Positions 1 through 64,000 of a stretch of 64,000 nucleotides of DNA are shown one piece after another. The position numbers were made by a program, and so were the translations under genes. The stretch is from assembly GCF_012910955.1 (NCBI RefSeq), contig NZ_WTVQ01000002.1:124001-188000 (forward strand). Reading direction: 5' to 3'. The DNA comes from Aromatoleum diolicum. GTDB taxonomy: Bacteria; Pseudomonadota; Gammaproteobacteria; Burkholderiales; Rhodocyclaceae. A model generated the notes under the pieces. That model was not told the origin of the DNA, ran no database searches, and saw only the letters and a program-made list of their open reading frames with translations. The first letter of the stretch is position 1. Every line of letters begins with the position of its first letter.

Positions 1-1005
1 GTCTTCGAGCAACATCCGCTTCAGATGGTCCGGGATGTTCGACAGCACCAGCGTCTCCGAGTCCTTGTCGTAATGCACCGCCCCGGAACGCAGGCTGCTG
101 CGGTCGAATTCGAGTTTCCATTGCTGCGCGTTGGCCCTGAAGCGGATCAGCGGCCGCAGCGCGCGGCGGTCCGGCACGAAACCGCTCGCCAGTTCCAGCG
201 CCTCGTCATGCAGCGTCTCGCGCAGGCGTTCGGGGGCGCTCGGCCACACCTCGCGGGCGATCGAGTCGAGACTCAGCGGCGCGCTGGTTTCGCCCAGTTC
301 GTCGAGGTACACGTGGGCGCGCTCGAGCAGCGCGTCGCGCACCGGCGCCTCCAGCTGCTGCGTTTCGGCGAAGTGGCCGAGGGTCTGCACCAGCTTCTGC
401 GTTTCCTTCAAGGCGATGACCACATCGTTGCAGCCGAGGAACAGCTTGAAGTATTGGGCGACGTCGCCACGTCCCTTCAGGAAGCTGATGTAGCGCTCGG
501 CGCCCTGCTGCCAGGCGCTGAGGTCGATGCGGCCGGCCACGCGCAGGGCGGCCAGATCGAGCTGCGGACTGTCGATGATCTCCAGCCGGCCGCCGATCGC
601 GGTGCCGACCGTCTCGGTGAGGATCGCCACCCACAGGCAGTCGGCCCCCAGTTCGCGCACCCGCGCGATCAGCACGAAACCGCCGCCGCCCAGATCCTCG
701 CCTTCGGCGCGCTGCCGCAGGTGCTCCATCATCCGCTGCGACAGCGTCGTGAAATCGATGCTCTGATCCACGACGTGCTGGCGAACGAGGCCCGGCATCG
801 GAAAGTTCGCCTCGTCATCCTCGAACTTGCCATAACCCTTGCCCGGCCGCGCCGCGTAATGCCGGCAGAGTCGCTCGACGAGCCGCGCGGCGGATTCGGT
901 GACGGGGTTGGTGCCCGCGCGCACTTCGATACTCGTTGCGCCCTGCGGCTCCTGGATCAAGCGGTGAATGACGAGGTCGGAGATCGTGTTTTGCAGTTCG
1001 GTCAT
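1..1005 (-). CDS. ndpA: Nucleoid-associated protein, NdpA/YejK family (3' end cut by window edge)
   Basis: The reading frame starts at an ATG at 1005 (MTELQNTISDLVIHRL) and stays open to base 1, giving 335 codons. This is about the full length of the NdpA/YejK family, so only the last few residues are missing. Family landmarks are the N-terminal LVERLCRHYAARPGKGYGKF segment, the FVLIARVRELGADCLWVAIL strand region, IDLSAWQQGAERYISFLKGR, and a C-terminal PDRRALRPLIRFRAN block. Members of this family bind the nucleoid; their exact role is not settled. It is a housekeeping-type gene downstream of, and on the same strand as, the porin. The 55-bp gap to the porin shows no clear terminator. Confidence 0.85.
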   Translation of the reverse strand, partial: MTELQNTISDLVIHRLIQEPQGATSIEVRAGTNPVTESAARLVERLCRHYAARPGKGYGKFEDDEANFPMPGLVRQHVVDQSIDFTTLSQRMMEHLRQRAEGEDLGGGGFVLIARVRELGADCLWVAILTETVGTAIGGRLEIIDSPQLDLAALRVAGRIDLSAWQQGAERYISFLKGRGDVAQYFKLFLGCNDVVIALKETQKLVQTLGHFAETQQLEAPVRDALLERAHVYLDELGETSAPLSLDSIAREVWPSAPERLRETLHDEALELASGFVPDRRALRPLIRFRANAQQWKLEFDRSSLRSGAVHYDKDSETLVLSNIPDHLKRMLLED

Positions 1006-1060
1006 GCGGAGAATTCTGGAAGCCGGGGGCGGCGATTCTCTCACGCCGCGCCCGCATTAC

Positions 1061-2377
1061 TCAGAAGAACCGATACGTGTAGTCGAGATAGACACGATGG
1101 TCGGTGTTGTCCTCGAGGACGCCATCGACGCGGCCGGTCTTGTCCGACGTGTATTTCAGGTAGCGATAGCGGAAGTTGAGGCCCTTGAGCAGCGGAATCT
1201 GGTAGCGGACATCGAGCTCCAGTTCGCTTTCGTCCGCTTCGCCGAGCGACGAGACATGACTGTTCCTGGCGTCCGTGCCGTACTTGTATTTGACGGTGGT
1301 CTTCAGGCCTTTGACGTAGTCCTTCCAGTCGTATCCGGCACGGACCATCCACACCGTTTCGTCGTTATTCGTCATGTCGGCCAGCACCCCGCCGGTCGGG
1401 AACGGGTTCATGCCATGATCGCCGGTGAAGTTGTCCTCGATCCAGGAACCGTCGAACTTCGCGACCGCGGCCCCGAGCGAGACATTTCCGTAGCTCCAGT
1501 CGGCATCGAGGTAGACACCGCGACCATCGTTGTCGCTGCGCGTCACACCAGCGCGTGCTCCGGGCACATCCTCGTCGTCGAGTTCCGAGTTTTCCGACGA
1601 CGTGACGAACAGCTTGCCCGCATCGCGCGCGGTATGCAGGCCGGCGGTCAGTTTGAGCTTGTTCTTGTCGGCCAGCGCGAAGGTGTATGAGCCGACCAGC
1701 CCGACCTTGGTGAGGAAGTCCTTGGAATTCAGATACTCGAGGTTGAGGTCGTAAGGCCCTTTCGAGTAGGCCGCGCCGATCACGCCGACATAGTCGATAT
1801 CGCCTTCGTCGGAGCGGTCGGTGGCGAATTTCTCGAAACTCGCATCCGCCCGCCGCGACCATTCATCGAACATCGCGCCGTAGAGCTTGAGTCCCGCCAC
1901 CGGCGTCAGCTGGCCGCTCGCGCCGGAATAGGTGTTCGGAATGGCGCGGCTCGTCGAGCTGATCAGCAGCATGCTGTCGTACAGCTGCCTGCCGAGCTTG
2001 AGCTGCGCCTTGTCGCGGTACTTCAGCTTGACGAAGGCCTGCCCGACCTTGCCGAACGAATCATGCAGGTCGCCATGGTTGTCGACGGAGAGAACATCCG
2101 TGGTCGCCAGGCCGCTTGCGTCGAGCTTGGTGACGCTGTAGCCGGACACGCCGAATCTGATGATGTCGCCGAAATACGGCGAGTCGTAGTTCAGCTGCAG
2201 TCCGAGGGCCGTCTGCGTGCGATCCTTCGACGACGTTTCGAATTCGCGATCGAAATGGACGCCGCGTAGCTTCAGTTCCAGCTTGTGCCCGTCCTCGTCG
2301 GCCGCCACCGAGATCGCGGGGACGAGAACGCTGGCGACCAGCATGGGCAGGATGCCCCGGTTCATCTTGTTTTTCAT
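1061..2377 (-). CDS. OprD-family outer-membrane porin
   Basis: A 438-residue outer-membrane beta-barrel. I chose the ATG at 2377 because AAGGAGGAAGC sits just upstream and it gives a clean signal peptide (MKNKMNRGILPMLVASVLVPAISVAA) followed by an acidic mature start. The body is a series of amphipathic strands such as LKLRGVHFDREF and GRQLYDSMLLISSTSRAIPN, and the protein ends in YTYRFF, the terminal aromatic that BAM recognises. OprD relatives pass carboxylates and basic amino acids through the outer membrane. It is the last gene on the same strand as prpF, tcuAB and the TRAP importer, so it probably admits their tricarboxylate substrate. Substrate choice is inference. Confidence 0.85.
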   Translation of the reverse strand: MKNKMNRGILPMLVASVLVPAISVAADEDGHKLELKLRGVHFDREFETSSKDRTQTALGLQLNYDSPYFGDIIRFGVSGYSVTKLDASGLATTDVLSVDNHGDLHDSFGKVGQAFVKLKYRDKAQLKLGRQLYDSMLLISSTSRAIPNTYSGASGQLTPVAGLKLYGAMFDEWSRRADASFEKFATDRSDEGDIDYVGVIGAAYSKGPYDLNLEYLNSKDFLTKVGLVGSYTFALADKNKLKLTAGLHTARDAGKLFVTSSENSELDDEDVPGARAGVTRSDNDGRGVYLDADWSYGNVSLGAAVAKFDGSWIEDNFTGDHGMNPFPTGGVLADMTNNDETVWMVRAGYDWKDYVKGLKTTVKYKYGTDARNSHVSSLGEADESELELDVRYQIPLLKGLNFRYRYLKYTSDKTGRVDGVLEDNTDHRVYLDYTYRFF

Positions 2378-2508
2378 GCTTCCTCCTTGGTTGATTCCGT
2401 TGTTGCCCTTGCAGGGCACGACTGACTGGTGTGGTCGCGAAGCCCCGTCCCGGTGGGAGATCCCGCCTTTGGTGGTCAAGCGCGGACCGAGTATGGCGCG
2501 CGTCGTTA

Positions 2509-2524
2509 ATTGCGTTAAATGCAA
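2509..2524. promoter_or_regulatory. Possible regulator half-sites upstream of the porin
   Basis: The sequence ATTGCGTTAAATGCAA has half-sites ATTGC and GCAA resembling those of the two prpF operators (3787-3809 and 16677-16699), but in the opposite relative orientation and with shorter spacing. It lies in the 248-bp gap between prpF1 and the porin start, in a locally AT-rich stretch, so the porin may have its own promoter here. The match is weak. Confidence 0.3.
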
Positions 2525-2625
2525 AGCTCAGCTCTATTCATGCTGTTTCGGCATATTTCAGGCAACGCCATCCTGTGTCGTCCTCAGGTAGCCGGACGCT
2601 GATCGCGTGTTCGTTGTGTGTGCGT

Positions 2626-3729
2626 CTAGGCGGCCTGACCGGGTTCGCACAGCGGAACGTGAACGGTTCCGCGGAACAGTCGCCGGGCGGTTCGGATCAG
2701 CCCTGCGGAGAGAATTACGGGCTCGGCCCCCGCTGCATCGGTCGCAACTTTCAGGCGGATATCCAGCGATCCGGCCGGCTGCTCGATGGTCACCAGATGC
2801 GGGTCGCTCGCCTTCGGGCGCGCCAGTCGATGAACCACGGAACCGGGAATGATGCTGGCGGCAGCGAGACATAGCGCACCGGTCACGGCATAAGCGGAAT
2901 GGCAGTTCCACGGCGTGAAGTAGCGCGAGGCGATGACGCCCTCGCCCTGCGGCGGCGCAACCAGTGCGATCTTCGGCAGGACCTTGTCGCGGACGTCGCC
3001 GAGCCCAGCCATCAGTGCGACCTGAAGCCGGACGGATTCCAGCCGGCTTTTCAGTTTGCGATCAGCATCGAGTTCGGCCTTCGATTCGTACCCGGTCTTC
3101 CCCATCGCCGCGGCCGGAACGAAAACCAGCGGCGTCGAGAAATCGACGCAGGACACTTCCACGCCGTCGACGACGTCAAGGGGCTTGCCGGTCGGCAACA
3201 GGCGGCCGGTCTTTGCGCCGGCGGCGTCGCGGAAGTTCAGCTGAATCGGTGCGCCGTTACCGGGCACGCCATCGATCCGCGCGAGGCCGTCGTAACTGAC
3301 CACTCCGCCCGGCGTCTGGATCACGGCCTCGACCACCTTGCCAGTATTCACGTTGAGGATGCGCAGGGTTGTGACCGGGTCCGTGGCGCGCACCAGTCCG
3401 TTTTCGATCGCAAAGGGTCCGACCCCCGCGAGCATGTTCCCGCAATTCGGCGTGGTGTCGACCGTGGCGGTTTCCACCGACACCTGGGCGAAGAGATAGT
3501 CGACATCGATGTCGGCCCTGCTCGCGGGGCTGACGATCACGACCTTGCTCGTGAGCGTGTCCCCGCCGCCAATGCCGTCGATCTGACGCGCATGCGGCGA
3601 GCCCATTGCCGCCAGCAGTACGCGGTCACGCTCGGCCGGGTCCGCGGGAAGATCCTTGGCGTAAAAATAGGGGCCCTTCGAGGTGCCGCCACGTATCAGC
3701 GTGCAGGGAATGCTCAGCAACATGGTCAT
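2626..3729 (-). CDS. prpF: PrpF-family isomerase/tautomerase, copy 1
   Basis: A 367-residue protein of the PrpF / 4-oxalomesaconate tautomerase family, which has the diaminopimelate-epimerase fold and moves a proton and double bond in unsaturated tri- and dicarboxylates. Visible landmarks are the N-terminal PCTLIRGGTSKGPYF, QIDGIGGGDTLTSKVVIV (catalytic-type Lys near residue 62) and TPNCGNMLAGVGPFAIENGL with the conserved Cys at 96. In the cluster the natural job is isomerising cis- and trans-aconitate, or a methyl-aconitate; fungal Adi1 is a PrpF relative that does the former. A second copy lies at 15524-16603. Start at 3729 with GGAAGG just upstream; an ATG two codons in (3723) has better spacing and is possible. 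Confidence 0.88.
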   Translation of the reverse strand: MTMLLSIPCTLIRGGTSKGPYFYAKDLPADPAERDRVLLAAMGSPHARQIDGIGGGDTLTSKVVIVSPASRADIDVDYLFAQVSVETATVDTTPNCGNMLAGVGPFAIENGLVRATDPVTTLRILNVNTGKVVEAVIQTPGGVVSYDGLARIDGVPGNGAPIQLNFRDAAGAKTGRLLPTGKPLDVVDGVEVSCVDFSTPLVFVPAAAMGKTGYESKAELDADRKLKSRLESVRLQVALMAGLGDVRDKVLPKIALVAPPQGEGVIASRYFTPWNCHSAYAVTGALCLAAASIIPGSVVHRLARPKASDPHLVTIEQPAGSLDIRLKVATDAAGAEPVILSAGLIRTARRLFRGTVHVPLCEPGQAA

Positions 3730-3786
3730 GTCCTTCCGTCGTCAACGATGGGGCGATTCTGGGCCCGTGACGGAATAACCTGAAAT

Positions 3787-3809
3787 GCAATAATTGATTA
3801 GATTATTGC
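3787..3809. promoter_or_regulatory. Operator palindrome upstream of prpF copy 1
   Basis: A perfect inverted repeat, GCAATAAT-N7-ATTATTGC, preceded by GAAAT and followed by an additional ATTATTGC half-site at 3811-3818. It sits 58-80 bp upstream of the prpF1 start. Spacing and the T-N11-A core fit a LysR-type activator site. Nearly the same element lies before prpF copy 2 (16677-16699), which points to one shared regulator. Confidence 0.6.
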
Positions 3810-3825
3810 GATTATTGCACTGCGA

Positions 3826-4080
3826 TCACCCGTCGCCTTCGGGGTGCCGGGCCGCCTGCCGGCCGTCGACAAATCGCCGCACATGAGCGAACGCCTCGTG
3901 GAAGTAGGCCTCGTAGGTGTCCTGTTCGACGAAGCCGAGATGCGGCATGCACAGGATCGACGGGTGATTCAGGTAGGGCCCCGCGCCTGCGGGTTCATCC
4001 TCGAAGACATCCAGCGCGGCGGCGCCCGGCCGCCCCCGCTCCAGCGCCTCGCGCAAGGCGCCGGGGCCGATGGCGAAGTG
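3826..4080 (-). pseudogene. Remnant of a D-2-hydroxyacid dehydrogenase (C-terminal piece)
   Basis: The minus strand reads GPGALREALERGRPGAAALD then VFEDEPAGAGPYLNHPSILC and MPHLGFVEQDTYEAYFHEAF before a stop at 3826. This is the C-terminal end of the NAD-binding domain of a D-isomer-specific 2-hydroxyacid dehydrogenase, with the VFEDEP and MPHLG landmarks. Upstream of about 4080 the frame turns into Arg-rich noise and hits a stop at 4156, and no Rossmann GxGxxG or catalytic Arg/Glu part is present. About 80 of the usual 310-330 residues survive. It lies between tcuB and prpF1, so it looks like a decayed former member of the cluster or the scar of a rearrangement. Confidence 0.65.
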
Positions 4081-4155
4081 CGCGCCAGGACCGTCCCGTC
4101 GTCCGCGGCGCCGATCGCGCGGCCGCAGAAGTGGTCCGACCCGGGCGCAATTTCG

Positions 4156-5319
4156 TCACTCGCTGCCGACGCCGACCGGATTGGGCCTGCGCTTCTCGAT
4201 CGCCCATTTCAGCAGCGCGGCGGTGCGATAGATGCCATGCGCGAACTTGCCGTAGGGCATGGTCAGGAACAGCGCCATCACCGCGCCGAGATGCGCCGCG
4301 AGGAGCAGTGCCATTGCTGCGGTGTCGCGGCCGGCAAGCAGCGCGAGCCCCGTCGCGCTGGTGAGCAAGAGTAGCGCGATGAAGCCGCGGTCCATCGGTT
4401 TCTGCGCCGCGTCACCGTGCTGCGGGTGGCGCCGCAGGTTGAGCCACAACAATCCGGCCGGGCCGATGAGCAGGCCGATGCCGCCCAGCGTGCCGAGCAC
4501 AACCGGCAAGCTCGTCAGCGCGTACGGGGCTTCCCAGCCGAGGACATAGTGGTAAAGCGTGGCCACGCTCGTGGCCGCGAAACACAGCATGAAGCCGTAG
4601 AAGGTCAGATGATGGAAGCGCCGCCGCAAGAGCGTGTTGGCGTCGTCCTCGTTCGGACAGCCCTGTCCGTGCCCGCCATCGAGATACTTGAGTTTGAGCA
4701 CGTCGTGCGCGGTCTCGGCGATCGCCGCGGTGTTGGGATCGCCCGCGGAGATCCCGCGCCAGAAGCGGGTCACGCCGACCCCGAGCGCCAGCGCGACGAA
4801 CAGGAAGACCGGACCGAACATGGACACCAGCAGGTTGTGCGGGAAGATCGCGTAGAAGTCGCCCGCCAGCGGGGCATGCAAGAGCGTGCCGCTCTTCGCG
4901 AGCGCCAGCACCAGGAATAGTGCCAGACCCGCTGCGAGGGCCAGCGCCACGGTGAGGCCGTTGTTGCGGTACAGCGCACCGAGTCCGGCCGGCCATGCGA
5001 AGTCCGCGTAGGTCTGCCCGCGCACCTTCGCCATCGCCTGCGGGATATTGACCGCGAATTCGTGCGGTGGCGCGTACTGGCAGGCGTGCAGGCAGGCGCC
5101 GCAGTTGTGACACAGGTTCGCGAGGTAATGAATGTCCGCCTGGCCGAATTCGAGCCGGCGTGTCATCGCCGGGAACACCGCGCAGAAGCCTTCGCAGTAA
5201 CGGCAAGCGTTGCAGATCTTCATCACCCGTTCGACTTCGGCTTCCGCCGCGCTGGGCACCACCGCGGCACCTTGGGCGAGATCGCTCGCCTCGCGGAGCA
5301 GGGCTTCAAGCTGCTGCAT
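4156..5319 (-). CDS. tcuB: TcuB: membrane Fe-S/heme electron-transfer partner of tricarballylate dehydrogenase
   Basis: A 387-residue protein matching TcuB/CitB. The N-terminal third carries two ferredoxin-type clusters ([15 protein letters not shown] and [12 protein letters not shown]). The rest has about six hydrophobic helices (for example [20 protein letters not shown] and [20 protein letters not shown]) with His residues suited to heme b. In Salmonella, TcuB reoxidises the FADH2 of TcuA and passes electrons to the quinone pool. It overlaps the end of tcuA by 14 bp, so the two are translated as a pair. The MFS importer TcuC of Salmonella is absent; the TRAP system at 12.4-15.4 kb probably replaces it. 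Confidence 0.93.
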
Positions 5320-6733
5320 GTTCGACTCCTTCCTTCATGACCGCCGCGGCCGCCGAAGCGCCCGCAATGCGGCCGAATACCGTGCCGATCGTCATGCCGA
5401 CGCCGGCGGTGTAGCCCTGCCCCAGCACGTTGCCGGCCATCATTTCGCCGGCGACGAAGAGGTTGCGGCTCGGCTCGCCGGAAAAATGCGCGGCGGCCCG
5501 CTCGTCGACCTTCACGCCGAGGTAGGTGAAGGTGATGCCGGGCTTCAGCGCGTAGCCGTAGAAGGGCGGCATGTCCAGCGGCAAAGCCCAGTGCGTCTTG
5601 GCGGGACTCACGCCCTCGGTGTGGCAGTCGTCGAGCACGGTGTGATCGAAGCTGCCGCCGCGGCAGGCCGCGTTGTACTCGCGCACGGTGCACACGAAGG
5701 CGAGCTCGTCGAGACCGAGCTGGCGCGCAAGGCCTTCGAGCGTGTCGGCCTTCGTGCCGGGGAACACCGGCGGCATGAAACGCCCGACCGCCTTCGCGTC
5801 GATCACCGAGAAGCCGACCTGGCCGGGCTGCTGCGCGACCAGGCGGCCCCAGATCGCATAGCGCTTGGGCCAGAAGTCCTCGCCCTCGTCGTAGAAGCGC
5901 TGCGCATGTTTGTTCACGACGATGCCGAGCGACACGCAGTCGATGCGCGTGCAGATTCCGCCGTCGTAGAGCGGCGCCCGCGCATCGACCGCAACGCAGT
6001 GCGATTGCGACGGGTCGCCGATGGTGTCCGCGCCCGCCTCCATCATCGCCTTCAGCAGCACGCCGCGATTGAAGCGCGTGCCGCGGATCGCGAAGTTGTC
6101 GGCCGGCCACTCGCCGTCGGCGTTCTGGCCCCACGCCTCGCGCAGCCACTCGCGGTTCGACTCGAAGCCGCCGGCCGCGAGCACGCAGGCGCGTGCCTCG
6201 ATGCGCTCCTGGCCGACCCACGCGGCGCGGAATTCTCCATCGACGAGTTCCAGCCGATCGACCGGCGCGTCGTAACGGATGCGCACGCCGAGCGCCTCGG
6301 CACTGCGATAGTAGGCGTTGACCAGCGCCTTGCCGCCGCCCATGAAGAAGGCGTTGGTGCGCGACAGGTGCAGCGTGCCGGACAGCGAGGGCTGAAAATG
6401 CACGCCGTGCTTGCGCATCCAGTCGCGACAGCGCGAGGACTCGCGGATCGCGAGGCGCGCCAGCCGCTCGTTGGTCCGGCCGCCGGTGACCTTCTTCAGG
6501 TCCTGCCAGAATTCTTCCTCGGGGTAGGCGTCGGTGAGCACATCCTGCGGGGCGTCGTGCATACAGCGCAGATTGCGCGTGTGGCTGGAATTGCCGCCGC
6601 GCCACTCGCGTGGTGCGGCTTCCAGTAAAAGCACCGAGGCGCCAGCCTCGCGTGCCGTCAGCGCTGCGCACAAGGCCGCATTGCCGCCGCCGATGACGAG
6701 CACGTCGGGCGTACCCAGGTTTGTTTGTTTCAT
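5306..6733 (-). CDS. tcuA: TcuA: FAD-dependent tricarballylate dehydrogenase
   Basis: A 475-residue FAD-dependent oxidoreductase of the fumarate reductase/succinate dehydrogenase flavoprotein fold. Landmarks are the dinucleotide motif [17 protein letters not shown] near residues 12-28, [18 protein letters not shown] in the middle, the flavin-cap segment [17 protein letters not shown], and the C-terminal [20 protein letters not shown] that closes on FAD. TcuA oxidises tricarballylate to cis-aconitate. I chose the ATG at 6733, which has AGGAGT about 7 bp upstream, over a longer frame opening at 6778. It is co-transcribed with tcuB and lies directly downstream of a LysR gene. Confidence 0.93.
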
Positions 6734-6859
6734 GTCCTGAACTCCTATTGGCGCAGTTTTTTCTTCGCGCTTGGCCACCGGGACCGGGTCTTGCTACGCG
6801 TCGACGCCTCCACTATCGCGTCCGGCGCACCTGGCGCCCTAAGCCGGTCCGATATCGCC

Positions 6860-7789
6860 TCATCTCGATTCGAGATGGCTGCTCGTGACCCCGCGCCAAC
6901 GCCCTTCCTCGATGAGCTGCCGCACCACCCGCGTCACCGTGCTGCGTGTCGCCAGCGCGGCCGGCGACAATTCGTCGTCCGAAAGACTGCACAGCAGATT
7001 GCGGCGCGACGTTCCTTCGTCGGCGATCTCGCTCCAACACAGGCGCGACTCGGTCTGGCGTGCGAGGGCAGACCACGGCTGGAGCGTCGCCGCCATGCCG
7101 CGCGCGACCATGTCCATCAGCACATAGAGGGAATCGACCTCGGCGATGACCGAAGGCCGGACATCGAGCGCCGCAAACGCGGTGTCGATGACCCGCCGCA
7201 AGCCATGGCGCGGCGTCGGCACGACAAGCGGCACGTTGACGATCTCGGCCAGCCGTGTCGGCAGGACCGCGGGCCGGGCGCCGCTGCCGCAGATGAAGAA
7301 CAGCCGCTCCTCCAGCAGCGGCTGGACGCTGCAACGGCGGGCATGCCCGTTGTCGAACAGCACTGCAAGATCGAGCTCGCGCCCGTTCAGCATCTGCCCG
7401 AGATGCCCGGACATACCCTCGACGAGATGGATGCGGATGTCCGGATACTGCTCGCGCATCGCCTCGATCAGCGGGAAGCCGAGCACCCCGGACGTCGATG
7501 GCGCAAGCCCGATGCTGACGACGCCCGACAGCCGTGATTGCTGGGCGGCCGATGCGGCCTCGTCGGCGTGGCGCAAGGCGAGTTGCGCATGCGACAGGAA
7601 CGCGATGCCGGCATCGGTCGGCACCACACCTGTCGCCGTGCGCTGCAGCAGACGCGTGGCAAGTTCACCTTCGAGACGCTGAATCTGCAAACTGACCGCA
7701 GACTGTGCGATCCCAAGGTCGAGGGCCGCCTGACTGATGCTGCCGAGTTCGATCGTGCGCACCAGGTAGCGCAGCTGTCTTAATTCCAT
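6860..7789 (-). CDS. LysR-family regulator, TcuR-like position
   Basis: A 309-residue LysR protein: an N-terminal winged helix (MELRQLRYLVRTIELGSISQ, then the recognition helix AQSAVSLQIQRLEGELATRL) and a periplasmic-binding-type effector domain starting near residue 90. Start at 7789, the ATG opening the canonical MELRQLRYL; a longer frame exists but has no family support. It lies 126 bp upstream of tcuA on the same strand, where Salmonella tcuR controls tcuABC, so tricarballylate-responsive control is the natural guess. A perfect 17-bp palindrome, CATCTCGA-T-TCGAGATG (6861-6877), overlaps its stop codon. A second LysR gene at 16754 sits at the other end of the cluster. Confidence 0.85.
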   Translation of the reverse strand: MELRQLRYLVRTIELGSISQAALDLGIAQSAVSLQIQRLEGELATRLLQRTATGVVPTDAGIAFLSHAQLALRHADEAASAAQQSRLSGVVSIGLAPSTSGVLGFPLIEAMREQYPDIRIHLVEGMSGHLGQMLNGRELDLAVLFDNGHARRCSVQPLLEERLFFICGSGARPAVLPTRLAEIVNVPLVVPTPRHGLRRVIDTAFAALDVRPSVIAEVDSLYVLMDMVARGMAATLQPWSALARQTESRLCWSEIADEGTSRRNLLCSLSDDELSPAALATRSTVTRVVRQLIEEGRWRGVTSSHLESR

Positions 7790-7850
7790 GTCGTGCCCCT
7801 CCCGTTCGGGTCGCCCGGCCGCCCCGACGAGCAAGTCGTCGGGGACTGGC

Positions 7851-7991
7851 TCAGTTGGTGCTCAGCACTGCGACATCGGCGAGCTCGTCGGATTCATCCC
7901 CCCGGCAACTCGACAGCTCCTTCACCGGCACCGCAGGCGCAGCGATCGGCGCTCGCGGCAGATCGGGCGTTGCCAATTGCGTGGTGCTCAT
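7851..7991 (-). CDS. Possible 46-residue small protein coupled to the lyase gene
   Basis: An ATG at 7991 overlaps the TGA of the upstream lyase as ATGA, the usual sign of translational coupling. The frame gives 46 residues starting MSTTQLATPDLPRAPIAAPA and ending ELADVAVLSTN. The N-terminal half is Pro/Ala-rich and the C-terminal half acidic (CRGDESDELADV). I do not recognise it; it has no membrane segment and no metal motif beyond a single Cys. It occupies most of the gap between the lyase and the LysR gene. It may be real or a chance frame. Confidence 0.35.
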   Translation of the reverse strand: MSTTQLATPDLPRAPIAAPAVPVKELSSCRGDESDELADVAVLSTN

Positions 7992-9346
7992 TGCCCTGCT
8001 CCCGCCGCACGCTGCAGCACCTTGTCGACCATCACGCCGGCCTGGCCAAGGTAGTTCGCCGGATCGCACAGGCGCGCGAGCGCCGCACGGTCGAGATGGA
8101 CGTTGATTTCGGGATGCTCGGCGAGAATGTCGAGCAACGGCCGATTCGTGCGGATCGCTTCGCGGCACAAGTCATAGACCAGATCGTGCGCGTACTCGCG
8201 GCCGATGTAGGGGCCGAGTCCCATCATCACGGCCTCCGACATCACCAGTCCGTTCGTGAGGTCGATGTTGGCGCGCATCTTCGCCGCATCGACCTCGAGC
8301 CCTTCGAGCACGAAGCGCGTCTGCTTGAGCGCCCCGGCGAGCAGGCAGAAGGCCTCCGGCAGCGCGATCCACTCGATCTCCCACGGCCCGGTGGAGCGCT
8401 CGTGATCGGCGATCATCGCGTCCATCAGGGCCGCCGCGTGCTGGCGCACGACCGAGACGGCGGCGTGGATGTAGCAGCTCGAGATCGGATTGCGCTTCTG
8501 TGGCATCGTGCTGCTGGAGCCGCGGCCGGGGTGGAAGGGTTCATACACCTCGGCGACCTCGTGCTGCATCATCAGCTTGACGTCCATCGCGATCTTGCCG
8601 AGCGAACCGCCAACGATCCCGAGAAATGCCCCCACTTCGGCGATCGTGTCGCGCACCGTGTGCCAGGCGATATCCGGCTGCGCGAGCCCCAGTTCTTCCA
8701 TGAGGCCAGCCTGGGTTTCCATCGCGCCCGTTTCGATCGACGCGAGCGTGCCGCAGGCGCCGCCGAACTCGCCCATCAGCACGCGCGGCTTGAGTTGTGC
8801 GAGCCGCTCGCGATGGCGCTCGATGCCGGCGAGGATCGCGGCGGTCTTGAAGCCGAAGGTGACCGGAATCGCCTGCTGCAGGTTGCTGCGGCCGATCACC
8901 GGCGTATCGCGGTAGCGGCGCGACAACCCGGCCAGCGCATCCGAGATGGCCTTCAGTTCGCCGTCGATGATCGCCAGGCCTTCGCGCATCTGCATCACGG
9001 TGGCCGTATCGGTGATGTCCTGCGTGGTGGCGCCCCAGTGGCAATACTCGCCGAGCTTGTCGCGGCACAGCGCGTTGAGCTGGGAAACGACGCCGAGCAC
9101 GGGATAGCCGATGCGCTCGGTCTGCTCACGCAGCTTGTCCATGTCGATCTTGTCGATGTCGCAGTTCTTCACGATCTCCTCGGCGGCTTCCGGCGGGATG
9201 ATGCCCAGCCGGCCCTGCACCACGGCGAGCGCACGCTCGATGTCGAGATACTTTTCGGTGCGGTTGCGGTCGGACCACACCTGACGCATCGCGTCGGTGC
9301 TGAATATGTTGCCGAAGATGCTTGAGTCGATGATGCTCGCGCCCAT
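7988..9346 (-). CDS. Fumarase/aspartase-superfamily lyase, candidate trans-aconitate decarboxylase
   Basis: A 452-residue protein of the class II fumarase / adenylosuccinate lyase / 3-carboxymuconate cycloisomerase superfamily. It shows the first conserved block HWGATTQDITDTA (about 103-115), the second around SNLQQAIPVTFGFK, and the signature GSSSTMPQKRNP (about 277-287) that carries the catalytic loop Ser. AGGAGAAT precedes the ATG at 9346. The family catalyses anti-eliminations on carboxylates. Fungal trans-aconitate decarboxylase Tad1, which makes itaconate, belongs to the same superfamily. Genes for tricarballylate dehydrogenation lie downstream and for itaconate-type CoA catabolism upstream, so decarboxylation of trans-aconitate fits best. 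A PcaB-type cycloisomerase is the main alternative. The specific activity is inference. Confidence 0.7.
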   Translation of the reverse strand: MGASIIDSSIFGNIFSTDAMRQVWSDRNRTEKYLDIERALAVVQGRLGIIPPEAAEEIVKNCDIDKIDMDKLREQTERIGYPVLGVVSQLNALCRDKLGEYCHWGATTQDITDTATVMQMREGLAIIDGELKAISDALAGLSRRYRDTPVIGRSNLQQAIPVTFGFKTAAILAGIERHRERLAQLKPRVLMGEFGGACGTLASIETGAMETQAGLMEELGLAQPDIAWHTVRDTIAEVGAFLGIVGGSLGKIAMDVKLMMQHEVAEVYEPFHPGRGSSSTMPQKRNPISSCYIHAAVSVVRQHAAALMDAMIADHERSTGPWEIEWIALPEAFCLLAGALKQTRFVLEGLEVDAAKMRANIDLTNGLVMSEAVMMGLGPYIGREYAHDLVYDLCREAIRTNRPLLDILAEHPEINVHLDRAALARLCDPANYLGQAGVMVDKVLQRAAGAGQ

Positions 9347-9405
9347 GGCGGATTCTCCTGGAGTTGTGAAAGCGGTAATTCGTTTGAATGCTCGCGGATT
9401 CTGGG

Positions 9406-10224
9406 CTAGGCGCTGTCGGTGCATCGCGCGAGGATGGCCTGCGCCTTGAGCACCACCGGGCGGTCGATCATCTTGCCGTCGAGCTGCACCGCACCGTCGG
9501 ATGCCGCGGCAGCCGCAAGCACGCGCTCGGCCCAGTCCTTCTCCGCGGCCGACGGACGACAGGCGGCGTGGATCACCGCGACCTGCCTCGGATGGATGCA
9601 CAGCTTGGCGCCGAAGCCGAAGGCCCGCGCGAAGGCGAAGTCGGCCGCGATGCGGGCCTCGTCGTCGATGCCCGGCGTAACCCCGGCGACCGGCGCGGCA
9701 AGCTCCGCGCAGCGCGACGCGATCGCGATGCGACCGGACGGGTAGATCAGCCCGGTCTCGTCGCCCGACAGGTCGAGGTCCACGGCGTAATCGAGCGTGC
9801 CGAAGACCAGGCGCTGCACGCCCTCGGCGGCGGCGATCTCATCCACGTTGCGCACCCCGCGCGCGGTTTCGATCAAGGGCAACACCCGTGGTGGCGAGGC
9901 CATCGCACCGATGACGCGCGCAATCTGTGCCGGCCACTCGGTCTTCGGCAGCATCACCTGGGTGACACCGACTTCCTTCAGCAACGCGAGATCGTCGCCA
10001 AACCAGGCGGACTGGGTGTCGTTGGTGCGTACCACGACCCGTTCCGCGTATTCGGCTCGCGCGGGAAACCAGTCGGCGATCGCATCGCGCGCGCGCGCCT
10101 TGTCGGCGGGCACGACGGCATCCTCGAGGTCGAGGACGATCGCCCCGGCGCCGGCCGCGAAGGCCTTGTCGAAACGTTCGGGCCGGTTGCCCGGCACGAA
10201 CAGATAGGTGATCGGCAGCTGCAT
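9406..10224 (-). CDS. CitE-like (HpcH/HpaI) lyase, candidate (S)-citramalyl-CoA lyase
   Basis: A 272-residue TIM-barrel protein of the citrate lyase beta / malyl-CoA lyase family. Landmarks are LFVPGNRPERFDKAFAAGAG, the metal-binding LDLEDAVVPADK, VVRTND, LPLIETARGVRN with the active-site Glu, LVFGTLDYAVDLDL, and LCIHPRQV. Such proteins split acyl-CoA thioesters of 3-hydroxy acids. Next to a CoA-transferase and a mesaconyl/itaconyl-CoA hydratase, the expected reaction is (S)-citramalyl-CoA to acetyl-CoA and pyruvate, as for Ccl of Pseudomonas aeruginosa. It lies 22 bp after the CoA-transferase gene. Malyl-CoA or methylmalyl-CoA lyase activity is the alternative. Confidence 0.85.
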   Translation of the reverse strand: MQLPITYLFVPGNRPERFDKAFAAGAGAIVLDLEDAVVPADKARARDAIADWFPARAEYAERVVVRTNDTQSAWFGDDLALLKEVGVTQVMLPKTEWPAQIARVIGAMASPPRVLPLIETARGVRNVDEIAAAEGVQRLVFGTLDYAVDLDLSGDETGLIYPSGRIAIASRCAELAAPVAGVTPGIDDEARIAADFAFARAFGFGAKLCIHPRQVAVIHAACRPSAAEKDWAERVLAAAAASDGAVQLDGKMIDRPVVLKAQAILARCTDSA

Positions 10225-10246
10225 GACGGTTCTCCCGGTGCGTCGT

Positions 10247-11428
10247 TCAGATCACGCCGGCGCTGCGCAGCGCGGCGATGCGATCGGAGGAGTACCCGAG
10301 CCCGGCAAGGATGGCGTCGCTGTGCTCGCCCAACGCCGGCACCGGATCCATGCGCGGCTCGCCCTCCTCCCACGAGCCCGGCGGCAACAGTGCAGGGACG
10401 GTACCGACCGAAGTGCCGACTTCGCGCCAGCGATTGCGCGCCTGGAGCTGGGGGTGCGCCCACACCGCGTGCATGTCGTTGACGTGCGCGTTGGCGATCT
10501 GCGCATCCTCGAGGCGCGCGATCACCTGCTCGGCGGTGAGACCGGCGAAGGCCTCGACGATGATCCCGCGCAGCGCATCACGGGCGGCGCTGCGCTTCGA
10601 ATTGCTGGAGAAGCGCTCCTCGCGGGCCAGCCCCGGCTGCAGCAGCACCTTGCCGCAGAACGCGGCCCATTCGCGCTCGTTCTGCAGGCCGAGCATGACG
10701 ACCTTGCCGTCGCCCGCCGGGAAGGGGCCGTAGGGGTAGATCGTGGCGTGGCTCGCCCCGGTGCGGCGCGGCGGCGCGGCGCCGTCGAAGGCGTAGTACA
10801 GCGGATAGGTCGTCCACTCGACCAGGCTCTCGAGCATCGAGATGTCCAGGTGCTGGCCGCGACCGGTCTTCTTGCGCTGCAGCAGCGCCGCCAGGATATT
10901 GCTGTACGCATACATACCGGCCGATATGTCGGCGATCGACGGTCCCGCCTTGGATGGCTCCTCCTCGGTGCCGGTCACCGACAGGAAGCCGGATTCGCTC
11001 TGGATCAGCAGGTCGTAGGCCTTCTTGTCGCGATACGGACCGTCACTGCCGTAGCCGGAGATGTCGCAGACGATGATCTCCGGCTTCAAGGCGGAGAGCT
11101 CCGCGTACGACAAGCCCAGCCGTGCGGCGGCGCCCGGCGCGAGGTTCTGCACCACGATGTCGGCCTCCTCGACGATCAGGCGCTTGAGGATCGTCTGCGC
11201 CTCCGGATCCTTGACGTCGAGCGTCAGGCTTTCCTTCGAGCGATTGGTCCACACGAAGTGCGACGCCAGCCCGCGCACGCGCTCGTCGTAGCCGCGGGCG
11301 AAGTCGCCGACACCGGGGCGTTCGACCTTGATGACGCGAGCACCCAGATCCGCGAGCTGGCGCGTCGCGAACGGCGCGGCGATCGCATGTTCGAGGGTGA
11401 TGACGGTGATGCCTTCCAGGGGTCTCAT
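10247..11428 (-). CDS. Family III (CaiB/BaiF) CoA-transferase, candidate itaconate CoA-transferase
   Basis: A 393-residue class III CoA-transferase. It shows the N-terminal PLEGITVITLEHAIAAPFAT, the CoA-contacting ADLGARVIKVERPGVGDFAR and NRSKESLTLDVKDPE, and the catalytic Asp at about residue 167 in AGPSIADISAGMYAYS, followed by KTGRGQHLDISMLESL. These enzymes move CoA from a donor such as succinyl-CoA through an aspartyl-CoA thioester. With the hydratase immediately upstream (10-bp gap) and the CitE-like lyase downstream, itaconate or mesaconate is the likely acceptor, matching the Ict step of itaconate degradation. Acceptor identity is inference from context. Confidence 0.85.
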   Translation of the reverse strand: MRPLEGITVITLEHAIAAPFATRQLADLGARVIKVERPGVGDFARGYDERVRGLASHFVWTNRSKESLTLDVKDPEAQTILKRLIVEEADIVVQNLAPGAAARLGLSYAELSALKPEIIVCDISGYGSDGPYRDKKAYDLLIQSESGFLSVTGTEEEPSKAGPSIADISAGMYAYSNILAALLQRKKTGRGQHLDISMLESLVEWTTYPLYYAFDGAAPPRRTGASHATIYPYGPFPAGDGKVVMLGLQNEREWAAFCGKVLLQPGLAREERFSSNSKRSAARDALRGIIVEAFAGLTAEQVIARLEDAQIANAHVNDMHAVWAHPQLQARNRWREVGTSVGTVPALLPPGSWEEGEPRMDPVPALGEHSDAILAGLGYSSDRIAALRSAGVI

Positions 11429-11438
11429 TGCATGCTCC

Positions 11439-12284
11439 TCACTTGATCACCGCGGTGGCTTCCATCGTCAGCCAGCCTTCGTGGTCCTTCGCCCACAGGC
11501 GGATCGTCTTGCCGTCCGCCTGCGGCTCGCCGCAGACGAAGAAATGGTTGATGTCGAACACCGGCCGCACCGCGCGGAACTCGTAGCGCACGACCTCGGC
11601 ATCGGGCATCCGATGGCGCAGCAGATCGAGCAGCAGCGTCGCGACCATCGGCCCGTGCACGATCAGGCCGGGATAGCCCTCGACCTCGGTCACATACTTG
11701 CGGTCGTAGTGGATGCGATGGCCGTTGAAGGTCAGCGCCGAGTAGCGGAACAGCAGCACGTCGTCCGGCACCCACTTCTTCTCCCACGTCGCAGTCGCGG
11801 GCGCGGCCTTGGGCGGCGGCGCCACGTCGTCCGGCCTGGCCGCCTCGCGATAGACGATGTCGTGGTACTCGGTCAGTGCCACGTCCGTCTCGCCGGGACG
11901 GCGGATCTCGTGGCGCACCTTCACGAACACCAGCGGGCCGGTGCGTCCGGACTTCTCGCTGACGTCGTGGATCGTCGAGGTGCGCGTCATCGCGTCGCCG
12001 ATACGCAGCGGCTGGTGGAACTCGAACTGGCTGCCGGCCCACATGCGACGCGGCAACGGCACCGGCGGCAGGAAACCGCCCCGCTTGGCGTGCCCATCGG
12101 GGCCGATTTCGGACTGCCGATGCAGCGGCAGGAAGTACAGCCAGTGCCACAGCGCCGGCAGCGCGGTGCCGACCGCCGGACGTTCGGCAGGACGGTCGAA
12201 GGTCGCCGACAGCGCGGCGTAGGGAGTAGCGGTCGCGACGTCGGAAACTTCCTCCGCGCGGCCGATCCAGTCTTTGAGATTCAT
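11439..12284 (-). CDS. MaoC-like hydratase, mesaconyl-C4-CoA / itaconyl-CoA hydratase family
   Basis: A 281-residue double hot-dog protein of the FAS1-like dehydratase family that includes mesaconyl-C4-CoA hydratase and itaconyl-CoA hydratase (Ich). Landmarks are HWLYFLPLHRQSEIGPDGHA, GGFLPPVPLPRRMWAGS, a linker of acidic and proline-rich residues, then the MaoC-type half with LFRYSALTFNGHRIHYDRKY, where the Asn/His/Asp cluster forms the active site, and GLIVHGPMVATLLL. It would hydrate itaconyl-CoA to citramalyl-CoA. I chose the ATG at 12284 (MNLKDWIGRAEEV) with GGAG upstream. It is the first enzyme gene after the TRAP genes and likely begins the CoA module. Confidence 0.83.
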   Translation of the reverse strand: MNLKDWIGRAEEVSDVATATPYAALSATFDRPAERPAVGTALPALWHWLYFLPLHRQSEIGPDGHAKRGGFLPPVPLPRRMWAGSQFEFHQPLRIGDAMTRTSTIHDVSEKSGRTGPLVFVKVRHEIRRPGETDVALTEYHDIVYREAARPDDVAPPPKAAPATATWEKKWVPDDVLLFRYSALTFNGHRIHYDRKYVTEVEGYPGLIVHGPMVATLLLDLLRHRMPDAEVVRYEFRAVRPVFDINHFFVCGEPQADGKTIRLWAKDHEGWLTMEATAVIK

Positions 12285-12319
12285 GTTTCGTTCTCCGTGG
12301 GGTACGACGAGACCTGAGG

Positions 12320-12356
12320 GCGGCCCGGCGGCCCCGATCCGGGGGGCCGGGCGGCG
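12320..12356 (-). promoter_or_regulatory. GC-rich hairpin between dctM and the hydratase gene
   Basis: The 74-bp gap between the dctM stop and the hydratase start holds a near-perfect inverted repeat (GCCCGGCGGCCCCG against CGGGGGGCCGGGC, loop of about 3 nt). There is no following T-run, so it is more likely an mRNA-stabilising or partial-termination element within the operon than a full terminator. Confidence 0.4.
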
Positions 12357-12358
12357 CA

Positions 12359-13642
12359 TCACATCATTCCGAGGGTTCTGGGCAGCCAGATGGACAGGCC
12401 TGGCCAGTAGGTGACGACAACCAGGAAGCCGAGCATCGACAGCAACCACGGCCAGACGGCGACGGTCAGCTCGGTGATGCCCATCTTGGTGATGCCGGAG
12501 GCCACGTAGAGGTTGAGCCCCACCGGCGGGTGGCACATGCCGACTTCCATGTTCACCACCATGATGATGCCGAAATGCACCGGGTCGATCCCGAGCTTGA
12601 CCGCCACCGGGAACAGGATCGGCGCGAAGATCAGCACGATCGACGACGGTTCCATGAAGTTGCCGGCCAGCAGCAGGATCACGTTGACCGCGAGCAGGAA
12701 GGCCACCATGCCCAGCCCGTGCCCCAGCATCCATTCCGAGAGCGCCTGCGGGATGTTCTCGCTCGTCATGATGAAGGAGAACAGCACCGCGTTCGTGATG
12801 ATGTACAGCAGCATCGCCGACATGTTGGCCGAATTGAGCAGCACCTTCGGCACGTCCTTCAGCGACATGTCCTTGTACACAAAGACGGCAACGATGAATG
12901 CATAGACCGCGCTCATCGCCGCTGCTTCGGTCGGGGTGAAGATGCCCGTGTAGATGCCGCCCATGATCAGTACGATCAGGAACAGGCCCCAAACCGACTC
13001 CCGGAATGAGCGGATGCGCTCGCCGAACGTGGCCTTGGGCTGGCGCGGATAGTTGTTCTTCTTCGCGCGCCACCAGGTCACCCCGCCGAGCACGCCCGCC
13101 AGGGCAATCCCGGGGATCACGCCCGCCATGAACAGCGCGCCGACCGAGGTGTTGGTCGCGACCGAATACATGACCATGCAGATCGACGGCGGAATCAGGA
13201 TGCCGAGCGCGCCCGACGTGGTGATGACGCCGGCGCCGAACTTGTTCGGGAAACCCGCCTTCACCATCGCCGGCAACAGGATGGCGCCGATCGCGACGAC
13301 GGTCGCCGGGGACGAACCCGACACCGCGGCGAAGAGTGCACACGCCAACACCCCCGCCAGCCCGAGCCCACCGTGCCAGTGACCAACCATCGCCGACGCA
13401 AAGTTGATCATGCGGCGCGCGACTCCCCCGTGCGTCAGGAAGTTGCCGGCCACGATGAAGAAGGGAATGGCCATGATTTCGAACTTCTCGATGCCGGTGA
13501 ATAGCTTCAGCGCGACCGACTCCAGCGGCACCTGCGTCATCGTGAACAGGAAGGACAAGACAGTCAGGCCGAGCGAGATCGAGATCGGCATGCCGGTCAG
13601 CATAAGGGCCAGCAAGAGCCCGAAAATTACGGCAGCGTTCAT
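12359..13642 (-). CDS. dctM: TRAP transporter large permease, DctM type
   Basis: A 427-residue integral membrane protein with about 12 hydrophobic helices, from MNAAVIFGLLLALMLTGMPI at the N terminus to FLVVVTYWPGLSIWLPRTLG at the end. Family segments include FFIVAGNFLTHGGVARRMIN, AAVSGSSPATVVAIGAILLP, GALGILIPPSICMVMYSVAT and the Pro-rich NMEVGMCHPPVGLNLYV. DctM is the ion-coupled import channel of TRAP systems and works with DctQ and the periplasmic DctP. The start overlaps the dctQ stop by 4 bp (ATGA). In this cluster the cargo is most likely a tricarboxylate such as tricarballylate, aconitate or itaconate. Confidence 0.95.
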   Translation of the reverse strand: MNAAVIFGLLLALMLTGMPISISLGLTVLSFLFTMTQVPLESVALKLFTGIEKFEIMAIPFFIVAGNFLTHGGVARRMINFASAMVGHWHGGLGLAGVLACALFAAVSGSSPATVVAIGAILLPAMVKAGFPNKFGAGVITTSGALGILIPPSICMVMYSVATNTSVGALFMAGVIPGIALAGVLGGVTWWRAKKNNYPRQPKATFGERIRSFRESVWGLFLIVLIMGGIYTGIFTPTEAAAMSAVYAFIVAVFVYKDMSLKDVPKVLLNSANMSAMLLYIITNAVLFSFIMTSENIPQALSEWMLGHGLGMVAFLLAVNVILLLAGNFMEPSSIVLIFAPILFPVAVKLGIDPVHFGIIMVVNMEVGMCHPPVGLNLYVASGITKMGITELTVAVWPWLLSMLGFLVVVTYWPGLSIWLPRTLGMM

Positions 13643-14346
13643 TTCGTCTTTCCTCCGCCCTCACCGCGCACGCTCTTCTGCGCTTCGCCTGCGTCCTTCA
13701 AATCGTGCGGATGCAGGTTGTCTTCGAGCGCAAACCCGTCGAATTCAGCGCCTGGTCCGGCCTCCTCCAAGCCCTCGACATGGCCGTGGTCGTGATGCGG
13801 CAACTCGCCGGTGCGCCAGAAACTGAAGGCGACCTGCAGGAAGCGAAAGCACATCAGACTCGAGCCCAGCGGAATGGCGCTATACACGATCCATGTCGGC
13901 CACTCGAGATCGGGCGTGGTCGGTCCTTCCACCACATCGTCAAGCGCCAGGCCGGCCATGTCGAAAAAGGCGTAATGGGCACCGTTTTCCCACACGAACC
14001 CGCCACCAAGAGTCGCGACGATCCCGGTAAACAGCGCCCCGGCTAACAGGCCGAAGAGGATGAATTTCGACCGCAGCTGCGGCTGCAGCTGGTTGATCAG
14101 CACGTCGACGCCGACATGGATGCCGGTGCGAACGCCGTAGGCCGCCCCGAACTTCGCCATCCATACGAACAGAATGATGGTCAGTTCCTGCGCCCAGCTC
14201 AGATTGATCGAAAGCAGCCAATCCTGGAGCCCAGGAATGGAAAAACCCGAGGCATAGCGATGCATCACGGCGGCGAAGGTCACGAGCGTCGCCGTGCCGA
14301 TCAACAGCGTGATGAGCCATTCCTCGAGGTAGTCTAGGAATTTCAT
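13639..14346 (-). CDS. dctQ: TRAP transporter small permease, DctQ type
   Basis: A 235-residue protein starting MKFLDYLEEWLITLLIGTAT with four hydrophobic helices and the DctQ landmark LSWAQELTIILFVWMAKFGA followed by GVRTGIHVGVDVLI. It is longer than the usual 160-180 residues because of an acidic, His-rich cytoplasmic tail (HHDHGHVEGLEEAGPGAEF and beyond) that ends KSVRGEGGGKTK. I chose the ATG at 14346 with the preceding GGGAGATT as ribosome site. It is translationally coupled to dctM. The extra tail is unusual and of unknown use. Confidence 0.92.
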   Translation of the reverse strand: MKFLDYLEEWLITLLIGTATLVTFAAVMHRYASGFSIPGLQDWLLSINLSWAQELTIILFVWMAKFGAAYGVRTGIHVGVDVLINQLQPQLRSKFILFGLLAGALFTGIVATLGGGFVWENGAHYAFFDMAGLALDDVVEGPTTPDLEWPTWIVYSAIPLGSSLMCFRFLQVAFSFWRTGELPHHDHGHVEGLEEAGPGAEFDGFALEDNLHPHDLKDAGEAQKSVRGEGGGKTK

Positions 14347-14366
14347 CGGAATCTCCCGAAGGTAGT

Positions 14367-14416
14367 GGGCGGGCAGCCGTACGCCGCAGGCAGGCCCTGC
14401 AAGGCCCTGCCCGCCC
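14367..14416 (-). promoter_or_regulatory. Stem-loop between dctP and dctQ
   Basis: Perfect 10-bp arms GGGCGGGCAG (14367-14376) and CTGCCCGCCC (14407-14416) enclose a smaller GCAGG/CCTGC hairpin. The element has no T-run. Such structures between a binding-protein gene and its permease genes usually protect the upstream message and allow more DctP than DctQM to be made. Confidence 0.55.
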
Positions 14417-14434
14417 GAGATCTGTGCTGCGCCC

Positions 14435-15436
14435 TTACTTGCTCGCGACTGCTGCGGTTTCCTTGCGTACCGCGTCGATGACGTCCTTGCCGATACGGCT
14501 TGCCATCTCATCCTGCACAGGCGCCATCGCCTTGATCCAGGCTGCCCTTTCCTCCGGCGTCGGCGTGTGCACCTCCGTCTTGCCGGTCGCACGGATCCCC
14601 GCGAGCGCCTTCGCGTCGTCCTCGGCGGCGACTTTGGCGTTGTACGCGGTGGCGTCCTTCATCGCCCCCTCGAGCTCTTGCCGGATATCCACGGGGAGCT
14701 TCTCCCAGAAGGACTTGTTCACGACCACGACGTAGCCGCTGTAGGTGTGATACGTCAGCGTCACGTGCTTCTGCACCTCATGCTGCTTCTGGGTGTAGAG
14801 GTTCGACAGGTTGCCGTCCGCGCCATCGACGACACCGGTCTGCAGCGCCTGATAGACCTCGGAAAACGCCATCGTCTGGGGGATGGCGCCGATCGATTTC
14901 ATGATCGCCTGATTGACCTTTGACGAATTGATCCGGATCTTCTGTCCCTTGGTCTGGTCCGGCGTGTGTACCGGCTTGTTGGAACTCAGGACGCGGAACC
15001 CCGCGTCCCAGTACGACAGACCAACGAATCCGCGGGACTCCAGCTTCTTCAGCAACGATGTGCCGACGGGTCCCTGCGTCACCCGGTGCAGGGCTGCCTC
15101 GTTCGGGAAGATGTAGGGCAGGTCGAACACCTCGAACTCCTTGATGCCCGCCGGACCGAACTTGCCCGCCACCGGGGCGAGCATGTGGACCGAGCCCATC
15201 TGCAACGCCTCGAGTTCCTCCTTGTCCTTGTAGAGCGTGCTGTTGGCATAGACCTCGATCTTCACCCTGCCCTTCGTGCGCTCTTCGGCGGCCTTCTTGA
15301 AATATTCGGCCGCCTGGCCCTTCGGCGTGTCGGCTGCCGCGACATGCGAGAACTTGATGACAATCGGGGCCTGTGCGCCGGCCAGGCCCGAAAACGCAAT
15401 GCCGACGGCGGCGGTGATGGCGAAGAGGGTTTTCAT
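14435..15436 (-). CDS. dctP: TRAP transporter periplasmic binding protein, DctP type
   Basis: A 333-residue secreted protein with signal peptide MKTLFAITAAVGIAFSGLAGA and mature start near QAPIVIKFSHVAAAD. Family landmarks are KFSHVAAADTPKGQAAEYFK, YANSTLYKDKEELEALQMGS, FDLPYIFPNEAALHRV, and KIRINSSKVNQAIMKSIGAI with the Arg that pairs with the substrate carboxylate. FSEVYQALQTGVVDGADGNL follows. It captures a carboxylate in the periplasm for DctQM. GAGACGAAAC precedes the ATG. It lies 87 bp downstream of prpF2, probably in one transcript. Confidence 0.95.
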   Translation of the reverse strand: MKTLFAITAAVGIAFSGLAGAQAPIVIKFSHVAAADTPKGQAAEYFKKAAEERTKGRVKIEVYANSTLYKDKEELEALQMGSVHMLAPVAGKFGPAGIKEFEVFDLPYIFPNEAALHRVTQGPVGTSLLKKLESRGFVGLSYWDAGFRVLSSNKPVHTPDQTKGQKIRINSSKVNQAIMKSIGAIPQTMAFSEVYQALQTGVVDGADGNLSNLYTQKQHEVQKHVTLTYHTYSGYVVVVNKSFWEKLPVDIRQELEGAMKDATAYNAKVAAEDDAKALAGIRATGKTEVHTPTPEERAAWIKAMAPVQDEMASRIGKDVIDAVRKETAAVASK

Positions 15437-15523
15437 GTTTCGTCTCCTTGGTGTGTTGAGTCTGTTTCGGTTCCAGCCCGACGGACTGTCTGGCCAGAAC
15501 GCTTTGCTATATGCGATGCGCGT

Positions 15524-16603
15524 TCAGGGCGGCGAGCGCACGAACACCTCGCCGCTCAGCAGGGGTCTGGCCGAGGTCACGAGGGATGCCGCACTGATGA
15601 CGGGGACTCCGCTGTCGGAATCGGCTGCAAGATGAAGCTCGCAGGCCATCTGCCCGCTCGGGTGTTCGATGACGATGCGATTTGGCGAATTCTCGTCAAG
15701 CTCGGCCAGCTCTTCGGCCACCGTGTCGGGCGTGTGGCAGGCAGCGGCGAGCGCCAGTGCGCCGGTGGCGGCGTGCACCGGATGGCAGCTCGACGGCACG
15801 AAATAGCGCGATGCGATGCTGCCACCTTGGCGCGGCGCCGCGATCATCGCGATCTTCGGCACCCCCCGATCAGGCGACACGGCAAGCCCCATGAGCTTCG
15901 CCGCGGCAATGCGAATCTCCTCGAGCCGCTCGAGGAAGGCCGGGTCGCCATCCAGTTCCTGCTTGCTTTCGTGGCCACTCTTGCCAAGCGAAGCGGCTTT
16001 GACGAAGACGATCGGAATCGCGAAATCGATGCAGGTGACGGGCAAGCCCGCGATCAGATCCTGCGCGTTACCCGTCGGCAGCAGCCGCCCGGTTTTCGTC
16101 CCGGCCGGATCGAGGAAATTGAGTGTGATCGGTGCGCTCGTACCCGGAACACCATCGAGGTGAAAGGTCCCGCTGTAGGTGACTTTCCCGCCCGGCGTCT
16201 GAACAAGCGCCTCGACATGCTTGCCGCTGTTGATGTTGAGGATGCGCACCTTCGTGACCGGACTCGACGCCCTGACGAGCCCGCGCTCGATCGCAAAGGG
16301 CCCCACCGCCGCCAGCATGTTGCCGCTGTTGGGCAGCACATCGACCAGATCGCGGGCCACGGAAACCTGCGCGAAGAGATACTCCACATCGGCGTCCGGC
16401 CTGCGCGACGGAGCCACAATCACGACCTTGCTGCTCAGGTCATTGCCGCCGCCCATGCCGTCGATCTGCCTCAGGTCGGGTGAGCCCATCGCCGCAAGCA
16501 GCAGGCAATCGCGAGCCGAACGGTCTTCGGGCAGGTTCTCGGCCAGGAAGAACAATCCCTTCGAGGATCCGCCACGCATCAGCACGCAGGGAATGTGATC
16601 CAC
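15524..16603 (-). CDS. prpF: PrpF-family isomerase, copy 2 (Ser in place of the conserved Cys)
   Basis: A 359-residue paralogue of the protein at 2626-3729, sharing CVLMRGGSSKGLFFL, RQIDGMGGGNDLSSKVVIV, YLFAQVSVARDL, GPFAIERGLVRA, VRILNINSGKHVEALVQTPG and SIASRYFVPSSCHPVHAATG. The active-site strip reads LPNSGNML, so the position that is Cys 96 in copy 1 is Ser 93 here, while the Lys of SSKVVIV (59) is kept. In PrpF relatives the Cys belongs to the proposed active site, so this copy may use a different mechanism, act on another isomer, or be impaired. It is the first gene of the long minus-strand cluster and is divergent from a LysR gene. Confidence 0.87.
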   Translation of the reverse strand: MDHIPCVLMRGGSSKGLFFLAENLPEDRSARDCLLLAAMGSPDLRQIDGMGGGNDLSSKVVIVAPSRRPDADVEYLFAQVSVARDLVDVLPNSGNMLAAVGPFAIERGLVRASSPVTKVRILNINSGKHVEALVQTPGGKVTYSGTFHLDGVPGTSAPITLNFLDPAGTKTGRLLPTGNAQDLIAGLPVTCIDFAIPIVFVKAASLGKSGHESKQELDGDPAFLERLEEIRIAAAKLMGLAVSPDRGVPKIAMIAAPRQGGSIASRYFVPSSCHPVHAATGALALAAACHTPDTVAEELAELDENSPNRIVIEHPSGQMACELHLAADSDSGVPVISAASLVTSARPLLSGEVFVRSPP

Positions 16604-16676
16604 TTGCCTGTCTCCTTATTGCACGTTCTGCTGTTTTGTGAGGCAATATTAGACAAGCGCGCTGATTTGCAGAAAT

Positions 16677-16699
16677 GCAATAAATTCCTGTTTTATTGC
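16677..16699. promoter_or_regulatory. Operator palindrome between prpF copy 2 and its LysR regulator
   Basis: A perfect inverted repeat, GCAATAAA-N7-TTTATTGC, in an AT-rich 150-bp divergent gap. It is preceded by GAAAT and followed by G, exactly as at 3787-3809. An overlapping TTGCA-GAAA-TGCAA repeat lies just to its left (16667-16680). The palindrome is 74 bp from the prpF2 start and 55 bp from the LysR start, as expected for a LysR protein that activates one gene and represses itself. Confidence 0.65.
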
Positions 16700-16753
16700 G
16701 TTCCTAGCATAGATAGACAACTCTCCTTTTGCATCCCATTCTGGAAAGCTGCC

Positions 16754-17659
16754 ATGAAGATCGATTTCGACGGAATTCAGGCCTTCGTGGTGATTGCCGA
16801 GCTGGGCGGATTCAGCAAGGCCGCCGAACATCTGCATGTGACACAGACGGCACTCACCCGCCGCGTGCAGAAGCTCGAGTCCTACCTCGGATTGCGGCTC
16901 CTCGACCGCACGACGCGCTACGTCGAACTCACCGCGGTTGGGCGCGAGTTCCTGCCCCAGGCGAAAGCGATCGTCGGCGAAATGACGCTCGCGGTCGGGC
17001 GCATGAAGGACATGTCGAAGCACGCCCGCGGCAGCTTCACGCTCGCCTGCGTGCCGACGATGGCCTCGCATGTGCTGCCGGCGGTAATCCGTCGCTATGC
17101 AGAAGCCCATCCGGGCAACCGCGTCCGCCTCATCGACACGAGTGCGTTCGAGGTCCGCGACGCAGTGCTGCACGGGCAGGCGGAGATCGGCATCGGCATC
17201 CCGACGGACCGTCATCCGGATCTGATCGAAACCCTGCTGCTGGAAGAGCCGCTGATGTTCTTCTGCCGCGAGGAGCACCCACTGAGCAAAATGAAGTCGG
17301 TGACCTGGTCCGACATGCGCGAAACCGAGCTCGTCGTCGTCAGCAGCATGACGGCGACGCGGGTCTTCATGGACTACCAGCTCGCAAAACGGGGCATCAG
17401 CCTCAGCGGCGCCTACGAGGTACAGCACCACGCGACGGCAATCAGTCTCGTCGCGGCCGGTGTCGGCACGGCGATTCTTCCTGCATCGACCCTCGAGGAA
17501 GGTGCCCGCCCCGGCGTATGCCGGATTCCTCTCGTCAGCCCGGTCGTGAAAAGGAAGATCACGCTCCTGCGCCGCAAGAACAGCACGCTGTCGCCTGCGG
17601 CAAACGCGTTCTTCGAATTATTGAAGGACCAGGCGCAAAACAGCTCGGGGCAGCGCTAG
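16754..17659 (+). CDS. LysR-family regulator of the tricarboxylate/itaconate cluster
   Basis: A 301-residue LysR protein. The start MKIDFDGIQAFVVIAELGGF at 16754 gives the canonical winged helix (FSKAAEHLHVTQTALTRRVQ), with an effector domain from residue 90 (GSFTLACVPTMASHVLPAVI). GGAAAG lies upstream. It is divergent from prpF2, with the palindrome 16677-16699 between them, and the same palindrome lies before prpF1. It is therefore the best candidate for the regulator of the whole 14-kb cluster, with a tricarboxylate or itaconate as co-inducer. The effector is not deducible from sequence. Confidence 0.87.
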   Translation: MKIDFDGIQAFVVIAELGGFSKAAEHLHVTQTALTRRVQKLESYLGLRLLDRTTRYVELTAVGREFLPQAKAIVGEMTLAVGRMKDMSKHARGSFTLACVPTMASHVLPAVIRRYAEAHPGNRVRLIDTSAFEVRDAVLHGQAEIGIGIPTDRHPDLIETLLLEEPLMFFCREEHPLSKMKSVTWSDMRETELVVVSSMTATRVFMDYQLAKRGISLSGAYEVQHHATAISLVAAGVGTAILPASTLEEGARPGVCRIPLVSPVVKRKITLLRRKNSTLSPAANAFFELLKDQAQNSSGQR

Positions 17660-17705
17660 CGACCGGAATACGCGCAGGCGCGCAGGGCGTGCGTCGCGGG
17701 TTCGC

Positions 17706-20336
17706 TCACATCGACTCGCCCTGCACGGGCACCGTCTTGCCGCCGGTCACCGCCGCACGCAGTTCCGCTTCCAGGCGCTTGGCCACGCTGATGTCGATGA
17801 AGGTGATGACGACGCCCTCGATCACGTTATCCGTGGTGCGGTACGGCATGATGCGCACGGTAAACCAGCGGCCGTCGCGCGTGGCGATCTGCTTTTCCGA
17901 GAACATCAGGGTACGCAGAACCTCGCGGGCATCGTCTTCCAGTGCCGGGTAATCGAGATCGGTTGCGAGGTCCGACAACGGCCGCCCGGCATCGGCGGCG
18001 ATGAGCTTGATGACGCGCGTGGCCAGCGGCGTAAAGCGCCGGACATGGAGCCGGCTGTCGAGGAAGATGGTGGCGATTTCGGTGCTGTTGAGCAGGTTCT
18101 GCATGTCGTTGTTGGCGCACGACAAGTCGTCGACCTTCGATTGCAGCTCGACGTTCACCGTCTGCAACTCCTCGTTCAGCGACTGCATCTCTTCCTTCGA
18201 CGTGGTGAGTTCCTCGTTGGTCGATTGCAGCTCTTCGTTGGTCGATTGCAGCTCCTCGTTGGCCGACTTGAGTTCTTCCTGCGAGACCTGCATCTCCTCG
18301 CGCAGCGTGCGGATTTCGTCGCGCGCCTGCTGCAGTTCGCGCTCCAGCTCGACCTGCCGTGCGCCGCGCGGTGCCCGGCCACCACCCTTCCTGGTTTCGG
18401 GCAGCGGCGGAAGCTCGCTAAACGCGATCATCACCATGCCGCGCAAAGGCTCGGGTTCCTCGATCAGCTGCACGACGAGGCCGACCCTGCGCGTTGTGCC
18501 GTCGACGCTCACGCTGATGTCGGCTCGCTCGATGCGGCCACCATTGCGCGTGACCTGGTGCAGGGCGCTGCCGATTTCCGCGCGCAGGCCCTCGCGCGCC
18601 ATCGCATGAATGTTCCAGTTGGCCTTGCCGGCGGCGGGCTCCAGGTAGCGGCCGGTACGACCGTTGATATAGATGATGTCGCCGCGCTCATTGACCAGCA
18701 CCGCCGCCGGCGCGAACTGCCGCAGCAGCAACTGGTCGGCAAGGCTTTGCAGGTTGGCGGGGGGTGGCGGGCCCTTGACCTCGCCCTCCCCGACGGAAAG
18801 GCTGCGGAAGTGTGCGGGGAAGTCGATCTCGATGGCCTGTGTCGGAATGTCGATACGGCGAAAAAGACGCGCCTTGGCGTCGAGCGGGGCAAACAGATCG
18901 GTCGCACTGCCGAGCGCCTCGGAATTGCCCAGGAACAGCACACCGCCCGGCGTGAGACTGTAATGGAACAAGGGCAGCAGCTTCTTTTGCAATTCGGCGC
19001 TGAAGTAGATCAGCAAGTTGCGGCAGAGTAGCAGATCGAGCTTGGTGAAAGGCGGGTCCTGGATCAGGTTCTGCGGCGCGAACACGACCATCTCGCGGAT
19101 TTCCTTGCAGACCTGATAGCCGTCGTCGGTGGCGACGAAGAAGCGCGCCAAGCGCTCGGGCGAAACGTCGGCGACGATGTTGGACGGGTAGCGGCCCTGA
19201 CGCGCCCGGTCGATGGCGTCGCCGTCGAGGTCGGTGGCGAAGATCTGCAGCGAAAAACGACCCGCGGGCTTGTGCCTTTCGATCGCCTCCTTGAAGGTGA
19301 TGGCCAGCGAATACGCCTCTTCGCCGGTCGAACATCCGGGCACCCAGGCGCGCAGCACACGTCCCGCATGGCTGCGCGCGAACAATGGCGGCAAGGCCTC
19401 GTCGCGCAGGCGGTCCCAGGCCGCGGGGTCGCGGAAGAAGTTGGTCACGCCGATCAGGAACTCCCTGAACAGCAGCTCGAGCTCCTGCGGGTTCTCCTGC
19501 AGGAAGCGCACGTAGGTCGCGATGCGGTCGATCTGGTGAATGCCCATGCGCCGCTCGATGCGGCGGTAGAGCGTGGTCTTCTTGTAGAGCGAGAAGTCCT
19601 GGCCGTTGTGCGCCCGCAGGAGAATCAGCACCTTCTCCAGGCCGCTTTGCAGCTGGCCGTCGACGACGGGTTCGGCTGCGGCCGCGTTCGTACCGTGCCG
19701 GAGGCTGGCAAGGATGCGGGCGGGCAGTTCCGCGGCGGAGGCGACGATGTCAACCACGCCGGCATCGATCGCGCTGCGCGGCATCGCGGAAAAGGCGGCC
19801 GAGGCTGGATCCTGCGCCAGGGTGAGACCTGCGTTTTCCTTGATGGCACGCATTCCGGCGCTGCCATCCGACCCCATGCCGGAGAGAATCACACCGACGG
19901 CCAGCTGGTGACGATCGTCCCCCAGCGAGCGCAGGAAAAAGTCGATCGGCAGGCGCAGGCCGCGCGGCGCGGCGGGCTCGAACAGGTAGAGCGCACCGCG
20001 CAGGATCGACATGTCCCGATTCGGCGGGATCACATAGACATGGTCCGGTTTGACCTTGAGGCGATTCTTCGCCTGCACCACCGGCATCGCCGTGGTGCGT
20101 TGCAGCAGCTCGGGCATCATGCCCTTGTGGGTCGGATCGAGGTGCTGAACGATCACATACGCCATGCCGCTACCCGCCGGGATCTTGGCGAGGAACTGTT
20201 CCAGCGCCTCAAGACCGCCCGCCGATGCGCCGATGCCGACGATCGGAAACGCTTCGCCACGGGTCGCCTTGGGCGATGCGGTGGGCGCGGGGAGATCGGG
20301 TTCCTGCTTGGCGGGTTCCTGCTTGGCCATGGCCAT
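17706..20336 (-). CDS. CheB-CheR-PAS fusion protein
   Basis: An 876-residue cytoplasmic fusion. Residues about 28-215 are a CheB methylesterase domain with the catalytic Ser in VGIGASAGGLEAL, His in VIVQHLDPTHKG and Asp in SGMGSDGSAG. There is no receiver domain in front. Residues about 230-490 are a CheR methyltransferase (FLIGVTNFFRDPAAW, RAWVPGCSTGEEAYSLAI, LLLCRNLLIYF). A PAS-like region follows. Then comes a long Glu/Leu coiled coil with repeated NEELQSTNEELQ units, about 650-745, and a C-terminal PAS domain (ATIFLDSRLHVRRFTPLATR). No kinase domain is present. No other chemotaxis gene lies nearby, so its target is unknown. The N terminus has a KQEPAKQEP duplication. Confidence 0.9.
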   Translation of the reverse strand: MAMAKQEPAKQEPDLPAPTASPKATRGEAFPIVGIGASAGGLEALEQFLAKIPAGSGMAYVIVQHLDPTHKGMMPELLQRTTAMPVVQAKNRLKVKPDHVYVIPPNRDMSILRGALYLFEPAAPRGLRLPIDFFLRSLGDDRHQLAVGVILSGMGSDGSAGMRAIKENAGLTLAQDPASAAFSAMPRSAIDAGVVDIVASAAELPARILASLRHGTNAAAAEPVVDGQLQSGLEKVLILLRAHNGQDFSLYKKTTLYRRIERRMGIHQIDRIATYVRFLQENPQELELLFREFLIGVTNFFRDPAAWDRLRDEALPPLFARSHAGRVLRAWVPGCSTGEEAYSLAITFKEAIERHKPAGRFSLQIFATDLDGDAIDRARQGRYPSNIVADVSPERLARFFVATDDGYQVCKEIREMVVFAPQNLIQDPPFTKLDLLLCRNLLIYFSAELQKKLLPLFHYSLTPGGVLFLGNSEALGSATDLFAPLDAKARLFRRIDIPTQAIEIDFPAHFRSLSVGEGEVKGPPPPANLQSLADQLLLRQFAPAAVLVNERGDIIYINGRTGRYLEPAAGKANWNIHAMAREGLRAEIGSALHQVTRNGGRIERADISVSVDGTTRRVGLVVQLIEEPEPLRGMVMIAFSELPPLPETRKGGGRAPRGARQVELERELQQARDEIRTLREEMQVSQEELKSANEELQSTNEELQSTNEELTTSKEEMQSLNEELQTVNVELQSKVDDLSCANNDMQNLLNSTEIATIFLDSRLHVRRFTPLATRVIKLIAADAGRPLSDLATDLDYPALEDDAREVLRTLMFSEKQIATRDGRWFTVRIMPYRTTDNVIEGVVITFIDISVAKRLEAELRAAVTGGKTVPVQGESM

Positions 20337-20665
20337 TTCCTTTCAGCGCCGGTAAATCTCCGGCCACCATGCCTGGACGGCACTGCCGTGCCTGAAAATC
20401 CGAATGTGCCACGAAGCCCGCTGCCCCATTTTAACAGCCATGGTTTGAGCGTCGTGCCACATATCCGGCTTGGCCCGGCAAGGATGTGCGCAGGACGACT
20501 CGGGGTCTGTACGGCAGCACACATGAATAAGGCGGCCTTTTGCCCCCGGTGAACATATGTGCGACACCGTACAGACCCGGCCAGCCTGAGCGACTAGGCT
20601 CTTTTCATGTTTTCCGGAAGCGGGCGCACCGACACCTTGCCGACGGATCAAGGAGAGAGATCAGC
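20337..20665. other. Intergenic region between the CheB-CheR gene and the hydrolase
   Basis: These 329 bp separate two divergent genes. Apart from the long inverted repeat described separately and the ribosome site AGGAGAGAGA before the hydrolase, I see no gene. Frames here are short and have no family resemblance. Confidence 0.6.
20500..20580. repeat. Long imperfect inverted repeat
   Basis: The left arm (20501-20524) contains GGGTCTGTACGG and CACACAT. The right arm (20554-20580) contains ATATGTG and CCGTACAGACCC. The 12-bp outer blocks pair perfectly, and the inner blocks pair with one mismatch after a 3-nt symmetric break. The loop is about 30 nt. It lies in the divergent promoter region of the hydrolase and could be an operator or a cruciform element. 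Confidence 0.55.
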
Positions 20666-21394
20666 ATGGAAAAAATGAACCTGCTTTTGTTGCCGGGGCT
20701 ACTCAATGACGCAAGCCTGTTCGAGCACCAGGCGGACGCCCTGGCGGACCTCGTCGGCATCACGGTCGCCGACCTGACCGGTTCGGATTCGATTTCTGCG
20801 CTTGCCGCGGACGTCCTGGGGCAAGCCCCCGCGGGGCCCTTCATGCTCGTCGGAATGTCGATGGGGGGCTACGTCGCATTCGAGATCATGCGCCAGGCAG
20901 GGGAGCGTGTGCGGGCGCTGGCGCTCCTGAGCACGAGTGCACGCCCCGATACGCCCGACGCCACCGCGGCGCGTGAGGAGCTGATCGCACTGGCCGAAAC
21001 CAATTTCCCCGCGGTCATCGAAAAGCTGCTCGCGCGCATGGCGCACCCCGAGCATGCGAATACGCCCGAGGTCGGCGGCGTGTTTCAGTCGATGGCGACC
21101 GGACTGGGGCAAGAGGTGTTCGTGCGCCAGCAGCGCGCCATTATCGGACGCGCGGACAGCCGCCCTAGCCTGGCCAGCATCAGATGCCCGACGCTCGTCC
21201 TGTGCGGGCGCGAGGACCTGGTCACGCCGCCGGAGGTCCATGAGGAACTGGTCGCGGGGATTGCCGGGGCGCAGCTCGCGATGATCGAGGAATGCGGCCA
21301 TCTCCTGCCGCTGGAGCAGCCCGAACAAGTCACCACGATCCTGCGCGACTGGCTATCGGAACTCGTCAGCCCGCCGCGTTCAAATCCGAACTGA
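20666..21394 (+). CDS. Alpha/beta-fold hydrolase
   Basis: A 242-residue alpha/beta hydrolase. The nucleophile elbow is GMSMGGYVAFE (Ser near 72), the acid is in CGREDLVTPPEVHEEL, and the His is in ECGHLLPLEQPEQV near the C terminus. AGGAGAGAGA precedes the ATG at 20666. It is followed after 21 bp by an FMN reductase gene on the same strand, so the two probably form a small operon. Substrate unknown; the family includes esterases, haloperoxidase-like enzymes and lactone hydrolases. Confidence 0.85.
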   Translation: MEKMNLLLLPGLLNDASLFEHQADALADLVGITVADLTGSDSISALAADVLGQAPAGPFMLVGMSMGGYVAFEIMRQAGERVRALALLSTSARPDTPDATAAREELIALAETNFPAVIEKLLARMAHPEHANTPEVGGVFQSMATGLGQEVFVRQQRAIIGRADSRPSLASIRCPTLVLCGREDLVTPPEVHEELVAGIAGAQLAMIEECGHLLPLEQPEQVTTILRDWLSELVSPPRSNPN

Positions 21395-21415
21395 CCCAAT
21401 CAACCGGACAAGAAA

Positions 21416-21970
21416 ATGAGCCAATACCAGATCGGCGTAATCGTCGGCAGCCTTCGCAAGGGTTCGCTCAACCGCAAGCTGGCTGACGCCATCGTAAAAT
21501 TGGCCCCGTCGGCATTCAGCTTCAAGCAGCTCGAGATCGGCGACCTGCCGCTCTATAACCAGGACGACGACGCAAACCAGGCACCCGCGGTGCAGCGATT
21601 CAAGGGCGAAATCGTCGCAGCCACGGGCCTGATATTTGTCACTCCCGAATACAACCGCGGGGTCCCCGGCGTGTTGAAGAACGCCATCGACCACGCGTCA
21701 CGCCCCTATGGCCAGAGTGCCTGGACAAACAAGCCGGCCGGCGTACTGGGTGCCTCGGTCGGAGTCATCGGTACGGCCATCGCGCAGCAGCAGTTACGCA
21801 CCATTCTCGCCTGTCTGGACGTTCACACGATGGGACTGCCGGAGGCGTTCATGCATGCCAAGTCGGGTTTCTTCGACGAGGCCGGCAACATTGCCAACCC
21901 CGACACCACGAAGTTCCTGCAGAGCTGGATGGACCGCTATGTTGCCTGGGTGAAACAACACGCCGCCTGA
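21416..21970 (+). CDS. NAD(P)H-dependent FMN reductase, ChrR/SsuE-like
   Basis: A 184-residue flavodoxin-fold protein. It shows IGVIVGSLRKGSLNRKLADA (phosphate-binding loop for FMN), the LPLYNQD strip, VTPEYNRGVPGVLKNAIDHA (the family signature, with Tyr-Asn-Arg), and GASVGVIGTAIAQQQLRTIL. Members reduce quinones, chromate or azo compounds with NAD(P)H, often as protection against redox stress. AAGAAA precedes the start. It is cotranscribed with the hydrolase upstream. Confidence 0.9.
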   Translation: MSQYQIGVIVGSLRKGSLNRKLADAIVKLAPSAFSFKQLEIGDLPLYNQDDDANQAPAVQRFKGEIVAATGLIFVTPEYNRGVPGVLKNAIDHASRPYGQSAWTNKPAGVLGASVGVIGTAIAQQQLRTILACLDVHTMGLPEAFMHAKSGFFDEAGNIANPDTTKFLQSWMDRYVAWVKQHAA

Positions 21971-22028
21971 TGCATGGGCAGGCAAACCGGTGGTGGTTTC
22001 CACCCCGGTGATTCGAGATGACGGGCGC

Positions 22029-22730
22029 TCACACGACCGCCCCGAACAGCGCCCCCACGCCCGCGGTGATGGCCATCGCGAGCGCGCCCCAGAAGGTGAC
22101 CCGCCACGCGCCCGTCAGCACGGAAGCCCCGCCCGCTCGGGCCGCAACGGCGCCCAGCAGGGCAAGAAACGCGAGCGAGGTTCCCGAGACCCACGGAATC
22201 AGGTTCTGCGCGGGCGCCAGCGCCGTCACCGCGAGTGGCAGCGCCGCGCCGACCGCGAAGCTCGCGGCCGACGACAGCGCGGCTTGAACGGGCCGCGCGC
22301 TGAGTGTTTCGGAGATTCCGAGCTCGTCGCGCGCGTGGGCGCCAAGCGCGTCGTGCGCCATCAATTGCTCGGCAACCTGCTGCGCGAGGCCCGGCTCGAG
22401 TCCCCGGCTGACATAAATGGCCGCTAATTCGCGGTGTTCCGCCACCGGGTGCGTCTCGAGTTCGACGCGCTCGCGCGACAGGTCGGCGTTTTCGGTATCG
22501 GCCTGCGAATGCACCGAGACGTATTCCCCTGCGGCCATCGACATCGCCCCGGCCACCATTCCGGCAACGCCAGCCACCAGGGCAGCCCCCTCGGCCGGAC
22601 TAGCCGCCGCGACGCCGACCACGAGGCTGGCGGTCGAAACGATGCCGTCGTTGGCACCAAGCACGGCGGCACGCATCCAGCCGATGCGGTCGCTGCGGTG
22701 ACGTTCGGGGTGGCGCCGCGCGAACTTCAT
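22029..22730 (-). CDS. VIT1/CCC1-family membrane transporter
   Basis: A 233-residue membrane protein of the VIT family, which moves Fe2+ or Mn2+ in plants and fungi. Landmarks are RAAVLGANDGIVSTASLVVG, the paired helices AALVAGVAGMVAGAMSMAAG with EYVSVHSQADTENADL, and three C-terminal helices (SSAASFAVGAALPLAVTALA, LAFLALLGAVAARAGGASV, LAMAITAGVGALFGAVV). The cytoplasmic part is short and lacks the long metal-binding helices of plant VIT1, as in other bacterial members. I chose the ATG at 22730 (MKFARRHPERHRSDRIGW). It stands alone. The metal is not predictable. Confidence 0.85.
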   Translation of the reverse strand: MKFARRHPERHRSDRIGWMRAAVLGANDGIVSTASLVVGVAAASPAEGAALVAGVAGMVAGAMSMAAGEYVSVHSQADTENADLSRERVELETHPVAEHRELAAIYVSRGLEPGLAQQVAEQLMAHDALGAHARDELGISETLSARPVQAALSSAASFAVGAALPLAVTALAPAQNLIPWVSGTSLAFLALLGAVAARAGGASVLTGAWRVTFWGALAMAITAGVGALFGAVV

Positions 22731-22784
22731 GATTAGCCAATCCTTGCGGGTCGATCGGGACAGCACGGCTGCGGCACGTCGGCC

Positions 22785-24119
22785 TCAAGCCCGGGACGCA
22801 TCCTCGAGCAGCGCGCGGCGGGATTCCTCACGGGCCTGCAAAGCCTTTTCGGCCAGTTTCTCAGCAGTGATGTCACTCACCACCATGCGGCATTCGCGAC
22901 CGCTTTCATCCGCGACGGCCTCGATGCGGACGATCGCTTCGGGCCGCTGGCCCGTAGCCGTGAGGACGACCTCGCATTTCTTCTTGCATTTTGCGTCAAG
23001 CGCCTCGGCGAGGAAGCGGTTGAACACCGGCAGGAACTCGGGCGTGATCGAAGCGGCAAAACGATGACGTCCATGTTGTGAGCGCTTGATGCCGAGCAGG
23101 ATCGCACCTGCAAGGTTGACATTGAGAATGACCCCGAGCGCATCCAGCGTGAAGTAACCCACCGGTGCAAAGTCATAGATATCGGCGCATTGCTTGCGCA
23201 GCGAATCCGCTTCCTCGTATGCCTCGCGAAGCTCCTCGTTATGCAGTTCCAGTTCGATCTGGTGCACCTGCAGTTCGTGCAGCAAACGCTCGGTATCCCA
23301 AGGCGCAGTCGCCATGACCGGCTGAGCCTGCCTCAGTCGGGCCTCGGCGCGCTTGCGCAGGTTTGCCGGATTCGGCCGCATCCGATGCTTGGACTGGTTA
23401 GTCGGTAACAAGTGGAACAGACGGTCGTATTCCGACTTGACCACGCCATAGCACTCGCACGCCCGCGCTTCCAGGCCGGGGCGATCGGTCACCGTGATAT
23501 GCCCGCGGCGGTACTGAATCAGTCCGGCTGCCTGCAATTTTCCGGCGGCCTCGGTGACGGCTTCGCGACGCACCCCCAGCATGCGGGCAATCAGTTCCTG
23601 CGTCACATTGAGCTGATCGCCCGGCAGCAGGTCAAGACAGAGGAGGAGCCAGCGACACAATTGCTGGTCCACGGCGTGGTGTCGATTGCACACGACGCTC
23701 TGCGCCATCTGCGTCATCAGCGCCTGGGCATAGCCCAGCGACAGGCGCAGCAGGCTCCCGCCCTGATCAAGCTCCCAGCGCAGCACCTCCGCCCGCAGGC
23801 GGTAGGCACCGCCCTCGCACTGCACCGCCACCGTGTGCGTCGTGGTTTCGCCACCCAGCACCAACGGAATACCCACCAGGCCATCGTTTCCGGTCATCGC
23901 CAACTCGGTCGATGAACCGTTTTCGGTGGCAAAGATCAGCGAGACGATGCACGTTGTCGGAAAATAGACGAAATCCAGGCTGTCACCCGACTCATACAGA
24001 ACTTCGCCCAGTGGAAACGTGACGAGTTCCAGATCGTCCACCAGCCGGGCGTACTCTGTCACGGGCAGGGCCGCCAGAATGCGGTTCTGCCGCGGGTTGT
24101 GGATCAGTGTATCCGGCAT
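22785..24119 (-). CDS. Crp/Fnr-type regulator fused to a PAS domain
   Basis: A 444-residue fusion. Residues about 15-140 are a cyclic-nucleotide-binding-type beta barrel (LVTFPLGEVLYESGDSLDFV) and about 145-235 a winged helix (LIARMLGVRREAVTEAAGKL). A coiled linker rich in Glu and Leu (LLHELQVHQIELELHNEELR) follows, then a PAS domain (ADIYDFAPVGYFTLDALGVI to SGRECRMVVSDITAEK). The Crp part lacks an N-terminal Cys cluster, so it is not an oxygen-sensing Fnr. The coil plus PAS half looks like the front of a sensor kinase with no kinase attached. It is monocistronic. The sensed signal is unknown. Confidence 0.85.
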   Translation of the reverse strand: MPDTLIHNPRQNRILAALPVTEYARLVDDLELVTFPLGEVLYESGDSLDFVYFPTTCIVSLIFATENGSSTELAMTGNDGLVGIPLVLGGETTTHTVAVQCEGGAYRLRAEVLRWELDQGGSLLRLSLGYAQALMTQMAQSVVCNRHHAVDQQLCRWLLLCLDLLPGDQLNVTQELIARMLGVRREAVTEAAGKLQAAGLIQYRRGHITVTDRPGLEARACECYGVVKSEYDRLFHLLPTNQSKHRMRPNPANLRKRAEARLRQAQPVMATAPWDTERLLHELQVHQIELELHNEELREAYEEADSLRKQCADIYDFAPVGYFTLDALGVILNVNLAGAILLGIKRSQHGRHRFAASITPEFLPVFNRFLAEALDAKCKKKCEVVLTATGQRPEAIVRIEAVADESGRECRMVVSDITAEKLAEKALQAREESRRALLEDASRA

Positions 24120-24240
24120 TGCGCTTTCCTCATGTCATCAGTCTGCGGGGTTCGGTGGGGGCGACACATGAGTTCGCCACCCGCGCCGCAACCCCCGCGG
24201 AGTTGCCTGCACATGAGGTGACTCGCGGGCGGGAGCACCG

Positions 24241-24390
24241 CTACAGCACTTTGCGTCCGCTGATCACTCTGAGCAGCACGACCACGATCGCGATTACCAG
24301 CAGAATGTGGATGAAGCCACCCAGGGTGGTCGACGTGACCAGTCCGAGTAGCCACAGGATCAACAGTACGACTGCAATGGTATAGAGCAT
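24241..24390 (-). CDS. Small hydrophobic membrane protein, Lmo0937 family
   Basis: A 49-residue protein starting MLYTIAVVLLILWLLGLVTS, with two membrane helices separated by TTLGGFIHI and ending VISGRKVL. GGAGGATTTC lies right before the ATG at 24390, which decides the start. This matches the Lmo0937-type small proteins common in proteobacteria and firmicutes and often induced under envelope or osmotic stress. Function unknown. Confidence 0.75.
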   Translation of the reverse strand: MLYTIAVVLLILWLLGLVTSTTLGGFIHILLVIAIVVVLLRVISGRKVL

Positions 24391-24730
24391 GAAATCCTCC
24401 TTGTCCGTCGGATTGAGATGTCTCGGGCGCCACACCCCGTCATCCGCATCCACCTGATCGAGTCAGGTGGATTAACGAGGTTCCGGCGTCCTGCGGCTCA
24501 CTTCGACTCAGCAAGCTGCCCGGCAGTCGTGCAGGACTCACCGTGCCGATAGCAATATTCCATTTCACCGCGAGCGTCTGTCTGCCAGCGCACATAGCCG
24601 GCAAGGACGGACTCGCGACGCGTCTCGTGGCGGAAAGCGGCTGCGGATCGGCAAAGGCGCGCACGAGGCGAATGCTCAAGGACTCAATGCGGGAACAAGG
24701 TGGGCACAAACCTGATCCGGGGCCTAAAAG
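24391..24730. other. Intergenic region before the tRNA terminator
   Basis: About 340 bp between the small membrane protein and the initiator tRNA terminator. A 100-residue frame on the minus strand has no ribosome site or family resemblance, and I treat the region as non-coding. Confidence 0.5.
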
Positions 24731-24766
24731 CAAAAAACCCAACCACCGTTAAGTGATTGGGTTTTC
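24731..24766 (-). terminator. Terminator of the initiator tRNA
   Basis: On the minus strand a stem AAACCCAA-T-CAC / GTG-G-TTGGGTTT with a 6-nt loop is followed by a run of T. It begins about 12 bp after the tRNA 3' end. The A-run on the other flank makes it potentially bidirectional. Confidence 0.85.
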
Positions 24767-24775
24767 TGTACATAT

Positions 24776-24853
<78 letters not shown>

Positions 24854-25031
24854 TCGGAGAAACAGAACTATAGTCTATCGATTGGACCTGGTCAATAGAT
24901 ATCCGAAATTATCTTGCCCACCACCTCATGGCCTGTACGCCTGTCGGGCTCTTGCGGTATCTGCGCGCTCGCCGGGCACGACACCGGATGCAGTGATTTC
25001 CGGTGTCGTGTGTGCGAGCGAGGGCGCCGAG

Positions 25032-25949
25032 CTAAACCGCATCCCCCTTCCCGTTCGGCGAGCCGGCAATGCGACCGAGCACACCCAGGAAGGTCTGCAG
25101 CAGCGGGCTCGGCGCACGGTCGGGATAGGCGACGGCGAGCGACAGATAAGCGCCTGCGTCGCTGATCGCGAGGTAGCGCACACGGGGCAGCTGCACGCAC
25201 TCGAGCGGCGCGGGCAGCAATGCCACGCCCAGGCCGGACGCCACCAGTCCGATCTGCGTCGTGGCCTCGCGGGCACGCTGGACGATACGCGGCTCGAAGC
25301 CGGCGTTACGACACAGATCGCTGAAAATCGCCGGCAGTCCGGTGCCGACATCCGGCGCATAGGCGATGAAGCCCTCGTCGCGGAATTCGGCAAGCGACAC
25401 TTCCGCGCGTGACGCCAGCGGGTGCGCCACATTGACCACCAGGCGCAGGTCATCGCGTCCGATTTCCCGTGTGACGATGCCCGCGGGCACCTCCAGGCCG
25501 CGGTAGCGCACGAAACCGACATCGATCGTGCCGCGCAGGATCGCCGTGAACTGGTCCGCGGAAAACATCTCGCGCAACTGCAGGCTGACCTGCGGATAGT
25601 GCTGACGGTAGGTGTACAGCACATCCGACAGGGTCGTCGTGTAGGGCAGCGAAGAGGTGAAACCGATGCGCAGCTCGCCGAGCTCGCCCCGCCCGGCACG
25701 ACGCGCATCCTCTGTGGCCTCGAGCGAGCGCGCGAGGATCTCCCGCGCATGATCGAAAAAGCGGTTGCCCGCCTCGGTCAGTGCGACGCGGCGCTTGCTG
25801 CGTTCGAATAGCGGGGTGCCAATTTCTTCTTCCAGGTCGCGGATCTGCATCGACAGCGGCGGCTGTCCGATGTGCAGGCGCTCTGCGGCGCGGGTGAAAT
25901 TGAGCTCCTCGGCGACCGCGACGAAGTAGCGTAAATGGCGTAGTTCCAT
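25032..25949 (-). CDS. LysR-family regulator, BenM/CatM-like
   Basis: A 305-residue LysR protein with [20 protein letters not shown], recognition helix [20 protein letters not shown] and an effector domain starting [20 protein letters not shown]. The extended N-terminal pattern resembles the BenM/CatM/CbnR branch. It is divergent from an MFS exporter at 26108, with palindromic sequence between them, and most likely controls that gene. Confidence 0.88.
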
Positions 25950-25987
25950 TGGTTGCTTTTACAGATATATCGATACGATTAAATATA

Positions 25988-26005
25988 TTGGACGTATACA
26001 TCCAA
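25988..26005. promoter_or_regulatory. Candidate LysR operator in the LysR/MFS divergent gap
   Basis: The 18-bp near-palindrome TTGGACGTATACATCCAA lies in the gap. Just left of it an AT-rich stretch has ATATAT arms about 12 nt apart (25966-25988). This 158-bp gap is markedly more AT-rich than its surroundings, as expected for a divergent promoter. Confidence 0.45.
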
Positions 26006-26107
26006 CGCAACCTAGGATTCACTCACACAACACGGCATCGCCAGCAGCCGTGCCGGGCGCGCGACGAAGGCAGCTCCCGGACGAACTTCCGAACGGACCC
26101 ACGCACC

Positions 26108-27361
26108 ATGCACAGCTCCTGCGCGACGCCCGCCTCCACCCCCGACACGGCACTGATCGAAGCCGGCACTCCTGCCTTCCGGCGGGCGAATCTGGCGATG
26201 TTCCTCGGCGGCTTTGCGACCTTCGCCATGCTCTATGCGACGCAGCCGATTCTGCCACGCCTGGCTGCGGACTTCGCTGTCGCGCCGAGCACAGCCAGTC
26301 TCTCGGTATCCTTGGGCACGGCCGGTCTCGCGGCGATGCTGATTCCCGCCAGCGTGCTGTCCGACCGTTTTGGACGGCAGCGCATGATGAAGGCTGCCCT
26401 GGTGCTGGCCACCCTCATCGCCTTTGCCTCAGCCATCGCCGCGGATTTCACGCAAATGCTGGTGCTAAGGGTGCTGCTCGGCGCTGCGCTCGCCGGGCTG
26501 CCCGCGGCGGCGATGGCCTATCTCGGCGAGGAAGTCGCCCCCCAAGCCCAGGGCCGCGCGATGGGACTGTACATCGCCGGCAACGCGCTTGGCGGCATGA
26601 GCGGACGCTTTCTGGTCGCGTTGTTGACGGACTGGAGTTCGTGGCGGATTGCCCTCGCGGGGCTCGGCGCGCTCGGCCTCATTGCCACCCTGGTGTTCCG
26701 CTACTGCCTGCCGCGCTCGCGACATTTCCGCGCGCGCGACATCCGCCCCGCACGGGTGTTTGCCGACAGCCGCGCCCTGCTCGCCGATACCGGACTCCGC
26801 AAGCTGTTTGCGATCGCGTTCCTGATGATGGGCGTCTTTACCAGCGTGTACAACTACCTCGGATTCCGCCTGCACCTGCCGCCGTTTTCGCTCGGGCAGA
26901 CGGCCATCGGTGCGGTATTCCTGCTTTATCTGGTCGGCACCTGCTCGTCGGCCTGGACCGGTCAACTCGTCGACCGTATCGGTCGCCGCAAGCTGTTGTG
27001 GGTGATGATCCTCGCCAGCGGCGCCGGCCTCGCGCTTACGCTCGCCAACCATCTCGCGGCCGTGCTCATCGGCGTCGCGACGTTCACTTTCGGCTACTTC
27101 GGCGCCCACACCACGGCCAGCGGTTGGGTCAGCCGGCGCGCCGGCGAGCGGCGCGCACTGGCTGCAGCGCTCTACCTGTGCAGCTATTACCTCGGCGCCA
27201 GCGTCATCGGCACACTGTCGGGCCTCGCCTGGGAGCATGACGCCTGGCCCGGCGTGACCGCAGCGCTGTCGCTGTGCGTAATCCTCGCGCTGATCACTGC
27301 CTGGCGGCTGCGCCATCTGCAGGCGCTTGCCGGCCAGCCGGCGCTCACCCCCGCAACCTAA
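26108..27361 (+). CDS. MFS transporter, YnfM-like
   Basis: A 417-residue major facilitator protein with 12 predicted helices. It shows the first-half motif LSDRFGRQRMMKAALVLATL, the YLGEEVAPQAQGRAMGLYIA segment typical of YnfM/arabinose-efflux-like proteins, and the second-half repeat QLVDRIGRRKLLWVMILASG. The ATG at 26108 follows GAACGGACCCACGCACC. It is probably a drug or metabolite exporter controlled by the divergent LysR gene. Confidence 0.88.
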   Translation: MHSSCATPASTPDTALIEAGTPAFRRANLAMFLGGFATFAMLYATQPILPRLAADFAVAPSTASLSVSLGTAGLAAMLIPASVLSDRFGRQRMMKAALVLATLIAFASAIAADFTQMLVLRVLLGAALAGLPAAAMAYLGEEVAPQAQGRAMGLYIAGNALGGMSGRFLVALLTDWSSWRIALAGLGALGLIATLVFRYCLPRSRHFRARDIRPARVFADSRALLADTGLRKLFAIAFLMMGVFTSVYNYLGFRLHLPPFSLGQTAIGAVFLLYLVGTCSSAWTGQLVDRIGRRKLLWVMILASGAGLALTLANHLAAVLIGVATFTFGYFGAHTTASGWVSRRAGERRALAAALYLCSYYLGASVIGTLSGLAWEHDAWPGVTAALSLCVILALITAWRLRHLQALAGQPALTPAT

Positions 27362-27434
27362 CCGCCGCAAGTCACCGCACGCAAGGCAAAGCGGCGCGTC
27401 GGGGACCGTCTCCGCATCGTCGTGATGCTGCGGC

Positions 27435-28574
27435 TCACGCCGCCAAAGCCATCTCCGGCTCCTCGAGACGCATGCGGACCAGTGCCGCCACCAGGTCGGA
27501 TTGCGTCACCATGCCAATCACCGCGCCGCGCATATCGACGACCGGCACATGATGCAGCCCGACGTCCGCGAACAGATGCACGAGTTCGACGATCGGCTGC
27601 TCCGGGCGCGCAGTCACCACCTCCGGCGACATCAGATCCTGCACCGTGCGATGCACGTCGATGCCGTTGAAGAAACGCAGTTTGTACGGCGCGTCGCGGT
27701 GCACGAAAAAATCGTGCAGGGACACGATTCCCACCAATATCCGCTCCGCCGACACCACCGGCATCGCCTTGACGCGGTGCCGCGACAGCAGCGCCCACGC
27801 CTCGCCGATCGACGCCTGCGGCGACACCGACACAACATCTCCGGACATGATGTCCGCGCAGCGGATTTCGCCGAACCGGCGCCGGGAAGCGCGAAGCTCC
27901 GCCGCTACCAGGATTTCCTCGAGATCCTCGCTACTGACATCAAGCAACTCCCCGCGCGCCGCCAACACCTCGTTCAGATCATCGAGCGTGACGCCCAATC
28001 GGGCGCTCGGCACGGGGTCCGCAGTCAGGTGCGGATGTGCGTGCTCGTGTGCACGCTGCGGGTAGCGGCGCCCCAGCGCCATGTTGAATGCCAGGGCGGC
28101 TGCCAGCAGACACAGCGAGTCGATCGCAACCGGCCACACCGCGAAGCCGTAGCCCAGCTCAGTGACGGAGCTTCCCCCGAGCACGCTGGTCAGCGCCACC
28201 GCGCCGCCCGGCGGGTGCAGGCATCGAAGCTGGAACATCGCCCCGATCGACACGGCAACGGCCAGCGCCGCCGCCAGCCCGGGATGGCCGATGAACTTGG
28301 CGCACGTCACCCCGACCAGGGCCGAAATCACGTTGCCACCGACAATTGACCACGGCTGCGCCAGCGGACTCGACGGCACCGCGAACAGCAGCACCGCAGA
28401 CGCGCCCATCGGCGCGATGAACCACGGATGGGACTCGCCCAGCGCCAGCCGGCTGATCCACTCCGCACAGAACAGTCCGAGCAATGCGCCGGCACAACTC
28501 AGGACGCGCTCGCGGCGGCTCACCGCATGCGCCACCGGCACGAACGAACGCAGCCACGACAACGCCCCGCTCAC
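27435..28574 (-). CDS. HPP-family membrane protein with two CBS domains
   Basis: A 379-residue protein. The N-terminal half is an HPP domain of about five helices with the name-giving FQLRCLHPPGGAVALTSVLG. The C-terminal half has two CBS domains (IMSGDVVSVSPQASIGEAWA and LMSPEVVTARPEQPIVELVH), which usually bind adenine nucleotides. I chose a GTG start at 28574 because GGAGGGGAG lies 5 bp upstream. HPP proteins of cyanobacteria and plants carry nitrite; the bacterial HPP-CBS form has no firm role. The nitric-oxide genes a kilobase away are suggestive but not proof of a link. Confidence 0.83.
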   Translation of the reverse strand: MSGALSWLRSFVPVAHAVSRRERVLSCAGALLGLFCAEWISRLALGESHPWFIAPMGASAVLLFAVPSSPLAQPWSIVGGNVISALVGVTCAKFIGHPGLAAALAVAVSIGAMFQLRCLHPPGGAVALTSVLGGSSVTELGYGFAVWPVAIDSLCLLAAALAFNMALGRRYPQRAHEHAHPHLTADPVPSARLGVTLDDLNEVLAARGELLDVSSEDLEEILVAAELRASRRRFGEIRCADIMSGDVVSVSPQASIGEAWALLSRHRVKAMPVVSAERILVGIVSLHDFFVHRDAPYKLRFFNGIDVHRTVQDLMSPEVVTARPEQPIVELVHLFADVGLHHVPVVDMRGAVIGMVTQSDLVAALVRMRLEEPEMALAA

Positions 28575-28901
28575 TCTGCGCTCCCCTCCGGCATCCCATC
28601 GACTTGAGCCGACGCAGCGTCGCATGCGGCCCCGTGGACCGCGACACGCACCCACTGTTCAGCGTTCGCTCCGGTGGGCGCGACCGGTTGTGCTTCGGCA
28701 CCGGACAAGGTTTGCTTGTGAGACTTAAGGAACAACGCAATTCTCCAGCCGGGCGACAGGTTAATAGTCGAGTAGTTTACTCAGCTATAAATCCGCACCC
28801 TTGACGCAACTCAATTCGAACTTCCCGAGAATCCCGGGCCATCCTTGCCCACTGCAGGGCCACGCGGCTGCCGCGCAGCACGGCGACCGCCCTGACTACG
28901 C
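28575..28901. other. Intergenic region between the HPP-CBS gene and nsrR
   Basis: 327 bp with no credible gene. It contains the small palindrome GAGTA-GTT-TACTC (28770-28782) in an AT-rich patch that may mark a promoter for the HPP-CBS gene. I see no terminator with a T-run after nsrR. Confidence 0.45.
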
Positions 28902-29339
28902 TTATCCGGTGCGCGGAACGTACTGCAGCACCTTGCGCTGTGGCGAATCAATCAGATCAGCCAGGGAGACCTGATCGAGCGTCTTCAGGAAAGCCTCCAG
29001 CGCCTTGCCGAGCACGCCCTTCAGCCGGCAGTTCGGCGTCAGCAGGCAATGGCTATCGCTGCCGAAGCACTCGACCAGCTGCATTCCGCGCTCCATGCAG
29101 CGCACGACGTCACCGACATTGATATCCGCCGGCGCACGCGCCAGCCGCAAACCGCCCCCCTTGCCGCGCAGCCCGTCGACGAAGCCCTCGCGCACGAGCT
29201 GGTTGGCCACCTTCATCAGATGACTGCGCGAAACGTCGAATCGCTCGGACACCTCGGCAATCGTAACCAGCCGATCCTCGTTCGCGCCAAGGTAGATCAG
29301 CACGCGCAAGGCGTAGTCGGTGTGCTGCGTGAGGTACAT
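28902..29339 (-). CDS. nsrR: NsrR, nitric-oxide-sensing Rrf2-family repressor
   Basis: A 145-residue Rrf2 protein: MYLTQHTDYALRVLIYLGAN, recognition helix FDVSRSHLMKVANQLVREGF, wing GLRGKGGGLRLARAP, and three Cys at 91, 98 and 104 in ECFGSDSHCLLTPNCRLKGV that ligate the iron-sulfur cluster. The Cys placement and YLTQHTDYALRVL separate NsrR from IscR and RirA. Nitric oxide destroys the cluster and lifts repression. The ATG at 29339 is chosen over an upstream frame opening. It is divergent from the nnrS operon, with NsrR-like sites between. Confidence 0.93.
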   Translation of the reverse strand: MYLTQHTDYALRVLIYLGANEDRLVTIAEVSERFDVSRSHLMKVANQLVREGFVDGLRGKGGGLRLARAPADINVGDVVRCMERGMQLVECFGSDSHCLLTPNCRLKGVLGKALEAFLKTLDQVSLADLIDSPQRKVLQYVPRTG

Positions 29340-29401
29340 GAAAGCTCCCGGTCGCGGCAGGGCACTTACCCTGCCGAAGAGATTATAGAGAATTGCCCTT
29401 A

Positions 29402-29450
29402 AAGATTCATCCAAGTTGACTCTTTTAAAGAGTCATTTTATATTCATCTT
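29402..29450. promoter_or_regulatory. NsrR-like operators in the nsrR/nnrS divergent gap
   Basis: Positions 29428-29450 match the 23-bp NsrR consensus (AAGATG half-sites facing each other) at 19 of 23 bases by my count, ending ATTCATCTT. A weaker copy, AAGATTCATC to GACTCTT, lies at 29402-29424. Between and overlapping both is a perfect 19-bp palindrome TGACTCTTT-T-AAAGAGTCA at 29417-29435. The arrangement would let NsrR control both itself and nnrS. Confidence 0.65.
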
Positions 29451-29538
29451 CAAGAAAGCCGCGCGGCGAACGCACTGCCCGATGCGGCGCGACGACCACT
29501 GCGGCACCTTTATCCCCCGACAATCCAAGGAGTCGACC

Positions 29539-29778
29539 ATGCGCCCGACCGGATTCACTGCCCGACAAACGCTCACCCTCGGAAGATTGACAATGGTACT
29601 GTCCGCAGTCGGGATGATTGGCGCCACGCTGGTGGCCTATCCATTTGCCGAGCGCTTCAGTCTGCCCATGCAGATCGCCGGTCACCTGGTGCTGCCGGTA
29701 TCGGCGGCATTCTTCAAACTTGGCTACGTGGCGCGCCTTGCCGCCCACCACGCTCTTGGCAACCTGCGCGCGGGGTAA
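29539..29778 (+). CDS. Small two-helix membrane protein in front of nnrS
   Basis: 79 residues starting MRPTGFTARQTLTLGRLTMV, with hydrophobic helices at about 18-36 and 46-66. AAGGAGTCGACC gives a strong start at 29539. It ends 6 bp before nnrS, so it is cotranscribed and probably co-regulated by NsrR. I do not recognise the family; a helper of NnrS or of nitric-oxide stress is an inference from position. Confidence 0.72.
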   Translation: MRPTGFTARQTLTLGRLTMVLSAVGMIGATLVAYPFAERFSLPMQIAGHLVLPVSAAFFKLGYVARLAAHHALGNLRAG

Positions 29779-29784
29779 GACAAC

Positions 29785-30984
29785 ATGGTCGCGGTCATTC
29801 GTATCGAAGAGCCCTTCAAGCGCCCGAGTGGCCCGCAACGCCCCGGCTGGAAAGCATTCCTGTCGATGGCCTTCCGCCCCTTCTACCTGCTCGCCGCCAT
29901 CCAGGGCGCGGTCGCAATCCTTTTCTGGGCCTTCGGCTTCGGCGGCACCAGCGCCCTGCCCGCTTACCTTTGGCACGGACACGAAATGATCTGGGGCTAC
30001 GCCGGCGCGGTGATCGTCGGCTTCCTGCTCACCGCCGCCGCCACCTGGACCGGTCAGGCGCCGCTCCGCGGACTCCCCCTCGCCGCTCTTGTCGCATTGT
30101 GGCTTGGCGCACGCGTCATGCTGCTGGCGACGCCCGATTCGAATCTCTGGGGCGGCATGCTTTCGGTGCTGTTCTTTGTCGCCGCGGCCATCTGTCTCGC
30201 GGTACCCGTCGTGCGCAGCCGCAATCGGCGCAACTACGGCGTACCGCCCTTGCTGCTCGCCTTCGGCGCGGGCAACCTCGCATTCCACCTGGCAGCGGCC
30301 GGCATCATCGATCTCGACCCGCGGCACATGCTGCACGTCGGCCTCCTGATCGTCGCAACGGTGATCTTCTTCATGGGCCTGCGCGTGATCGCGTTCTTTA
30401 CCAGCCGCGCGCTGAACATTCCGCAGGTGACAAACGCGCCATCGATCGGCGTCATTGCGATCGGCGCGCCGCTGCTGATGGCGCTCACGGTCGCCGTCGG
30501 CGGCCCCGTCATCCTGACCGCGGCGCTCGGCCTGATCGGCGGATTCGCCAACTTACGCCAACTGGTGCGCTGGTGGCATCCACAGGTGCTTCAGCGTCCC
30601 CTGCTGTGGGTCCTGTTTGCAGGCTACCTGTGCGCCGCGCTCGGTGTCGGACTTTATGGCGTCGCCGCCCTCGCCGCACCGGCGCTTACGAGTGCCGCGC
30701 TGCACAGCATCGCGGTCGGCGGCATTGGTCTATTGACGCTGGGGATGATGAGTCGCACCGCACTCGGGCATACCGGACGGCCACTGGAACTGCCATCCCC
30801 CATGCCCATAGCCTATGGCTGTCTGCTCGCCGCGACCGTCCTGCGCCTTGCTGCGGCACTTGCAATTCCGTATGCGCCGCTCGTGCTGATCGCCAGCGCG
30901 TTGTGCTTTGCCGCGGGTTTCGGCCTTTTCGTGTTTCGCTTCGGCCCGTGGCTGATCCGCCCGCGTGCCGACGGCCGTTCTTGA
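29785..30984 (+). CDS. nnrS: NnrS family heme-copper membrane protein (nitric-oxide stress)
   Basis: A 399-residue protein with about 12 membrane helices. Landmarks are MAFRPFYLLAAIQGAVAILF, LPAYLWHGHEMIWGYAGAVI with the family His residues, VGFLLTAAATWTGQAPLRG, FFMGLRVIAFFTSRALNIPQ, and GGIGLLTLGMMSRTALGHTG. NnrS helps cells tolerate nitric oxide during denitrification and binds heme and copper. It is second in an operon opposite nsrR and followed by a ferredoxin-NADP reductase gene. Confidence 0.93.
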   Translation: MVAVIRIEEPFKRPSGPQRPGWKAFLSMAFRPFYLLAAIQGAVAILFWAFGFGGTSALPAYLWHGHEMIWGYAGAVIVGFLLTAAATWTGQAPLRGLPLAALVALWLGARVMLLATPDSNLWGGMLSVLFFVAAAICLAVPVVRSRNRRNYGVPPLLLAFGAGNLAFHLAAAGIIDLDPRHMLHVGLLIVATVIFFMGLRVIAFFTSRALNIPQVTNAPSIGVIAIGAPLLMALTVAVGGPVILTAALGLIGGFANLRQLVRWWHPQVLQRPLLWVLFAGYLCAALGVGLYGVAALAAPALTSAALHSIAVGGIGLLTLGMMSRTALGHTGRPLELPSPMPIAYGCLLAATVLRLAAALAIPYAPLVLIASALCFAAGFGLFVFRFGPWLIRPRADGRS

Positions 30985-31011
30985 GAGCGCCGGGGAGAAA
31001 GGAGACGACCG

Positions 31012-31788
31012 ATGATGCTGCTCGACGACAAGGCCACCACCGCACGCGTGCTGTGGAAACGGCAATGGACCCCGAAGCTGCTGTCCTTCCGGATCGCGCG
31101 TGATGCCGCCTACCGCTTCGTGCCGGGACAGTTCGCGCGCCTGGGATTGCGCAAGCCGAATGGCAGCCTGGTCTGGCGGGCCTACTCAATCGTGTCCGCA
31201 AGCTGGGATGATCATCTCGAGTTCTACTCGATCATCGTTCCGGGCGGACAATTCACGTCCCTGCTGAACAGCGTCGCCACAGGGGACGAAATCCTGATCG
31301 AAAGGCAGGCCTATGGCTTTCTCACCACCAACCGCTTCACCGACGGTCGCGACCTGTGGATGCTCGCGACCGGCACCGGTCTCGCCCCCTTTCTGTCGAT
31401 CCTGCAGGACGAGGAGACTTGGCGGCGTTTCGAGCGTCTGATCCTGGTTCACGGGGTCCGCGAAACGGCCGAATTGGCCTATAGGGAAGAAATCGTTGCG
31501 CTACGCAAGCACCCATTGTGGGCCGAGCACGGCGAACGCTTGATCTACCAGCCGGTACTCAGTCGAGATACGCACGGGGACGCCCTGCGCGGGCGCATTC
31601 CGGCGTTACTCGCCAGTCAGGCGCTCGAAGAACGAACCGGCATCGCACTTACGCCCGAACATTCGCGCGTGATGGTGTGCGGCAGCCCGGCGATGGTTGA
31701 AGACACGCATCGCGCGCTGATCGCGAAGGGTTGCCGCCTGAGCCGCCTGTCCGCGCCGGCACAAATCGCGGTCGAGAATGGCTGGTGA
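31012..31788 (+). CDS. fpr: Ferredoxin--NADP reductase
   Basis: A 258-residue FAD enzyme of the bacterial FNR class. It has FVPGQFARLGL, the FAD-binding WRAYSIVSAS, the phosphate-binding PGGQFTSLLNSVATGDEI, the NADP site LATGTGLAPFLSILQ, LVHGVRETAELAYREEI, and VMVCGSPAMVEDT. It moves electrons between NADPH and ferredoxin or flavodoxin. GGAGAAAGGAG lies before the ATG at 31012. As third gene of the nnrS unit, it may supply reductant during nitrosative stress. Confidence 0.92.
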   Translation: MMLLDDKATTARVLWKRQWTPKLLSFRIARDAAYRFVPGQFARLGLRKPNGSLVWRAYSIVSASWDDHLEFYSIIVPGGQFTSLLNSVATGDEILIERQAYGFLTTNRFTDGRDLWMLATGTGLAPFLSILQDEETWRRFERLILVHGVRETAELAYREEIVALRKHPLWAEHGERLIYQPVLSRDTHGDALRGRIPALLASQALEERTGIALTPEHSRVMVCGSPAMVEDTHRALIAKGCRLSRLSAPAQIAVENGW

Positions 31789-31847
31789 GTTGCACGCGAT
31801 GAACTGAAGAACCGAAGGCCTTGCGCTGCGGACCAGAGCCCTTCCGG

Positions 31848-32927
31848 TCAGCGCCGCTCGACCCAGACCAGCATCCCCGCCGCCGCAATCAGGAACAGCA
31901 GGCTCGGCGTCAGCGCCGCGAGCGCCGGATTCCAGCTGTTGATGACGCCGAGGTTGGAAAACAAGCCGTTGAGCAAGTGGAAACCGACACCAAGCATCAC
32001 GCCCAGGAACACCTTGACGCTGACGCCGCCCATGCGTTCATGGGTCAGGGCGAAGGGCAGCGCAAGGGCGATCATCACCAGCGCGGCAAACGGATAGACC
32101 AGCTTCTTCCACAGCGCGATCTCGTAGCGGTCGGCGTTCTGCTGGTTCTCGCGCAGGTGACTGACGTACGCAAATAGCGTCGTCACCGACATCCGCTCCG
32201 GCACCACCATCAGCACACTGAGCACCTCGGGCGTCAGATCGGAATGCCACTCCAGTTCAGGCAACTCCACCACTTCGGTGCGATCGCCGAGAAAACGCGT
32301 CTGCCGCACCCCGCTCAAGCGCCAGGCCTTCTGCCCCGCCTGATACCGCCCGCTCGCCGCATCGCTCACCGAGAGCAGGGCATGGCGATCGTCGAACTCG
32401 TAGATCCGCACCTTTTCCATGCTGCGGTCCGGCTGCACGGTCTGCACATTGACGAAGCGCGGACCATCCTTGACCCACAAGCCGGAACGCAGCTGGCTGG
32501 AAACTGTCGATTTCGTCGCCGTCAGACGCCACTGTTGCGCCGCCCGCTCGGCCGGGGGCGCAATGTATTCGCCGAACACGAAGGTCGCAACAACGAAGAT
32601 CACCCCGATCCCGGACAAGGTCCAGAGCATCTTGAGGGTCGACAGGCCCGCCGCCCGCATCACCGTGATCTCGGAATGCCGGGCAAGCGTGGTCAGCGCA
32701 TATAGCGTGCCGATCAATACCGCAACCGGCAGCAATTCATACACCCGCCCCGGCAGGATCATCGCGACATAGAGCAGCGCGTGGGGCAACTCGTAGCCGT
32801 CCTTGCCAACCGAATCGAGTTCGTTGATGAAATCGAAAAAGGCGAACAGGCCGAGAAAGGCGACTAAAACCATGATGGTCGAACTCACGATCTCGCGCGC
32901 GAGATAGCGCGTCAGCACCCGCATCAT
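31848..32927 (-). CDS. lptG: LptG, lipopolysaccharide export permease
   Basis: 359 residues with six membrane helices split around a large periplasmic beta-jellyroll. Landmarks are the N-terminal MRVLTRYLAREIVSSTIMVL, SEITVMRAAGLSTLKMLWTL, GLWVKDGPRFVNVQTVQPDR, NADRYEIALWKKLVYPFAAL, and LLNGLFSNLGVINSWNPALA. With LptF and ATPase LptB it extracts LPS from the inner membrane. Its ATG overlaps the lptF stop as ATGA; a second ATG follows directly and either may be used. Confidence 0.95.
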   Translation of the reverse strand: MMRVLTRYLAREIVSSTIMVLVAFLGLFAFFDFINELDSVGKDGYELPHALLYVAMILPGRVYELLPVAVLIGTLYALTTLARHSEITVMRAAGLSTLKMLWTLSGIGVIFVVATFVFGEYIAPPAERAAQQWRLTATKSTVSSQLRSGLWVKDGPRFVNVQTVQPDRSMEKVRIYEFDDRHALLSVSDAASGRYQAGQKAWRLSGVRQTRFLGDRTEVVELPELEWHSDLTPEVLSVLMVVPERMSVTTLFAYVSHLRENQQNADRYEIALWKKLVYPFAALVMIALALPFALTHERMGGVSVKVFLGVMLGVGFHLLNGLFSNLGVINSWNPALAALTPSLLFLIAAAGMLVWVERR

Positions 32928-34003
32928 GCCCGTGCCCGCCAGAAAGGAGAGATCGCGAGGCGCGTGTAGAACATCAACGCCAGCAGCATGAGCACCACCA
33001 CATGCGGCAGCCACACCGCGAGTTCAAAACGCAGGCGCCCCTGCGACACCCAGGCCTGGAACACGCTGATCGCATTGCTATATACAAGGTAGGTCAGGAT
33101 CGCGAAGATCAGGTTGTTGGCCCGCCCTGCGCGTGGATTGACGAAGGACAGCGGAATCGCCATCAGCGCCAGCAACAGCGCGGCCACCGGCACACCGATT
33201 CGCCCGAGCAGTTCGCCAAGATTTCGCGCTGTTGGCGCCTTCAACAGATCGACGGTCGGGATGACGCGGGTGCGCGCCGACGGACTGGCCACCTGGCGCT
33301 CCTCGATCAACACCGAATAGCGCTCGAACTCCATCACGCGGTACTCGGGCGACCCGGGCTCGCCCTCATAGCGCCGCCCCTTTTCCAGCACCACGAAGCG
33401 GTCGCCGTTGCTATCGGTGTGCAAGGAGCCTTCCGCCGCGACGATCACACCGAGGCGACCGTTCTGTTCCGAGCTGACGAACACGTTGCGGACCTTGCCG
33501 TCCTCGCCCGCGCCCATCTCGACAAAAAACACCCGTTGCGCCCCGGCGGATTCGCGGAACACGCCGGGCGCCACGCGCGAAGCATCGTCGCGCGAATCCA
33601 GCCGCGCCTGAAACTCGGAACTTTTCAGATGCGCCCACGGCGCGAGGAACAATGTCACCGCCGCAATCGCCAGCACCATCGGCAGGGCAAATTGCAGCAC
33701 CGGGCGGATGAAGGCCGTCAGGGGCAGGCCGGAGGCGAACCACACCACCATCTCGGAATCGCGATACGAGCGCGACAAGGACAGCAGCACCGCGACGAAC
33801 AGGGTCAGAGACAGCACGATCGGCAATTCGGTCAGGGCGCCGAAGCCGATCAGCGCGAGCACTGCATCCGACGGCACGCGGCCGCCCGCAGCCTGGCCAA
33901 GCAGGCGGATCAGCACTGTGGTGATCAGAATGGCAAACAGCGCAACGAACACGCCGGCGGCCGACTGGGAGAATTCACGCCGGAGGGCGCGGCTGAAGAT
34001 CAT
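32924..34003 (-). CDS. lptF: LptF, lipopolysaccharide export permease
   Basis: 359 residues, the partner of LptG with the same six-helix plus jellyroll layout: MIFSRALRREFSQSAAGVFV, LTELPIVLSLTLFVAVLLSL, SYRDSEMVVWFASGLPLTAF, ESAGAQRVFFVEM, and PLSFVNPRAGRANNLIFAIL. I chose the ATG at 34003; the frame is open further upstream but that would add an unrelated Ser/Ala-rich tail reaching into pepA. It is divergent from pepA, the usual order in betaproteobacteria. Confidence 0.95.
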   Translation of the reverse strand: MIFSRALRREFSQSAAGVFVALFAILITTVLIRLLGQAAGGRVPSDAVLALIGFGALTELPIVLSLTLFVAVLLSLSRSYRDSEMVVWFASGLPLTAFIRPVLQFALPMVLAIAAVTLFLAPWAHLKSSEFQARLDSRDDASRVAPGVFRESAGAQRVFFVEMGAGEDGKVRNVFVSSEQNGRLGVIVAAEGSLHTDSNGDRFVVLEKGRRYEGEPGSPEYRVMEFERYSVLIEERQVASPSARTRVIPTVDLLKAPTARNLGELLGRIGVPVAALLLALMAIPLSFVNPRAGRANNLIFAILTYLVYSNAISVFQAWVSQGRLRFELAVWLPHVVVLMLLALMFYTRLAISPFWRARA

Positions 34004-34041
34004 CGCGCGAAAGATTCGATATACGTTGGGGGAAGTGGTTT

Positions 34042-34071
34042 TTGACGCATTTGCCGCGAACGGGCCATAAT
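34042..34071 (+). promoter_or_regulatory. Sigma-70-type promoter of pepA
   Basis: TTGACG (34042-34047), an 18-bp spacer, and CATAAT (34066-34071). Transcription would begin near 34078, about 35 bp before the pepA ATG. Confidence 0.5.
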
Positions 34072-34112
34072 CAGCGGCAATCGAAACGAGGCGTCTTATA
34101 AAGGAACTGCGC

Positions 34113-35612
34113 GTGGAATTTACCATAAAGACCGGGGCCCCGGAAAAACTCAAGACCGGCAGCCTGGTTGTCGGCGCCTTCGCCGACGGCAAGCTCACCG
34201 AAGCCGCCGCCGCGCTCGACAAGGCTTCCAAAGGCAAACTCGCCGCCATCCTCGGTCGCGGCGACCTCGACGACAAGGCCGGTGCGCTGCTCACGCTGCA
34301 CGACCTCCCCGGCTGCGCCAGCGAGCGGATCATTGTCGTCAGCCTCGGCAAAGAGGACGAATTCGGCGACCGCGCCTGGCGCGACGCCCTCGCGGCCACC
34401 GGCAAGGCGCTCGCTGCGGCCCCCTCGCACGACGCGGCGGTGTGTCTCGCCGACGTCGAAGTTCCCGGACACGACATCGATTGGGCGCTGCAACAACTGA
34501 CCCGCGCGATCGCGGACGGCGCCTACCGTTTCGACGCAACAAAATCGAAGAACAAGGACGAGAAGCGCCGCGGTGCACGCAAGGTCGTGCTGCTTACGCG
34601 CCACAAAGTCGCCGCGAACATGGAAACCTCGGTCAAGCGCGGCCAGGCGATTGCCGAAGGCATGGCGCTGGCGAAGGATCTCGGCAACCTTCCGGGTAAC
34701 ATCTGCACCCCGACTCACCTTGCGGAAACCGCGCAGGAACTCGGCAAGCAGTTCAAGCTCAAGGTCGAGGTCCTGGAGCGCGACGAGATGGAGAAGCTCG
34801 GCATGGGCTCGCTCCTCTCGGTCGCGCGCGGCTCGCATCAGCCACCCAAGTTCATCGTCATGCACTACAAAGGCGCCAAGGCCAAGGACAAGCCGGTCGT
34901 GCTGGTCGGCAAGGGCATCACCTTCGATACCGGCGGCATTTCGCTGAAGCCCGGCGCCGAAATGGACGAGATGAAGTTCGACATGTGCGGCGCGGCCAGC
35001 GTGCTCGGCACCTTCAAGGCGCTCGCGCGCATGGCGCTGCCGATCAACGTCGTCGGCATCGTCCCGACCACCGAGAACATGCCCGGCGGCGGCGCCACCA
35101 AGCCGGGTGACGTGGTCACCTCGATGAGCGGCCAGACCATCGAAATCCTCAACACCGATGCCGAAGGCCGCCTGATCCTGTGCGATGCGCTGACCTATGC
35201 CGAGCGCTTCAAGCCGGCCTGCGTCGTTGACATCGCGACGCTGACCGGCGCCTGCGTTGTCGCGCTGGGCAAGATTCCCAGCGGGTTGCTCGCCAATGAC
35301 GATGCGCTCGCACGCGAACTCATCGACTGCGGCACCACCTCCGGCGACCGCGCGTGGCAACTGCCGCTGTGGGACGAATACCAGGAACTGCTCAAGAGCA
35401 ATTTCGCCGACATGGGCAACATCGGCGGCCGCTACGCCGGCACCATCACCGCGGCCTGCTTCCTCGCGCGATTCACCAAGGCCTACAAGTGGGCGCACCT
35501 GGACATCGCCGGCACCGCATGGCTGTCGGGTGACGCCAAGGGCGCCACCGGCCGGCCGGTTCCGCTACTCAGCGAATTCCTGATCGCCCGCAGTCAGGAG
35601 GCGCAAAGCTGA
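34113..35612 (+). CDS. pepA: Leucyl aminopeptidase PepA
   Basis: A 499-residue M17 metallo-aminopeptidase. The C-terminal catalytic domain shows VGKGITFDTGGISLKPGAEM (metal and Lys ligands), DMCGAASVLGTF, and the family signature NTDAEGRL at 347-354. The N-terminal domain is the variable regulatory half. It cleaves N-terminal residues from peptides with two metal ions; in some bacteria it also binds DNA. It leads the pepA-holC unit. Confidence 0.96.
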   Translation: MEFTIKTGAPEKLKTGSLVVGAFADGKLTEAAAALDKASKGKLAAILGRGDLDDKAGALLTLHDLPGCASERIIVVSLGKEDEFGDRAWRDALAATGKALAAAPSHDAAVCLADVEVPGHDIDWALQQLTRAIADGAYRFDATKSKNKDEKRRGARKVVLLTRHKVAANMETSVKRGQAIAEGMALAKDLGNLPGNICTPTHLAETAQELGKQFKLKVEVLERDEMEKLGMGSLLSVARGSHQPPKFIVMHYKGAKAKDKPVVLVGKGITFDTGGISLKPGAEMDEMKFDMCGAASVLGTFKALARMALPINVVGIVPTTENMPGGGATKPGDVVTSMSGQTIEILNTDAEGRLILCDALTYAERFKPACVVDIATLTGACVVALGKIPSGLLANDDALARELIDCGTTSGDRAWQLPLWDEYQELLKSNFADMGNIGGRYAGTITAACFLARFTKAYKWAHLDIAGTAWLSGDAKGATGRPVPLLSEFLIARSQEAQS

Positions 35613-35629
35613 ACGCGAGGTCGAGCACC

Positions 35630-36067
35630 GTGCCGCGGGTGCAGTTCTATCACAACGCCGAAAACCCGCTTGCGCTGGCCTGTGAATTCGCGACGCGGGC
35701 CTTCGCCAGCGGCCGCAAGGTCGCGCTGCGGGTGCCCGACGCGGCCTCGGCACGTCAGCTCGACCAGATGCTGTGGAGCTTCGAGCAGCAGGCCTTTGTC
35801 CCCCACGTGATGGCGGGCTCCCCGCTGGCGGCGGAAACGCCCGTCATCATCGGCCGCGCCGACGCCCCGGCCGACTGGCCGCATGCGGAAATCCTGCTCA
35901 ACCTGGCCGACGACATCCCCGCGGGCTTCGAACGCTTCCGCATGCTGATCGAAATCATCGGCCAGAGCGAAGCACAGAAACTGCCTGCGCGCGCACGCTG
36001 GAAACACTACAAACAGCAGGATCTGCCCTTGCAGGCTTTTGACGCGGTACGCCGGGAGGCACTATGA
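35630..36067 (+). CDS. holC: DNA polymerase III chi subunit HolC
   Basis: 145 residues starting at a GTG (35630): VQFYHNAENPLALACEFATR, LDQMLWSFEQQAFVPHVMA, and PVIIGRADAPADWPHAEILL. GAGG lies 9 bp upstream. Chi links the clamp loader to single-strand binding protein. It follows pepA by 17 bp and overlaps the next gene by 4 bp (ATGA), in the order pepA-holC-x-valS found across betaproteobacteria. Confidence 0.92.
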   Translation: MPRVQFYHNAENPLALACEFATRAFASGRKVALRVPDAASARQLDQMLWSFEQQAFVPHVMAGSPLAAETPVIIGRADAPADWPHAEILLNLADDIPAGFERFRMLIEIIGQSEAQKLPARARWKHYKQQDLPLQAFDAVRREAL

Positions 36068-36558
36068 GCAACTGGTCACTGCCGCCACGTCTCGACCCCG
36101 ACGACGAACTCAGGGCCGCCGATCTGCTGCTCGGCAAGGCGGACGCGCTGCTGCGGCGGCACCGGGCGGCGGAGCCGCAGGCCCCCCTTCTGCCCGAACC
36201 GGAAGAATTCGTATCCCTCGAGGATGACGATCTGCCCGTACTGACCGAAGTCGTCGATCCATCCGAATGGGAGACTTCGTCCCAAGTCGCACAGATACCG
36301 CCGGCGCCGGCCGCCCCCACGACGCCGGTGCAGGTCAGCCAGCTCGCCGAGCAGCTCATCAGCCTGGACACCGAGATTTCCCGCGCGGTCGAAGCGTGGT
36401 TCGCAACCGAGTTGCCGCAACTGCTCTCGCGTGAAATGGACAAGCTTTCGTCGCGCCTGCAGGAAGAGGCCATCGCCCACCTGCGCGCCACGCTCCTGCC
36501 GACGCTGTCCGAACACATCTCGCGCAGCCTCGAAAAGCACGCCGACCTGCCACGCTGA
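36064..36558 (+). CDS. Conserved hypothetical protein between holC and valS
   Basis: 164 residues, translation-coupled to holC. The N terminus is LDPDDELRAADLLLGKADAL, the middle is acidic and Pro/Ala-rich (EDDDLPVLTEVVDPSEW, then QIPPAPAAPTTPV), and the C terminus is a helical segment LISLDTEISRAVEAWFATEL plus a heptad-like stretch ending SEHISRSLEKHADLPR. No catalytic motif. Position suggests a role near replication or simply a lineage-conserved neighbour. Function unknown. Confidence 0.72.
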   Translation: MSNWSLPPRLDPDDELRAADLLLGKADALLRRHRAAEPQAPLLPEPEEFVSLEDDDLPVLTEVVDPSEWETSSQVAQIPPAPAAPTTPVQVSQLAEQLISLDTEISRAVEAWFATELPQLLSREMDKLSSRLQEEAIAHLRATLLPTLSEHISRSLEKHADLPR

Positions 36559-36635
36559 GTCCCGCCTGCCGGGATGCGGCGCTCGCGGCCGCGTGAGCGC
36601 AACCGAGCGGCACCGGGCAGCGGCCGTGCATCCGT

Positions 36636-36641
36636 TATAAT
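36636..36641 (+). promoter_or_regulatory. -10 element of a possible valS promoter
   Basis: A perfect TATAAT lies 33 bp before the valS ATG, in the 115-bp gap after the hypothetical gene. No good -35 is visible, so the promoter is tentative. Confidence 0.4.
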
Positions 36642-36673
36642 CCGCCCTTTGCCTTCACGCCCCCGAGCACACC

Positions 36674-39520
36674 ATGGAACTGGCCAAGAGTTTTGAGCCG
36701 GCGGAGATCGAATCCCGCTGGTATCCGGAATGGGAATCCCGCGGTCGCTTCGACGCCGGACTGGACAAGTCCAACCCTGACGCGTTCTGCATCCTGCTGC
36801 CGCCGCCCAATGTCACCGGCACGCTGCACATGGGCCACGGTTTCAACCAGACGATCATGGACGCGCTCACCCGCTACCACCGCATGCGCGGCTTCAACAC
36901 GCTGTGGCAGCCGGGCACGGACCACGCCGGCATCGCCACGCAGATCGTGGTCGAACGCCAGCTCGACGCCAAGGGCATCTCGCGCCACGACCTCGGACGC
37001 GAGAAGTTTCTCGAGAAAGTCTGGGAGTGGAAGGAATACTCGGGCGGCACGATCACGCGCCAGATGCGCCGCATGGGCACCTCGCCGGACTGGAAGCGCG
37101 AGCGCTTCACGATGGACGCCGGGCTGTCCAAGACGGTCACCGAAACCTTCGTGCGCCTGTACAACGAAGGCCTGATCTACCGCGGCAAGCGCCTCGTGAA
37201 CTGGGATCCCAAGCTCGGCACCGCGGTGTCCGACCTCGAAGTGGTGTCTGAAGAGGAAGACGGTTTCCTGTGGCACATCACCTACCCGTTCTCCGACGGC
37301 CCGATTGGCGATCTCATGGGCCTCACCGTCGCGACGACGCGTCCCGAGACCATGCTCGGCGACGTCGCGGTGATGGTGCATCCGGAAGACGAACGCTACG
37401 CGCACGTGATCGGCAAGACTGTCCGCCTGCCGCTGTGCGACCGCGACATCCCGATCATCGCCGACGACTATGTCGATCGCGAGTTCGGCACCGGCTGCGT
37501 CAAGGTCACTCCCGCGCATGACTTCAACGACTACGCGGTGGGCCTGCGCCATGGTCTGCCGATGATCAGCATCCTGCGCCTCGACGCCCACGTCAGCGAC
37601 GATGCGCCGGAAAAATACCGCGGCATGGACCGCTTCGCCGCGCGTGAAGTCATCGTGCAGGACCTCGAGGCGCTCGGACTGCTCGCCGGCATCAAGCCGC
37701 ACAAGCTGATGGTGCCGCGCGGTGACCGGACCAGTGCGGTCATCGAGCCGATGCTCACCGACCAGTGGTTTGTCGCCATGACCAAATCCGGTGCGGACGG
37801 CAAGAGCATCACCGCGAAGGCGCTCGAATGCGTCGCGTCGGGTGAGATCCGCTTCTACCCGGAAAACTGGGTCAACACCTACAACCAGTGGCTCAACAAC
37901 ATCCAGGACTGGTGCATCTCGCGCCAGCTGTGGTGGGGCCACCAGATTCCGGCGTGGTACGCGGACGAAGGCACCGAGCAGCGCGTGTGGGTCGCGCACG
38001 ACGAAACGGAGGCGCAGGCACTCGCCACGAAGGACGGCTACACGGGCAAGCTGCGCCGGGACGAGGACGTGCTCGACACCTGGTATTCGTCGGCGCTGTG
38101 GCCGTTCTCGACGCTCGACTGGACGCCGGAATGGCCGGAGAAGTCGAACGACGCGCTCGACCTCTACCTGCCCTCCAGCGTGCTCGTCACCGGCTTCGAC
38201 ATCATTTTCTTCTGGGTCGCGCGCATGGTGATGATGACCAAGCACATCACCGGCAAGATCCCGTTCCGCGACGTCTACGTGCATGGCCTGATCCGCGACG
38301 CGGAAGGCCAGAAGATGTCGAAGTCGAAGGGCAACGTGCTCGACCCGATCGACCTGATCGACGGCATCTCGGTCGAAGAACTCGTCAAGAAGCGCACTTT
38401 CGGGCTGATGAACCCAAAGCAGGCGCAGAGCATCGAGAAGAAGACCCGCAAGGAATTCCCTGAAGGCATCGCCGCATTCGGCACCGACGCGCTGCGCTTC
38501 ACCTTTGCGTCGCTGGCGACGCCGGGGCGTGACATCAAGTTCGATCTGTCGCGTTGCGAAGGCTACCGCAACTTCTGCAACAAGCTGTGGAACGCCACCC
38601 GCTTCGTACTGATGAACTGCGAAGGTCACGATTGCGGCATCGACGTCACCGCCGGCAGCGCCGCGTGCAACAGCGCGAATCTCGACTTCTCGTTCGCCGA
38701 CCGCTGGATCGTCTCGCAACTGCAGCGCACCGAGGCCGACGTCGCCGGGCACTTCAAGGAATATCGCTTCGACCTCGTCGCGAAATCGATCTACGAATTC
38801 GTCTGGGACGAATATTGCGACTGGTATCTGGAACTCGCGAAGGTGCAGATCCAGAACGGTAGCGCAGCCCAGCAGCGCGCCACGCGCCGCACGCTGCTGC
38901 GCGTCCTGGAAACGGTACTGCGCCTCGCGCATCCACTGATCCCGTTCATCACCGAAGAGCTGTGGCAGACCGTCGCCCCGCTCGCCGGTCGCAAGGACGC
39001 CGACAGTCTCATGCTGGCCCGCTATCCGCAGGCCGACCTCGGCCGCATCGACGCTGCGAGCGAAGCGAAGATCGCCGAACTGAAGGCCATCGTCGGTACC
39101 TGCCGCAACCTGCGCAGCGAAATGAACATCTCGCCGGCGCAACGCATGCCGCTTGTCGCCTGCGGCGATTCGGCCACGCTCAACGTCTACGCGCCGTATC
39201 TGGCCGGTCTGGCGCGTCTGTCCGGCGTCGAGATCGTCGATGAGATCGGCACCGACGAACTGGCACCGGTCGCCATCGCCGGTTCGTTCAAAGTGATGCT
39301 GCGGGTTGAAATCGACATCGCCGCGGAGCGCGAACGGGTATCGAAGGAAATCGCGCGCCTCGAAGGCGAGATCACCAAAGCCGAAAGCAAGCTGGGTAAC
39401 GCGAGCTTCGTCGAGCGTGCCCCGGCCGCAGTTGTGCAACAGGAGCGCGAGCGCCTTGCCGGCTTCGCTGCGACGCTGGACAAGCTGCGCCCGCAGCTGG
39501 AGAAATTCTCCGGTCGCTGA
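36674..39520 (+). CDS. valS: Valyl-tRNA synthetase
   Basis: A 948-residue class Ia synthetase. The HIGH-type motif is in [19 protein letters not shown] (HMGH about 52-55), the editing domain includes [20 protein letters not shown], and KMSKS is at about 547-551 in [19 protein letters not shown]. The C terminus is a coiled-coil arm ([20 protein letters not shown]). It charges tRNA-Val and edits Thr. A strong terminator follows at 39537. Confidence 0.98.
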
Positions 39521-39536
39521 TCTGCATCGCCAGCTG

Positions 39537-39575
39537 AAAAGGGGCCGCCCGCTTCGTCGGGTGGCCCCTTTTTTC
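39537..39575 (+). terminator. Rho-independent terminator after valS
   Basis: The stem AAAAGGGGCC-GCCCG pairs with CGGGT-GGCCCCTTTT around a short loop and runs into a T-tract. It ends valS transcription; the A-rich left flank may also serve the opposing tusA-like gene. Confidence 0.9.
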
Positions 39576-39595
39576 ATGTACTGAACGTCCCGGTC

Positions 39596-39826
39596 CTACT
39601 TGCGGCGCAGGAAGAACTCGAATGCCTTGTCGACCGTCTCGCCCTGCCCGATCAGATCATTGCCGGTCTGTCTCGCAAACGCCTGAAAATCCTTCACCGA
39701 CCCCGGATCCGTCGCCAGCACCCGCAGCACCTGGCCCACGCTCATTTCGGCGAGCATCTTCTTCGCACGCAGAATGGGCAACGGACAGTTGAGCCCGCGC
39801 GCATCGACTTCCTTGTCAAACTCCAT
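39596..39826 (-). CDS. TusA/SirA-family sulfur-carrier protein
   Basis: A 76-residue protein with the TusA signature VDARGLNCPLPILRAKKML, where the Cys of CPxP is the persulfide carrier, and ATDPGSVKDFQAFARQTGND further on. I chose the ATG at 39826. TusA relatives pass sulfur to tRNA thiolation, molybdenum-cofactor synthesis or sulfur oxidation. With moaC and a tungstopterin enzyme in the same window a cofactor role is conceivable, but the gene itself gives no proof. Confidence 0.88.
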   Translation of the reverse strand: MEFDKEVDARGLNCPLPILRAKKMLAEMSVGQVLRVLATDPGSVKDFQAFARQTGNDLIGQGETVDKAFEFFLRRK

Positions 39827-39899
39827 CACCCACAACCCCCGCTAACAGTTCGCGCAATTCTACCCTACAGCCATATTGAACCTGTGCGCGGAACTGGCG

Positions 39900-41348
39900 T
39901 TACTCCTCCCGCCCGGTGCGGCGTTGCTCCGCCCGACGCTCGCGCTCCCTTTCCTTGAGTTCGCGCATGCGTGCATCCACGGCCGACAGATCGTAGAAAT
40001 CACCGTCACCAGCGCGACGCGCAAGTTCCAGTTGCTCAATGGCAGCCGGCACCGCCCCGCGCAGCACATAGACTTCTGCCTGCGCACGGTGCTCCGCGGT
40101 ACGCCGCCCCTGCGCCGCCTCCGAACGTGCGACAAAGGCCCACAAGCGCGGATCCTCGCTGCGACCCTGCAACGCGGCGCGCGCCAGCCCGGCCGCCTCG
40201 CGTGCGCGCCCGGCCTGCAGCATCGCATCGATCAGGGCATAACGCACGGCACGACTATCCGCAAAGCGCTTCTCGGCGGCCTCGAGAACCTTCACCGCGC
40301 CCGCCGGATCGCGGGCAGCCAAGCGCAGTTCCGCCGCCACGATTTCGAGGAAGGTCGACGGCGGTGTGTCACGCCGCAGCAACGTCAGCGTCTTTTCCGC
40401 GTCATCGAGCCGTCCCGCCGCCAGCAGCGCCCGCACCAGGCCATAACGCACCGCAGTATCGGCTCCTGCCTTCGCGACCGACGCCTCGAAGTCCCGCACC
40501 GCATCGAGCGGCTGCGCCGCCGACACGCGGAGCTTCGCACGCACGAATCCGAAATCGGGCGAATCCGGAACCTGACGGTACCGCATCTGCCCCACCCGGT
40601 TCTCCATGTCGGCGATCCGCTCGCCCGTCAGCGGGTGAGTACGCAAGTAACTTGGCGCGTTGTTCTCGTACAGGCGGCTCGCACGCTGCAGACGCTCGAA
40701 GAATCCGGGCATGCCACGCACGTCGAATCCGGCACCCTCAAGTTTTTGCAGCCCTATGCGATCCGCCTCGCGCTCGAAGTCGCGCGTATAGCCCAACTGT
40801 GCCTGAATTGCCCCGGCTTGCCCCGCCGCCAGCGCCGCCTCGCTGATCTGGGAGTTACTGCGCGCCGCCAGCACCGCTACCAGCAGCGACGCGAGCATGA
40901 CCATGCTGGTCTGGCTTTGCTTGCCGAACATCTGTGCGATGTGCCGCTGCGTGACGTGCGCGATCTCGTGACCCAGCACCGACGCCAGTTCGGATTCCGA
41001 TTCGGCCGCCAGAATCAGGCCGGTATGCAAGCCGATATACCCGCCGGGCAGGGCGAACGCATTCAGCGTGCCATCACGAATCACGAAGAAATTGAAATCC
41101 TGTGGCGGCGCATTACCGGCGGTGACCAGGCGCTGTCCCAGACGATTGACGTAATCCTCGATTTCGGGATCGTCAAAATACGCCGGGTCGCGCCAGCGAA
41201 TGTCGCGCATGATCGATTCGCCCAGGCGGCGCTCGGCCAGCGGGGACAATTCCGACGCTGCCACGTCGCCCAGGTCCGGCAGGTCCGCCGCATTGAGGCG
41301 CGGCACCAGCGCAACGCACAGCAGCAGGATAAAAAGTCGTTTCATCAT
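39900..41348 (-). CDS. bepA: Periplasmic M48 metalloprotease, BepA-like, with TPR repeats
   Basis: 482 residues with a signal peptide (MMKRLFILLLCVALVPRLNA), an M48 zinc protease domain with HEIAH at 127-131 and the third-ligand region GFDVRGMPGFFERLQRASRL, and a C-terminal set of tetratricopeptide-like helices (DAEKTLTLLRRDTPPSTFLE, AVKVLEAAEKRFADSRAVRY). BepA maintains outer-membrane protein assembly with BAM and LptD. The very end is Arg/Glu-rich (ELKERERERRAEQRRTG). It is divergent from moaC. Confidence 0.9.
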   Translation of the reverse strand: MMKRLFILLLCVALVPRLNAADLPDLGDVAASELSPLAERRLGESIMRDIRWRDPAYFDDPEIEDYVNRLGQRLVTAGNAPPQDFNFFVIRDGTLNAFALPGGYIGLHTGLILAAESESELASVLGHEIAHVTQRHIAQMFGKQSQTSMVMLASLLVAVLAARSNSQISEAALAAGQAGAIQAQLGYTRDFEREADRIGLQKLEGAGFDVRGMPGFFERLQRASRLYENNAPSYLRTHPLTGERIADMENRVGQMRYRQVPDSPDFGFVRAKLRVSAAQPLDAVRDFEASVAKAGADTAVRYGLVRALLAAGRLDDAEKTLTLLRRDTPPSTFLEIVAAELRLAARDPAGAVKVLEAAEKRFADSRAVRYALIDAMLQAGRAREAAGLARAALQGRSEDPRLWAFVARSEAAQGRRTAEHRAQAEVYVLRGAVPAAIEQLELARRAGDGDFYDLSAVDARMRELKERERERRAEQRRTGREE

Positions 41349-41428
41349 CGGGTGCTATGATACCGGTCCAATCGCAAGCGTTCCGCACGGAATGTATCGC
41401 TGTGTAGCCTGATCGCGTCCACAAGCCC

Positions 41429-41926
41429 ATGACCCAGCCCACCAACGCCCAATCACTCACCCACTTCGACGCTCACGGCCAGGCCCATATGGTCGATGTC
41501 GGCGACAAGAGCGAAACCCGGCGCGTTGCCGTCGCAGGGGGCCGCATCTCGATGAAGCCCGAGACCTTCGCCATGGTCAGGGCCGGCAATGCCAAGAAAG
41601 GTGATGTGCTCGGCATCGCACGCATCGCGGCAATCCAGGCAGCCAAGCGCACCAGCGACCTTATTCCCCTGTGCCATCCGATCCCGCTGACCCGGGTCGC
41701 CGTCGAATTTTCGCTCGACGAAGCGCAGAGCAGCATCACCTGCACTGTCACCGCCGAAACGGTCGGTCGCACCGGCGTCGAAATGGAAGCCCTGACCGCC
41801 GTCAACGTCGCCCTGCTCACCATCTACGACATGTGCAAAGCCGTGGACCGCGGCATGCGCATGGATGGCATCCAGCTGATGGAAAAGCTTGGCGGGAAGT
41901 CGGGACACTGGGTCGCGGGACAATAG
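41429..41926 (+). CDS. moaC: MoaC, cyclic pyranopterin monophosphate synthase
   Basis: 165 residues with [40 protein letters not shown] (family signature), [20 protein letters not shown] and [20 protein letters not shown]. It completes the first step of molybdopterin synthesis, needed for molybdenum and tungsten enzymes, including the aldehyde oxidoreductase encoded 9 kb away. It is monocistronic here. Confidence 0.96.
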
Positions 41927-42052
41927 CCCGCACTTCGGCAGACGTTGCCGGAAAATGTGAAAGTCGCGCGTCGCGGTCGAGATTCGCGATGACGCCGTTC
42001 CACTGAAGGGGTTTTTCTTGCGGCGAAGCGCCCGCCGGAACGATGCCCCGGC

Positions 42053-42574
42053 TTATTCGAGCACTTTGAGTGCGGACCCCAGGCTAAGCTTTTTTCCCGA
42101 AACCTTGTCCTTGACCGTTGCAATCACCTTGTACTGGCCAACGGGGTCGTTCACGTCAAAACTGACCCCCATGCTGGCGTTGCCAAGGTGCAGCCGCCCG
42201 GGCATCGGTTCGTCTGACCACAGCAGCCCGGTGCCACCGGGAATGAGTGTTCCATCGGGAGCAAGCAGGGAAAAATTTGCAACGACGTCGCATTTGCCGG
42301 AAACGTCCGGTGTGCAGCCTTGAAAGACCAGCATTGCAGTAACCGATGAGCCACGGCGTACGGAAGCGGTCGCGGGAAGACTCGAAGGTGCGCCGGATGC
42401 GCTCCATGCCCTGACGAACTGCGCTTCATCCGGCGTCAAGACAAGCTGGACACCGAAATGCTCCACATTGCGCACATAGTCATCATGCGGCGGCCGGGTC
42501 ATGCCCCGGTCGTTCCAGGCAGCCTGTGCGAGGAGAGGAAGGCACGCGACAATCAGGGCGGCAAGTGGTCTCAC
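42053..42574 (-). CDS. Secreted hypothetical protein
   Basis: A 173-residue protein with a signal peptide (MRPLAALIVACLPLLAQAAW) and a beta-rich mature part with two Cys (FQGCTPDVSGKCDVVANFSL) that could form a disulfide. LLAPDGTLIPGGTGLLWSDE and GVSFDVNDPVGQYKVIATVK resemble an immunoglobulin-like fold. I do not recognise the family. It stands alone between moaC and the CDGSH gene. Confidence 0.7.
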   Translation of the reverse strand: MRPLAALIVACLPLLAQAAWNDRGMTRPPHDDYVRNVEHFGVQLVLTPDEAQFVRAWSASGAPSSLPATASVRRGSSVTAMLVFQGCTPDVSGKCDVVANFSLLAPDGTLIPGGTGLLWSDEPMPGRLHLGNASMGVSFDVNDPVGQYKVIATVKDKVSGKKLSLGSALKVLE

Positions 42575-43009
42575 GATGCGACAGCCTCAAGGATTCGAAG
42601 GCAAATCTTGCTTGCTTCAGCGGATGCGTGCCGCCGCTCGGTGGCCCGTGTCCCGCGCGCTACAGAAGATATGAAAAGTAATTATCGCCCAAGAATCCGG
42701 TGCGATTGCGTGTGTTTTACATATCCATACACATCGAATGGGAATTGGAGCGCAGGCCGCGCGATACGCAGCATCGGGAGTCCGGGCGCGCGTCGGCCCT
42801 GTGCGGCTGGCCGGCTGATTCCGCTGCGAACGGGATTCACGCAGGACGATGGGTCCGCTCGCCTGCATCACGTTGGTGAGCACCGCGCAAGTTCGGGGAA
42901 TTCAGCCGCCCTGACACGTTCCGGCGGGGGGTCAGACGGAGCAGTTGGAAATATTGCTGCCCACTCGGGAGAGCGGGCAGACAGGGCGCGGGGATGCGCC
43001 CCGGCGGAC
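42575..43009. other. Intergenic region with no visible gene
   Basis: 435 bp between two minus-strand genes. It holds an AT-rich stretch at about 42670-42745 that may be the promoter of the secreted protein. Frames here have no ribosome sites or family features. Confidence 0.5.
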
Positions 43010-43255
43010 TTACAGCTTCTGATGGGAACCGTCGCACATCACGCCGTTGTTGCCGTTCTTACAGCCGCAGAAGTAGGCCGTCTTGCTCTCTTCTGCCTTG
43101 TATTCCACAGGGCTGAAGCTGCTGCCCTTGTGGCTGCCGTCGCAGAAGGGCTGGCTGGCGCTCTTGCCACAGGAACACCACCAGTAGCTCTTGCCGGCTT
43201 CGACATCGACGGCATACGGGGACTTCTGGGCGATTTTTGCGGTTTCTTGGGACAT
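43010..43255 (-). CDS. Protein with two CDGSH iron-sulfur domains
   Basis: An 81-residue protein with two CDGSH modules: CSCGKSASQPFCDGSH and CGCKNGNNGVMCDGSH. Each binds a 2Fe-2S cluster through three Cys and one His. ATG at 43255. Such miner-type proteins act in redox sensing or iron handling. The gene lies upstream of, and on the same strand as, tail-to-tail hypothetical DNA and near two YceI genes; no specific partner is evident. Confidence 0.9.
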   Translation of the reverse strand: MSQETAKIAQKSPYAVDVEAGKSYWWCSCGKSASQPFCDGSHKGSSFSPVEYKAEESKTAYFCGCKNGNNGVMCDGSHQKL

Positions 43256-43346
43256 GCTTCGATTCCTCGGGCTTGAATGGGAAACCACCCCACATTGGGT
43301 GGCGAAAACGGCCCCGGCGACTGACCAGGACCGGGAGAGACGTGGC

Positions 43347-43928
43347 TTACTGCTTGATCGCTTCGACGGCAATGACGAGCTTCACGTCGTCGCCGACGTA
43401 GGGGGCAAACTTGCCCGCGCCGAATTCGGAGCGCTTGATGACGGTGCTGGCGTTGGCGCCGCAGGCTTCCTTCTTGGCCATCGGATGTTCCATGCAGTGG
43501 AACGAGCTGACTGCGAGCGTGACCGGCTTGGTGACGCCCTTGATGGTGAGGTTGCCATCGACCGAGGCCAGCTTGTCGCCGTCGAAGGACACTTTGGTCG
43601 ACTTGAAGGTGATGGTGGGGTACCTCTCGGTGTGGAAGAAGTCCTCGCCCTGGATGTGACCGTCGAACATCGGGAAGCCGGTGTCGACCGACTTGGTGTC
43701 GATGGTCACGTCAACCGAGCCGGTCTTGGCGGCGCGGTCCAGGGTGATGGTGCCGGTGGTCTTGTTGAACCGGCTTTGCTGCGTCGAGTACCCGAAGTGG
43801 CCGTATTCGAAGCGCGGGAAGGTGTGCGAACCATCGATACCGAAAGTTTCCGGCGCGGCCAATGCGGGTGCGGCGAACGAGGCCGCGAGCGTGGAGACGA
43901 GGGCGAGTCGCTTGAGTTGCTTGATCAT
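43347..43928 (-). CDS. YceI-family periplasmic lipid-binding protein, copy 1
   Basis: 193 residues with a signal peptide (MIKQLKRLALVSTLAASFAA to ALAA) and a lipocalin-like barrel: FGIDGSHTFPRFEYGHFGYS, SVDTGFPMFDGHIQGEDFFH, PTITFKSTKVSFDGDK, GNLTIKGVTKPVTLAVSSFH. The family binds isoprenoid chains such as ubiquinone precursors. It follows a second YceI gene and a cytochrome b561 gene on the same strand, a common arrangement. The two copies share the fold but differ strongly in sequence. Confidence 0.92.
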   Translation of the reverse strand: MIKQLKRLALVSTLAASFAAPALAAPETFGIDGSHTFPRFEYGHFGYSTQQSRFNKTTGTITLDRAAKTGSVDVTIDTKSVDTGFPMFDGHIQGEDFFHTERYPTITFKSTKVSFDGDKLASVDGNLTIKGVTKPVTLAVSSFHCMEHPMAKKEACGANASTVIKRSEFGAGKFAPYVGDDVKLVIAVEAIKQ

Positions 43929-43984
43929 TGTGAATCTCCTTTGAAACGGAACGGTTCTGGATAAATCGGGGTTGGGGTGTGTCG

Positions 43985-44581
43985 TTATTTGCCTGCGGCA
44001 CGGCGATCGGCTTCGACGTGGAAGCTGACCTTGACCTCGTCGGCAACAACCGAGGTATCGGACCAGCTGCCATCGCCAATGGCGAACTCCAGACGCTTGA
44101 GGGTGAAGCCGCCGTCGAACACCGCGGTGTTGCCCTTTTGGGTGACGGTGATCGGCGTCGTGACATCGCGGGTTTTGCCCTTGATGCTGAGCTTGCCGGT
44201 CATTTCGTAGCGGTTGCCGCCGAGCGGCTTGACGGCCGACGAGACGAAAGTCGCGCTCGGGAAGTTCTTGAGGTCGAACCAGGGCTTGCCGACCACTTCC
44301 TGGTTCGCGTCGGAGGAGCCTGCGTCGATGCTGCCGAGGTCGAGATCGAGCTTTACGGTGGATTTGGTCGGCGTCGCGGCGTCGAATACCAGATCGACCT
44401 TGGCCTTGCCAAAGCGGCCATTGACCGGCACACCCATCTGCGTAAAGACGAAGTCGATGCGGTTCTTGGCTGCCTGGACCTGATCGAATACGCCAGCCGG
44501 TTCGGCGGCGTGGAGCATCCCGATACTGGTCGGAAGAGCGGTCGCAACCAGCACGGTGGCGAGCAGGCGAGAGAGTTTCAT
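43985..44581 (-). CDS. YceI-family periplasmic lipid-binding protein, copy 2
   Basis: 198 residues with a signal peptide (MKLSRLLATVLVATALPTSI to LHAA) and the YceI barrel (KNRIDFVFTQMGVPVNGRFG, GKPWFDLKNFPSATFVSSAV, MTGKLSIKGKTRDVTTPITV). It lies between the cytochrome b561 gene (19 bp) and YceI copy 1 (56 bp), forming a three-gene unit that may tie quinone-like ligands to membrane electron transfer. Confidence 0.92.
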   Translation of the reverse strand: MKLSRLLATVLVATALPTSIGMLHAAEPAGVFDQVQAAKNRIDFVFTQMGVPVNGRFGKAKVDLVFDAATPTKSTVKLDLDLGSIDAGSSDANQEVVGKPWFDLKNFPSATFVSSAVKPLGGNRYEMTGKLSIKGKTRDVTTPITVTQKGNTAVFDGGFTLKRLEFAIGDGSWSDTSVVADEVKVSFHVEADRRAAGK

Positions 44582-44600
44582 CGGTGAAATTCCTTTGGAA

Positions 44601-45149
44601 TCAATTTGAACGCTTGAGAACAGGCACCATGCGCACCAGGGTTTCGTCGCGGTCGATCACGTGATGCTTGAGTGCGGCGGCGACATGCAGACCGACCAGC
44701 GTCAGCAAACCGAAAGTGAGGGCTTCGTGGGCGGCCTTGAAGAAGTCCCCAAGGGCCTGGTCCTTGCCGACGAGGTCAGGCAGCGGCAGCACACCGAGGT
44801 ACACCACCGGAAAGCCCTTGGCGGAACTCATCAGCCAGCCGCTCAGCGGCACAGCGAACATCAGCGCATAGAGCAGACCATGCGTGATCGTGGCCACCTT
44901 GCGCTGCCACAGCGGGGCGCTTTCAACCGGGGACGGTACGGGTCTCGTCAGGCGGAACAACAGGCGCGGCAGGAACAGCAGCAGGACGGTCACGCCCAGC
45001 CACTTATGGTAGGAAATGAGTTGCAGCTTGGTTGGCGATAGCGGCAGGCCGCTCATGTAGAAACCCAGCGGCAAGGCGCTGAGCACCAGCAGGGCGGTGA
45101 GCCAGTGCACGAGCACAGCACGCGTCGCGTAACGGTCGGGAGCTTGCAT
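44601..45149 (-). CDS. cybB: Cytochrome b561
   Basis: 182 residues with four membrane helices and His ligands on them: YATRAVLVHWLTALLVLSAL, LQLISYHKWLGVTVLLLFLP, VATITHGLLYALMFAVPLSG and HEALTFGLLTLVGLHVAAAL followed by KHHVIDRDETL. It binds two b hemes and oxidises quinol, in E. coli also linked to superoxide. It begins the b561-YceI-YceI unit. Confidence 0.93.
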   Translation of the reverse strand: MQAPDRYATRAVLVHWLTALLVLSALPLGFYMSGLPLSPTKLQLISYHKWLGVTVLLLFLPRLLFRLTRPVPSPVESAPLWQRKVATITHGLLYALMFAVPLSGWLMSSAKGFPVVYLGVLPLPDLVGKDQALGDFFKAAHEALTFGLLTLVGLHVAAALKHHVIDRDETLVRMVPVLKRSN

Positions 45150-45182
45150 GGAGGATCCTCGTATCCGGGCGTTCGAATGGGG

Positions 45183-46055
45183 TCAGGGGGCGCGGAAGAA
45201 TTCGGCCACCAGACAATCGATGGATTTAGGCGGATGTCCGACCAGCGCGGCGAAGTCGTTGGTGCTGCGGGCGAAGCGGTTTTGCGCGGCGGCAGAATAC
45301 ATGTTGGCGAGTGCGCGGGCGAGCCAGGCCGGCAAACCGGCACTTTCCAGTGATTCAGCATACGCGTCTTCGCTGACGGCTTCGTAACGCAGCGTCTTGC
45401 CGGTCGCGGCGCCGACCCGTGCGACGATGTCGTAGTAGTCGTGCGCGGTCTGCCCGGTGAGTTCATAAACCTGCTTCTCAAGGCGCGGAGCAACCGCGGC
45501 CGCCGCGATGGCTTCGGCGAGTTCATTGCGTGACAGGTAGCTGACCTTGCCCTCCCCGGCCGGCAGATGCAGCACGCCGGTCTGCAGTGCGCCGGCGAAG
45601 GTCATCGGCAGGAAGTCCGCATACATGCCATTGCGCAGCAACGTACAGGTGATGCCGGAGGTAGCGAGGTCAGCCTCGGTGGCAGCATGCACCTGGGCGA
45701 ATTCCGAAGGTGAAGTGGAGTCCGCGTCGAGGAAGCTGGTGTAGAAAATGTGTTTCACGCCGGCGACGCGGGCCGCCTCGATGGCGTTGCGATGCTGCGC
45801 GATGCGCACGGCCTTGGGGCCATCCGTGGAAATCAGCACGAGGCGGTCGACACCCGCAAACGTCACGGGCAGGGTTTCCGGCTGGTCGAAGTTGCCCTGG
45901 CGAACTTCGATGCCGCGCGCCGCGAGGTTTTCGGCGCGCGCCGGGTCACGCACGCTGACCGCCAGCTGGCCGGCGCCGGCACGTGGCAGACGGGCGGCAA
46001 GGTGCTGGACGATGCGCTGACCCAATTGGCCAGTGGCTCCGGTTACCAAAATCAT
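45183..46055 (-). CDS. NmrA-like NAD(P)-binding protein, QorB type
   Basis: A 290-residue atypical short-chain dehydrogenase. It has the Gly-rich MILVTGATGQLGQRIVQHLA, AARGIEVRQGNFDQPETLPV, DRLVLISTDGPKAVRIAQHR and VKHIFYTSFLDADSTSPS. The usual Tyr-x-x-x-Lys of active reductases is not obvious, as in NmrA and QorB proteins that act as quinone reductases or redox sensors. ATG at 46055. It is divergent from a LysR gene with a clear palindrome between them. Confidence 0.87.
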   Translation of the reverse strand: MILVTGATGQLGQRIVQHLAARLPRAGAGQLAVSVRDPARAENLAARGIEVRQGNFDQPETLPVTFAGVDRLVLISTDGPKAVRIAQHRNAIEAARVAGVKHIFYTSFLDADSTSPSEFAQVHAATEADLATSGITCTLLRNGMYADFLPMTFAGALQTGVLHLPAGEGKVSYLSRNELAEAIAAAAVAPRLEKQVYELTGQTAHDYYDIVARVGAATGKTLRYEAVSEDAYAESLESAGLPAWLARALANMYSAAAQNRFARSTNDFAALVGHPPKSIDCLVAEFFRAP

Positions 46056-46094
46056 GCCAGTCTCCTGATTCGTGCGACATTGCGATGTGCGCAC

Positions 46095-46118
46095 TTTAGG
46101 GCAATGATTGGCCCTAAA
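46095..46118. promoter_or_regulatory. LysR operator between the NmrA-like and LysR genes
   Basis: Perfect 8-bp inverted repeat TTTAGGGC-N8-GCCCTAAA, 42 bp before the LysR start and 40 bp before the NmrA-like start. It is the only marked symmetry in the gap and probably binds the adjacent LysR protein. Confidence 0.6.
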
Positions 46119-46160
46119 ATAGGTGCCATAAGCAAACTCTTTGTTGCATCGAGGGGAACA

Positions 46161-47078
46161 ATGGACCGTCTGCAGGCAATGGAAGTGTTTCTCCGCGTCG
46201 CCGAGGCTGGCAGTTTCACTGCCGTGGCCGACCGGCTTAACGTCGCCCGATCCGCGATCACGCGACAGATTGCGGCGCTGGAAGCCCATCTGGGCACCAA
46301 GCTGCTGGCGCGCAGCACCCGTCGGCTGAGCCTGACCTCGTCCGGGTCGGCCTACCTGGAAAAGTGCCGCGAGATCCTGGCGATGGTCGAAGCGGCCGAA
46401 GGCGATCTGGCGGGGGAAAAGCGCGCGCCGCGCGGGCAGATCCGTGCCAGCGTGCCGATGAGCTTTGGCGTGCGCCATCTGATGCCTCTGGTGGGCGATT
46501 TCATCACGACGTATCCGGACGTCAGCGTCGATCTGGAATTCAGCGACCGGCGGGTCAATCTGATCGAGGAAGGCATGGACTTTGCCGTGCGCATTTCCGA
46601 ACAGATCGACCCGACGCTGGTGATTCGGCGCCTGAGCGTGAGTTCTCTGGTGACGGTTGCGGCGCCGGCCTATCTCGACCGCCATGGCCGCCCGCAGCAT
46701 CCGGACGATCTGCTGAACCATCACTGCCTGACGTACACGCTGGGGCCGGGTCTGGGGTGGGGCTTTCGCGTCGATGGCGAGCCGTATTCCGTGCCGGCGA
46801 AAGGGCGCTTCCGCGCGAATAATGGCGATGCGCTCCTCGATGCGGCGATTCGCGGGCTGGGCATCGTGCGCGAGCCGACCTTCCTGGCGGCGCAGGCGGT
46901 GCAGGCAGGCCTGCTGGAGGTGTTGCTGCCGGAATACTCGGCGACCGAATTGCACATCTACGCGGTGTTTCCCGGCAGCCGCTATGTGCCGCACCGGGTG
47001 CGGACGCTGGTGGATTATCTGGCGGAGCGAATCGGGCCGGTGCCTTACTGGGATCAGGGAACGCTGGCGAGGAAATAG
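46161..47078 (+). CDS. LysR-family regulator
   Basis: 305 residues of the CrgA/DmlR-like branch: MDRLQAMEVFLRVAEAGSFT, recognition helix NVARSAITRQIAALEAHLGT, effector domain from GQIRASVPMSFGVRHLMPLV. GAGGGGAACA precedes the ATG. It is paired with the divergent NmrA-like gene, a common layout where the regulator responds to quinone or oxidant stress; the effector is not known. Confidence 0.88.
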   Translation: MDRLQAMEVFLRVAEAGSFTAVADRLNVARSAITRQIAALEAHLGTKLLARSTRRLSLTSSGSAYLEKCREILAMVEAAEGDLAGEKRAPRGQIRASVPMSFGVRHLMPLVGDFITTYPDVSVDLEFSDRRVNLIEEGMDFAVRISEQIDPTLVIRRLSVSSLVTVAAPAYLDRHGRPQHPDDLLNHHCLTYTLGPGLGWGFRVDGEPYSVPAKGRFRANNGDALLDAAIRGLGIVREPTFLAAQAVQAGLLEVLLPEYSATELHIYAVFPGSRYVPHRVRTLVDYLAERIGPVPYWDQGTLARK

Positions 47079-47175
47079 CCAAGCTGCGGCCCACCACGAT
47101 GGTGCGCGCTATGCGCGCGCTGCCGCCCCCGGCGCGGCGCCGACGCCGGGACAGCCTCGATGTGGGCGGATCAGG

Positions 47176-47898
47176 TCAGAAATTCATCCGCCACGGTAGT
47201 TCGCCCTGGATGAACAAGCGTGCCTCTTCGGAGGAGGGACGCGCGAAGAAGCGTTGCACCGGGGCGTGTTCGCGCACGCGGCCGGCGCTCATGAACACCA
47301 CGTCGTCACCCAACCTGGTGGCCTGACCGAGGTTGTGGGTGGTCATCAGGATGCGTGTTCCATCGGTGCGGATCTCGCGCACGATGCGCTCGACGGCGGC
47401 TGTCGCGGATGGGTCGAGGCTGGCAGTGGGCTCGTCGAGCAGCAGCAGGCGCGGCGCGGTGACCCATGCGCGGGCGAGCGCCAGGCGCTGCCGTTCGCCG
47501 CCGGATAGCTGCCGTGCGCTGTCGCCGGCGCGCGCGGCGAGTCCCACGCGTTCGAGCACCTTCGCGGCGCGCTGGTGCCGCTCGCGGCGTGCGATGCCGT
47601 GCGGTTTGAGCGCGAGCGCGACGTTTTCCAGCACCGATGCACGCAGCATCATCGGATGCTGGAAAACCATCGTGACGCCAAGTTCAGGGCGCCCGCCGCC
47701 GCCCCAGTCGATCGAACCGCTGCTCGGTTCGAGCAGACCGCACAGCGTGCGGAGCAACACGGTCTTGCCCGCGCCGTTGGGGCCGAGCACGAGCGTGATG
47801 CCCTCCCCGCCCAGTTCAAGGTCGACGCCGTCGAGGATGGCGCGGCCGTTGGGCTGAAAACGCACATCGCGCAGACGCAAGGGAAACATCGGGCTCAC
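47176..47898 (-). CDS. tupC: TupC-like ATPase of a tungstate ABC importer
   Basis: A 240-residue ABC ATPase: Walker A LGPNGAGKTVLLRTL, Q-loop VTMVFQHPMMLRASVLENVA, signature RQLSGGERQRLALARAW, Walker B LLLLDEPTASLDPSA, H-loop TTHNLGQAT. The length is typical of TupC/WtpC-like proteins without the C-terminal regulatory domain of ModC. It overlaps tupB by 4 bp. Its position beside a tungsten aldehyde oxidoreductase operon supports tungstate over molybdate, but the substrate-binding protein TupA, which sets specificity, is not in the window. Confidence 0.85.
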   Translation of the reverse strand: MSPMFPLRLRDVRFQPNGRAILDGVDLELGGEGITLVLGPNGAGKTVLLRTLCGLLEPSSGSIDWGGGGRPELGVTMVFQHPMMLRASVLENVALALKPHGIARRERHQRAAKVLERVGLAARAGDSARQLSGGERQRLALARAWVTAPRLLLLDEPTASLDPSATAAVERIVREIRTDGTRILMTTHNLGQATRLGDDVVFMSAGRVREHAPVQRFFARPSSEEARLFIQGELPWRMNF

Positions 47899-48599
47899 CC
47901 GTATCGCCGCATGGCCCAGCCGCGTACCGCGAAGGCGACGGCGTTGAGCGCGAGGATTACGGCGATCAGCACGAGTCCAAGCGCGATCGCCAGCGGCAGG
48001 TCGCCCTTGCTGGTTTCCAACGCGATGGCGGTCGTCATCACGCGCGTGGCGTGGTCGATATTGCCACCAACGATCATTACGGCGCCGACTTCACTCATCG
48101 CCCGGCCAAGTCCGGCGAGCACCGCCACCATCAGCGAATGGCGGCAGTCGTACAACAGCGTAGTGACGCTTTGCCACCATGAAAAACGCATCGCACGCAG
48201 TTCCTCGGCGTAGCGTTGCCAGGTGTCTTCGACCACCTGACGGGCAATCGCCGCCATCAGCGGCACGACCAGCAACGTTTGTGCTGCGACCATCGCGCCC
48301 GGGGTATACAGCAGGCCCCATTCGCCGAGCGGCCCTGAACGCGACAGGAACAGGTAGACGACAACGCCGACCACCACCGAAGGCGCGCCCATCAAGCCAT
48401 TGATCAACACTGACAGCGCATGCTTGCCCGGGAAGCGTCCGATCGCAAGACAGGCACCCAGCGGCAGTCCGATCAGGGTGCCGAGCACCACCGCAGCACC
48501 GCTGACGCGCAGCGAGAGCGCGACGATTTCCATCGCGCGCTGGTCAAAGGTAGCGAGCAGTGAGAAGGCATCGGCGAAAGTCGTTGCGAAGGCGGACAT
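47895..48599 (-). CDS. tupB: TupB-like permease of a tungstate ABC importer
   Basis: A 234-residue permease with five or six helices and the EAA-type loop VVEDTWQRYAEELRAMRFSW followed by GLGRAMSEVGAVMIVGGNID, a segment typical of TupB. It pairs with tupC just downstream. The gene starts 93 bp after the small unknown gene of the aor operon and may be cotranscribed with it. tupA would normally stand in front; instead the aor genes do. Confidence 0.88.
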   Translation of the reverse strand: MSAFATTFADAFSLLATFDQRAMEIVALSLRVSGAAVVLGTLIGLPLGACLAIGRFPGKHALSVLINGLMGAPSVVVGVVVYLFLSRSGPLGEWGLLYTPGAMVAAQTLLVVPLMAAIARQVVEDTWQRYAEELRAMRFSWWQSVTTLLYDCRHSLMVAVLAGLGRAMSEVGAVMIVGGNIDHATRVMTTAIALETSKGDLPLAIALGLVLIAVILALNAVAFAVRGWAMRRYG

Positions 48600-48691
48600 C
48601 GGCGGGAGAATAGCGTAAGCGCACGGATTAGGCAGCTTCGCAGGCCGGAATGCGAAGCGTGGGCTTCACGGGCAGAAGCGAAGTTCGGAAA

Positions 48692-49000
48692 TCAACCGCC
48701 GCCGCGCTGCATCGCGCGGTCGAGCGGGGTCAGCAGATTGCGCCGCGCGGTCTCGTCGCCACCGCAGAATTCATAACGTGCAGCGAGGAGGGGAAGTTCG
48801 AACAGGCCGAGACGGCGGATGCCGCGTGCGTCGATATGAATATCGAGTCGGGTCGTGCCGGAATGCAGGCGGAAATGGCTGGCGGAGACCGCGTCGACGC
48901 CGGCGGGCCAGGCCTTGCGCAGATCGCGCTCGAACTCGGCCGGCGTGGCGGTGAGTTCGCGCTCGAAGCGTTCCGGCACCGGGCCGGTGATGTATGCCAA
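48692..49000 (-). CDS. Small protein of unknown family at the end of the aor operon (aorE position)
   Basis: 102 residues if the TTG at 49000 is used, starting AYITGPVPERFERELTATPA and ending TPLDRAMQRGGG. The gene follows the MoaD-like gene after 3 bp. A GTG eight codons in is another possible start. It has mixed alpha/beta character with HFRLHSGTTRLDIHIDARG and RLGLFELPLLAARYEF, and one Cys. The aor operon of Aromatoleum aromaticum has a fifth gene in about this position, so it may help insert or load the tungsten cofactor; I cannot assign it by motif. Confidence 0.65.
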   Translation of the reverse strand: MAYITGPVPERFERELTATPAEFERDLRKAWPAGVDAVSASHFRLHSGTTRLDIHIDARGIRRLGLFELPLLAARYEFCGGDETARRNLLTPLDRAMQRGGG

Positions 49001-49003
49001 ACC

Positions 49004-49255
49004 TTAGCCGCCGGCGATCGGCGGCCAGATGGCGAGTTCATCGCCATCGGCGAGCCGGTGGGCGGGGCGCTGCGAGGGCGGAATGAACAGGCCATTGACC
49101 AGGACGAGATGGGCGCTGCGCTCGGGCACCTGGTAGCGCGCGATCAGGCTGGCGATGGTGGTGCCCTCCTCCACCTCCAGTTCGACGCGGTTGCCTTTGC
49201 GGTCGGACGGGAGGTAGTCGGTGAGTGAGGCGAAGAGCTTGAAGCCGATCTTCAT
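49004..49255 (-). CDS. aorD: MoaD-like sulfur-carrier protein dedicated to the aldehyde oxidoreductase
   Basis: 83 residues with a ubiquitin-like fold (MKIGFKLFASLTDYLPSD, VEEGTTIASLIARYQVPERS, VLVNGLFIPPSQ, LADGDELAIWPPIAGG) ending in Gly-Gly. The C-terminal GG carries thiocarboxylate sulfur to pyranopterin. Its place between aorC and the last aor gene suggests a carrier reserved for tungstopterin synthesis. ThiS is an alternative but the neighbours favour MoaD. Confidence 0.85.
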   Translation of the reverse strand: MKIGFKLFASLTDYLPSDRKGNRVELEVEEGTTIASLIARYQVPERSAHLVLVNGLFIPPSQRPAHRLADGDELAIWPPIAGG

Positions 49256-49277
49256 TGCGCGCGCATCTCCATTCGCT

Positions 49278-50549
49278 TCATCGCGCCAGGGCCATCGGCT
49301 GCTGTGAGCGCGCGACGTAGGCCTCGACGAACTGCAGCGGATTGGCGAGCAGGCGGTCCTTCCAGTCGCCGAGTTTCACCTGGCCGTGGATCAGGCCGCG
49401 CAGTGCGCCCACATGCTGGGTGAGGCCGATCGAGGTCGCGCCGATCATCACGTCGTCCTTGAACTGCAGGCTGAGGTAGCGGTATGCGGTGTCGTCGGCG
49501 TGTTCCACGCCGGTGCCGCCGCTGTCGCTACCCTCGCCCCACCACTGGCCGAAGGATGCCGAGATCAGGCCCAGGGTATCGAGCACGTTGATCGCCAGCA
49601 CGCCGTTGAGGCGCGTATCACGGCCCGCCATGTTGAGCGCGGCGACGCGCGCCTGGTCCGCGGCATTGGGCTGGATCGCGGCGACCAGATGGGCGCCGGT
49701 GAAAAGGTCGGGCGCTTCGGCCACATCACCGGCGGCGAAGATGCCAGGCACGCTGGTTTCGAGCTTGTCGTCGACGAGCACGCCCTTGGCGACATGCACC
49801 GGCGTCGAATCGAGGAAGGCGGCGTTGGGCGCCACACCGGCCGCGACAATGACGAGATCGCAGGGCAGGACTTCGCCGGTCGACAGCGTGACGTCGACCG
49901 TCGATGGCGCACTGCCGCGGTCGATACGCTGCACGCCGGCGTTGGTGACGACGCGGATACCCTTGTTCTCGACCCAGCGCTTGATCATGCCGCCGGCCTT
50001 GGGCGTCATCATGCGCGGCACCATGCGGTCGCCCATCTCGACAACGGTGAGTTCCACGCCGCGCGCGGCGAGTGCCTGCATGATGATGCAGCCGATGAAG
50101 CCCGCGCCCAGCTGCAGCACCCGCGCACCGGGTTTGGCCAGGCGAGCGATGGCGCGGGCATCGTCGAGCGTCCAGCAGGTCTGCACTTCGGGCAGGTCGA
50201 CGCCGGGGATCGGTGGGCGCACGGGATGCGAGCCGGTCGCGATCAGCAGGCGGTCATAGTCCTCGAAGTGGCCGTCGTGGAACAGGATGCGACGCTTGTC
50301 GGTGTCGAGCGACACGGCACGCGCGTGCAGTTCGCCGATACGCAGATTCTTGAAGTAATCGGGCGATTTGCGCAGGTAAGTCCCCGACTCGTCGATATGA
50401 TCTTCCAGCAGATACGGTATGGCCATGCGCGAGTAAGGCGGTGCGTCCTCGTTGCCGACCAGCAGGATCTCGTCGGCGGGCGCCGCGCGGCGCAGCGTCT
50501 CGGCTGCGACGACCCCGGCAGGTCCATTGCCGAGAATCACGTGTTTCAT
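49278..50549 (-). CDS. aorC: AorC: FAD-dependent NAD-reducing subunit of the tungsten aldehyde oxidoreductase
   Basis: A 423-residue pyridine-nucleotide-disulfide-reductase-type flavoprotein without the disulfide. The FAD motif is MKHVILGNGPAGVVAAETLR (7-12), the NAD motif VLQLGAGFIGCIIMQALAAR (about 144-153), and GIFAAGDVAEAPDLFTG binds FAD. It accepts electrons from AorA and reduces NAD. ATG at 50549, 23 bp before the MoaD-like gene. The same family includes the subunits of rubredoxin reductase and nitrite reductase, so the assignment rests on context. Confidence 0.88.
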   Translation of the reverse strand: MKHVILGNGPAGVVAAETLRRAAPADEILLVGNEDAPPYSRMAIPYLLEDHIDESGTYLRKSPDYFKNLRIGELHARAVSLDTDKRRILFHDGHFEDYDRLLIATGSHPVRPPIPGVDLPEVQTCWTLDDARAIARLAKPGARVLQLGAGFIGCIIMQALAARGVELTVVEMGDRMVPRMMTPKAGGMIKRWVENKGIRVVTNAGVQRIDRGSAPSTVDVTLSTGEVLPCDLVIVAAGVAPNAAFLDSTPVHVAKGVLVDDKLETSVPGIFAAGDVAEAPDLFTGAHLVAAIQPNAADQARVAALNMAGRDTRLNGVLAINVLDTLGLISASFGQWWGEGSDSGGTGVEHADDTAYRYLSLQFKDDVMIGATSIGLTQHVGALRGLIHGQVKLGDWKDRLLANPLQFVEAYVARSQQPMALAR

Positions 50550-50623
50550 GGGATGTCCTCGATTGGGCGATGCAACCCCCGCCCCGCGCAAGCGGGACAG
50601 GGGCAAACCGTTTAAGGCAGCGC

Positions 50624-52471
50624 TCAGAGTCCGAGCCGCGCCAGGGTTTCCGGCGTCGGCACGCCTTCCGGTGTCCAGCCGCGCACCTGGTAGTACTCCG
50701 GCAGCATCTTGTCGAGGCCGTTCACCAGACCCTTGGCCGGACCGCTTTTCGCCGGCTCGGTCAGCAGGCGCGGCGGCAAATTGTCGTCCTTGTTGGTGAA
50801 ACCGGCCGCATTGTTGAACTGGCGCTCCATGTTCCAGATGCGCTCGCCCACTTCGTTGAGCTTCTCCATCGTCCACTCGCTGCCGCACGCCGCGGCAAGC
50901 TGCGGCTGCACGTCGGCGAGCGTCCACGCGAACGAGGTGAACACGCAGATGCCGGCGGCGTCGAACACCGCGGTCGCGTCCTGGAAAGCCTTCACGAGTT
51001 CCGCCTTGCCTTCGGTAACCAGCGGATCGGTCTTGACCGGAATGCCCAGCACTTCGGACGCGACGGTGTAGCCGCGCAGGTGGCACGCACCACGGTTGGA
51101 GGTCGCATAGGCCAGGCCCATGCCCTGGATGCCGCGCGAATCGTAGGCGGGGAACTCCTGCTTCTTGACGCTCATCGACAGTTCCGGGTGCCCGTACTTG
51201 GCACACATGCGCGCCGAGCCTTGCCCGAGTTCCTTGCCGAAGCCTTCGCCGGCCGCGGTCATCTCGGCGAGCTTCGCCAATGCCTGGGCCGAGCCGAACG
51301 GCGCATCGATGCCGATCTGCTCCTTGGTCAGCACCCCCATCTCGTACAGTTCCATCGCCGCAGCGACGGTGGCACCGAAGGTGATCGGGTCGAAACCCTG
51401 TTCGTTGCACAGCAGGTTGGCGTACTGCAGGGCTTCGAGATCGCCGACGCCGTTGGCGGCACCGAGCGCCCACGCGGCTTCGTATTCCAGGCCCCCGGAC
51501 GCACCCCAGTACTGCGGGCTGTTCTTGACCGTGAAGTGGTTCTTGTCGATCTGCGAGATGCGCCCGCAGGCGATGGTGCAGCCGAAGCACGCAGCATTCG
51601 TCACCAGGTGGCTCTTGCCGTCGGATTCACGCTTCTCGTGCATCGCTTCGGCGGAGATCTTCGATGCGTCCTCGAACTGCACGTCGCGGTGGTTGCGGGT
51701 GGGCAGCGCACCGATTTCGTTGATGACGTTCATCAGCACCTGGGTACCGAATTTCGGCAGCCCCTGGCCGGTCACCGCATTGTCGGCGAGCACCTTTTTC
51801 GCTTCGGTCGTGGCCTTGAGGAAGGCCGGGAAATCCTTGATCCCGGATACGCCCTTGGTGCCGCGGATCGCCACCGCCTTGAGGTTCTTCGACCCCATCA
51901 CCGCGCCAACGCCCGAACGGCCGGCCGCGCGGTGCAGGTCATTGATCACGACGGCGAACAGCACCTGATTCTCGCCCGCCTTGCCGATCGACGACACACG
52001 GATCAGCGGATCCTGGTGGTCGACCTTGATCTGCTCCTCGGTATGCCAGCAACTCGTGCCCCACAGATGCGAGGCGTCGCGCAGTTCCGCCTTGTCGTTT
52101 TCGATGAAGAGGTACACGGGCTTGGGCGACTTACCTTCGAAGATCACCATGTCCCAGCCGGCGAACTTCATCTCGGCGCCGAAGAAGCCGCCCGAATTCG
52201 AACAGGCGATCGCGCCGGTGAGCGGTCCCTTGCAGCTGACGGTGTAGCGCCCCCCGGTCGAAGCCATCGTGCCGGTAAGCGGGCCGGTCGCCATGATCAG
52301 CTTGTTGTCGGGCGACAGCGGATCGACCTTGGGGTCGATTTCCGAGACCAGATATTTGGCCGCCAGACCTCGCGAACCGAGGTATTCGTTGGCCCACTCC
52401 ATGTTGAGCGGCTCTTCCTTGCACGTGCCCTGAGTCAGGTTCACCCGCAGGACTTTGCGATTCCATCCCAT
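50624..52471 (-). CDS. aorB: AorB: tungstopterin- and 4Fe-4S-containing subunit of aldehyde:ferredoxin oxidoreductase
   Basis: A 615-residue AOR-family protein that oxidises aldehydes to acids. Landmarks are MGWNRKVLRVNLTQGTCKEE, SRGLAAKYLVSEIDPKVDPL, ATGPLTGTMASTGGRYTV, and SNSGGFFGAEMKFAGWDMVI. The cluster ligands are C295, C298 and C302 in CFGCTIAC and C509 in DAAGICVF, the D-x-x-G-x-C pterin motif. An active-site His is likely in GACHLRG (464). AGGAGGGG lies before the ATG at 52471. It is the catalytic subunit of AorABC; the closest described relatives are the mesophilic Aromatoleum-type enzymes. Confidence 0.95.
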   Translation of the reverse strand: MGWNRKVLRVNLTQGTCKEEPLNMEWANEYLGSRGLAAKYLVSEIDPKVDPLSPDNKLIMATGPLTGTMASTGGRYTVSCKGPLTGAIACSNSGGFFGAEMKFAGWDMVIFEGKSPKPVYLFIENDKAELRDASHLWGTSCWHTEEQIKVDHQDPLIRVSSIGKAGENQVLFAVVINDLHRAAGRSGVGAVMGSKNLKAVAIRGTKGVSGIKDFPAFLKATTEAKKVLADNAVTGQGLPKFGTQVLMNVINEIGALPTRNHRDVQFEDASKISAEAMHEKRESDGKSHLVTNAACFGCTIACGRISQIDKNHFTVKNSPQYWGASGGLEYEAAWALGAANGVGDLEALQYANLLCNEQGFDPITFGATVAAAMELYEMGVLTKEQIGIDAPFGSAQALAKLAEMTAAGEGFGKELGQGSARMCAKYGHPELSMSVKKQEFPAYDSRGIQGMGLAYATSNRGACHLRGYTVASEVLGIPVKTDPLVTEGKAELVKAFQDATAVFDAAGICVFTSFAWTLADVQPQLAAACGSEWTMEKLNEVGERIWNMERQFNNAAGFTNKDDNLPPRLLTEPAKSGPAKGLVNGLDKMLPEYYQVRGWTPEGVPTPETLARLGL

Positions 52472-52485
52472 GATGTCCCCTCCTT

Positions 52486-52962
52486 TCAGGCTGCCGATGC
52501 AGCGGTATTGGCTTTGGCAGCCCAGGCCTGCATGCGGCCGAGTCCGGTCCAGTTGGCGTCGATGTAAGTGATTGCAGCGGTCGGACAGGCTTTCGCACAG
52601 GCCGGATCGCCCTCGCACAGGTCACACTTCTGCACCTTGCCGGTATCCTGGTTGTAATTGATCGTGCCGAACGGACAGGCGATCGTGCACACCTTGCAGC
52701 CGACACAGGTGTCCTCGAACACCATCTTGGCGCCGGTCGTCAGATCGAGCCGGATCGCATCGACCGGACAGGAATGCATGCACCAGGCGTCGGTGCACTG
52801 GGTACAGGTGTAGGGCACCTTGCGCCCTTCGTGCTCGAAATTGAAAACCTTGATCAGCGAGTTGCTCGGATTGATGACGCCGGTGTGTTCGTACGAGCAT
52901 GCCATTTCGCATTGCAGGCAGCCGGTACACTTTGCGGGGTCAATGTGAAGAGATTTCCACAT
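52486..52962 (-). CDS. aorA: AorA: polyferredoxin-like subunit with four 4Fe-4S clusters
   Basis: 158 residues with four ferredoxin-type motifs: DPAKCTGCLQCEMACSYE, CTQCTDAWCMHSCP, CVGCKVCTIACP and CDLCEGDPACAKACP. It wires electrons between the tungsten subunit AorB and the FAD subunit AorC. It is the first gene of the operon, 14 bp before aorB, and has a sigma-54-type promoter upstream. Confidence 0.93.
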   Translation of the reverse strand: MWKSLHIDPAKCTGCLQCEMACSYEHTGVINPSNSLIKVFNFEHEGRKVPYTCTQCTDAWCMHSCPVDAIRLDLTTGAKMVFEDTCVGCKVCTIACPFGTINYNQDTGKVQKCDLCEGDPACAKACPTAAITYIDANWTGLGRMQAWAAKANTAASAA

Positions 52963-53014
52963 CGATGTTCTCCTCCGTTATGTGATTTGCTTCGGGACAC
53001 AACAGACAACAGAA

Positions 53015-53030
53015 CGCAAGTACCATGCCC
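53015..53030 (-). promoter_or_regulatory. Sigma-54 promoter of the aor operon
   Basis: On the minus strand GGGCAT-GGTAC-TTGCG has the invariant GG-N10-GC spacing of a -24/-12 promoter (GG at 53029-53028, GC at 53017-53016). Transcription would start near 53004, about 42 bp before aorA. It overlaps one arm of the inverted repeat 53020-53054 and lies right behind the gene for a sigma-54 activator. Confidence 0.7.
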
Positions 53031-53054
53031 ACAACGACATTGTGGGCATGGTAC
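53020..53054. repeat. Perfect 15-bp inverted repeat between the activator gene and aorA
   Basis: Arms GTACCATGCCCACAA and TTGTGGGCATGGTAC surround the 5-nt loop CGACA. There is no T-run, so it is a poor terminator for the activator gene by the usual rule, though it may still act as one. The left arm contains the -24 element of the aor promoter. Confidence 0.85.
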
Positions 53055-53062
53055 AGGCCCGG

Positions 53063-55090
<2,028 letters not shown>

Positions 55091-55290
55091 CATCTCCTCC
55101 TGTACTGCGTGTCTGGCGGGACTATTTTGTTGTCTGCCCCTTGTGTCAGAAAGTAGCACCTGCCCCAAGTCGAAGCAATCTGTTTCCTGACCTCGTGGTG
55201 CAAACGGAGCAATTTCCCTGCCAATGCATTAACGGATGCAATCCACGGCACTACTGGGCGCAAGCCGGACTCAAAGCATCGTGACAACCA

Positions 55291-55306
55291 TGGCACAGCG
55301 CTTGCA
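55291..55306 (+). promoter_or_regulatory. Sigma-54 promoter of pedF (perfect consensus)
   Basis: TGGCAC-AGCGC-TTGCA matches the -24/-12 consensus at every defined position. The start would be near 55317, about 40 bp before the pedF ATG. The 267-bp gap to the divergent activator gene leaves room for upstream activator sites. Confidence 0.9.
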
Positions 55307-55357
55307 GTAGTGAGTCCATGCCAAGCGTGCCGGCAATCAGCGCACCGTCAATCAGCG

Positions 55358-55819
55358 ATGAGGAATCAAAAGGTGGATACGTACAACTACAAGGAGACCC
55401 TGACCCGCAACCTGCGAGTCGGAGCAATGGCCATCGGACTCGCGTTCGGCGCGGGGCTGGCACACGCACACGGCGACGTCACGCCCCAGGCGGTGGATGT
55501 GTCGACGCTGAAACCGCTCGGGCCGGAATGGCAGGCCGTCAATCCGTACCGTGATGACAAGGAAGCAATCCGCATCGGCGATTCGGCCTTCAACCAGAAC
55601 TGCGCACGCTGTCACGGGCTGGGCGCGGTGTCCGGCGGCATTGCCCCGGACCTGCGCAAGCTGGACATCGCCCCCGAAACGGACGAGTATTTTCTCAGCC
55701 GCATCCGCAACGGCGTGACCCGCAACGGCGCCGTGTATATGCCGCCGTTCGAGGGCATGCTCTCGCAGGAGGCAATGTGGGCAATCAAGGCATGGCTGGA
55801 GACCGTTCGTGAAAAATGA
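55358..55819 (+). CDS. pedF: PedF-like cytochrome c550
   Basis: 153 residues with a signal sequence (LRVGAMAIGLAFGAGLAHA) and one heme c motif CARCH at 82-86 in QNCARCHGLGAVSGGIAPDL; the axial Met is probably in YMPPFEGM. It takes electrons from a periplasmic PQQ alcohol dehydrogenase. The start is uncertain: ATG at 55358 or GTG at 55373, neither with a strong ribosome site. It overlaps the next gene by 11 bp. Confidence 0.88.
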   Translation: MRNQKVDTYNYKETLTRNLRVGAMAIGLAFGAGLAHAHGDVTPQAVDVSTLKPLGPEWQAVNPYRDDKEAIRIGDSAFNQNCARCHGLGAVSGGIAPDLRKLDIAPETDEYFLSRIRNGVTRNGAVYMPPFEGMLSQEAMWAIKAWLETVREK

Positions 55820-56651
55820 TCGCCGTGGATTTCTGTTCGCTGCTGGCGCCCTGTGCGCCGGCGCGCTGCTCCCCGCGCATGCCGCTGCACAGCTGGAAGT
55901 ACAGCAGGCCGGCACGCTGCGGGTGGCGGTGTACGCCGACTTCGCTCCGTATTCGGTGCGCGGCAAGGGCGTGGATATTGCGCTGGCCCAGGCCCTGGCA
56001 GAGCGACTGGGGCTGCGTGCCGAGATCGTCGAATTTCCCGCCGACGAAAACATGGGCGATGACCTGCGCAACATGGTGTGGCGCGGTCATTACCTCGGCC
56101 GGCGCCCCGCCGACGTGATGCTGCATGTGCCGGTCGACGCGCAGTTCGCCGCGCAGAACGACAAGGTGGCGATCTTCGCGCCCTACCACCTGGAGACCAT
56201 GGCGATCGCGCGCAATCCGGCGCGCGTGCCGACGGTGGCCGGCTCGGCGGCAAACGCTTTCGAGGTGTTCACGCGTGAAAAGATCGGCGTGGAGCTCGAC
56301 ACCCATGCGAGCGACTTCATGCTAAATGTGCTCAATGGCCGGCTGCGCGACAATGTCGTGCATTTCCGCAGCATCAATGAGGCGGTGGCGGCGATGGGTC
56401 GCAACGAGGTCAGCGCGGTGATGGGGCCACGCAGCCAGCTCGAAGCATCGCTGAAGGAGCACAGCGGGTTCGAGCTGAACGCGCTGAACATGCCGGAGAT
56501 GCGCGTCAGCGGCTGGCCGCTGGGCATGGCGGTGAAGGCCGACCACAAGGAACTCGCCGCATCCCTGTCGGCGGCGCTGGCCGACCTGCAGCGTTCCGGC
56601 GAATTGGGGCGCATCTTCGCGGCGCATGGCGTCACGCACCGCGTCCCCTGA
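55809..56651 (+). CDS. Periplasmic binding protein (family 3) linked to PQQ alcohol oxidation
   Basis: 280 residues with a Tat-like signal (MKNDRRGFLFAAGALCAGAL) and a solute-binding fold: LRVAVYADFAPYSVRGKGVD, LAQALAERLGLRAEIVEFPA, RRPADVMLHVPVDAQFAAQN, MAVKADHKELAASLSAALAD. Proteins like this sit next to cytochrome c550 and quinoprotein dehydrogenases, and may serve enzyme maturation or cofactor delivery instead of uptake. It is translation-coupled to pedF. No permease of its own is present. Confidence 0.82.
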   Translation: MKNDRRGFLFAAGALCAGALLPAHAAAQLEVQQAGTLRVAVYADFAPYSVRGKGVDIALAQALAERLGLRAEIVEFPADENMGDDLRNMVWRGHYLGRRPADVMLHVPVDAQFAAQNDKVAIFAPYHLETMAIARNPARVPTVAGSAANAFEVFTREKIGVELDTHASDFMLNVLNGRLRDNVVHFRSINEAVAAMGRNEVSAVMGPRSQLEASLKEHSGFELNALNMPEMRVSGWPLGMAVKADHKELAASLSAALADLQRSGELGRIFAAHGVTHRVP

Positions 56652-56715
56652 GCAACCCGGGAACGTTCCCGACTGCCCCTAAGAAGTAATCGGCACCCTG
56701 TCCTGCAGATCTGAT

Positions 56716-56753
56716 CGTTCCGCTTTGGAGCAGGTGCTCCAGAATGGAACACC
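56716..56753. repeat. 38-bp element, copy 1 (candidate activator site)
   Basis: Contains GCTTTGGAGCA, TGCTCCA and TGGAACACC in fixed spacing; 32 of 38 bases match the copy at 63453-63490. It combines two nested inverted repeats, GGAGCA/TGCTCC and TGCTCCA-N3-TGGAACA. It lies between two convergent genes, which is unusual for a regulatory site. Confidence 0.6.
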
Positions 56754-56763
56754 TTTCATTGCT

Positions 56764-56804
56764 CGGGCGATCTGCGGGGAGTTTTCACTGCTGCAGATCG
56801 CCCG
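56764..56804. repeat. Perfect 12-bp inverted repeat in the convergent gap
   Basis: Arms CGGGCGATCTGC (56764-56775) and GCAGATCGCCCG (56793-56804) around a 17-nt loop. No T-run follows. It could terminate both converging transcripts, or belong with the element 11 bp to its left; a weak -24/-12-like GG-N10-GC (56778-56791) lies across its loop. Confidence 0.6.
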
Positions 56805-56841
56805 CGGCGCGGGGGCGCAGGCAGTCCCGGACACACACCGC

Positions 56842-57654
56842 TCATGCAGGCTTGCCGCCGGCACGTTTCAGCATTCCGCGCTGGGGGTCGTAGCCGCGCA
56901 CCGCGAGGCTAAAGAACACCGCAAGGCAGCCGGCGACGATTAGGAGCGACACGCCCGCGAACTGGCCATACAGCGCGAAGCGGATCGCCTCCACGGCGTG
57001 CGTGAAGGGGTTCCACTGCGCGACGAGATGGATCACCGCGGCGCCGGACTCTTCCAGCTTCCACAGCGGATACAGCGCGGGCGAAATGAAGAACATCGGG
57101 AAGATGACGAAATTCATCGTGCCGGCGAAGTTCTCCAGCTGGCGCACATGCACCGACAGCAGCAGGCCGAGTGCGCCCAGCATCATGCCGGCGAGCACCA
57201 CCACCGGCAGCGCGTACAGCCAGCCGCTCCAGGGCACGTCGACGCCGAACAGCGCGGCAATCACGAGAAAGACATAGGCCTGCAGCACCGACAGCAGGGT
57301 GCCGGCGAGCAGCTTCGCGAACAGCAGGAAGGAGCGCGGCAGCGGTGCAGTGAGCAGCAGGCGCATCATGCCCATTTCGCGGTCGTACACCATCGCCAGC
57401 GATGACTGCATGCCGTTGAACAGCAGCACCATGCCGAGCAGGCCGGGCACGATGTACACCTGATACGGGATATAGGTGTCGTAGGGCGGGATGATCGACA
57501 CGCCGAACACGTTCTGGAAACCGGCGGCGAACACCACCAGCCACAGCAGCGGCCGCACCAGCGCGGAGGCGAAGCGCCCGCCCTGGCGGACGAATTTGGC
57601 GACCTCGCGGCCGGCGATGGCCTGCAGCGCGAGCAAGGCGTGTTGCAGTCTCAT
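56842..57654 (-). CDS. ABC-2 type permease of the PQQ alcohol-oxidation system (PedC-like)
   Basis: 270 residues with six helices in the ABC-2 layout: REVAKFVRQGGRFASALVRP, LLWLVVFAAGFQNVFGVSII, VPGLLGMVLLFNGMQSSLAM, MGMMRLLLTAPLPRSFLLFA, FAGTMNFVIFPMFFISPALY. It pairs with the ATPase at 59947-60744. These exporter-type systems accompany periplasmic quinoprotein alcohol dehydrogenases, and their cargo is not established. ATG at 57654. Last gene of a four-gene minus-strand unit. Confidence 0.88.
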   Translation of the reverse strand: MRLQHALLALQAIAGREVAKFVRQGGRFASALVRPLLWLVVFAAGFQNVFGVSIIPPYDTYIPYQVYIVPGLLGMVLLFNGMQSSLAMVYDREMGMMRLLLTAPLPRSFLLFAKLLAGTLLSVLQAYVFLVIAALFGVDVPWSGWLYALPVVVLAGMMLGALGLLLSVHVRQLENFAGTMNFVIFPMFFISPALYPLWKLEESGAAVIHLVAQWNPFTHAVEAIRFALYGQFAGVSLLIVAGCLAVFFSLAVRGYDPQRGMLKRAGGKPA

Positions 57655-57680
57655 GAAGGGGTCCGGGGTGTCGGACGCCC

Positions 57681-58916
57681 TCAGAACGCGCAGCGGCTGT
57701 CGCGCTGGTCGAATCCGAGGGTATCCAGGTTGTTGGTCGGATGCAGGAAACCCGCGATCGGCGCGCGTTCGATGACCGCGTTGTGGGTTGCGAGCAGGAC
57801 TGGCTGGCGCAGCTGGTTGTCCCACGCGCGGAAGCCGAGACGGTTGCCCTTGAAGCCGTCGAGCGTGATCTCCTCGCCCTTGAGGTACTTGGCCAGCGCG
57901 GCGAAGGGCGCGTTCTGCGTGCGCACGACGGCTTCAACGACCGCCTTGACGGCCATCCACGCGGCCCAGTCGGGGTCGGCCATCTTGCGAGCGGCGTGTT
58001 TTTCGAGGCGGGCGTTGAGCTGCGGCGCGCCATGGCGCTCCCACGCCCACGACCATGCGGCCGCGGCGAGGCCTTCGGCGCCGACGACCGGGCGCGATCG
58101 CACGGTCCGGTAGGGCACGCTGCGGGCGAATTCGCCGTCGCTGTCCGCGACGAAAACAACGTCGTGATCAGCACCGGCCGTCAGCAGGGCGACGTTGCCC
58201 TGGTCGCGCTGGCGCGGGTCGTTGCTGAGCACGAAGGGCTTGCGCTCGGCGATCTTCAAACCGAAACGCTTCGCCGCGCGCTCGAAGGCATCCGCTTGCA
58301 GGCGGTCTTCGGGGCGCGGCCCTTCGAGCAGCAGCACCGAGCGCCACTTCTTCGACACCAGGAACTGGGCCAGCGCATCCGCCCGCATCGCGTCGTTCGG
58401 CAGCGTGTGCAGCAGGTTGGGCTGGCACTGCGCCTGGCGCAGCGCGTCGTCGGGCGCCGAAACGTTGAATAGCAGCAGTTCGCGACCGCGTGCCGCCTTG
58501 GACACTTCAGCCACGACCGCGCCGGGCGCGTCGATCAGGAAAAAGCGCACGCCGTCCTTGTTGAGGCGTTCGACCGCCGCGACCAGCGCCTTCGCGTCCG
58601 CGCCCGATGCACGCTCGAGCGCGAATTCGACACCGATCGCCTGGCCGACGAAACGCGCCTCGCGCAGCGCCACTTCTGCGCCGGCAAAGGGTCGCCCGAG
58701 CGGCTGCGCGAGTCCGCGGAAGAACAGGCGCGTCTCATCGTAGCGGCCATCCGGGTCAAGCTCCAGATGGACGATGCGCACCGTCGTCGTCGCCGCCGCA
58801 ACCGGCGTTGCCAACGACAGCGCGGCGACCATGCCCAGAGCGAAGCGCAGGAATAGTTTCATGCAGGCATGCATTGCGCAGGGTCCTGTCTTCGTCGATC
58901 GCAGCGCGGTATTCAT
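57681..58916 (-). CDS. Periplasmic ABC component, PQQ-dependent catabolism-associated binding protein (PedB-like)
   Basis: 411 residues from an ATG overlapping the previous stop (ATGA); a start at 58862 (MKLFLRFALGMVAALSLATP) gives a more compact signal peptide and is a real alternative. The mature protein resembles branched-chain-type receptors: TTVRIVHLELDPDGRYDETR, LLLFNVSAPDDALRQAQCQP, WRSVLLLEGPRPEDRLQADA, DHDVVFVADSDGEFARSVPY, ending LDTLGFDQRDSRCAF. It follows the propeller gene and precedes the permease. Confidence 0.87.
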   Translation of the reverse strand: MNTALRSTKTGPCAMHACMKLFLRFALGMVAALSLATPVAAATTTVRIVHLELDPDGRYDETRLFFRGLAQPLGRPFAGAEVALREARFVGQAIGVEFALERASGADAKALVAAVERLNKDGVRFFLIDAPGAVVAEVSKAARGRELLLFNVSAPDDALRQAQCQPNLLHTLPNDAMRADALAQFLVSKKWRSVLLLEGPRPEDRLQADAFERAAKRFGLKIAERKPFVLSNDPRQRDQGNVALLTAGADHDVVFVADSDGEFARSVPYRTVRSRPVVGAEGLAAAAWSWAWERHGAPQLNARLEKHAARKMADPDWAAWMAVKAVVEAVVRTQNAPFAALAKYLKGEEITLDGFKGNRLGFRAWDNQLRQPVLLATHNAVIERAPIAGFLHPTNNLDTLGFDQRDSRCAF

Positions 58917-59905
58917 CAGTCGTCGATCACCACGGTGTGCGGCACGCGCCCGACCGGCACCGAACGCAGCACCTTGCGGCTGCGCGCATCGACAATCGAA
59001 ATGTCGTCGGACAGGCCGTTGGCGACGAACAGCAGGCTCTCGTCACGATTGAGCGTCGCGCCCCATGCACGGTTGCCGACGAGCACGTAATCCTGCACCT
59101 TGCGGCTGGCCACATCGACGACGGCGACGTGATTGGCGCGGCCGAGCGTGACGAAGGCGGTCTTGCCGTCGCGCGTCATGGCGATGCCGACCGGCGTGAC
59201 GTCGTCGGCGCGGAAGCCCTTCGGCGTGAAGGTCACCTTCGCCTTCACCTTGTTGCTCACCCCATCGAGTACCGTCACCTGCCCGCCCAGTTCGCTGGTG
59301 ACCCACACTTCGCCACCGTCAGGCGTCATCGCAAAGCGCCGCGGGCGATTGGCGACGACGACGTTGGCGAGGATCTTGTTGGTCGCGGTGTCGATGACGT
59401 GCACCATGTTTGCGACCTCGGATGTCGCATACAGGCGCTTGCCGTCCGGGCTGAGCCGCACGCCTTCGGGCTCCTCGCCGACCTCGATCTGCGCGAGCGG
59501 CTTGCGGCTGGCGACGTCGATCACCGAGACCTGCGCGTCCTCTTCATTGGAGACGTATAAGCGCTTGCCGTCAGGCGAGAGATCGAACATCTCCGGATCC
59601 TCGCCGACTGGGATGCTGTGCGTGAGCTTGAGCTGGGCGATGTCGATGACGTCGACGCGGTTGCCCTTGCTCGCGATCACATACAAGGCCATGCGGTCCG
59701 GGCTCAGGCGCATGTCGCGCGGACGCTGCCCGGTGGCGATGGTCTTCACGACCTGCCAGGTCTTGCTATCGAGCACGGTGACCGCGTGGTCGTTCTCGCT
59801 GCTGACGAACACGTAGCCGGTGTCCTTCGCTGCGGCAGCGCCCGCCGCAAGGACGACGGACAGGGCCAGCGCGTGCAGTGCGGCGGTGCTTCTCGAACGA
59901 ATCAC
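58916..59905 (-). CDS. YVTN beta-propeller protein of the PQQ alcohol-oxidation system (PedA2-like)
   Basis: 329 residues from a GTG at 59905, chosen because AGGAGG stands 7 bp upstream and a signal peptide follows (STAALHALALSVVLAAGAAA). The mature part is a run of about seven 42-residue blade repeats such as SPDGKRLYVSNEEDAQVSVI, SPDGKRLYATSEVANMVHVI and TPDGGEVWVTSELGGQVTVL, matching the YVTN family. It is secreted and probably docks with the dehydrogenase system; it has no catalytic motif. Confidence 0.9.
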   Translation of the reverse strand: MIRSRSTAALHALALSVVLAAGAAAAKDTGYVFVSSENDHAVTVLDSKTWQVVKTIATGQRPRDMRLSPDRMALYVIASKGNRVDVIDIAQLKLTHSIPVGEDPEMFDLSPDGKRLYVSNEEDAQVSVIDVASRKPLAQIEVGEEPEGVRLSPDGKRLYATSEVANMVHVIDTATNKILANVVVANRPRRFAMTPDGGEVWVTSELGGQVTVLDGVSNKVKAKVTFTPKGFRADDVTPVGIAMTRDGKTAFVTLGRANHVAVVDVASRKVQDYVLVGNRAWGATLNRDESLLFVANGLSDDISIVDARSRKVLRSVPVGRVPHTVVIDD

Positions 59906-59946
59906 GGATTGCCTCCTGTCGGGTTGTTCAAGGGTATCGTGGGGAC

Positions 59947-60744
59947 TCAGGCGACGGTATCGCCGGTCATTTTCAGGAAGGCTTCGGCCAGTGTCGCGGT
60001 GCCGGCAGCCTCGGCGAGGTTCTGCGGCCGGCCCTGGGCGAGGATGCGCCCTTGGTGCAGCACGATGACGCGATCGGCGGCCTCGGCTTCGTCGACCAGA
60101 TGCGTCGCCCACAGCACGCCGACGCCGCGCGCGCGCAGCGCCAGCACCTCGTCGAGCAACTGGCGGCGCGAGGCCGGGTCGAGACCGACGGTGGCCTCGT
60201 CCATCAGCAGCACCGCCGGCTCATGCACCAGCGCGCGTGCCAGTTCCACCTTGCGACGGTTGCCACCGCTCAGTTCGCGCACCGGATCGCCCGCGCGCTC
60301 CGAAAGCCCCAGGCGCTGCAGCGCGTCCGCGATGCGTTCGCGTGCGCGGCGTCCGCCGAGACCGTGCAGACTGGCGTGAAACTTCAGATTGGCGGCGACG
60401 CCGAGATCGAGGTCCAGCGTGCTCTGCTGGAAGACGACGCCGATGCCGGCCAGCGCTGCGACCGAATTGTGGCGGATGTCATGGCCGCACACCGAGAGGC
60501 TTCCGTCGTCAGCATTGAACAAGCCAGTGAGCAGCTGGAACAGGGTGCTCTTGCCGGCGCCGTTGGGGCCCAGCAAGGCGACGAATTCGCCGCGCGCCAC
60601 ATCCAGACTGACGCCGCGCAAGGCTTCGCGCGGGCCGTAGGACTTGCGCACGTCACGCAGACTCAGCAGGGGCTCCGCATGGGGCGGCGGAGTTATGGAA
60701 TCGGCCATCGATTCGGCGCTCCAAGCGGTGATCAAATCAGTCAT
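59947..60744 (-). CDS. ABC ATPase of the PQQ alcohol-oxidation exporter (PedA1-like)
   Basis: 265 residues: LRDVRKSYGPREALRGVSLD, Walker A LLGPNGAGKSTLFQLLTGLF, Q-loop GVVFQQSTLDLDL, signature VRELSGGNRRKVELARALVH, Walker B AVLLMDEATVGLDPASR, H-loop WATHLVDEAEAAD. The DRA/CcmA-like sequence fits its ABC-2 permease partner. I chose the ATG at 60744, which overlaps the preceding ATPase gene by 8 bp; a second ATG at 60708 is possible. It begins the propeller-receptor-permease unit. Confidence 0.9.
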   Translation of the reverse strand: MTDLITAWSAESMADSITPPPHAEPLLSLRDVRKSYGPREALRGVSLDVARGEFVALLGPNGAGKSTLFQLLTGLFNADDGSLSVCGHDIRHNSVAALAGIGVVFQQSTLDLDLGVAANLKFHASLHGLGGRRARERIADALQRLGLSERAGDPVRELSGGNRRKVELARALVHEPAVLLMDEATVGLDPASRRQLLDEVLALRARGVGVLWATHLVDEAEAADRVIVLHQGRILAQGRPQNLAEAAGTATLAEAFLKMTGDTVA

Positions 60745-61510
60745 CGGCACTTCCGTCGCTGCCCGTGCCGGCCGTCGCGAGCCCGGCCAGCAACTCCGGG
60801 TGCTGCGCAAGAAGGCTCGCCTGCAGCGCCTGCACCGTGGCGTCGTCGGGCATGCGCGGACGCGGCAGCGCGAGCGGATACTCAAGCACCACGCGCCCCG
60901 GCGCCGCGGACAGGAAACACACCCGGTCGGCCAGCGACAGTGCTTCGCGCAGGTCATGGGTGACGAACAGCACCGTGCAGCGGCAACGCTGCCACAGTTC
61001 GACCAGCATCGCACGCAGGCGGTTGGCGGTGGGCACGTCGAGCGAGACGAAGGGTTCGTCCATCAGCAGCAGCTTCGGCTCGATGACGAAGGCGCGGGCG
61101 AGCGCGACGCGGCGCTGCATGCCGCCGGACAGCCGCCCGGGAAAGGCGTCCATGACTTCGCCCAGGCCCATCGCACCCAGCAGGTCACGGGCGCGCCGCT
61201 GCGCTGCGTCGGATTGGCCGGCGACCAGCAGCACGTTATCCAGCACCGTGAGCCAGGGCATCAGGCGCGGCTCCTGGAACATGAAGCCGATGCCGTGTTC
61301 GGGGGCTGCGCCGCCGAGGCTGACACGTCCGTCGACATCGCGGTCGAGCCCGCCGACGACATTCAGCAGCGTGCTCTTGCCGCAGCCGGACGGGCCGACC
61401 ACGCAGACGAATTCGCCCGGCGCCGCGTTCAGCGCGAGCCCGGACAGGGCCAGGTGCGGCTGACCGCCGCGGTCAGGATAGGATTTTCGCCGGATTGCGA
61501 TCTCAAGCAT
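60737..61510 (-). CDS. ABC importer ATPase, nitrate/taurine/sulfonate type
   Basis: 257 residues with Walker A VVGPSGCGKSTLLNVVGGLD, Q-loop GIGFMFQEPRLMPWLTVLDN, signature FPGRLSGGMQRRVALARAFV, Walker B PKLLLMDEPFVSLDVPTA, H-loop FVTHDLREALSLADRVCF. The pattern is that of SsuB/TauB/NrtD. It lies 5 bp after its permease gene. Being in the middle of alcohol-oxidation genes, its cargo may be a small organic acid, a cofactor precursor or a trace-metal chelate; sequence alone does not decide. Confidence 0.9.
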   Translation of the reverse strand: MLEIAIRRKSYPDRGGQPHLALSGLALNAAPGEFVCVVGPSGCGKSTLLNVVGGLDRDVDGRVSLGGAAPEHGIGFMFQEPRLMPWLTVLDNVLLVAGQSDAAQRRARDLLGAMGLGEVMDAFPGRLSGGMQRRVALARAFVIEPKLLLMDEPFVSLDVPTANRLRAMLVELWQRCRCTVLFVTHDLREALSLADRVCFLSAAPGRVVLEYPLALPRPRMPDDATVQALQASLLAQHPELLAGLATAGTGSDGSADD

Positions 61511-61515
61511 GCCGT

Positions 61516-62274
61516 TTACCCCCGCCACCGCGTCAGGCGCCGCTCCAGCGGCCGCAACGCGGCCGCCTCCACGATCAGCACAATGGCGGCGAAAACCAGC
61601 GTGTAGGCGAGGATGCCGGCGATATCGAAGAACTGGAAGAACATGTTGAGCTGGAAACCGATGCCGTTGCTGCGACCGAGCAGTTCGACCACCAGCACGA
61701 TCTTCCAGATCAGCGACAGCCCGGAGCGCGCCGCCGCCATCAGGTAGGGGTAGAGCTGCGGCAGATAGACGCGCGTCAACGTACGCCAGCGCGGCAGGCG
61801 GTAGGCGTGCGCGACCTGCATCAGATTGCGGTCGATGGCGCGCGCCCCTTCGCGCACGGTCACCACCACGGTGGGAATCTTGTTCACCGCCACGGCGAAA
61901 ATTGCAGCCGCATCGTTGAGGCCGAACCATACGTAGCACAGGATGATCGTCACCAGCGCCGGGATGTTGAGCCCGAGCACCAGCCAGCCATCGAGCAGGA
62001 GGTCGAGCTGCCGCCAGCGGCCCATCGCGATGCCGATCGCGGTGCCGATCGCCATCGCCAGCAGGAAGCTGACCACGACGCGCGCCAGCGTGATGGCGAG
62101 ATGCCAGGGCAGCGCGAGCGACACGGTTTCATCGACGACGCGCCCGAACACCACCGCCGGAGCCGGGAGGCTGGTGCTCTGCAGCAGCCACGCTAGGAAC
62201 TGCCACAGCGCGAGGAAACCGAGCAGCGACGCGAGACGCACCCAGCCATCGCCGCGCGGGAACAGCGGTTTCAT
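61516..62274 (-). CDS. ABC importer permease, nitrate/taurine/sulfonate type
   Basis: 252 residues with six helices and the EAA loop near RVYLPQLYPYLMAAARSGLS. I chose the ATG at 62274 (MKPLFPRGDGWVRLASLLGF) because AAGGGAGGG stands just before it; a longer frame begins at 62337 and touches the stop of the upstream gene as TAATG. Family segments are ITLARVVVSFLLAMAIGTAI and IPTVVVTVREGARAIDRNLM. Confidence 0.9.
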   Translation of the reverse strand: MKPLFPRGDGWVRLASLLGFLALWQFLAWLLQSTSLPAPAVVFGRVVDETVSLALPWHLAITLARVVVSFLLAMAIGTAIGIAMGRWRQLDLLLDGWLVLGLNIPALVTIILCYVWFGLNDAAAIFAVAVNKIPTVVVTVREGARAIDRNLMQVAHAYRLPRWRTLTRVYLPQLYPYLMAAARSGLSLIWKIVLVVELLGRSNGIGFQLNMFFQFFDIAGILAYTLVFAAIVLIVEAAALRPLERRLTRWRG

Positions 62275-62336
62275 CCGCCCTCCCTTGCGCAGCGAAGACG
62301 AGGGCAACACGGCCGTGTCATCCGCGCCGCCTTTCA

Positions 62337-63329
62337 TTACCGTGCGCCACCCGGGTGCCAGAAGGTTCCGGCCGGCAGCGCCGTTGCCGGCCCAACCAGT
62401 TCCGCGCCACCTTCCGCGGCCAGGATACCGAAGACGCGACCTGCGGTGCGTTCGGCCTGCGCACTGTCCGTACCCGGAATCCCGGCACGGAAACCCTGCC
62501 GCAGCGCCGCCAGCGTCGCATCGTCCTCGGCGCGCGTGAGCGGACGCAGATCCTCCCACACCGCATCGGACTCCAGCATCAGCTGCTTGGCCTTCGCCGA
62601 GGCGCGCAGGAAACCTTCGATCGCGGCGCGGTTGCGCCCGGCCCATTCCTCGCGGAACACCCAGCCGACCATCGGTAGTTCGCCCTCGACGCCCAGCGCG
62701 CGCAGGATGTCGTCGAGATTGACCAGTTCGCGCATGCCGGCCGCACGCAGGCGCGCGGCGTAATGCCAGAAGTTCAGCACTGCCGGCAGTTCGCCCTTGA
62801 GCATCAAGGCATTGAGCAGCGGCGGCGCGCCGAAATCCGGCTTCACGAGCCGTGCGGCATCCTCGCCAATGGTCTTGCGCGAATAGGCACGCAGCAACAG
62901 CCAGCTCTTGTCCAGCGCCCCGCCCGCAACACCCAGACGCATGCCGCGCAGATCCGCGAGCGTTTGCACGCCCGCATCGGGCCGCACCATGACGCCGCCG
63001 ATCGCCCGCGAATAAGGCACGAAGGCGAAATCGCGCCCCTCGGCACGCTGGCGCGCGACCCAGATCCAGTCATTGACGATGACATCGACGGCACCGCCCT
63101 GCAGCGCGACATTGGCGGCATCCTTCAACGCCAACGGCACGACCTCGAAACGCACGCCTTCGCGCTCGGCGAGCCCCATGCGTTTCATCACGTCGAGTTC
63201 CCAGCTCACCGTGCCGTATTGCAGCACGCCGATGCGGATCGTCGGCAAGTCGGCAGCACCGGCCGGGGCGATCAGGCAGGCGAGCAGCGCGACAGCTATC
63301 AGCCATGCTCGCGCGAGAGGATGGAACAT
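62337..63329 (-). CDS. ABC importer binding protein, nitrate/taurine/sulfonate type
   Basis: 330 residues with a signal peptide (MFHPLARAWLIAVALLACLI to AGAA) and an SsuA-like fold: IRIGVLQYGTVSWELDVMKR, VALQGGAVDVIVNDWIWVAR, LRGMRLGVAGGALDKSWLLL, MVGWVFREEWAGRNRAAIEG. GGAGACAGGAA precedes the ATG at 63329. It is the first gene of a minus-strand run that continues through the exporter set to 56842; the upstream region has a sigma-54-type promoter and a 38-bp element. Confidence 0.9.
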   Translation of the reverse strand: MFHPLARAWLIAVALLACLIAPAGAADLPTIRIGVLQYGTVSWELDVMKRMGLAEREGVRFEVVPLALKDAANVALQGGAVDVIVNDWIWVARQRAEGRDFAFVPYSRAIGGVMVRPDAGVQTLADLRGMRLGVAGGALDKSWLLLRAYSRKTIGEDAARLVKPDFGAPPLLNALMLKGELPAVLNFWHYAARLRAAGMRELVNLDDILRALGVEGELPMVGWVFREEWAGRNRAAIEGFLRASAKAKQLMLESDAVWEDLRPLTRAEDDATLAALRQGFRAGIPGTDSAQAERTAGRVFGILAAEGGAELVGPATALPAGTFWHPGGAR

Positions 63330-63395
63330 TTCCTGTCTCCATGATTCTTGTTTAATCACCCGCGGGATCGAGCCCACAGGCGTGTGATTCTGCTA

Positions 63396-63411
63396 TGCAC
63401 GATCTGGTCCA
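63396..63411 (-). promoter_or_regulatory. Sigma-54-type promoter of the ABC importer operon
   Basis: On the minus strand TGGACC-AGATC-GTGCA keeps GG-N10-GC (GG at 63410-63409, GC at 63398-63397) with mismatches at three other consensus positions. The start would be near 63385, about 56 bp before the gene. The 38-bp element lies 42-80 bp upstream of it, the usual place of a sigma-54 activator site. Confidence 0.5.
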
Positions 63412-63452
63412 GGTGTCTCGATGCCCTGGCGGACATCGGCGGCCGCCCCGAC

Positions 63453-63490
63453 CGTCCCGCTTTGGAGCAACTGCTCCATTTTGGAACACC
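63453..63490. repeat. 38-bp element, copy 2 (candidate activator site)
   Basis: Second copy of the element at 56716-56753, with TTTGGAGCA, TGCTCCA and TGGAACACC at the same spacing and only 6 differences, all in the spacers or at the edge. Placement upstream of a sigma-54-type promoter suggests binding by the AcoR-like activator or another enhancer protein. Confidence 0.65.
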
Positions 63491-63636
63491 CCGAAACCAC
63501 GTGCTCGCTCCTCCATGCGTGCGACACGCGCTATCAAGGATAGTGCATTGCCCCTTGCGCTGCGCTTGCGCGTTCGGCCTGCTCATCGTCGCTGCCGTGA
63601 AGCCCACGCTGCCGGCGTGATCGCGACTGGTTCCGG

Positions 63637-63665
63637 AAAAAAAACGGGCGGCTGGAGCCGCCCGT
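63637..63665 (-). terminator. Rho-independent terminator of the aldehyde dehydrogenase gene
   Basis: On the minus strand the stem ACGGGCGG / CCGCCCGT with a 6-nt loop is followed by eight T. It lies about 140 bp after the stop codon. Confidence 0.92.
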
Positions 63666-63763
63666 GAACTCTTCCGCTCGTGGAGGGAGGAGAGAGGGAG
63701 AGAAGAACACTTCACAACGCAGGGCCCCGGACGCCCGCAGCGCGCGCGCCCGGGAACACCGCC

Positions 63764-63803
63764 GCGCTCAGAAGAAGCCGAGCGCGAGGACCTGGTAACG
63801 CGC

Positions 63804-63822
<19 letters not shown>
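63764..63822. repeat. Direct duplication of the 3' end of the aldehyde dehydrogenase gene
   Basis: CTCAGAAGAAGCCGAGCGCG (63767-63786) repeats CTCAGAAAAAGCCGAGCGCG (63803-63822) with one difference. The second contains the gene's own stop codon and last codons (ALGFF, stop); the first is a copy 36 bp downstream of it in the transcript, also reading ALGFF-stop. Confidence 0.7.

Positions 63823-64000
<178 letters not shown>

Follow-up and report, generated by a model that had tools for sequence, protein, structure and literature searches.

The gene cluster at positions 2626–17659 of a 64,000-nucleotide stretch of Aromatoleum diolicum DNA (hereafter the window) is probably a catabolic operon that degrades C6 tricarboxylates via itaconate, as argued by homology, nearest solved relatives, phylogeny and gene order. 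Judged from its genes, the host, a soil-type bacterium, looks able with this one cluster to convert tricarballylate or trans-aconitate into itaconate and further into acetyl-CoA and pyruvate.

Gene content and proposed pathway

All gene families named in a preliminary description of the locus were recovered by profile and PDB matches, and its count of fourteen co-oriented genes was revised to 12 intact co-oriented genes on the minus strand (PrpF1 to PrpF2 below, the remnant aside) and one divergent LysR gene on the plus strand.

1061–2377, minus: OprD-family outer-membrane porin (PF03573, 120 bits), outside the span and just beside the cluster
2626–3729, minus: PrpF1, PrpF-family isomerase whose NCGN motif has its Cys (PF04303, 385 bits; NF033377, 503 bits against a cut-off of 440)
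3826–4056, minus: 3' remnant of a D-2-hydroxyacid dehydrogenase (open reading frame; the 5' part is absent from the window)
4156–5319, minus: TcuB, tricarballylate-utilisation 4Fe-4S protein (NF011607, 707 bits against 524; TIGR02484, 421 against 246.6)
5306–6778, minus: TcuA, FAD-dependent tricarballylate dehydrogenase (NF006130, 766 bits against 369; TIGR02485, 679 against 372.6); alternative start MKQTNL at 6733
6860–7834, minus: LysR1, LysR-type regulator inside the cluster (PF00126, PF03466); alternative start MELRQLRY at 7789
7988–9346, minus: Tad-like lyase, proposed bacterial trans-aconitate decarboxylase (55% identity to Tad1; best PDB match, clade and residues, see below)
9406–10224, minus: CitE-like lyase, proposed citramalyl-CoA lyase (Ccl; PDB matches below)
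10247–11428, minus: family III CoA-transferase, proposed itaconate CoA-transferase (PF02515, 353 bits)
11439–12284, minus: MaoC-type hydratase, proposed itaconyl-CoA hydratase (Ich; PDB matches below)
12359–13642, minus: DctM, TRAP large permease (TIGR00786, 533 bits)
13639–14346, minus: DctQ, TRAP small permease (PF04290)
14435–15436, minus: DctP, TRAP solute-binding protein (PF03480; PDB matches)
15524–16603, minus: PrpF2, PrpF-family isomerase assigned to the core, where Ser replaces the NCGN Cys (PF04303, 380 bits; NF033377, 456.5 against 440)
16604–16753, no strand: divergent intergenic region between the starts of PrpF2 and LysR2, likely a promoter
16754–17659, plus: LysR2, divergent LysR-type regulator (start at 16754), beside the core module in relatives

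Two of these features were missing from the earlier account, namely the truncated dehydrogenase, whose counterparts in relatives are full-length (PF02826 and PF00389 in L018), and the LysR gene inside the cluster. The porin adjoins PrpF1 in several related loci.

We infer each reaction in the host from gene families, solved relatives, tree placement and gene order. Uptake of the presumed substrates would proceed through the TRAP transporter, probably together with OprD. TcuA and TcuB would oxidise tricarballylate to cis-aconitate, which a PrpF protein would isomerise to trans-aconitate, the direction of this step being presumed. External trans-aconitate would enter directly at the Tad-like lyase, and the decarboxylation of trans-aconitate by this enzyme would yield itaconate. 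Subsequently, the CoA-transferase would activate itaconate to itaconyl-CoA, the hydratase would convert the latter to citramalyl-CoA, and the CitE-like lyase would split citramalyl-CoA into acetyl-CoA and pyruvate. The likely benefit of such a route is an entry that bypasses aconitase; trans-aconitate inhibits aconitase, according to excerpts from PMC8871043. Full-text literature searches returned no description of this route.

Among solved relatives of DctP, the itaconate binder 9ht3 ranks fifth and DctP is not specifically closest to it, so that the solved relatives are uninformative about transporter specificity.

Conservation of the core and the place of TcuAB

A search for the same gene set elsewhere, as proposed, recovered it from many related loci with the gene order largely kept, which argues for more than a chance neighbourhood. 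The comparison covered 49 non-duplicate beta-clade loci in which the lyase has 4 kb or more of sequence on either side (L086, identical to L025, and L149, identical to L077, were dropped), with PrpF presence counted by tblastn. On the lyase strand, 46 of the 49 carry one or more of the genes for hydratase, CoA-transferase and CitE, 39 carry all three, and 33 have PrpF as well; the thresholds were chosen once the data had been seen, and related genomes are not independent. Three of the 49 contain none of the three, which counts against the reading, and none of the 15 comparison lyase loci carries any of them on the same strand. In a draw of 399 genomes from the order, a lyase of at least 73% identity was found in 6 and a hydratase of at least 70% in 7; both were present in 6, and adjacent in 5 of these. 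The hydratase also adjoins the lyase in L108, from a small group beside Tad1 in the tree. When the two duplicates are kept, the beta-clade loci with 4 kb flanks number 51, and 39 of them have a LysR2 homologue. The core consists of the hydratase, CoA-transferase, CitE and Tad genes with PrpF and LysR2.

TcuA and TcuB each exceed curated cut-offs, in agreement with their first assignment, and they are an add-on to this core, because only 15 of the 49 flank-complete loci contain them. The joined route from tricarballylate or aconitate through itaconate to acetyl-CoA and pyruvate, as originally put forward, is supported by homology and gene order, with the qualification that tricarballylate entry does not belong to the core.

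The absence of TcuAB from most of these loci suits the strongest alternative, in which two modules merely lie side by side: TcuAB and PrpF1 would feed cis-aconitate into the TCA cycle via aconitase, the itaconate module would serve external itaconate or trans-aconitate, and tricarballylate carbon would bypass itaconate altogether. Consistent with this, L037, L058, L060 and L081 encode TcuAB on the opposite strand, and Salmonella TcuA yields cis-aconitate, as cited in the available portion of PMC2606687. However, among the 13 flank-complete loci that contain both complete sets, TcuAB runs in the same direction as the core in 12, and we consider separate modules possible but unlikely.

Assignment of the individual enzymes

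The MaoC-type hydratase is a predicted itaconyl-CoA hydratase, as first suggested under the name mesaconyl/itaconyl-CoA hydratase: its sole strong solved matches are the itaconyl-CoA hydratase 8khg (E 2e-72) and the near-identical 8huc (E 2e-71), and the next best reaches 0.002. The CitE-like protein, also named correctly at the outset, is closest to the solved acyl-CoA lyases 8khl/8wco and 9nzb (E 2e-53), and it scores 142 bits with the NF038242 RipC_Ccl model, below the cut-off of 375. Chains 8khg and 8khl are presumably Pseudomonas enzymes. The family III CoA-transferase reached no NCBIfam equivalog cut-off, and the solved proteins closest to it are other transferases; for this enzyme and the PrpF proteins alike, the assigned substrates are candidates that the sequence does not fix.

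Tad1 is a trans-aconitate decarboxylase from a fungus, and its structure has been solved. The window lyase shares 55% identity with Ustilago Tad1 over the full length, and a PDB search returned Tad1 as the best solved match (529 bits, residues 8–447), ahead of 3c8t (460) and the 3-carboxy-cis,cis-muconate cycloisomerase (CMLE) 1re5 (371), in line with the original placement in the fumarase superfamily as a Tad1-type enzyme. The nearest solved protein changes to 3c8t for L116, the only relative tested in the range of 50–55% identity, and to CMLE for L011, a 45% relative. In a tree built from 64 of the 130 collected lyase rows, 44 rows including the window lyase and Tad1 formed one clade (support 100/100) apart from the 3c8t and CMLE groups. 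Grouping Tad1 with the 3c8t group was rejected (p-AU 0.0135), while placements of Tad1, whose branch is long, inside the bacterial clade or as its sister both stand (p-AU 0.361). L107 was left out because its lyase stretch falls below the 380-residue limit, probably owing to a frame break in the record.

Deposited Tad1 sequences differ at G123, S320, R360 and I315, presumably by engineering, and S320 differs in one of them. The window lyase keeps G123, S320 and R360 and has His at the I315 site. Of the three retained residues only S320 is clade-specific, being Ser in all 85 distinct clade rows (66 beta, 17 alpha, the window and Tad1) and in none of the 32 distinct outside rows, where duplicates were collapsed (14 mid-group rows to 7 genes and 14 CMLE-like rows to 11). 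Based on these comparisons, the lyase is proposed to decarboxylate trans-aconitate.

The clade enzymes might instead use a tricarboxylate other than trans-aconitate; the bacteria would then form a different C5 acid, and Tad1 would have acquired its activity within the fungus. Searches of alphaproteobacterial genomes with a clade lyase, covering 16 of the 17 alpha loci, lend this some weight: a hydratase of the window type was not found in 15 of the 16 and PrpF not in 11, the completeness of these genomes not being given, and the Tad clade may for this reason not have one role. Against it stand the specifically Ich-like character of the neighbouring hydratase and the clade-specific residues shared with Tad1, which render such a substrate improbable, and trans-aconitate is retained as the proposed one.

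PrpF1 is proposed as the cis/trans-aconitate isomerase of the Tcu part. The NCGN Cys is present in PrpF1, LigU and YbhH, with Ser in PrpF2, and in relatives a PrpF shares one open frame with the tricarboxylate-receptor domain TctC. Of these observations the first counts against the proposed route and the second for it. Since PrpF1 and PrpF2 both exceed the NF033377 cut-off, they could be 4-oxalomesaconate tautomerases serving the 4,5-cleavage of gallate or protocatechuate. Yet the genome's best match to LigK/PcmE, the sole gene of these pathways searched, has an internal stop and reaches 55.5 bits where the cut-off is 304.5, and a role in the gallate pathway was rejected accordingly. Moreover, the part of PMC4720413 consulted names a P. 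putida oxalomesaconate tautomerase as the closest known relative of Adi1 itself, and we hold the tautomerase function to be very doubtful. That the lyase is an ordinary CMLE or adenylosuccinate-lyase-type enzyme is scarcely credible, although public records label several plasmid relatives pcaB or adenylosuccinate lyase family protein and the CMLE model PRK09053 is its best NCBIfam match: the 494 bits miss the cut-off of 595, and the tree, the residues and the nearest solved protein all point to Tad1.

Implications and comparison with known systems

To our knowledge, trans-aconitate decarboxylases of the Tad1 type have so far been known from a fungus. Itaconate is an antimicrobial compound and an inhibitor of isocitrate lyase, and trans-aconitate is plant-derived. 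We lean, with reserve, towards a broader proposal, that an aconitase-free pathway, so far unrecognised, is widespread in Proteobacteria and burns trans-aconitate (with tricarballylate where TcuAB is present) through a deliberate itaconate intermediate, and that the mislabelled decarboxylase clade, spread on plasmids, was the source of fungal Tad1. If this is confirmed, bacteria would be producing the antimicrobial itaconate solely in order to break it down, and an isocitrate-lyase inhibitor would serve them as a nutritional intermediate. A bacterial lyase family that at present bears other labels would gain a named function, plant-derived trans-aconitate would be tied to itaconate metabolism, fungal Tad1 would have a testable origin, and bacterial trans-aconitate decarboxylases would become available for itaconate production.

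The Salmonella tcuRABC locus shares TcuA and TcuB with the window (PMC2606687 and PMC10468695, in excerpt), whereas the operon described here has TRAP genes instead of a TcuC-type transporter and its Tcu genes are linked to the itaconate route. Bacillus velezensis tarRAB resembles the cluster in its PrpF-family aconitate isomerase, LysR-type regulator and inducible trans-aconitate use, but there trans-aconitate passes via cis-aconitate into the TCA cycle, and the excerpted text of PMC11495376 describes no decarboxylase. The ict-ich-ccl genes of Pseudomonas aeruginosa (PA0878, PA0882, PA0883, IctPQM) likewise comprise an itaconyl-CoA hydratase, a CitE-like lyase, a CoA-transferase and a TRAP transporter; the portions available of PMC12599236 and PMC12290011 mention neither an aconitate decarboxylase nor TcuAB, and the methylsuccinate genes of that cluster are absent from the window cluster. 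The itaconate cluster of Ustilago maydis (Adi1, Tad1) combines, like the window, a PrpF-family isomerase with a Tad1-clade decarboxylase that lead from cis-aconitate through trans-aconitate to itaconate; according to the same partial source (PMC4720413), the fungus makes and exports itaconate, whereas the window carries genes for degradation through CoA esters and an importer.

Gene content of the cluster

The stretch 2626-17659 of the window, which belongs to the 5.15-Mb Aromatoleum diolicum genome, contains 12 intact genes on the minus strand and one divergent LysR gene, whose families were assigned against NCBIfam, Pfam, and solved proteins. The relevant features are the following (L-numbers denote loci of lyase relatives):

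2626-3729, minus strand: PrpF-type protein PrpF1
3826-4056: what remains of a truncated gene for a D-2-hydroxyacid dehydrogenase, lying between PrpF1 and TcuB, with a full-length counterpart in relatives such as L018
7988-9346, minus strand: lyase, proposed trans-aconitate decarboxylase
9406-10224, minus strand: CitE-like lyase
10247-11428, minus strand: family III CoA-transferase
11439-12284, minus strand: MaoC-type hydratase
15524-16603, minus strand: PrpF-type protein PrpF2
16754-17659, plus strand: LysR regulator
17706-20336: ORF of 876 aa, by eye presumably a CheB/CheR-type fusion

TcuA and TcuB scored above their curated NCBIfam cut-offs. Among solved proteins, the hydratase matched itaconyl-CoA hydratase 8khg (E 2e-72) and the near-identical 8huc (2e-71), the next match being at 0.0023, while the CitE-like protein was nearest to 8khl/8wco and 9nzb (2e-53; next 4e-32) and scored below the NCBIfam RipC_Ccl cut-off. 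We take the solved chains matched by these two proteins to be Pseudomonas enzymes. The CoA-transferase received no assignment closer than family III from NCBIfam or solved proteins.

Both PrpF proteins exceeded the NCBIfam cut-off for 4-oxalomesaconate tautomerase, and a table in PMC4720413 gives a protein of this type as the closest known relative of Adi1 from the Ustilago itaconate cluster. PrpF2 and the nine orthologues found (L018-L023, L034, L035, and L107) all carry Ser at the Cys position of the NCGN motif (10/10), a position occupied by Cys in PrpF1, YbhH, and LigU. The stop-to-stop frame containing PrpF reaches about 2 kb or more in 23 loci, and all four long frames tested with Pfam combined PrpF with a TctC tricarboxylate-receptor domain. 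Joined frames include L060 14779-16884, L062 4801-6900, L065 16066-18102, and L152 13844-15868, among others, and a 2025-nt CDS of Variovorax SRS16 is annotated as single. By eye, no signal-peptide-like stretch separates the two halves in L060, L062, and L065; such a stretch with an internal Met is seen in L040 and L080, so two proteins are possible there. From the joined TctC frame, we infer that PrpF is tied to tricarboxylates.

Relationship of the lyase to Tad1

Ustilago Tad1 was the best solved match of the lyase (529 bits, 55% identity), ahead of 3c8t (460), CMLE 1re5 (371), and 1q5n (344). The match is specific, since L116 (54% identity to the lyase and the single member tested of its group) was nearer to 3c8t than to Tad1 (547 vs 462), and L011, a 45% relative, was nearest to CMLE. 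Azoarcus and Thauera records were the nearest named matches among those listed (95% identity).

A 64-row tree united the window lyase, Tad1, 27 beta-clade rows, and 15 alphaproteobacterial rows in one clade with support 100/100, outside of which fell 3c8t and the group of 50-55% identity. Constraining Tad1 with this outside group was rejected (p-AU 0.0135), and Tad1 may either nest within the bacterial rows or be their sister (p-AU 0.361). Its branch is long and drew a warning from the tree program. One deposited Tad1 sequence (9h4h) has a different residue at Tad1 position S320. This position is occupied by Ser in all 85 distinct rows of the clade (66 from the beta group, 17 from the alpha group, the window, and Tad1) and in 0/32 distinct rows outside, where 3c8t has Ala, the 50-55% group has six Ala and one Gly, CMLE-like rows have nine Gly and two Thr, and the remainder have Gly or Pro. 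G123 and R360 of Tad1 are conserved, yet without clade specificity, and I315 is replaced by His in the window lyase.

Recurrence of the gene set

The genome-contig scan gave at least 591 lyase relatives, of which the best 80, with loci from further genomes, made up the 106 loci scored by tblastn. After removal of duplicates, at least one itaconate gene (hydratase, CoA-transferase, or CitE) lay on the lyase's strand in 63 of 70 beta-clade loci and all three in 47. Among the 49 beta loci with 4 kb on both sides, 46 had at least one itaconate gene (none in L025, L075, and L077), 39 all three, and 33 all three with PrpF. At comparison lyases the count with at least one itaconate gene was 0/15; the Fisher value against the beta loci (5e-12) is a guide only, because the scored loci are best matches from related genomes and the thresholds were set by the window's own protein. 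An order-wide draw of 399 genomes, the window genome included, held the lyase (≥73%) in six, the hydratase (≥70%) in seven, and both in six (p 1.3e-12, with the same caution on kinship and thresholds); the two genes were adjacent in five of these six and on separate contigs in one (G215). The cluster is patchy, given that the lyase at ≥92% identity was found in only 6/17 genomes of the genus, counting the window genome.

TcuA and TcuB accompanied the lyase in 15 of the 49 flank-complete loci. All three itaconate genes occurred with TcuAB in 13 (co-directional in 12), with TRAP as well in 11, and with two PrpFs besides in 7. The transporter differs between loci, being of TRAP, sodium:dicarboxylate symporter, or TctC/TctA type. 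The preliminary description had proposed a single route from tricarballylate or aconitate through itaconate; the joined pathway stands as the best-supported reading, with a core module from trans-aconitate via itaconate to acetyl-CoA and pyruvate, and the tricarballylate entry is reduced to an accessory of a subset of loci.

The tie of the lyase clade to itaconate breakdown is firm in the beta clade only, because, among 16 alphaproteobacterial genomes that carry a lyase of this clade (covering 16 of 17 such loci), the hydratase was found in 1 and PrpF in 5. In the one exception, L108, the hydratase adjoins the lyase, which falls in the tree group beside Tad1. Alphaproteobacterial Tad-clade lyases lacking itaconate genes are those of L092-L103, L105, L106, L110, and L111, some adjoining ABC-transporter genes.

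A conjugative Bradyrhizobium plasmid carries a compact LysR/dctA/hydratase/CoA-transferase/CitE/lyase unit, and similar units occur on a Variovorax plasmid and an Azospirillum plasmid, the incomplete gene table of the latter being without the CoA-transferase. Of 39 plasmid records matching the lyase at E 1e-100, seven showed 60-80% identity, and the 32 below 60% may lie outside the clade; a Komagataeibacter plasmid lyase (55.6%) is surrounded by mobile genes without the module.

Comparison with described pathways

Within open-licence full-text literature, a scope with subscription papers and preprints outside it and thus no proof of absence, neither a bacterial trans-aconitate decarboxylase nor a joined tricarballylate/trans-aconitate-itaconate route was found; in PMC9875883, trans-aconitate appears only within a reference. 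A review proposed that the itaconate reactions of purple bacteria might run in reverse toward cis-aconitate (PMC8307300), and the Pseudomonas regulator ItcR is described as responding to itaconate, mesaconate, and cis- and trans-aconitate (PMC8526614). The parts are known and the combination appears to be new. The closest systems described include the Ustilago pathway (PMC4720413), bacterial trans-aconitate use by a route via cis-aconitate (PMC11495376), and the Pseudomonas itaconate cluster with its transporter (PMC12290011, PMC12599236).
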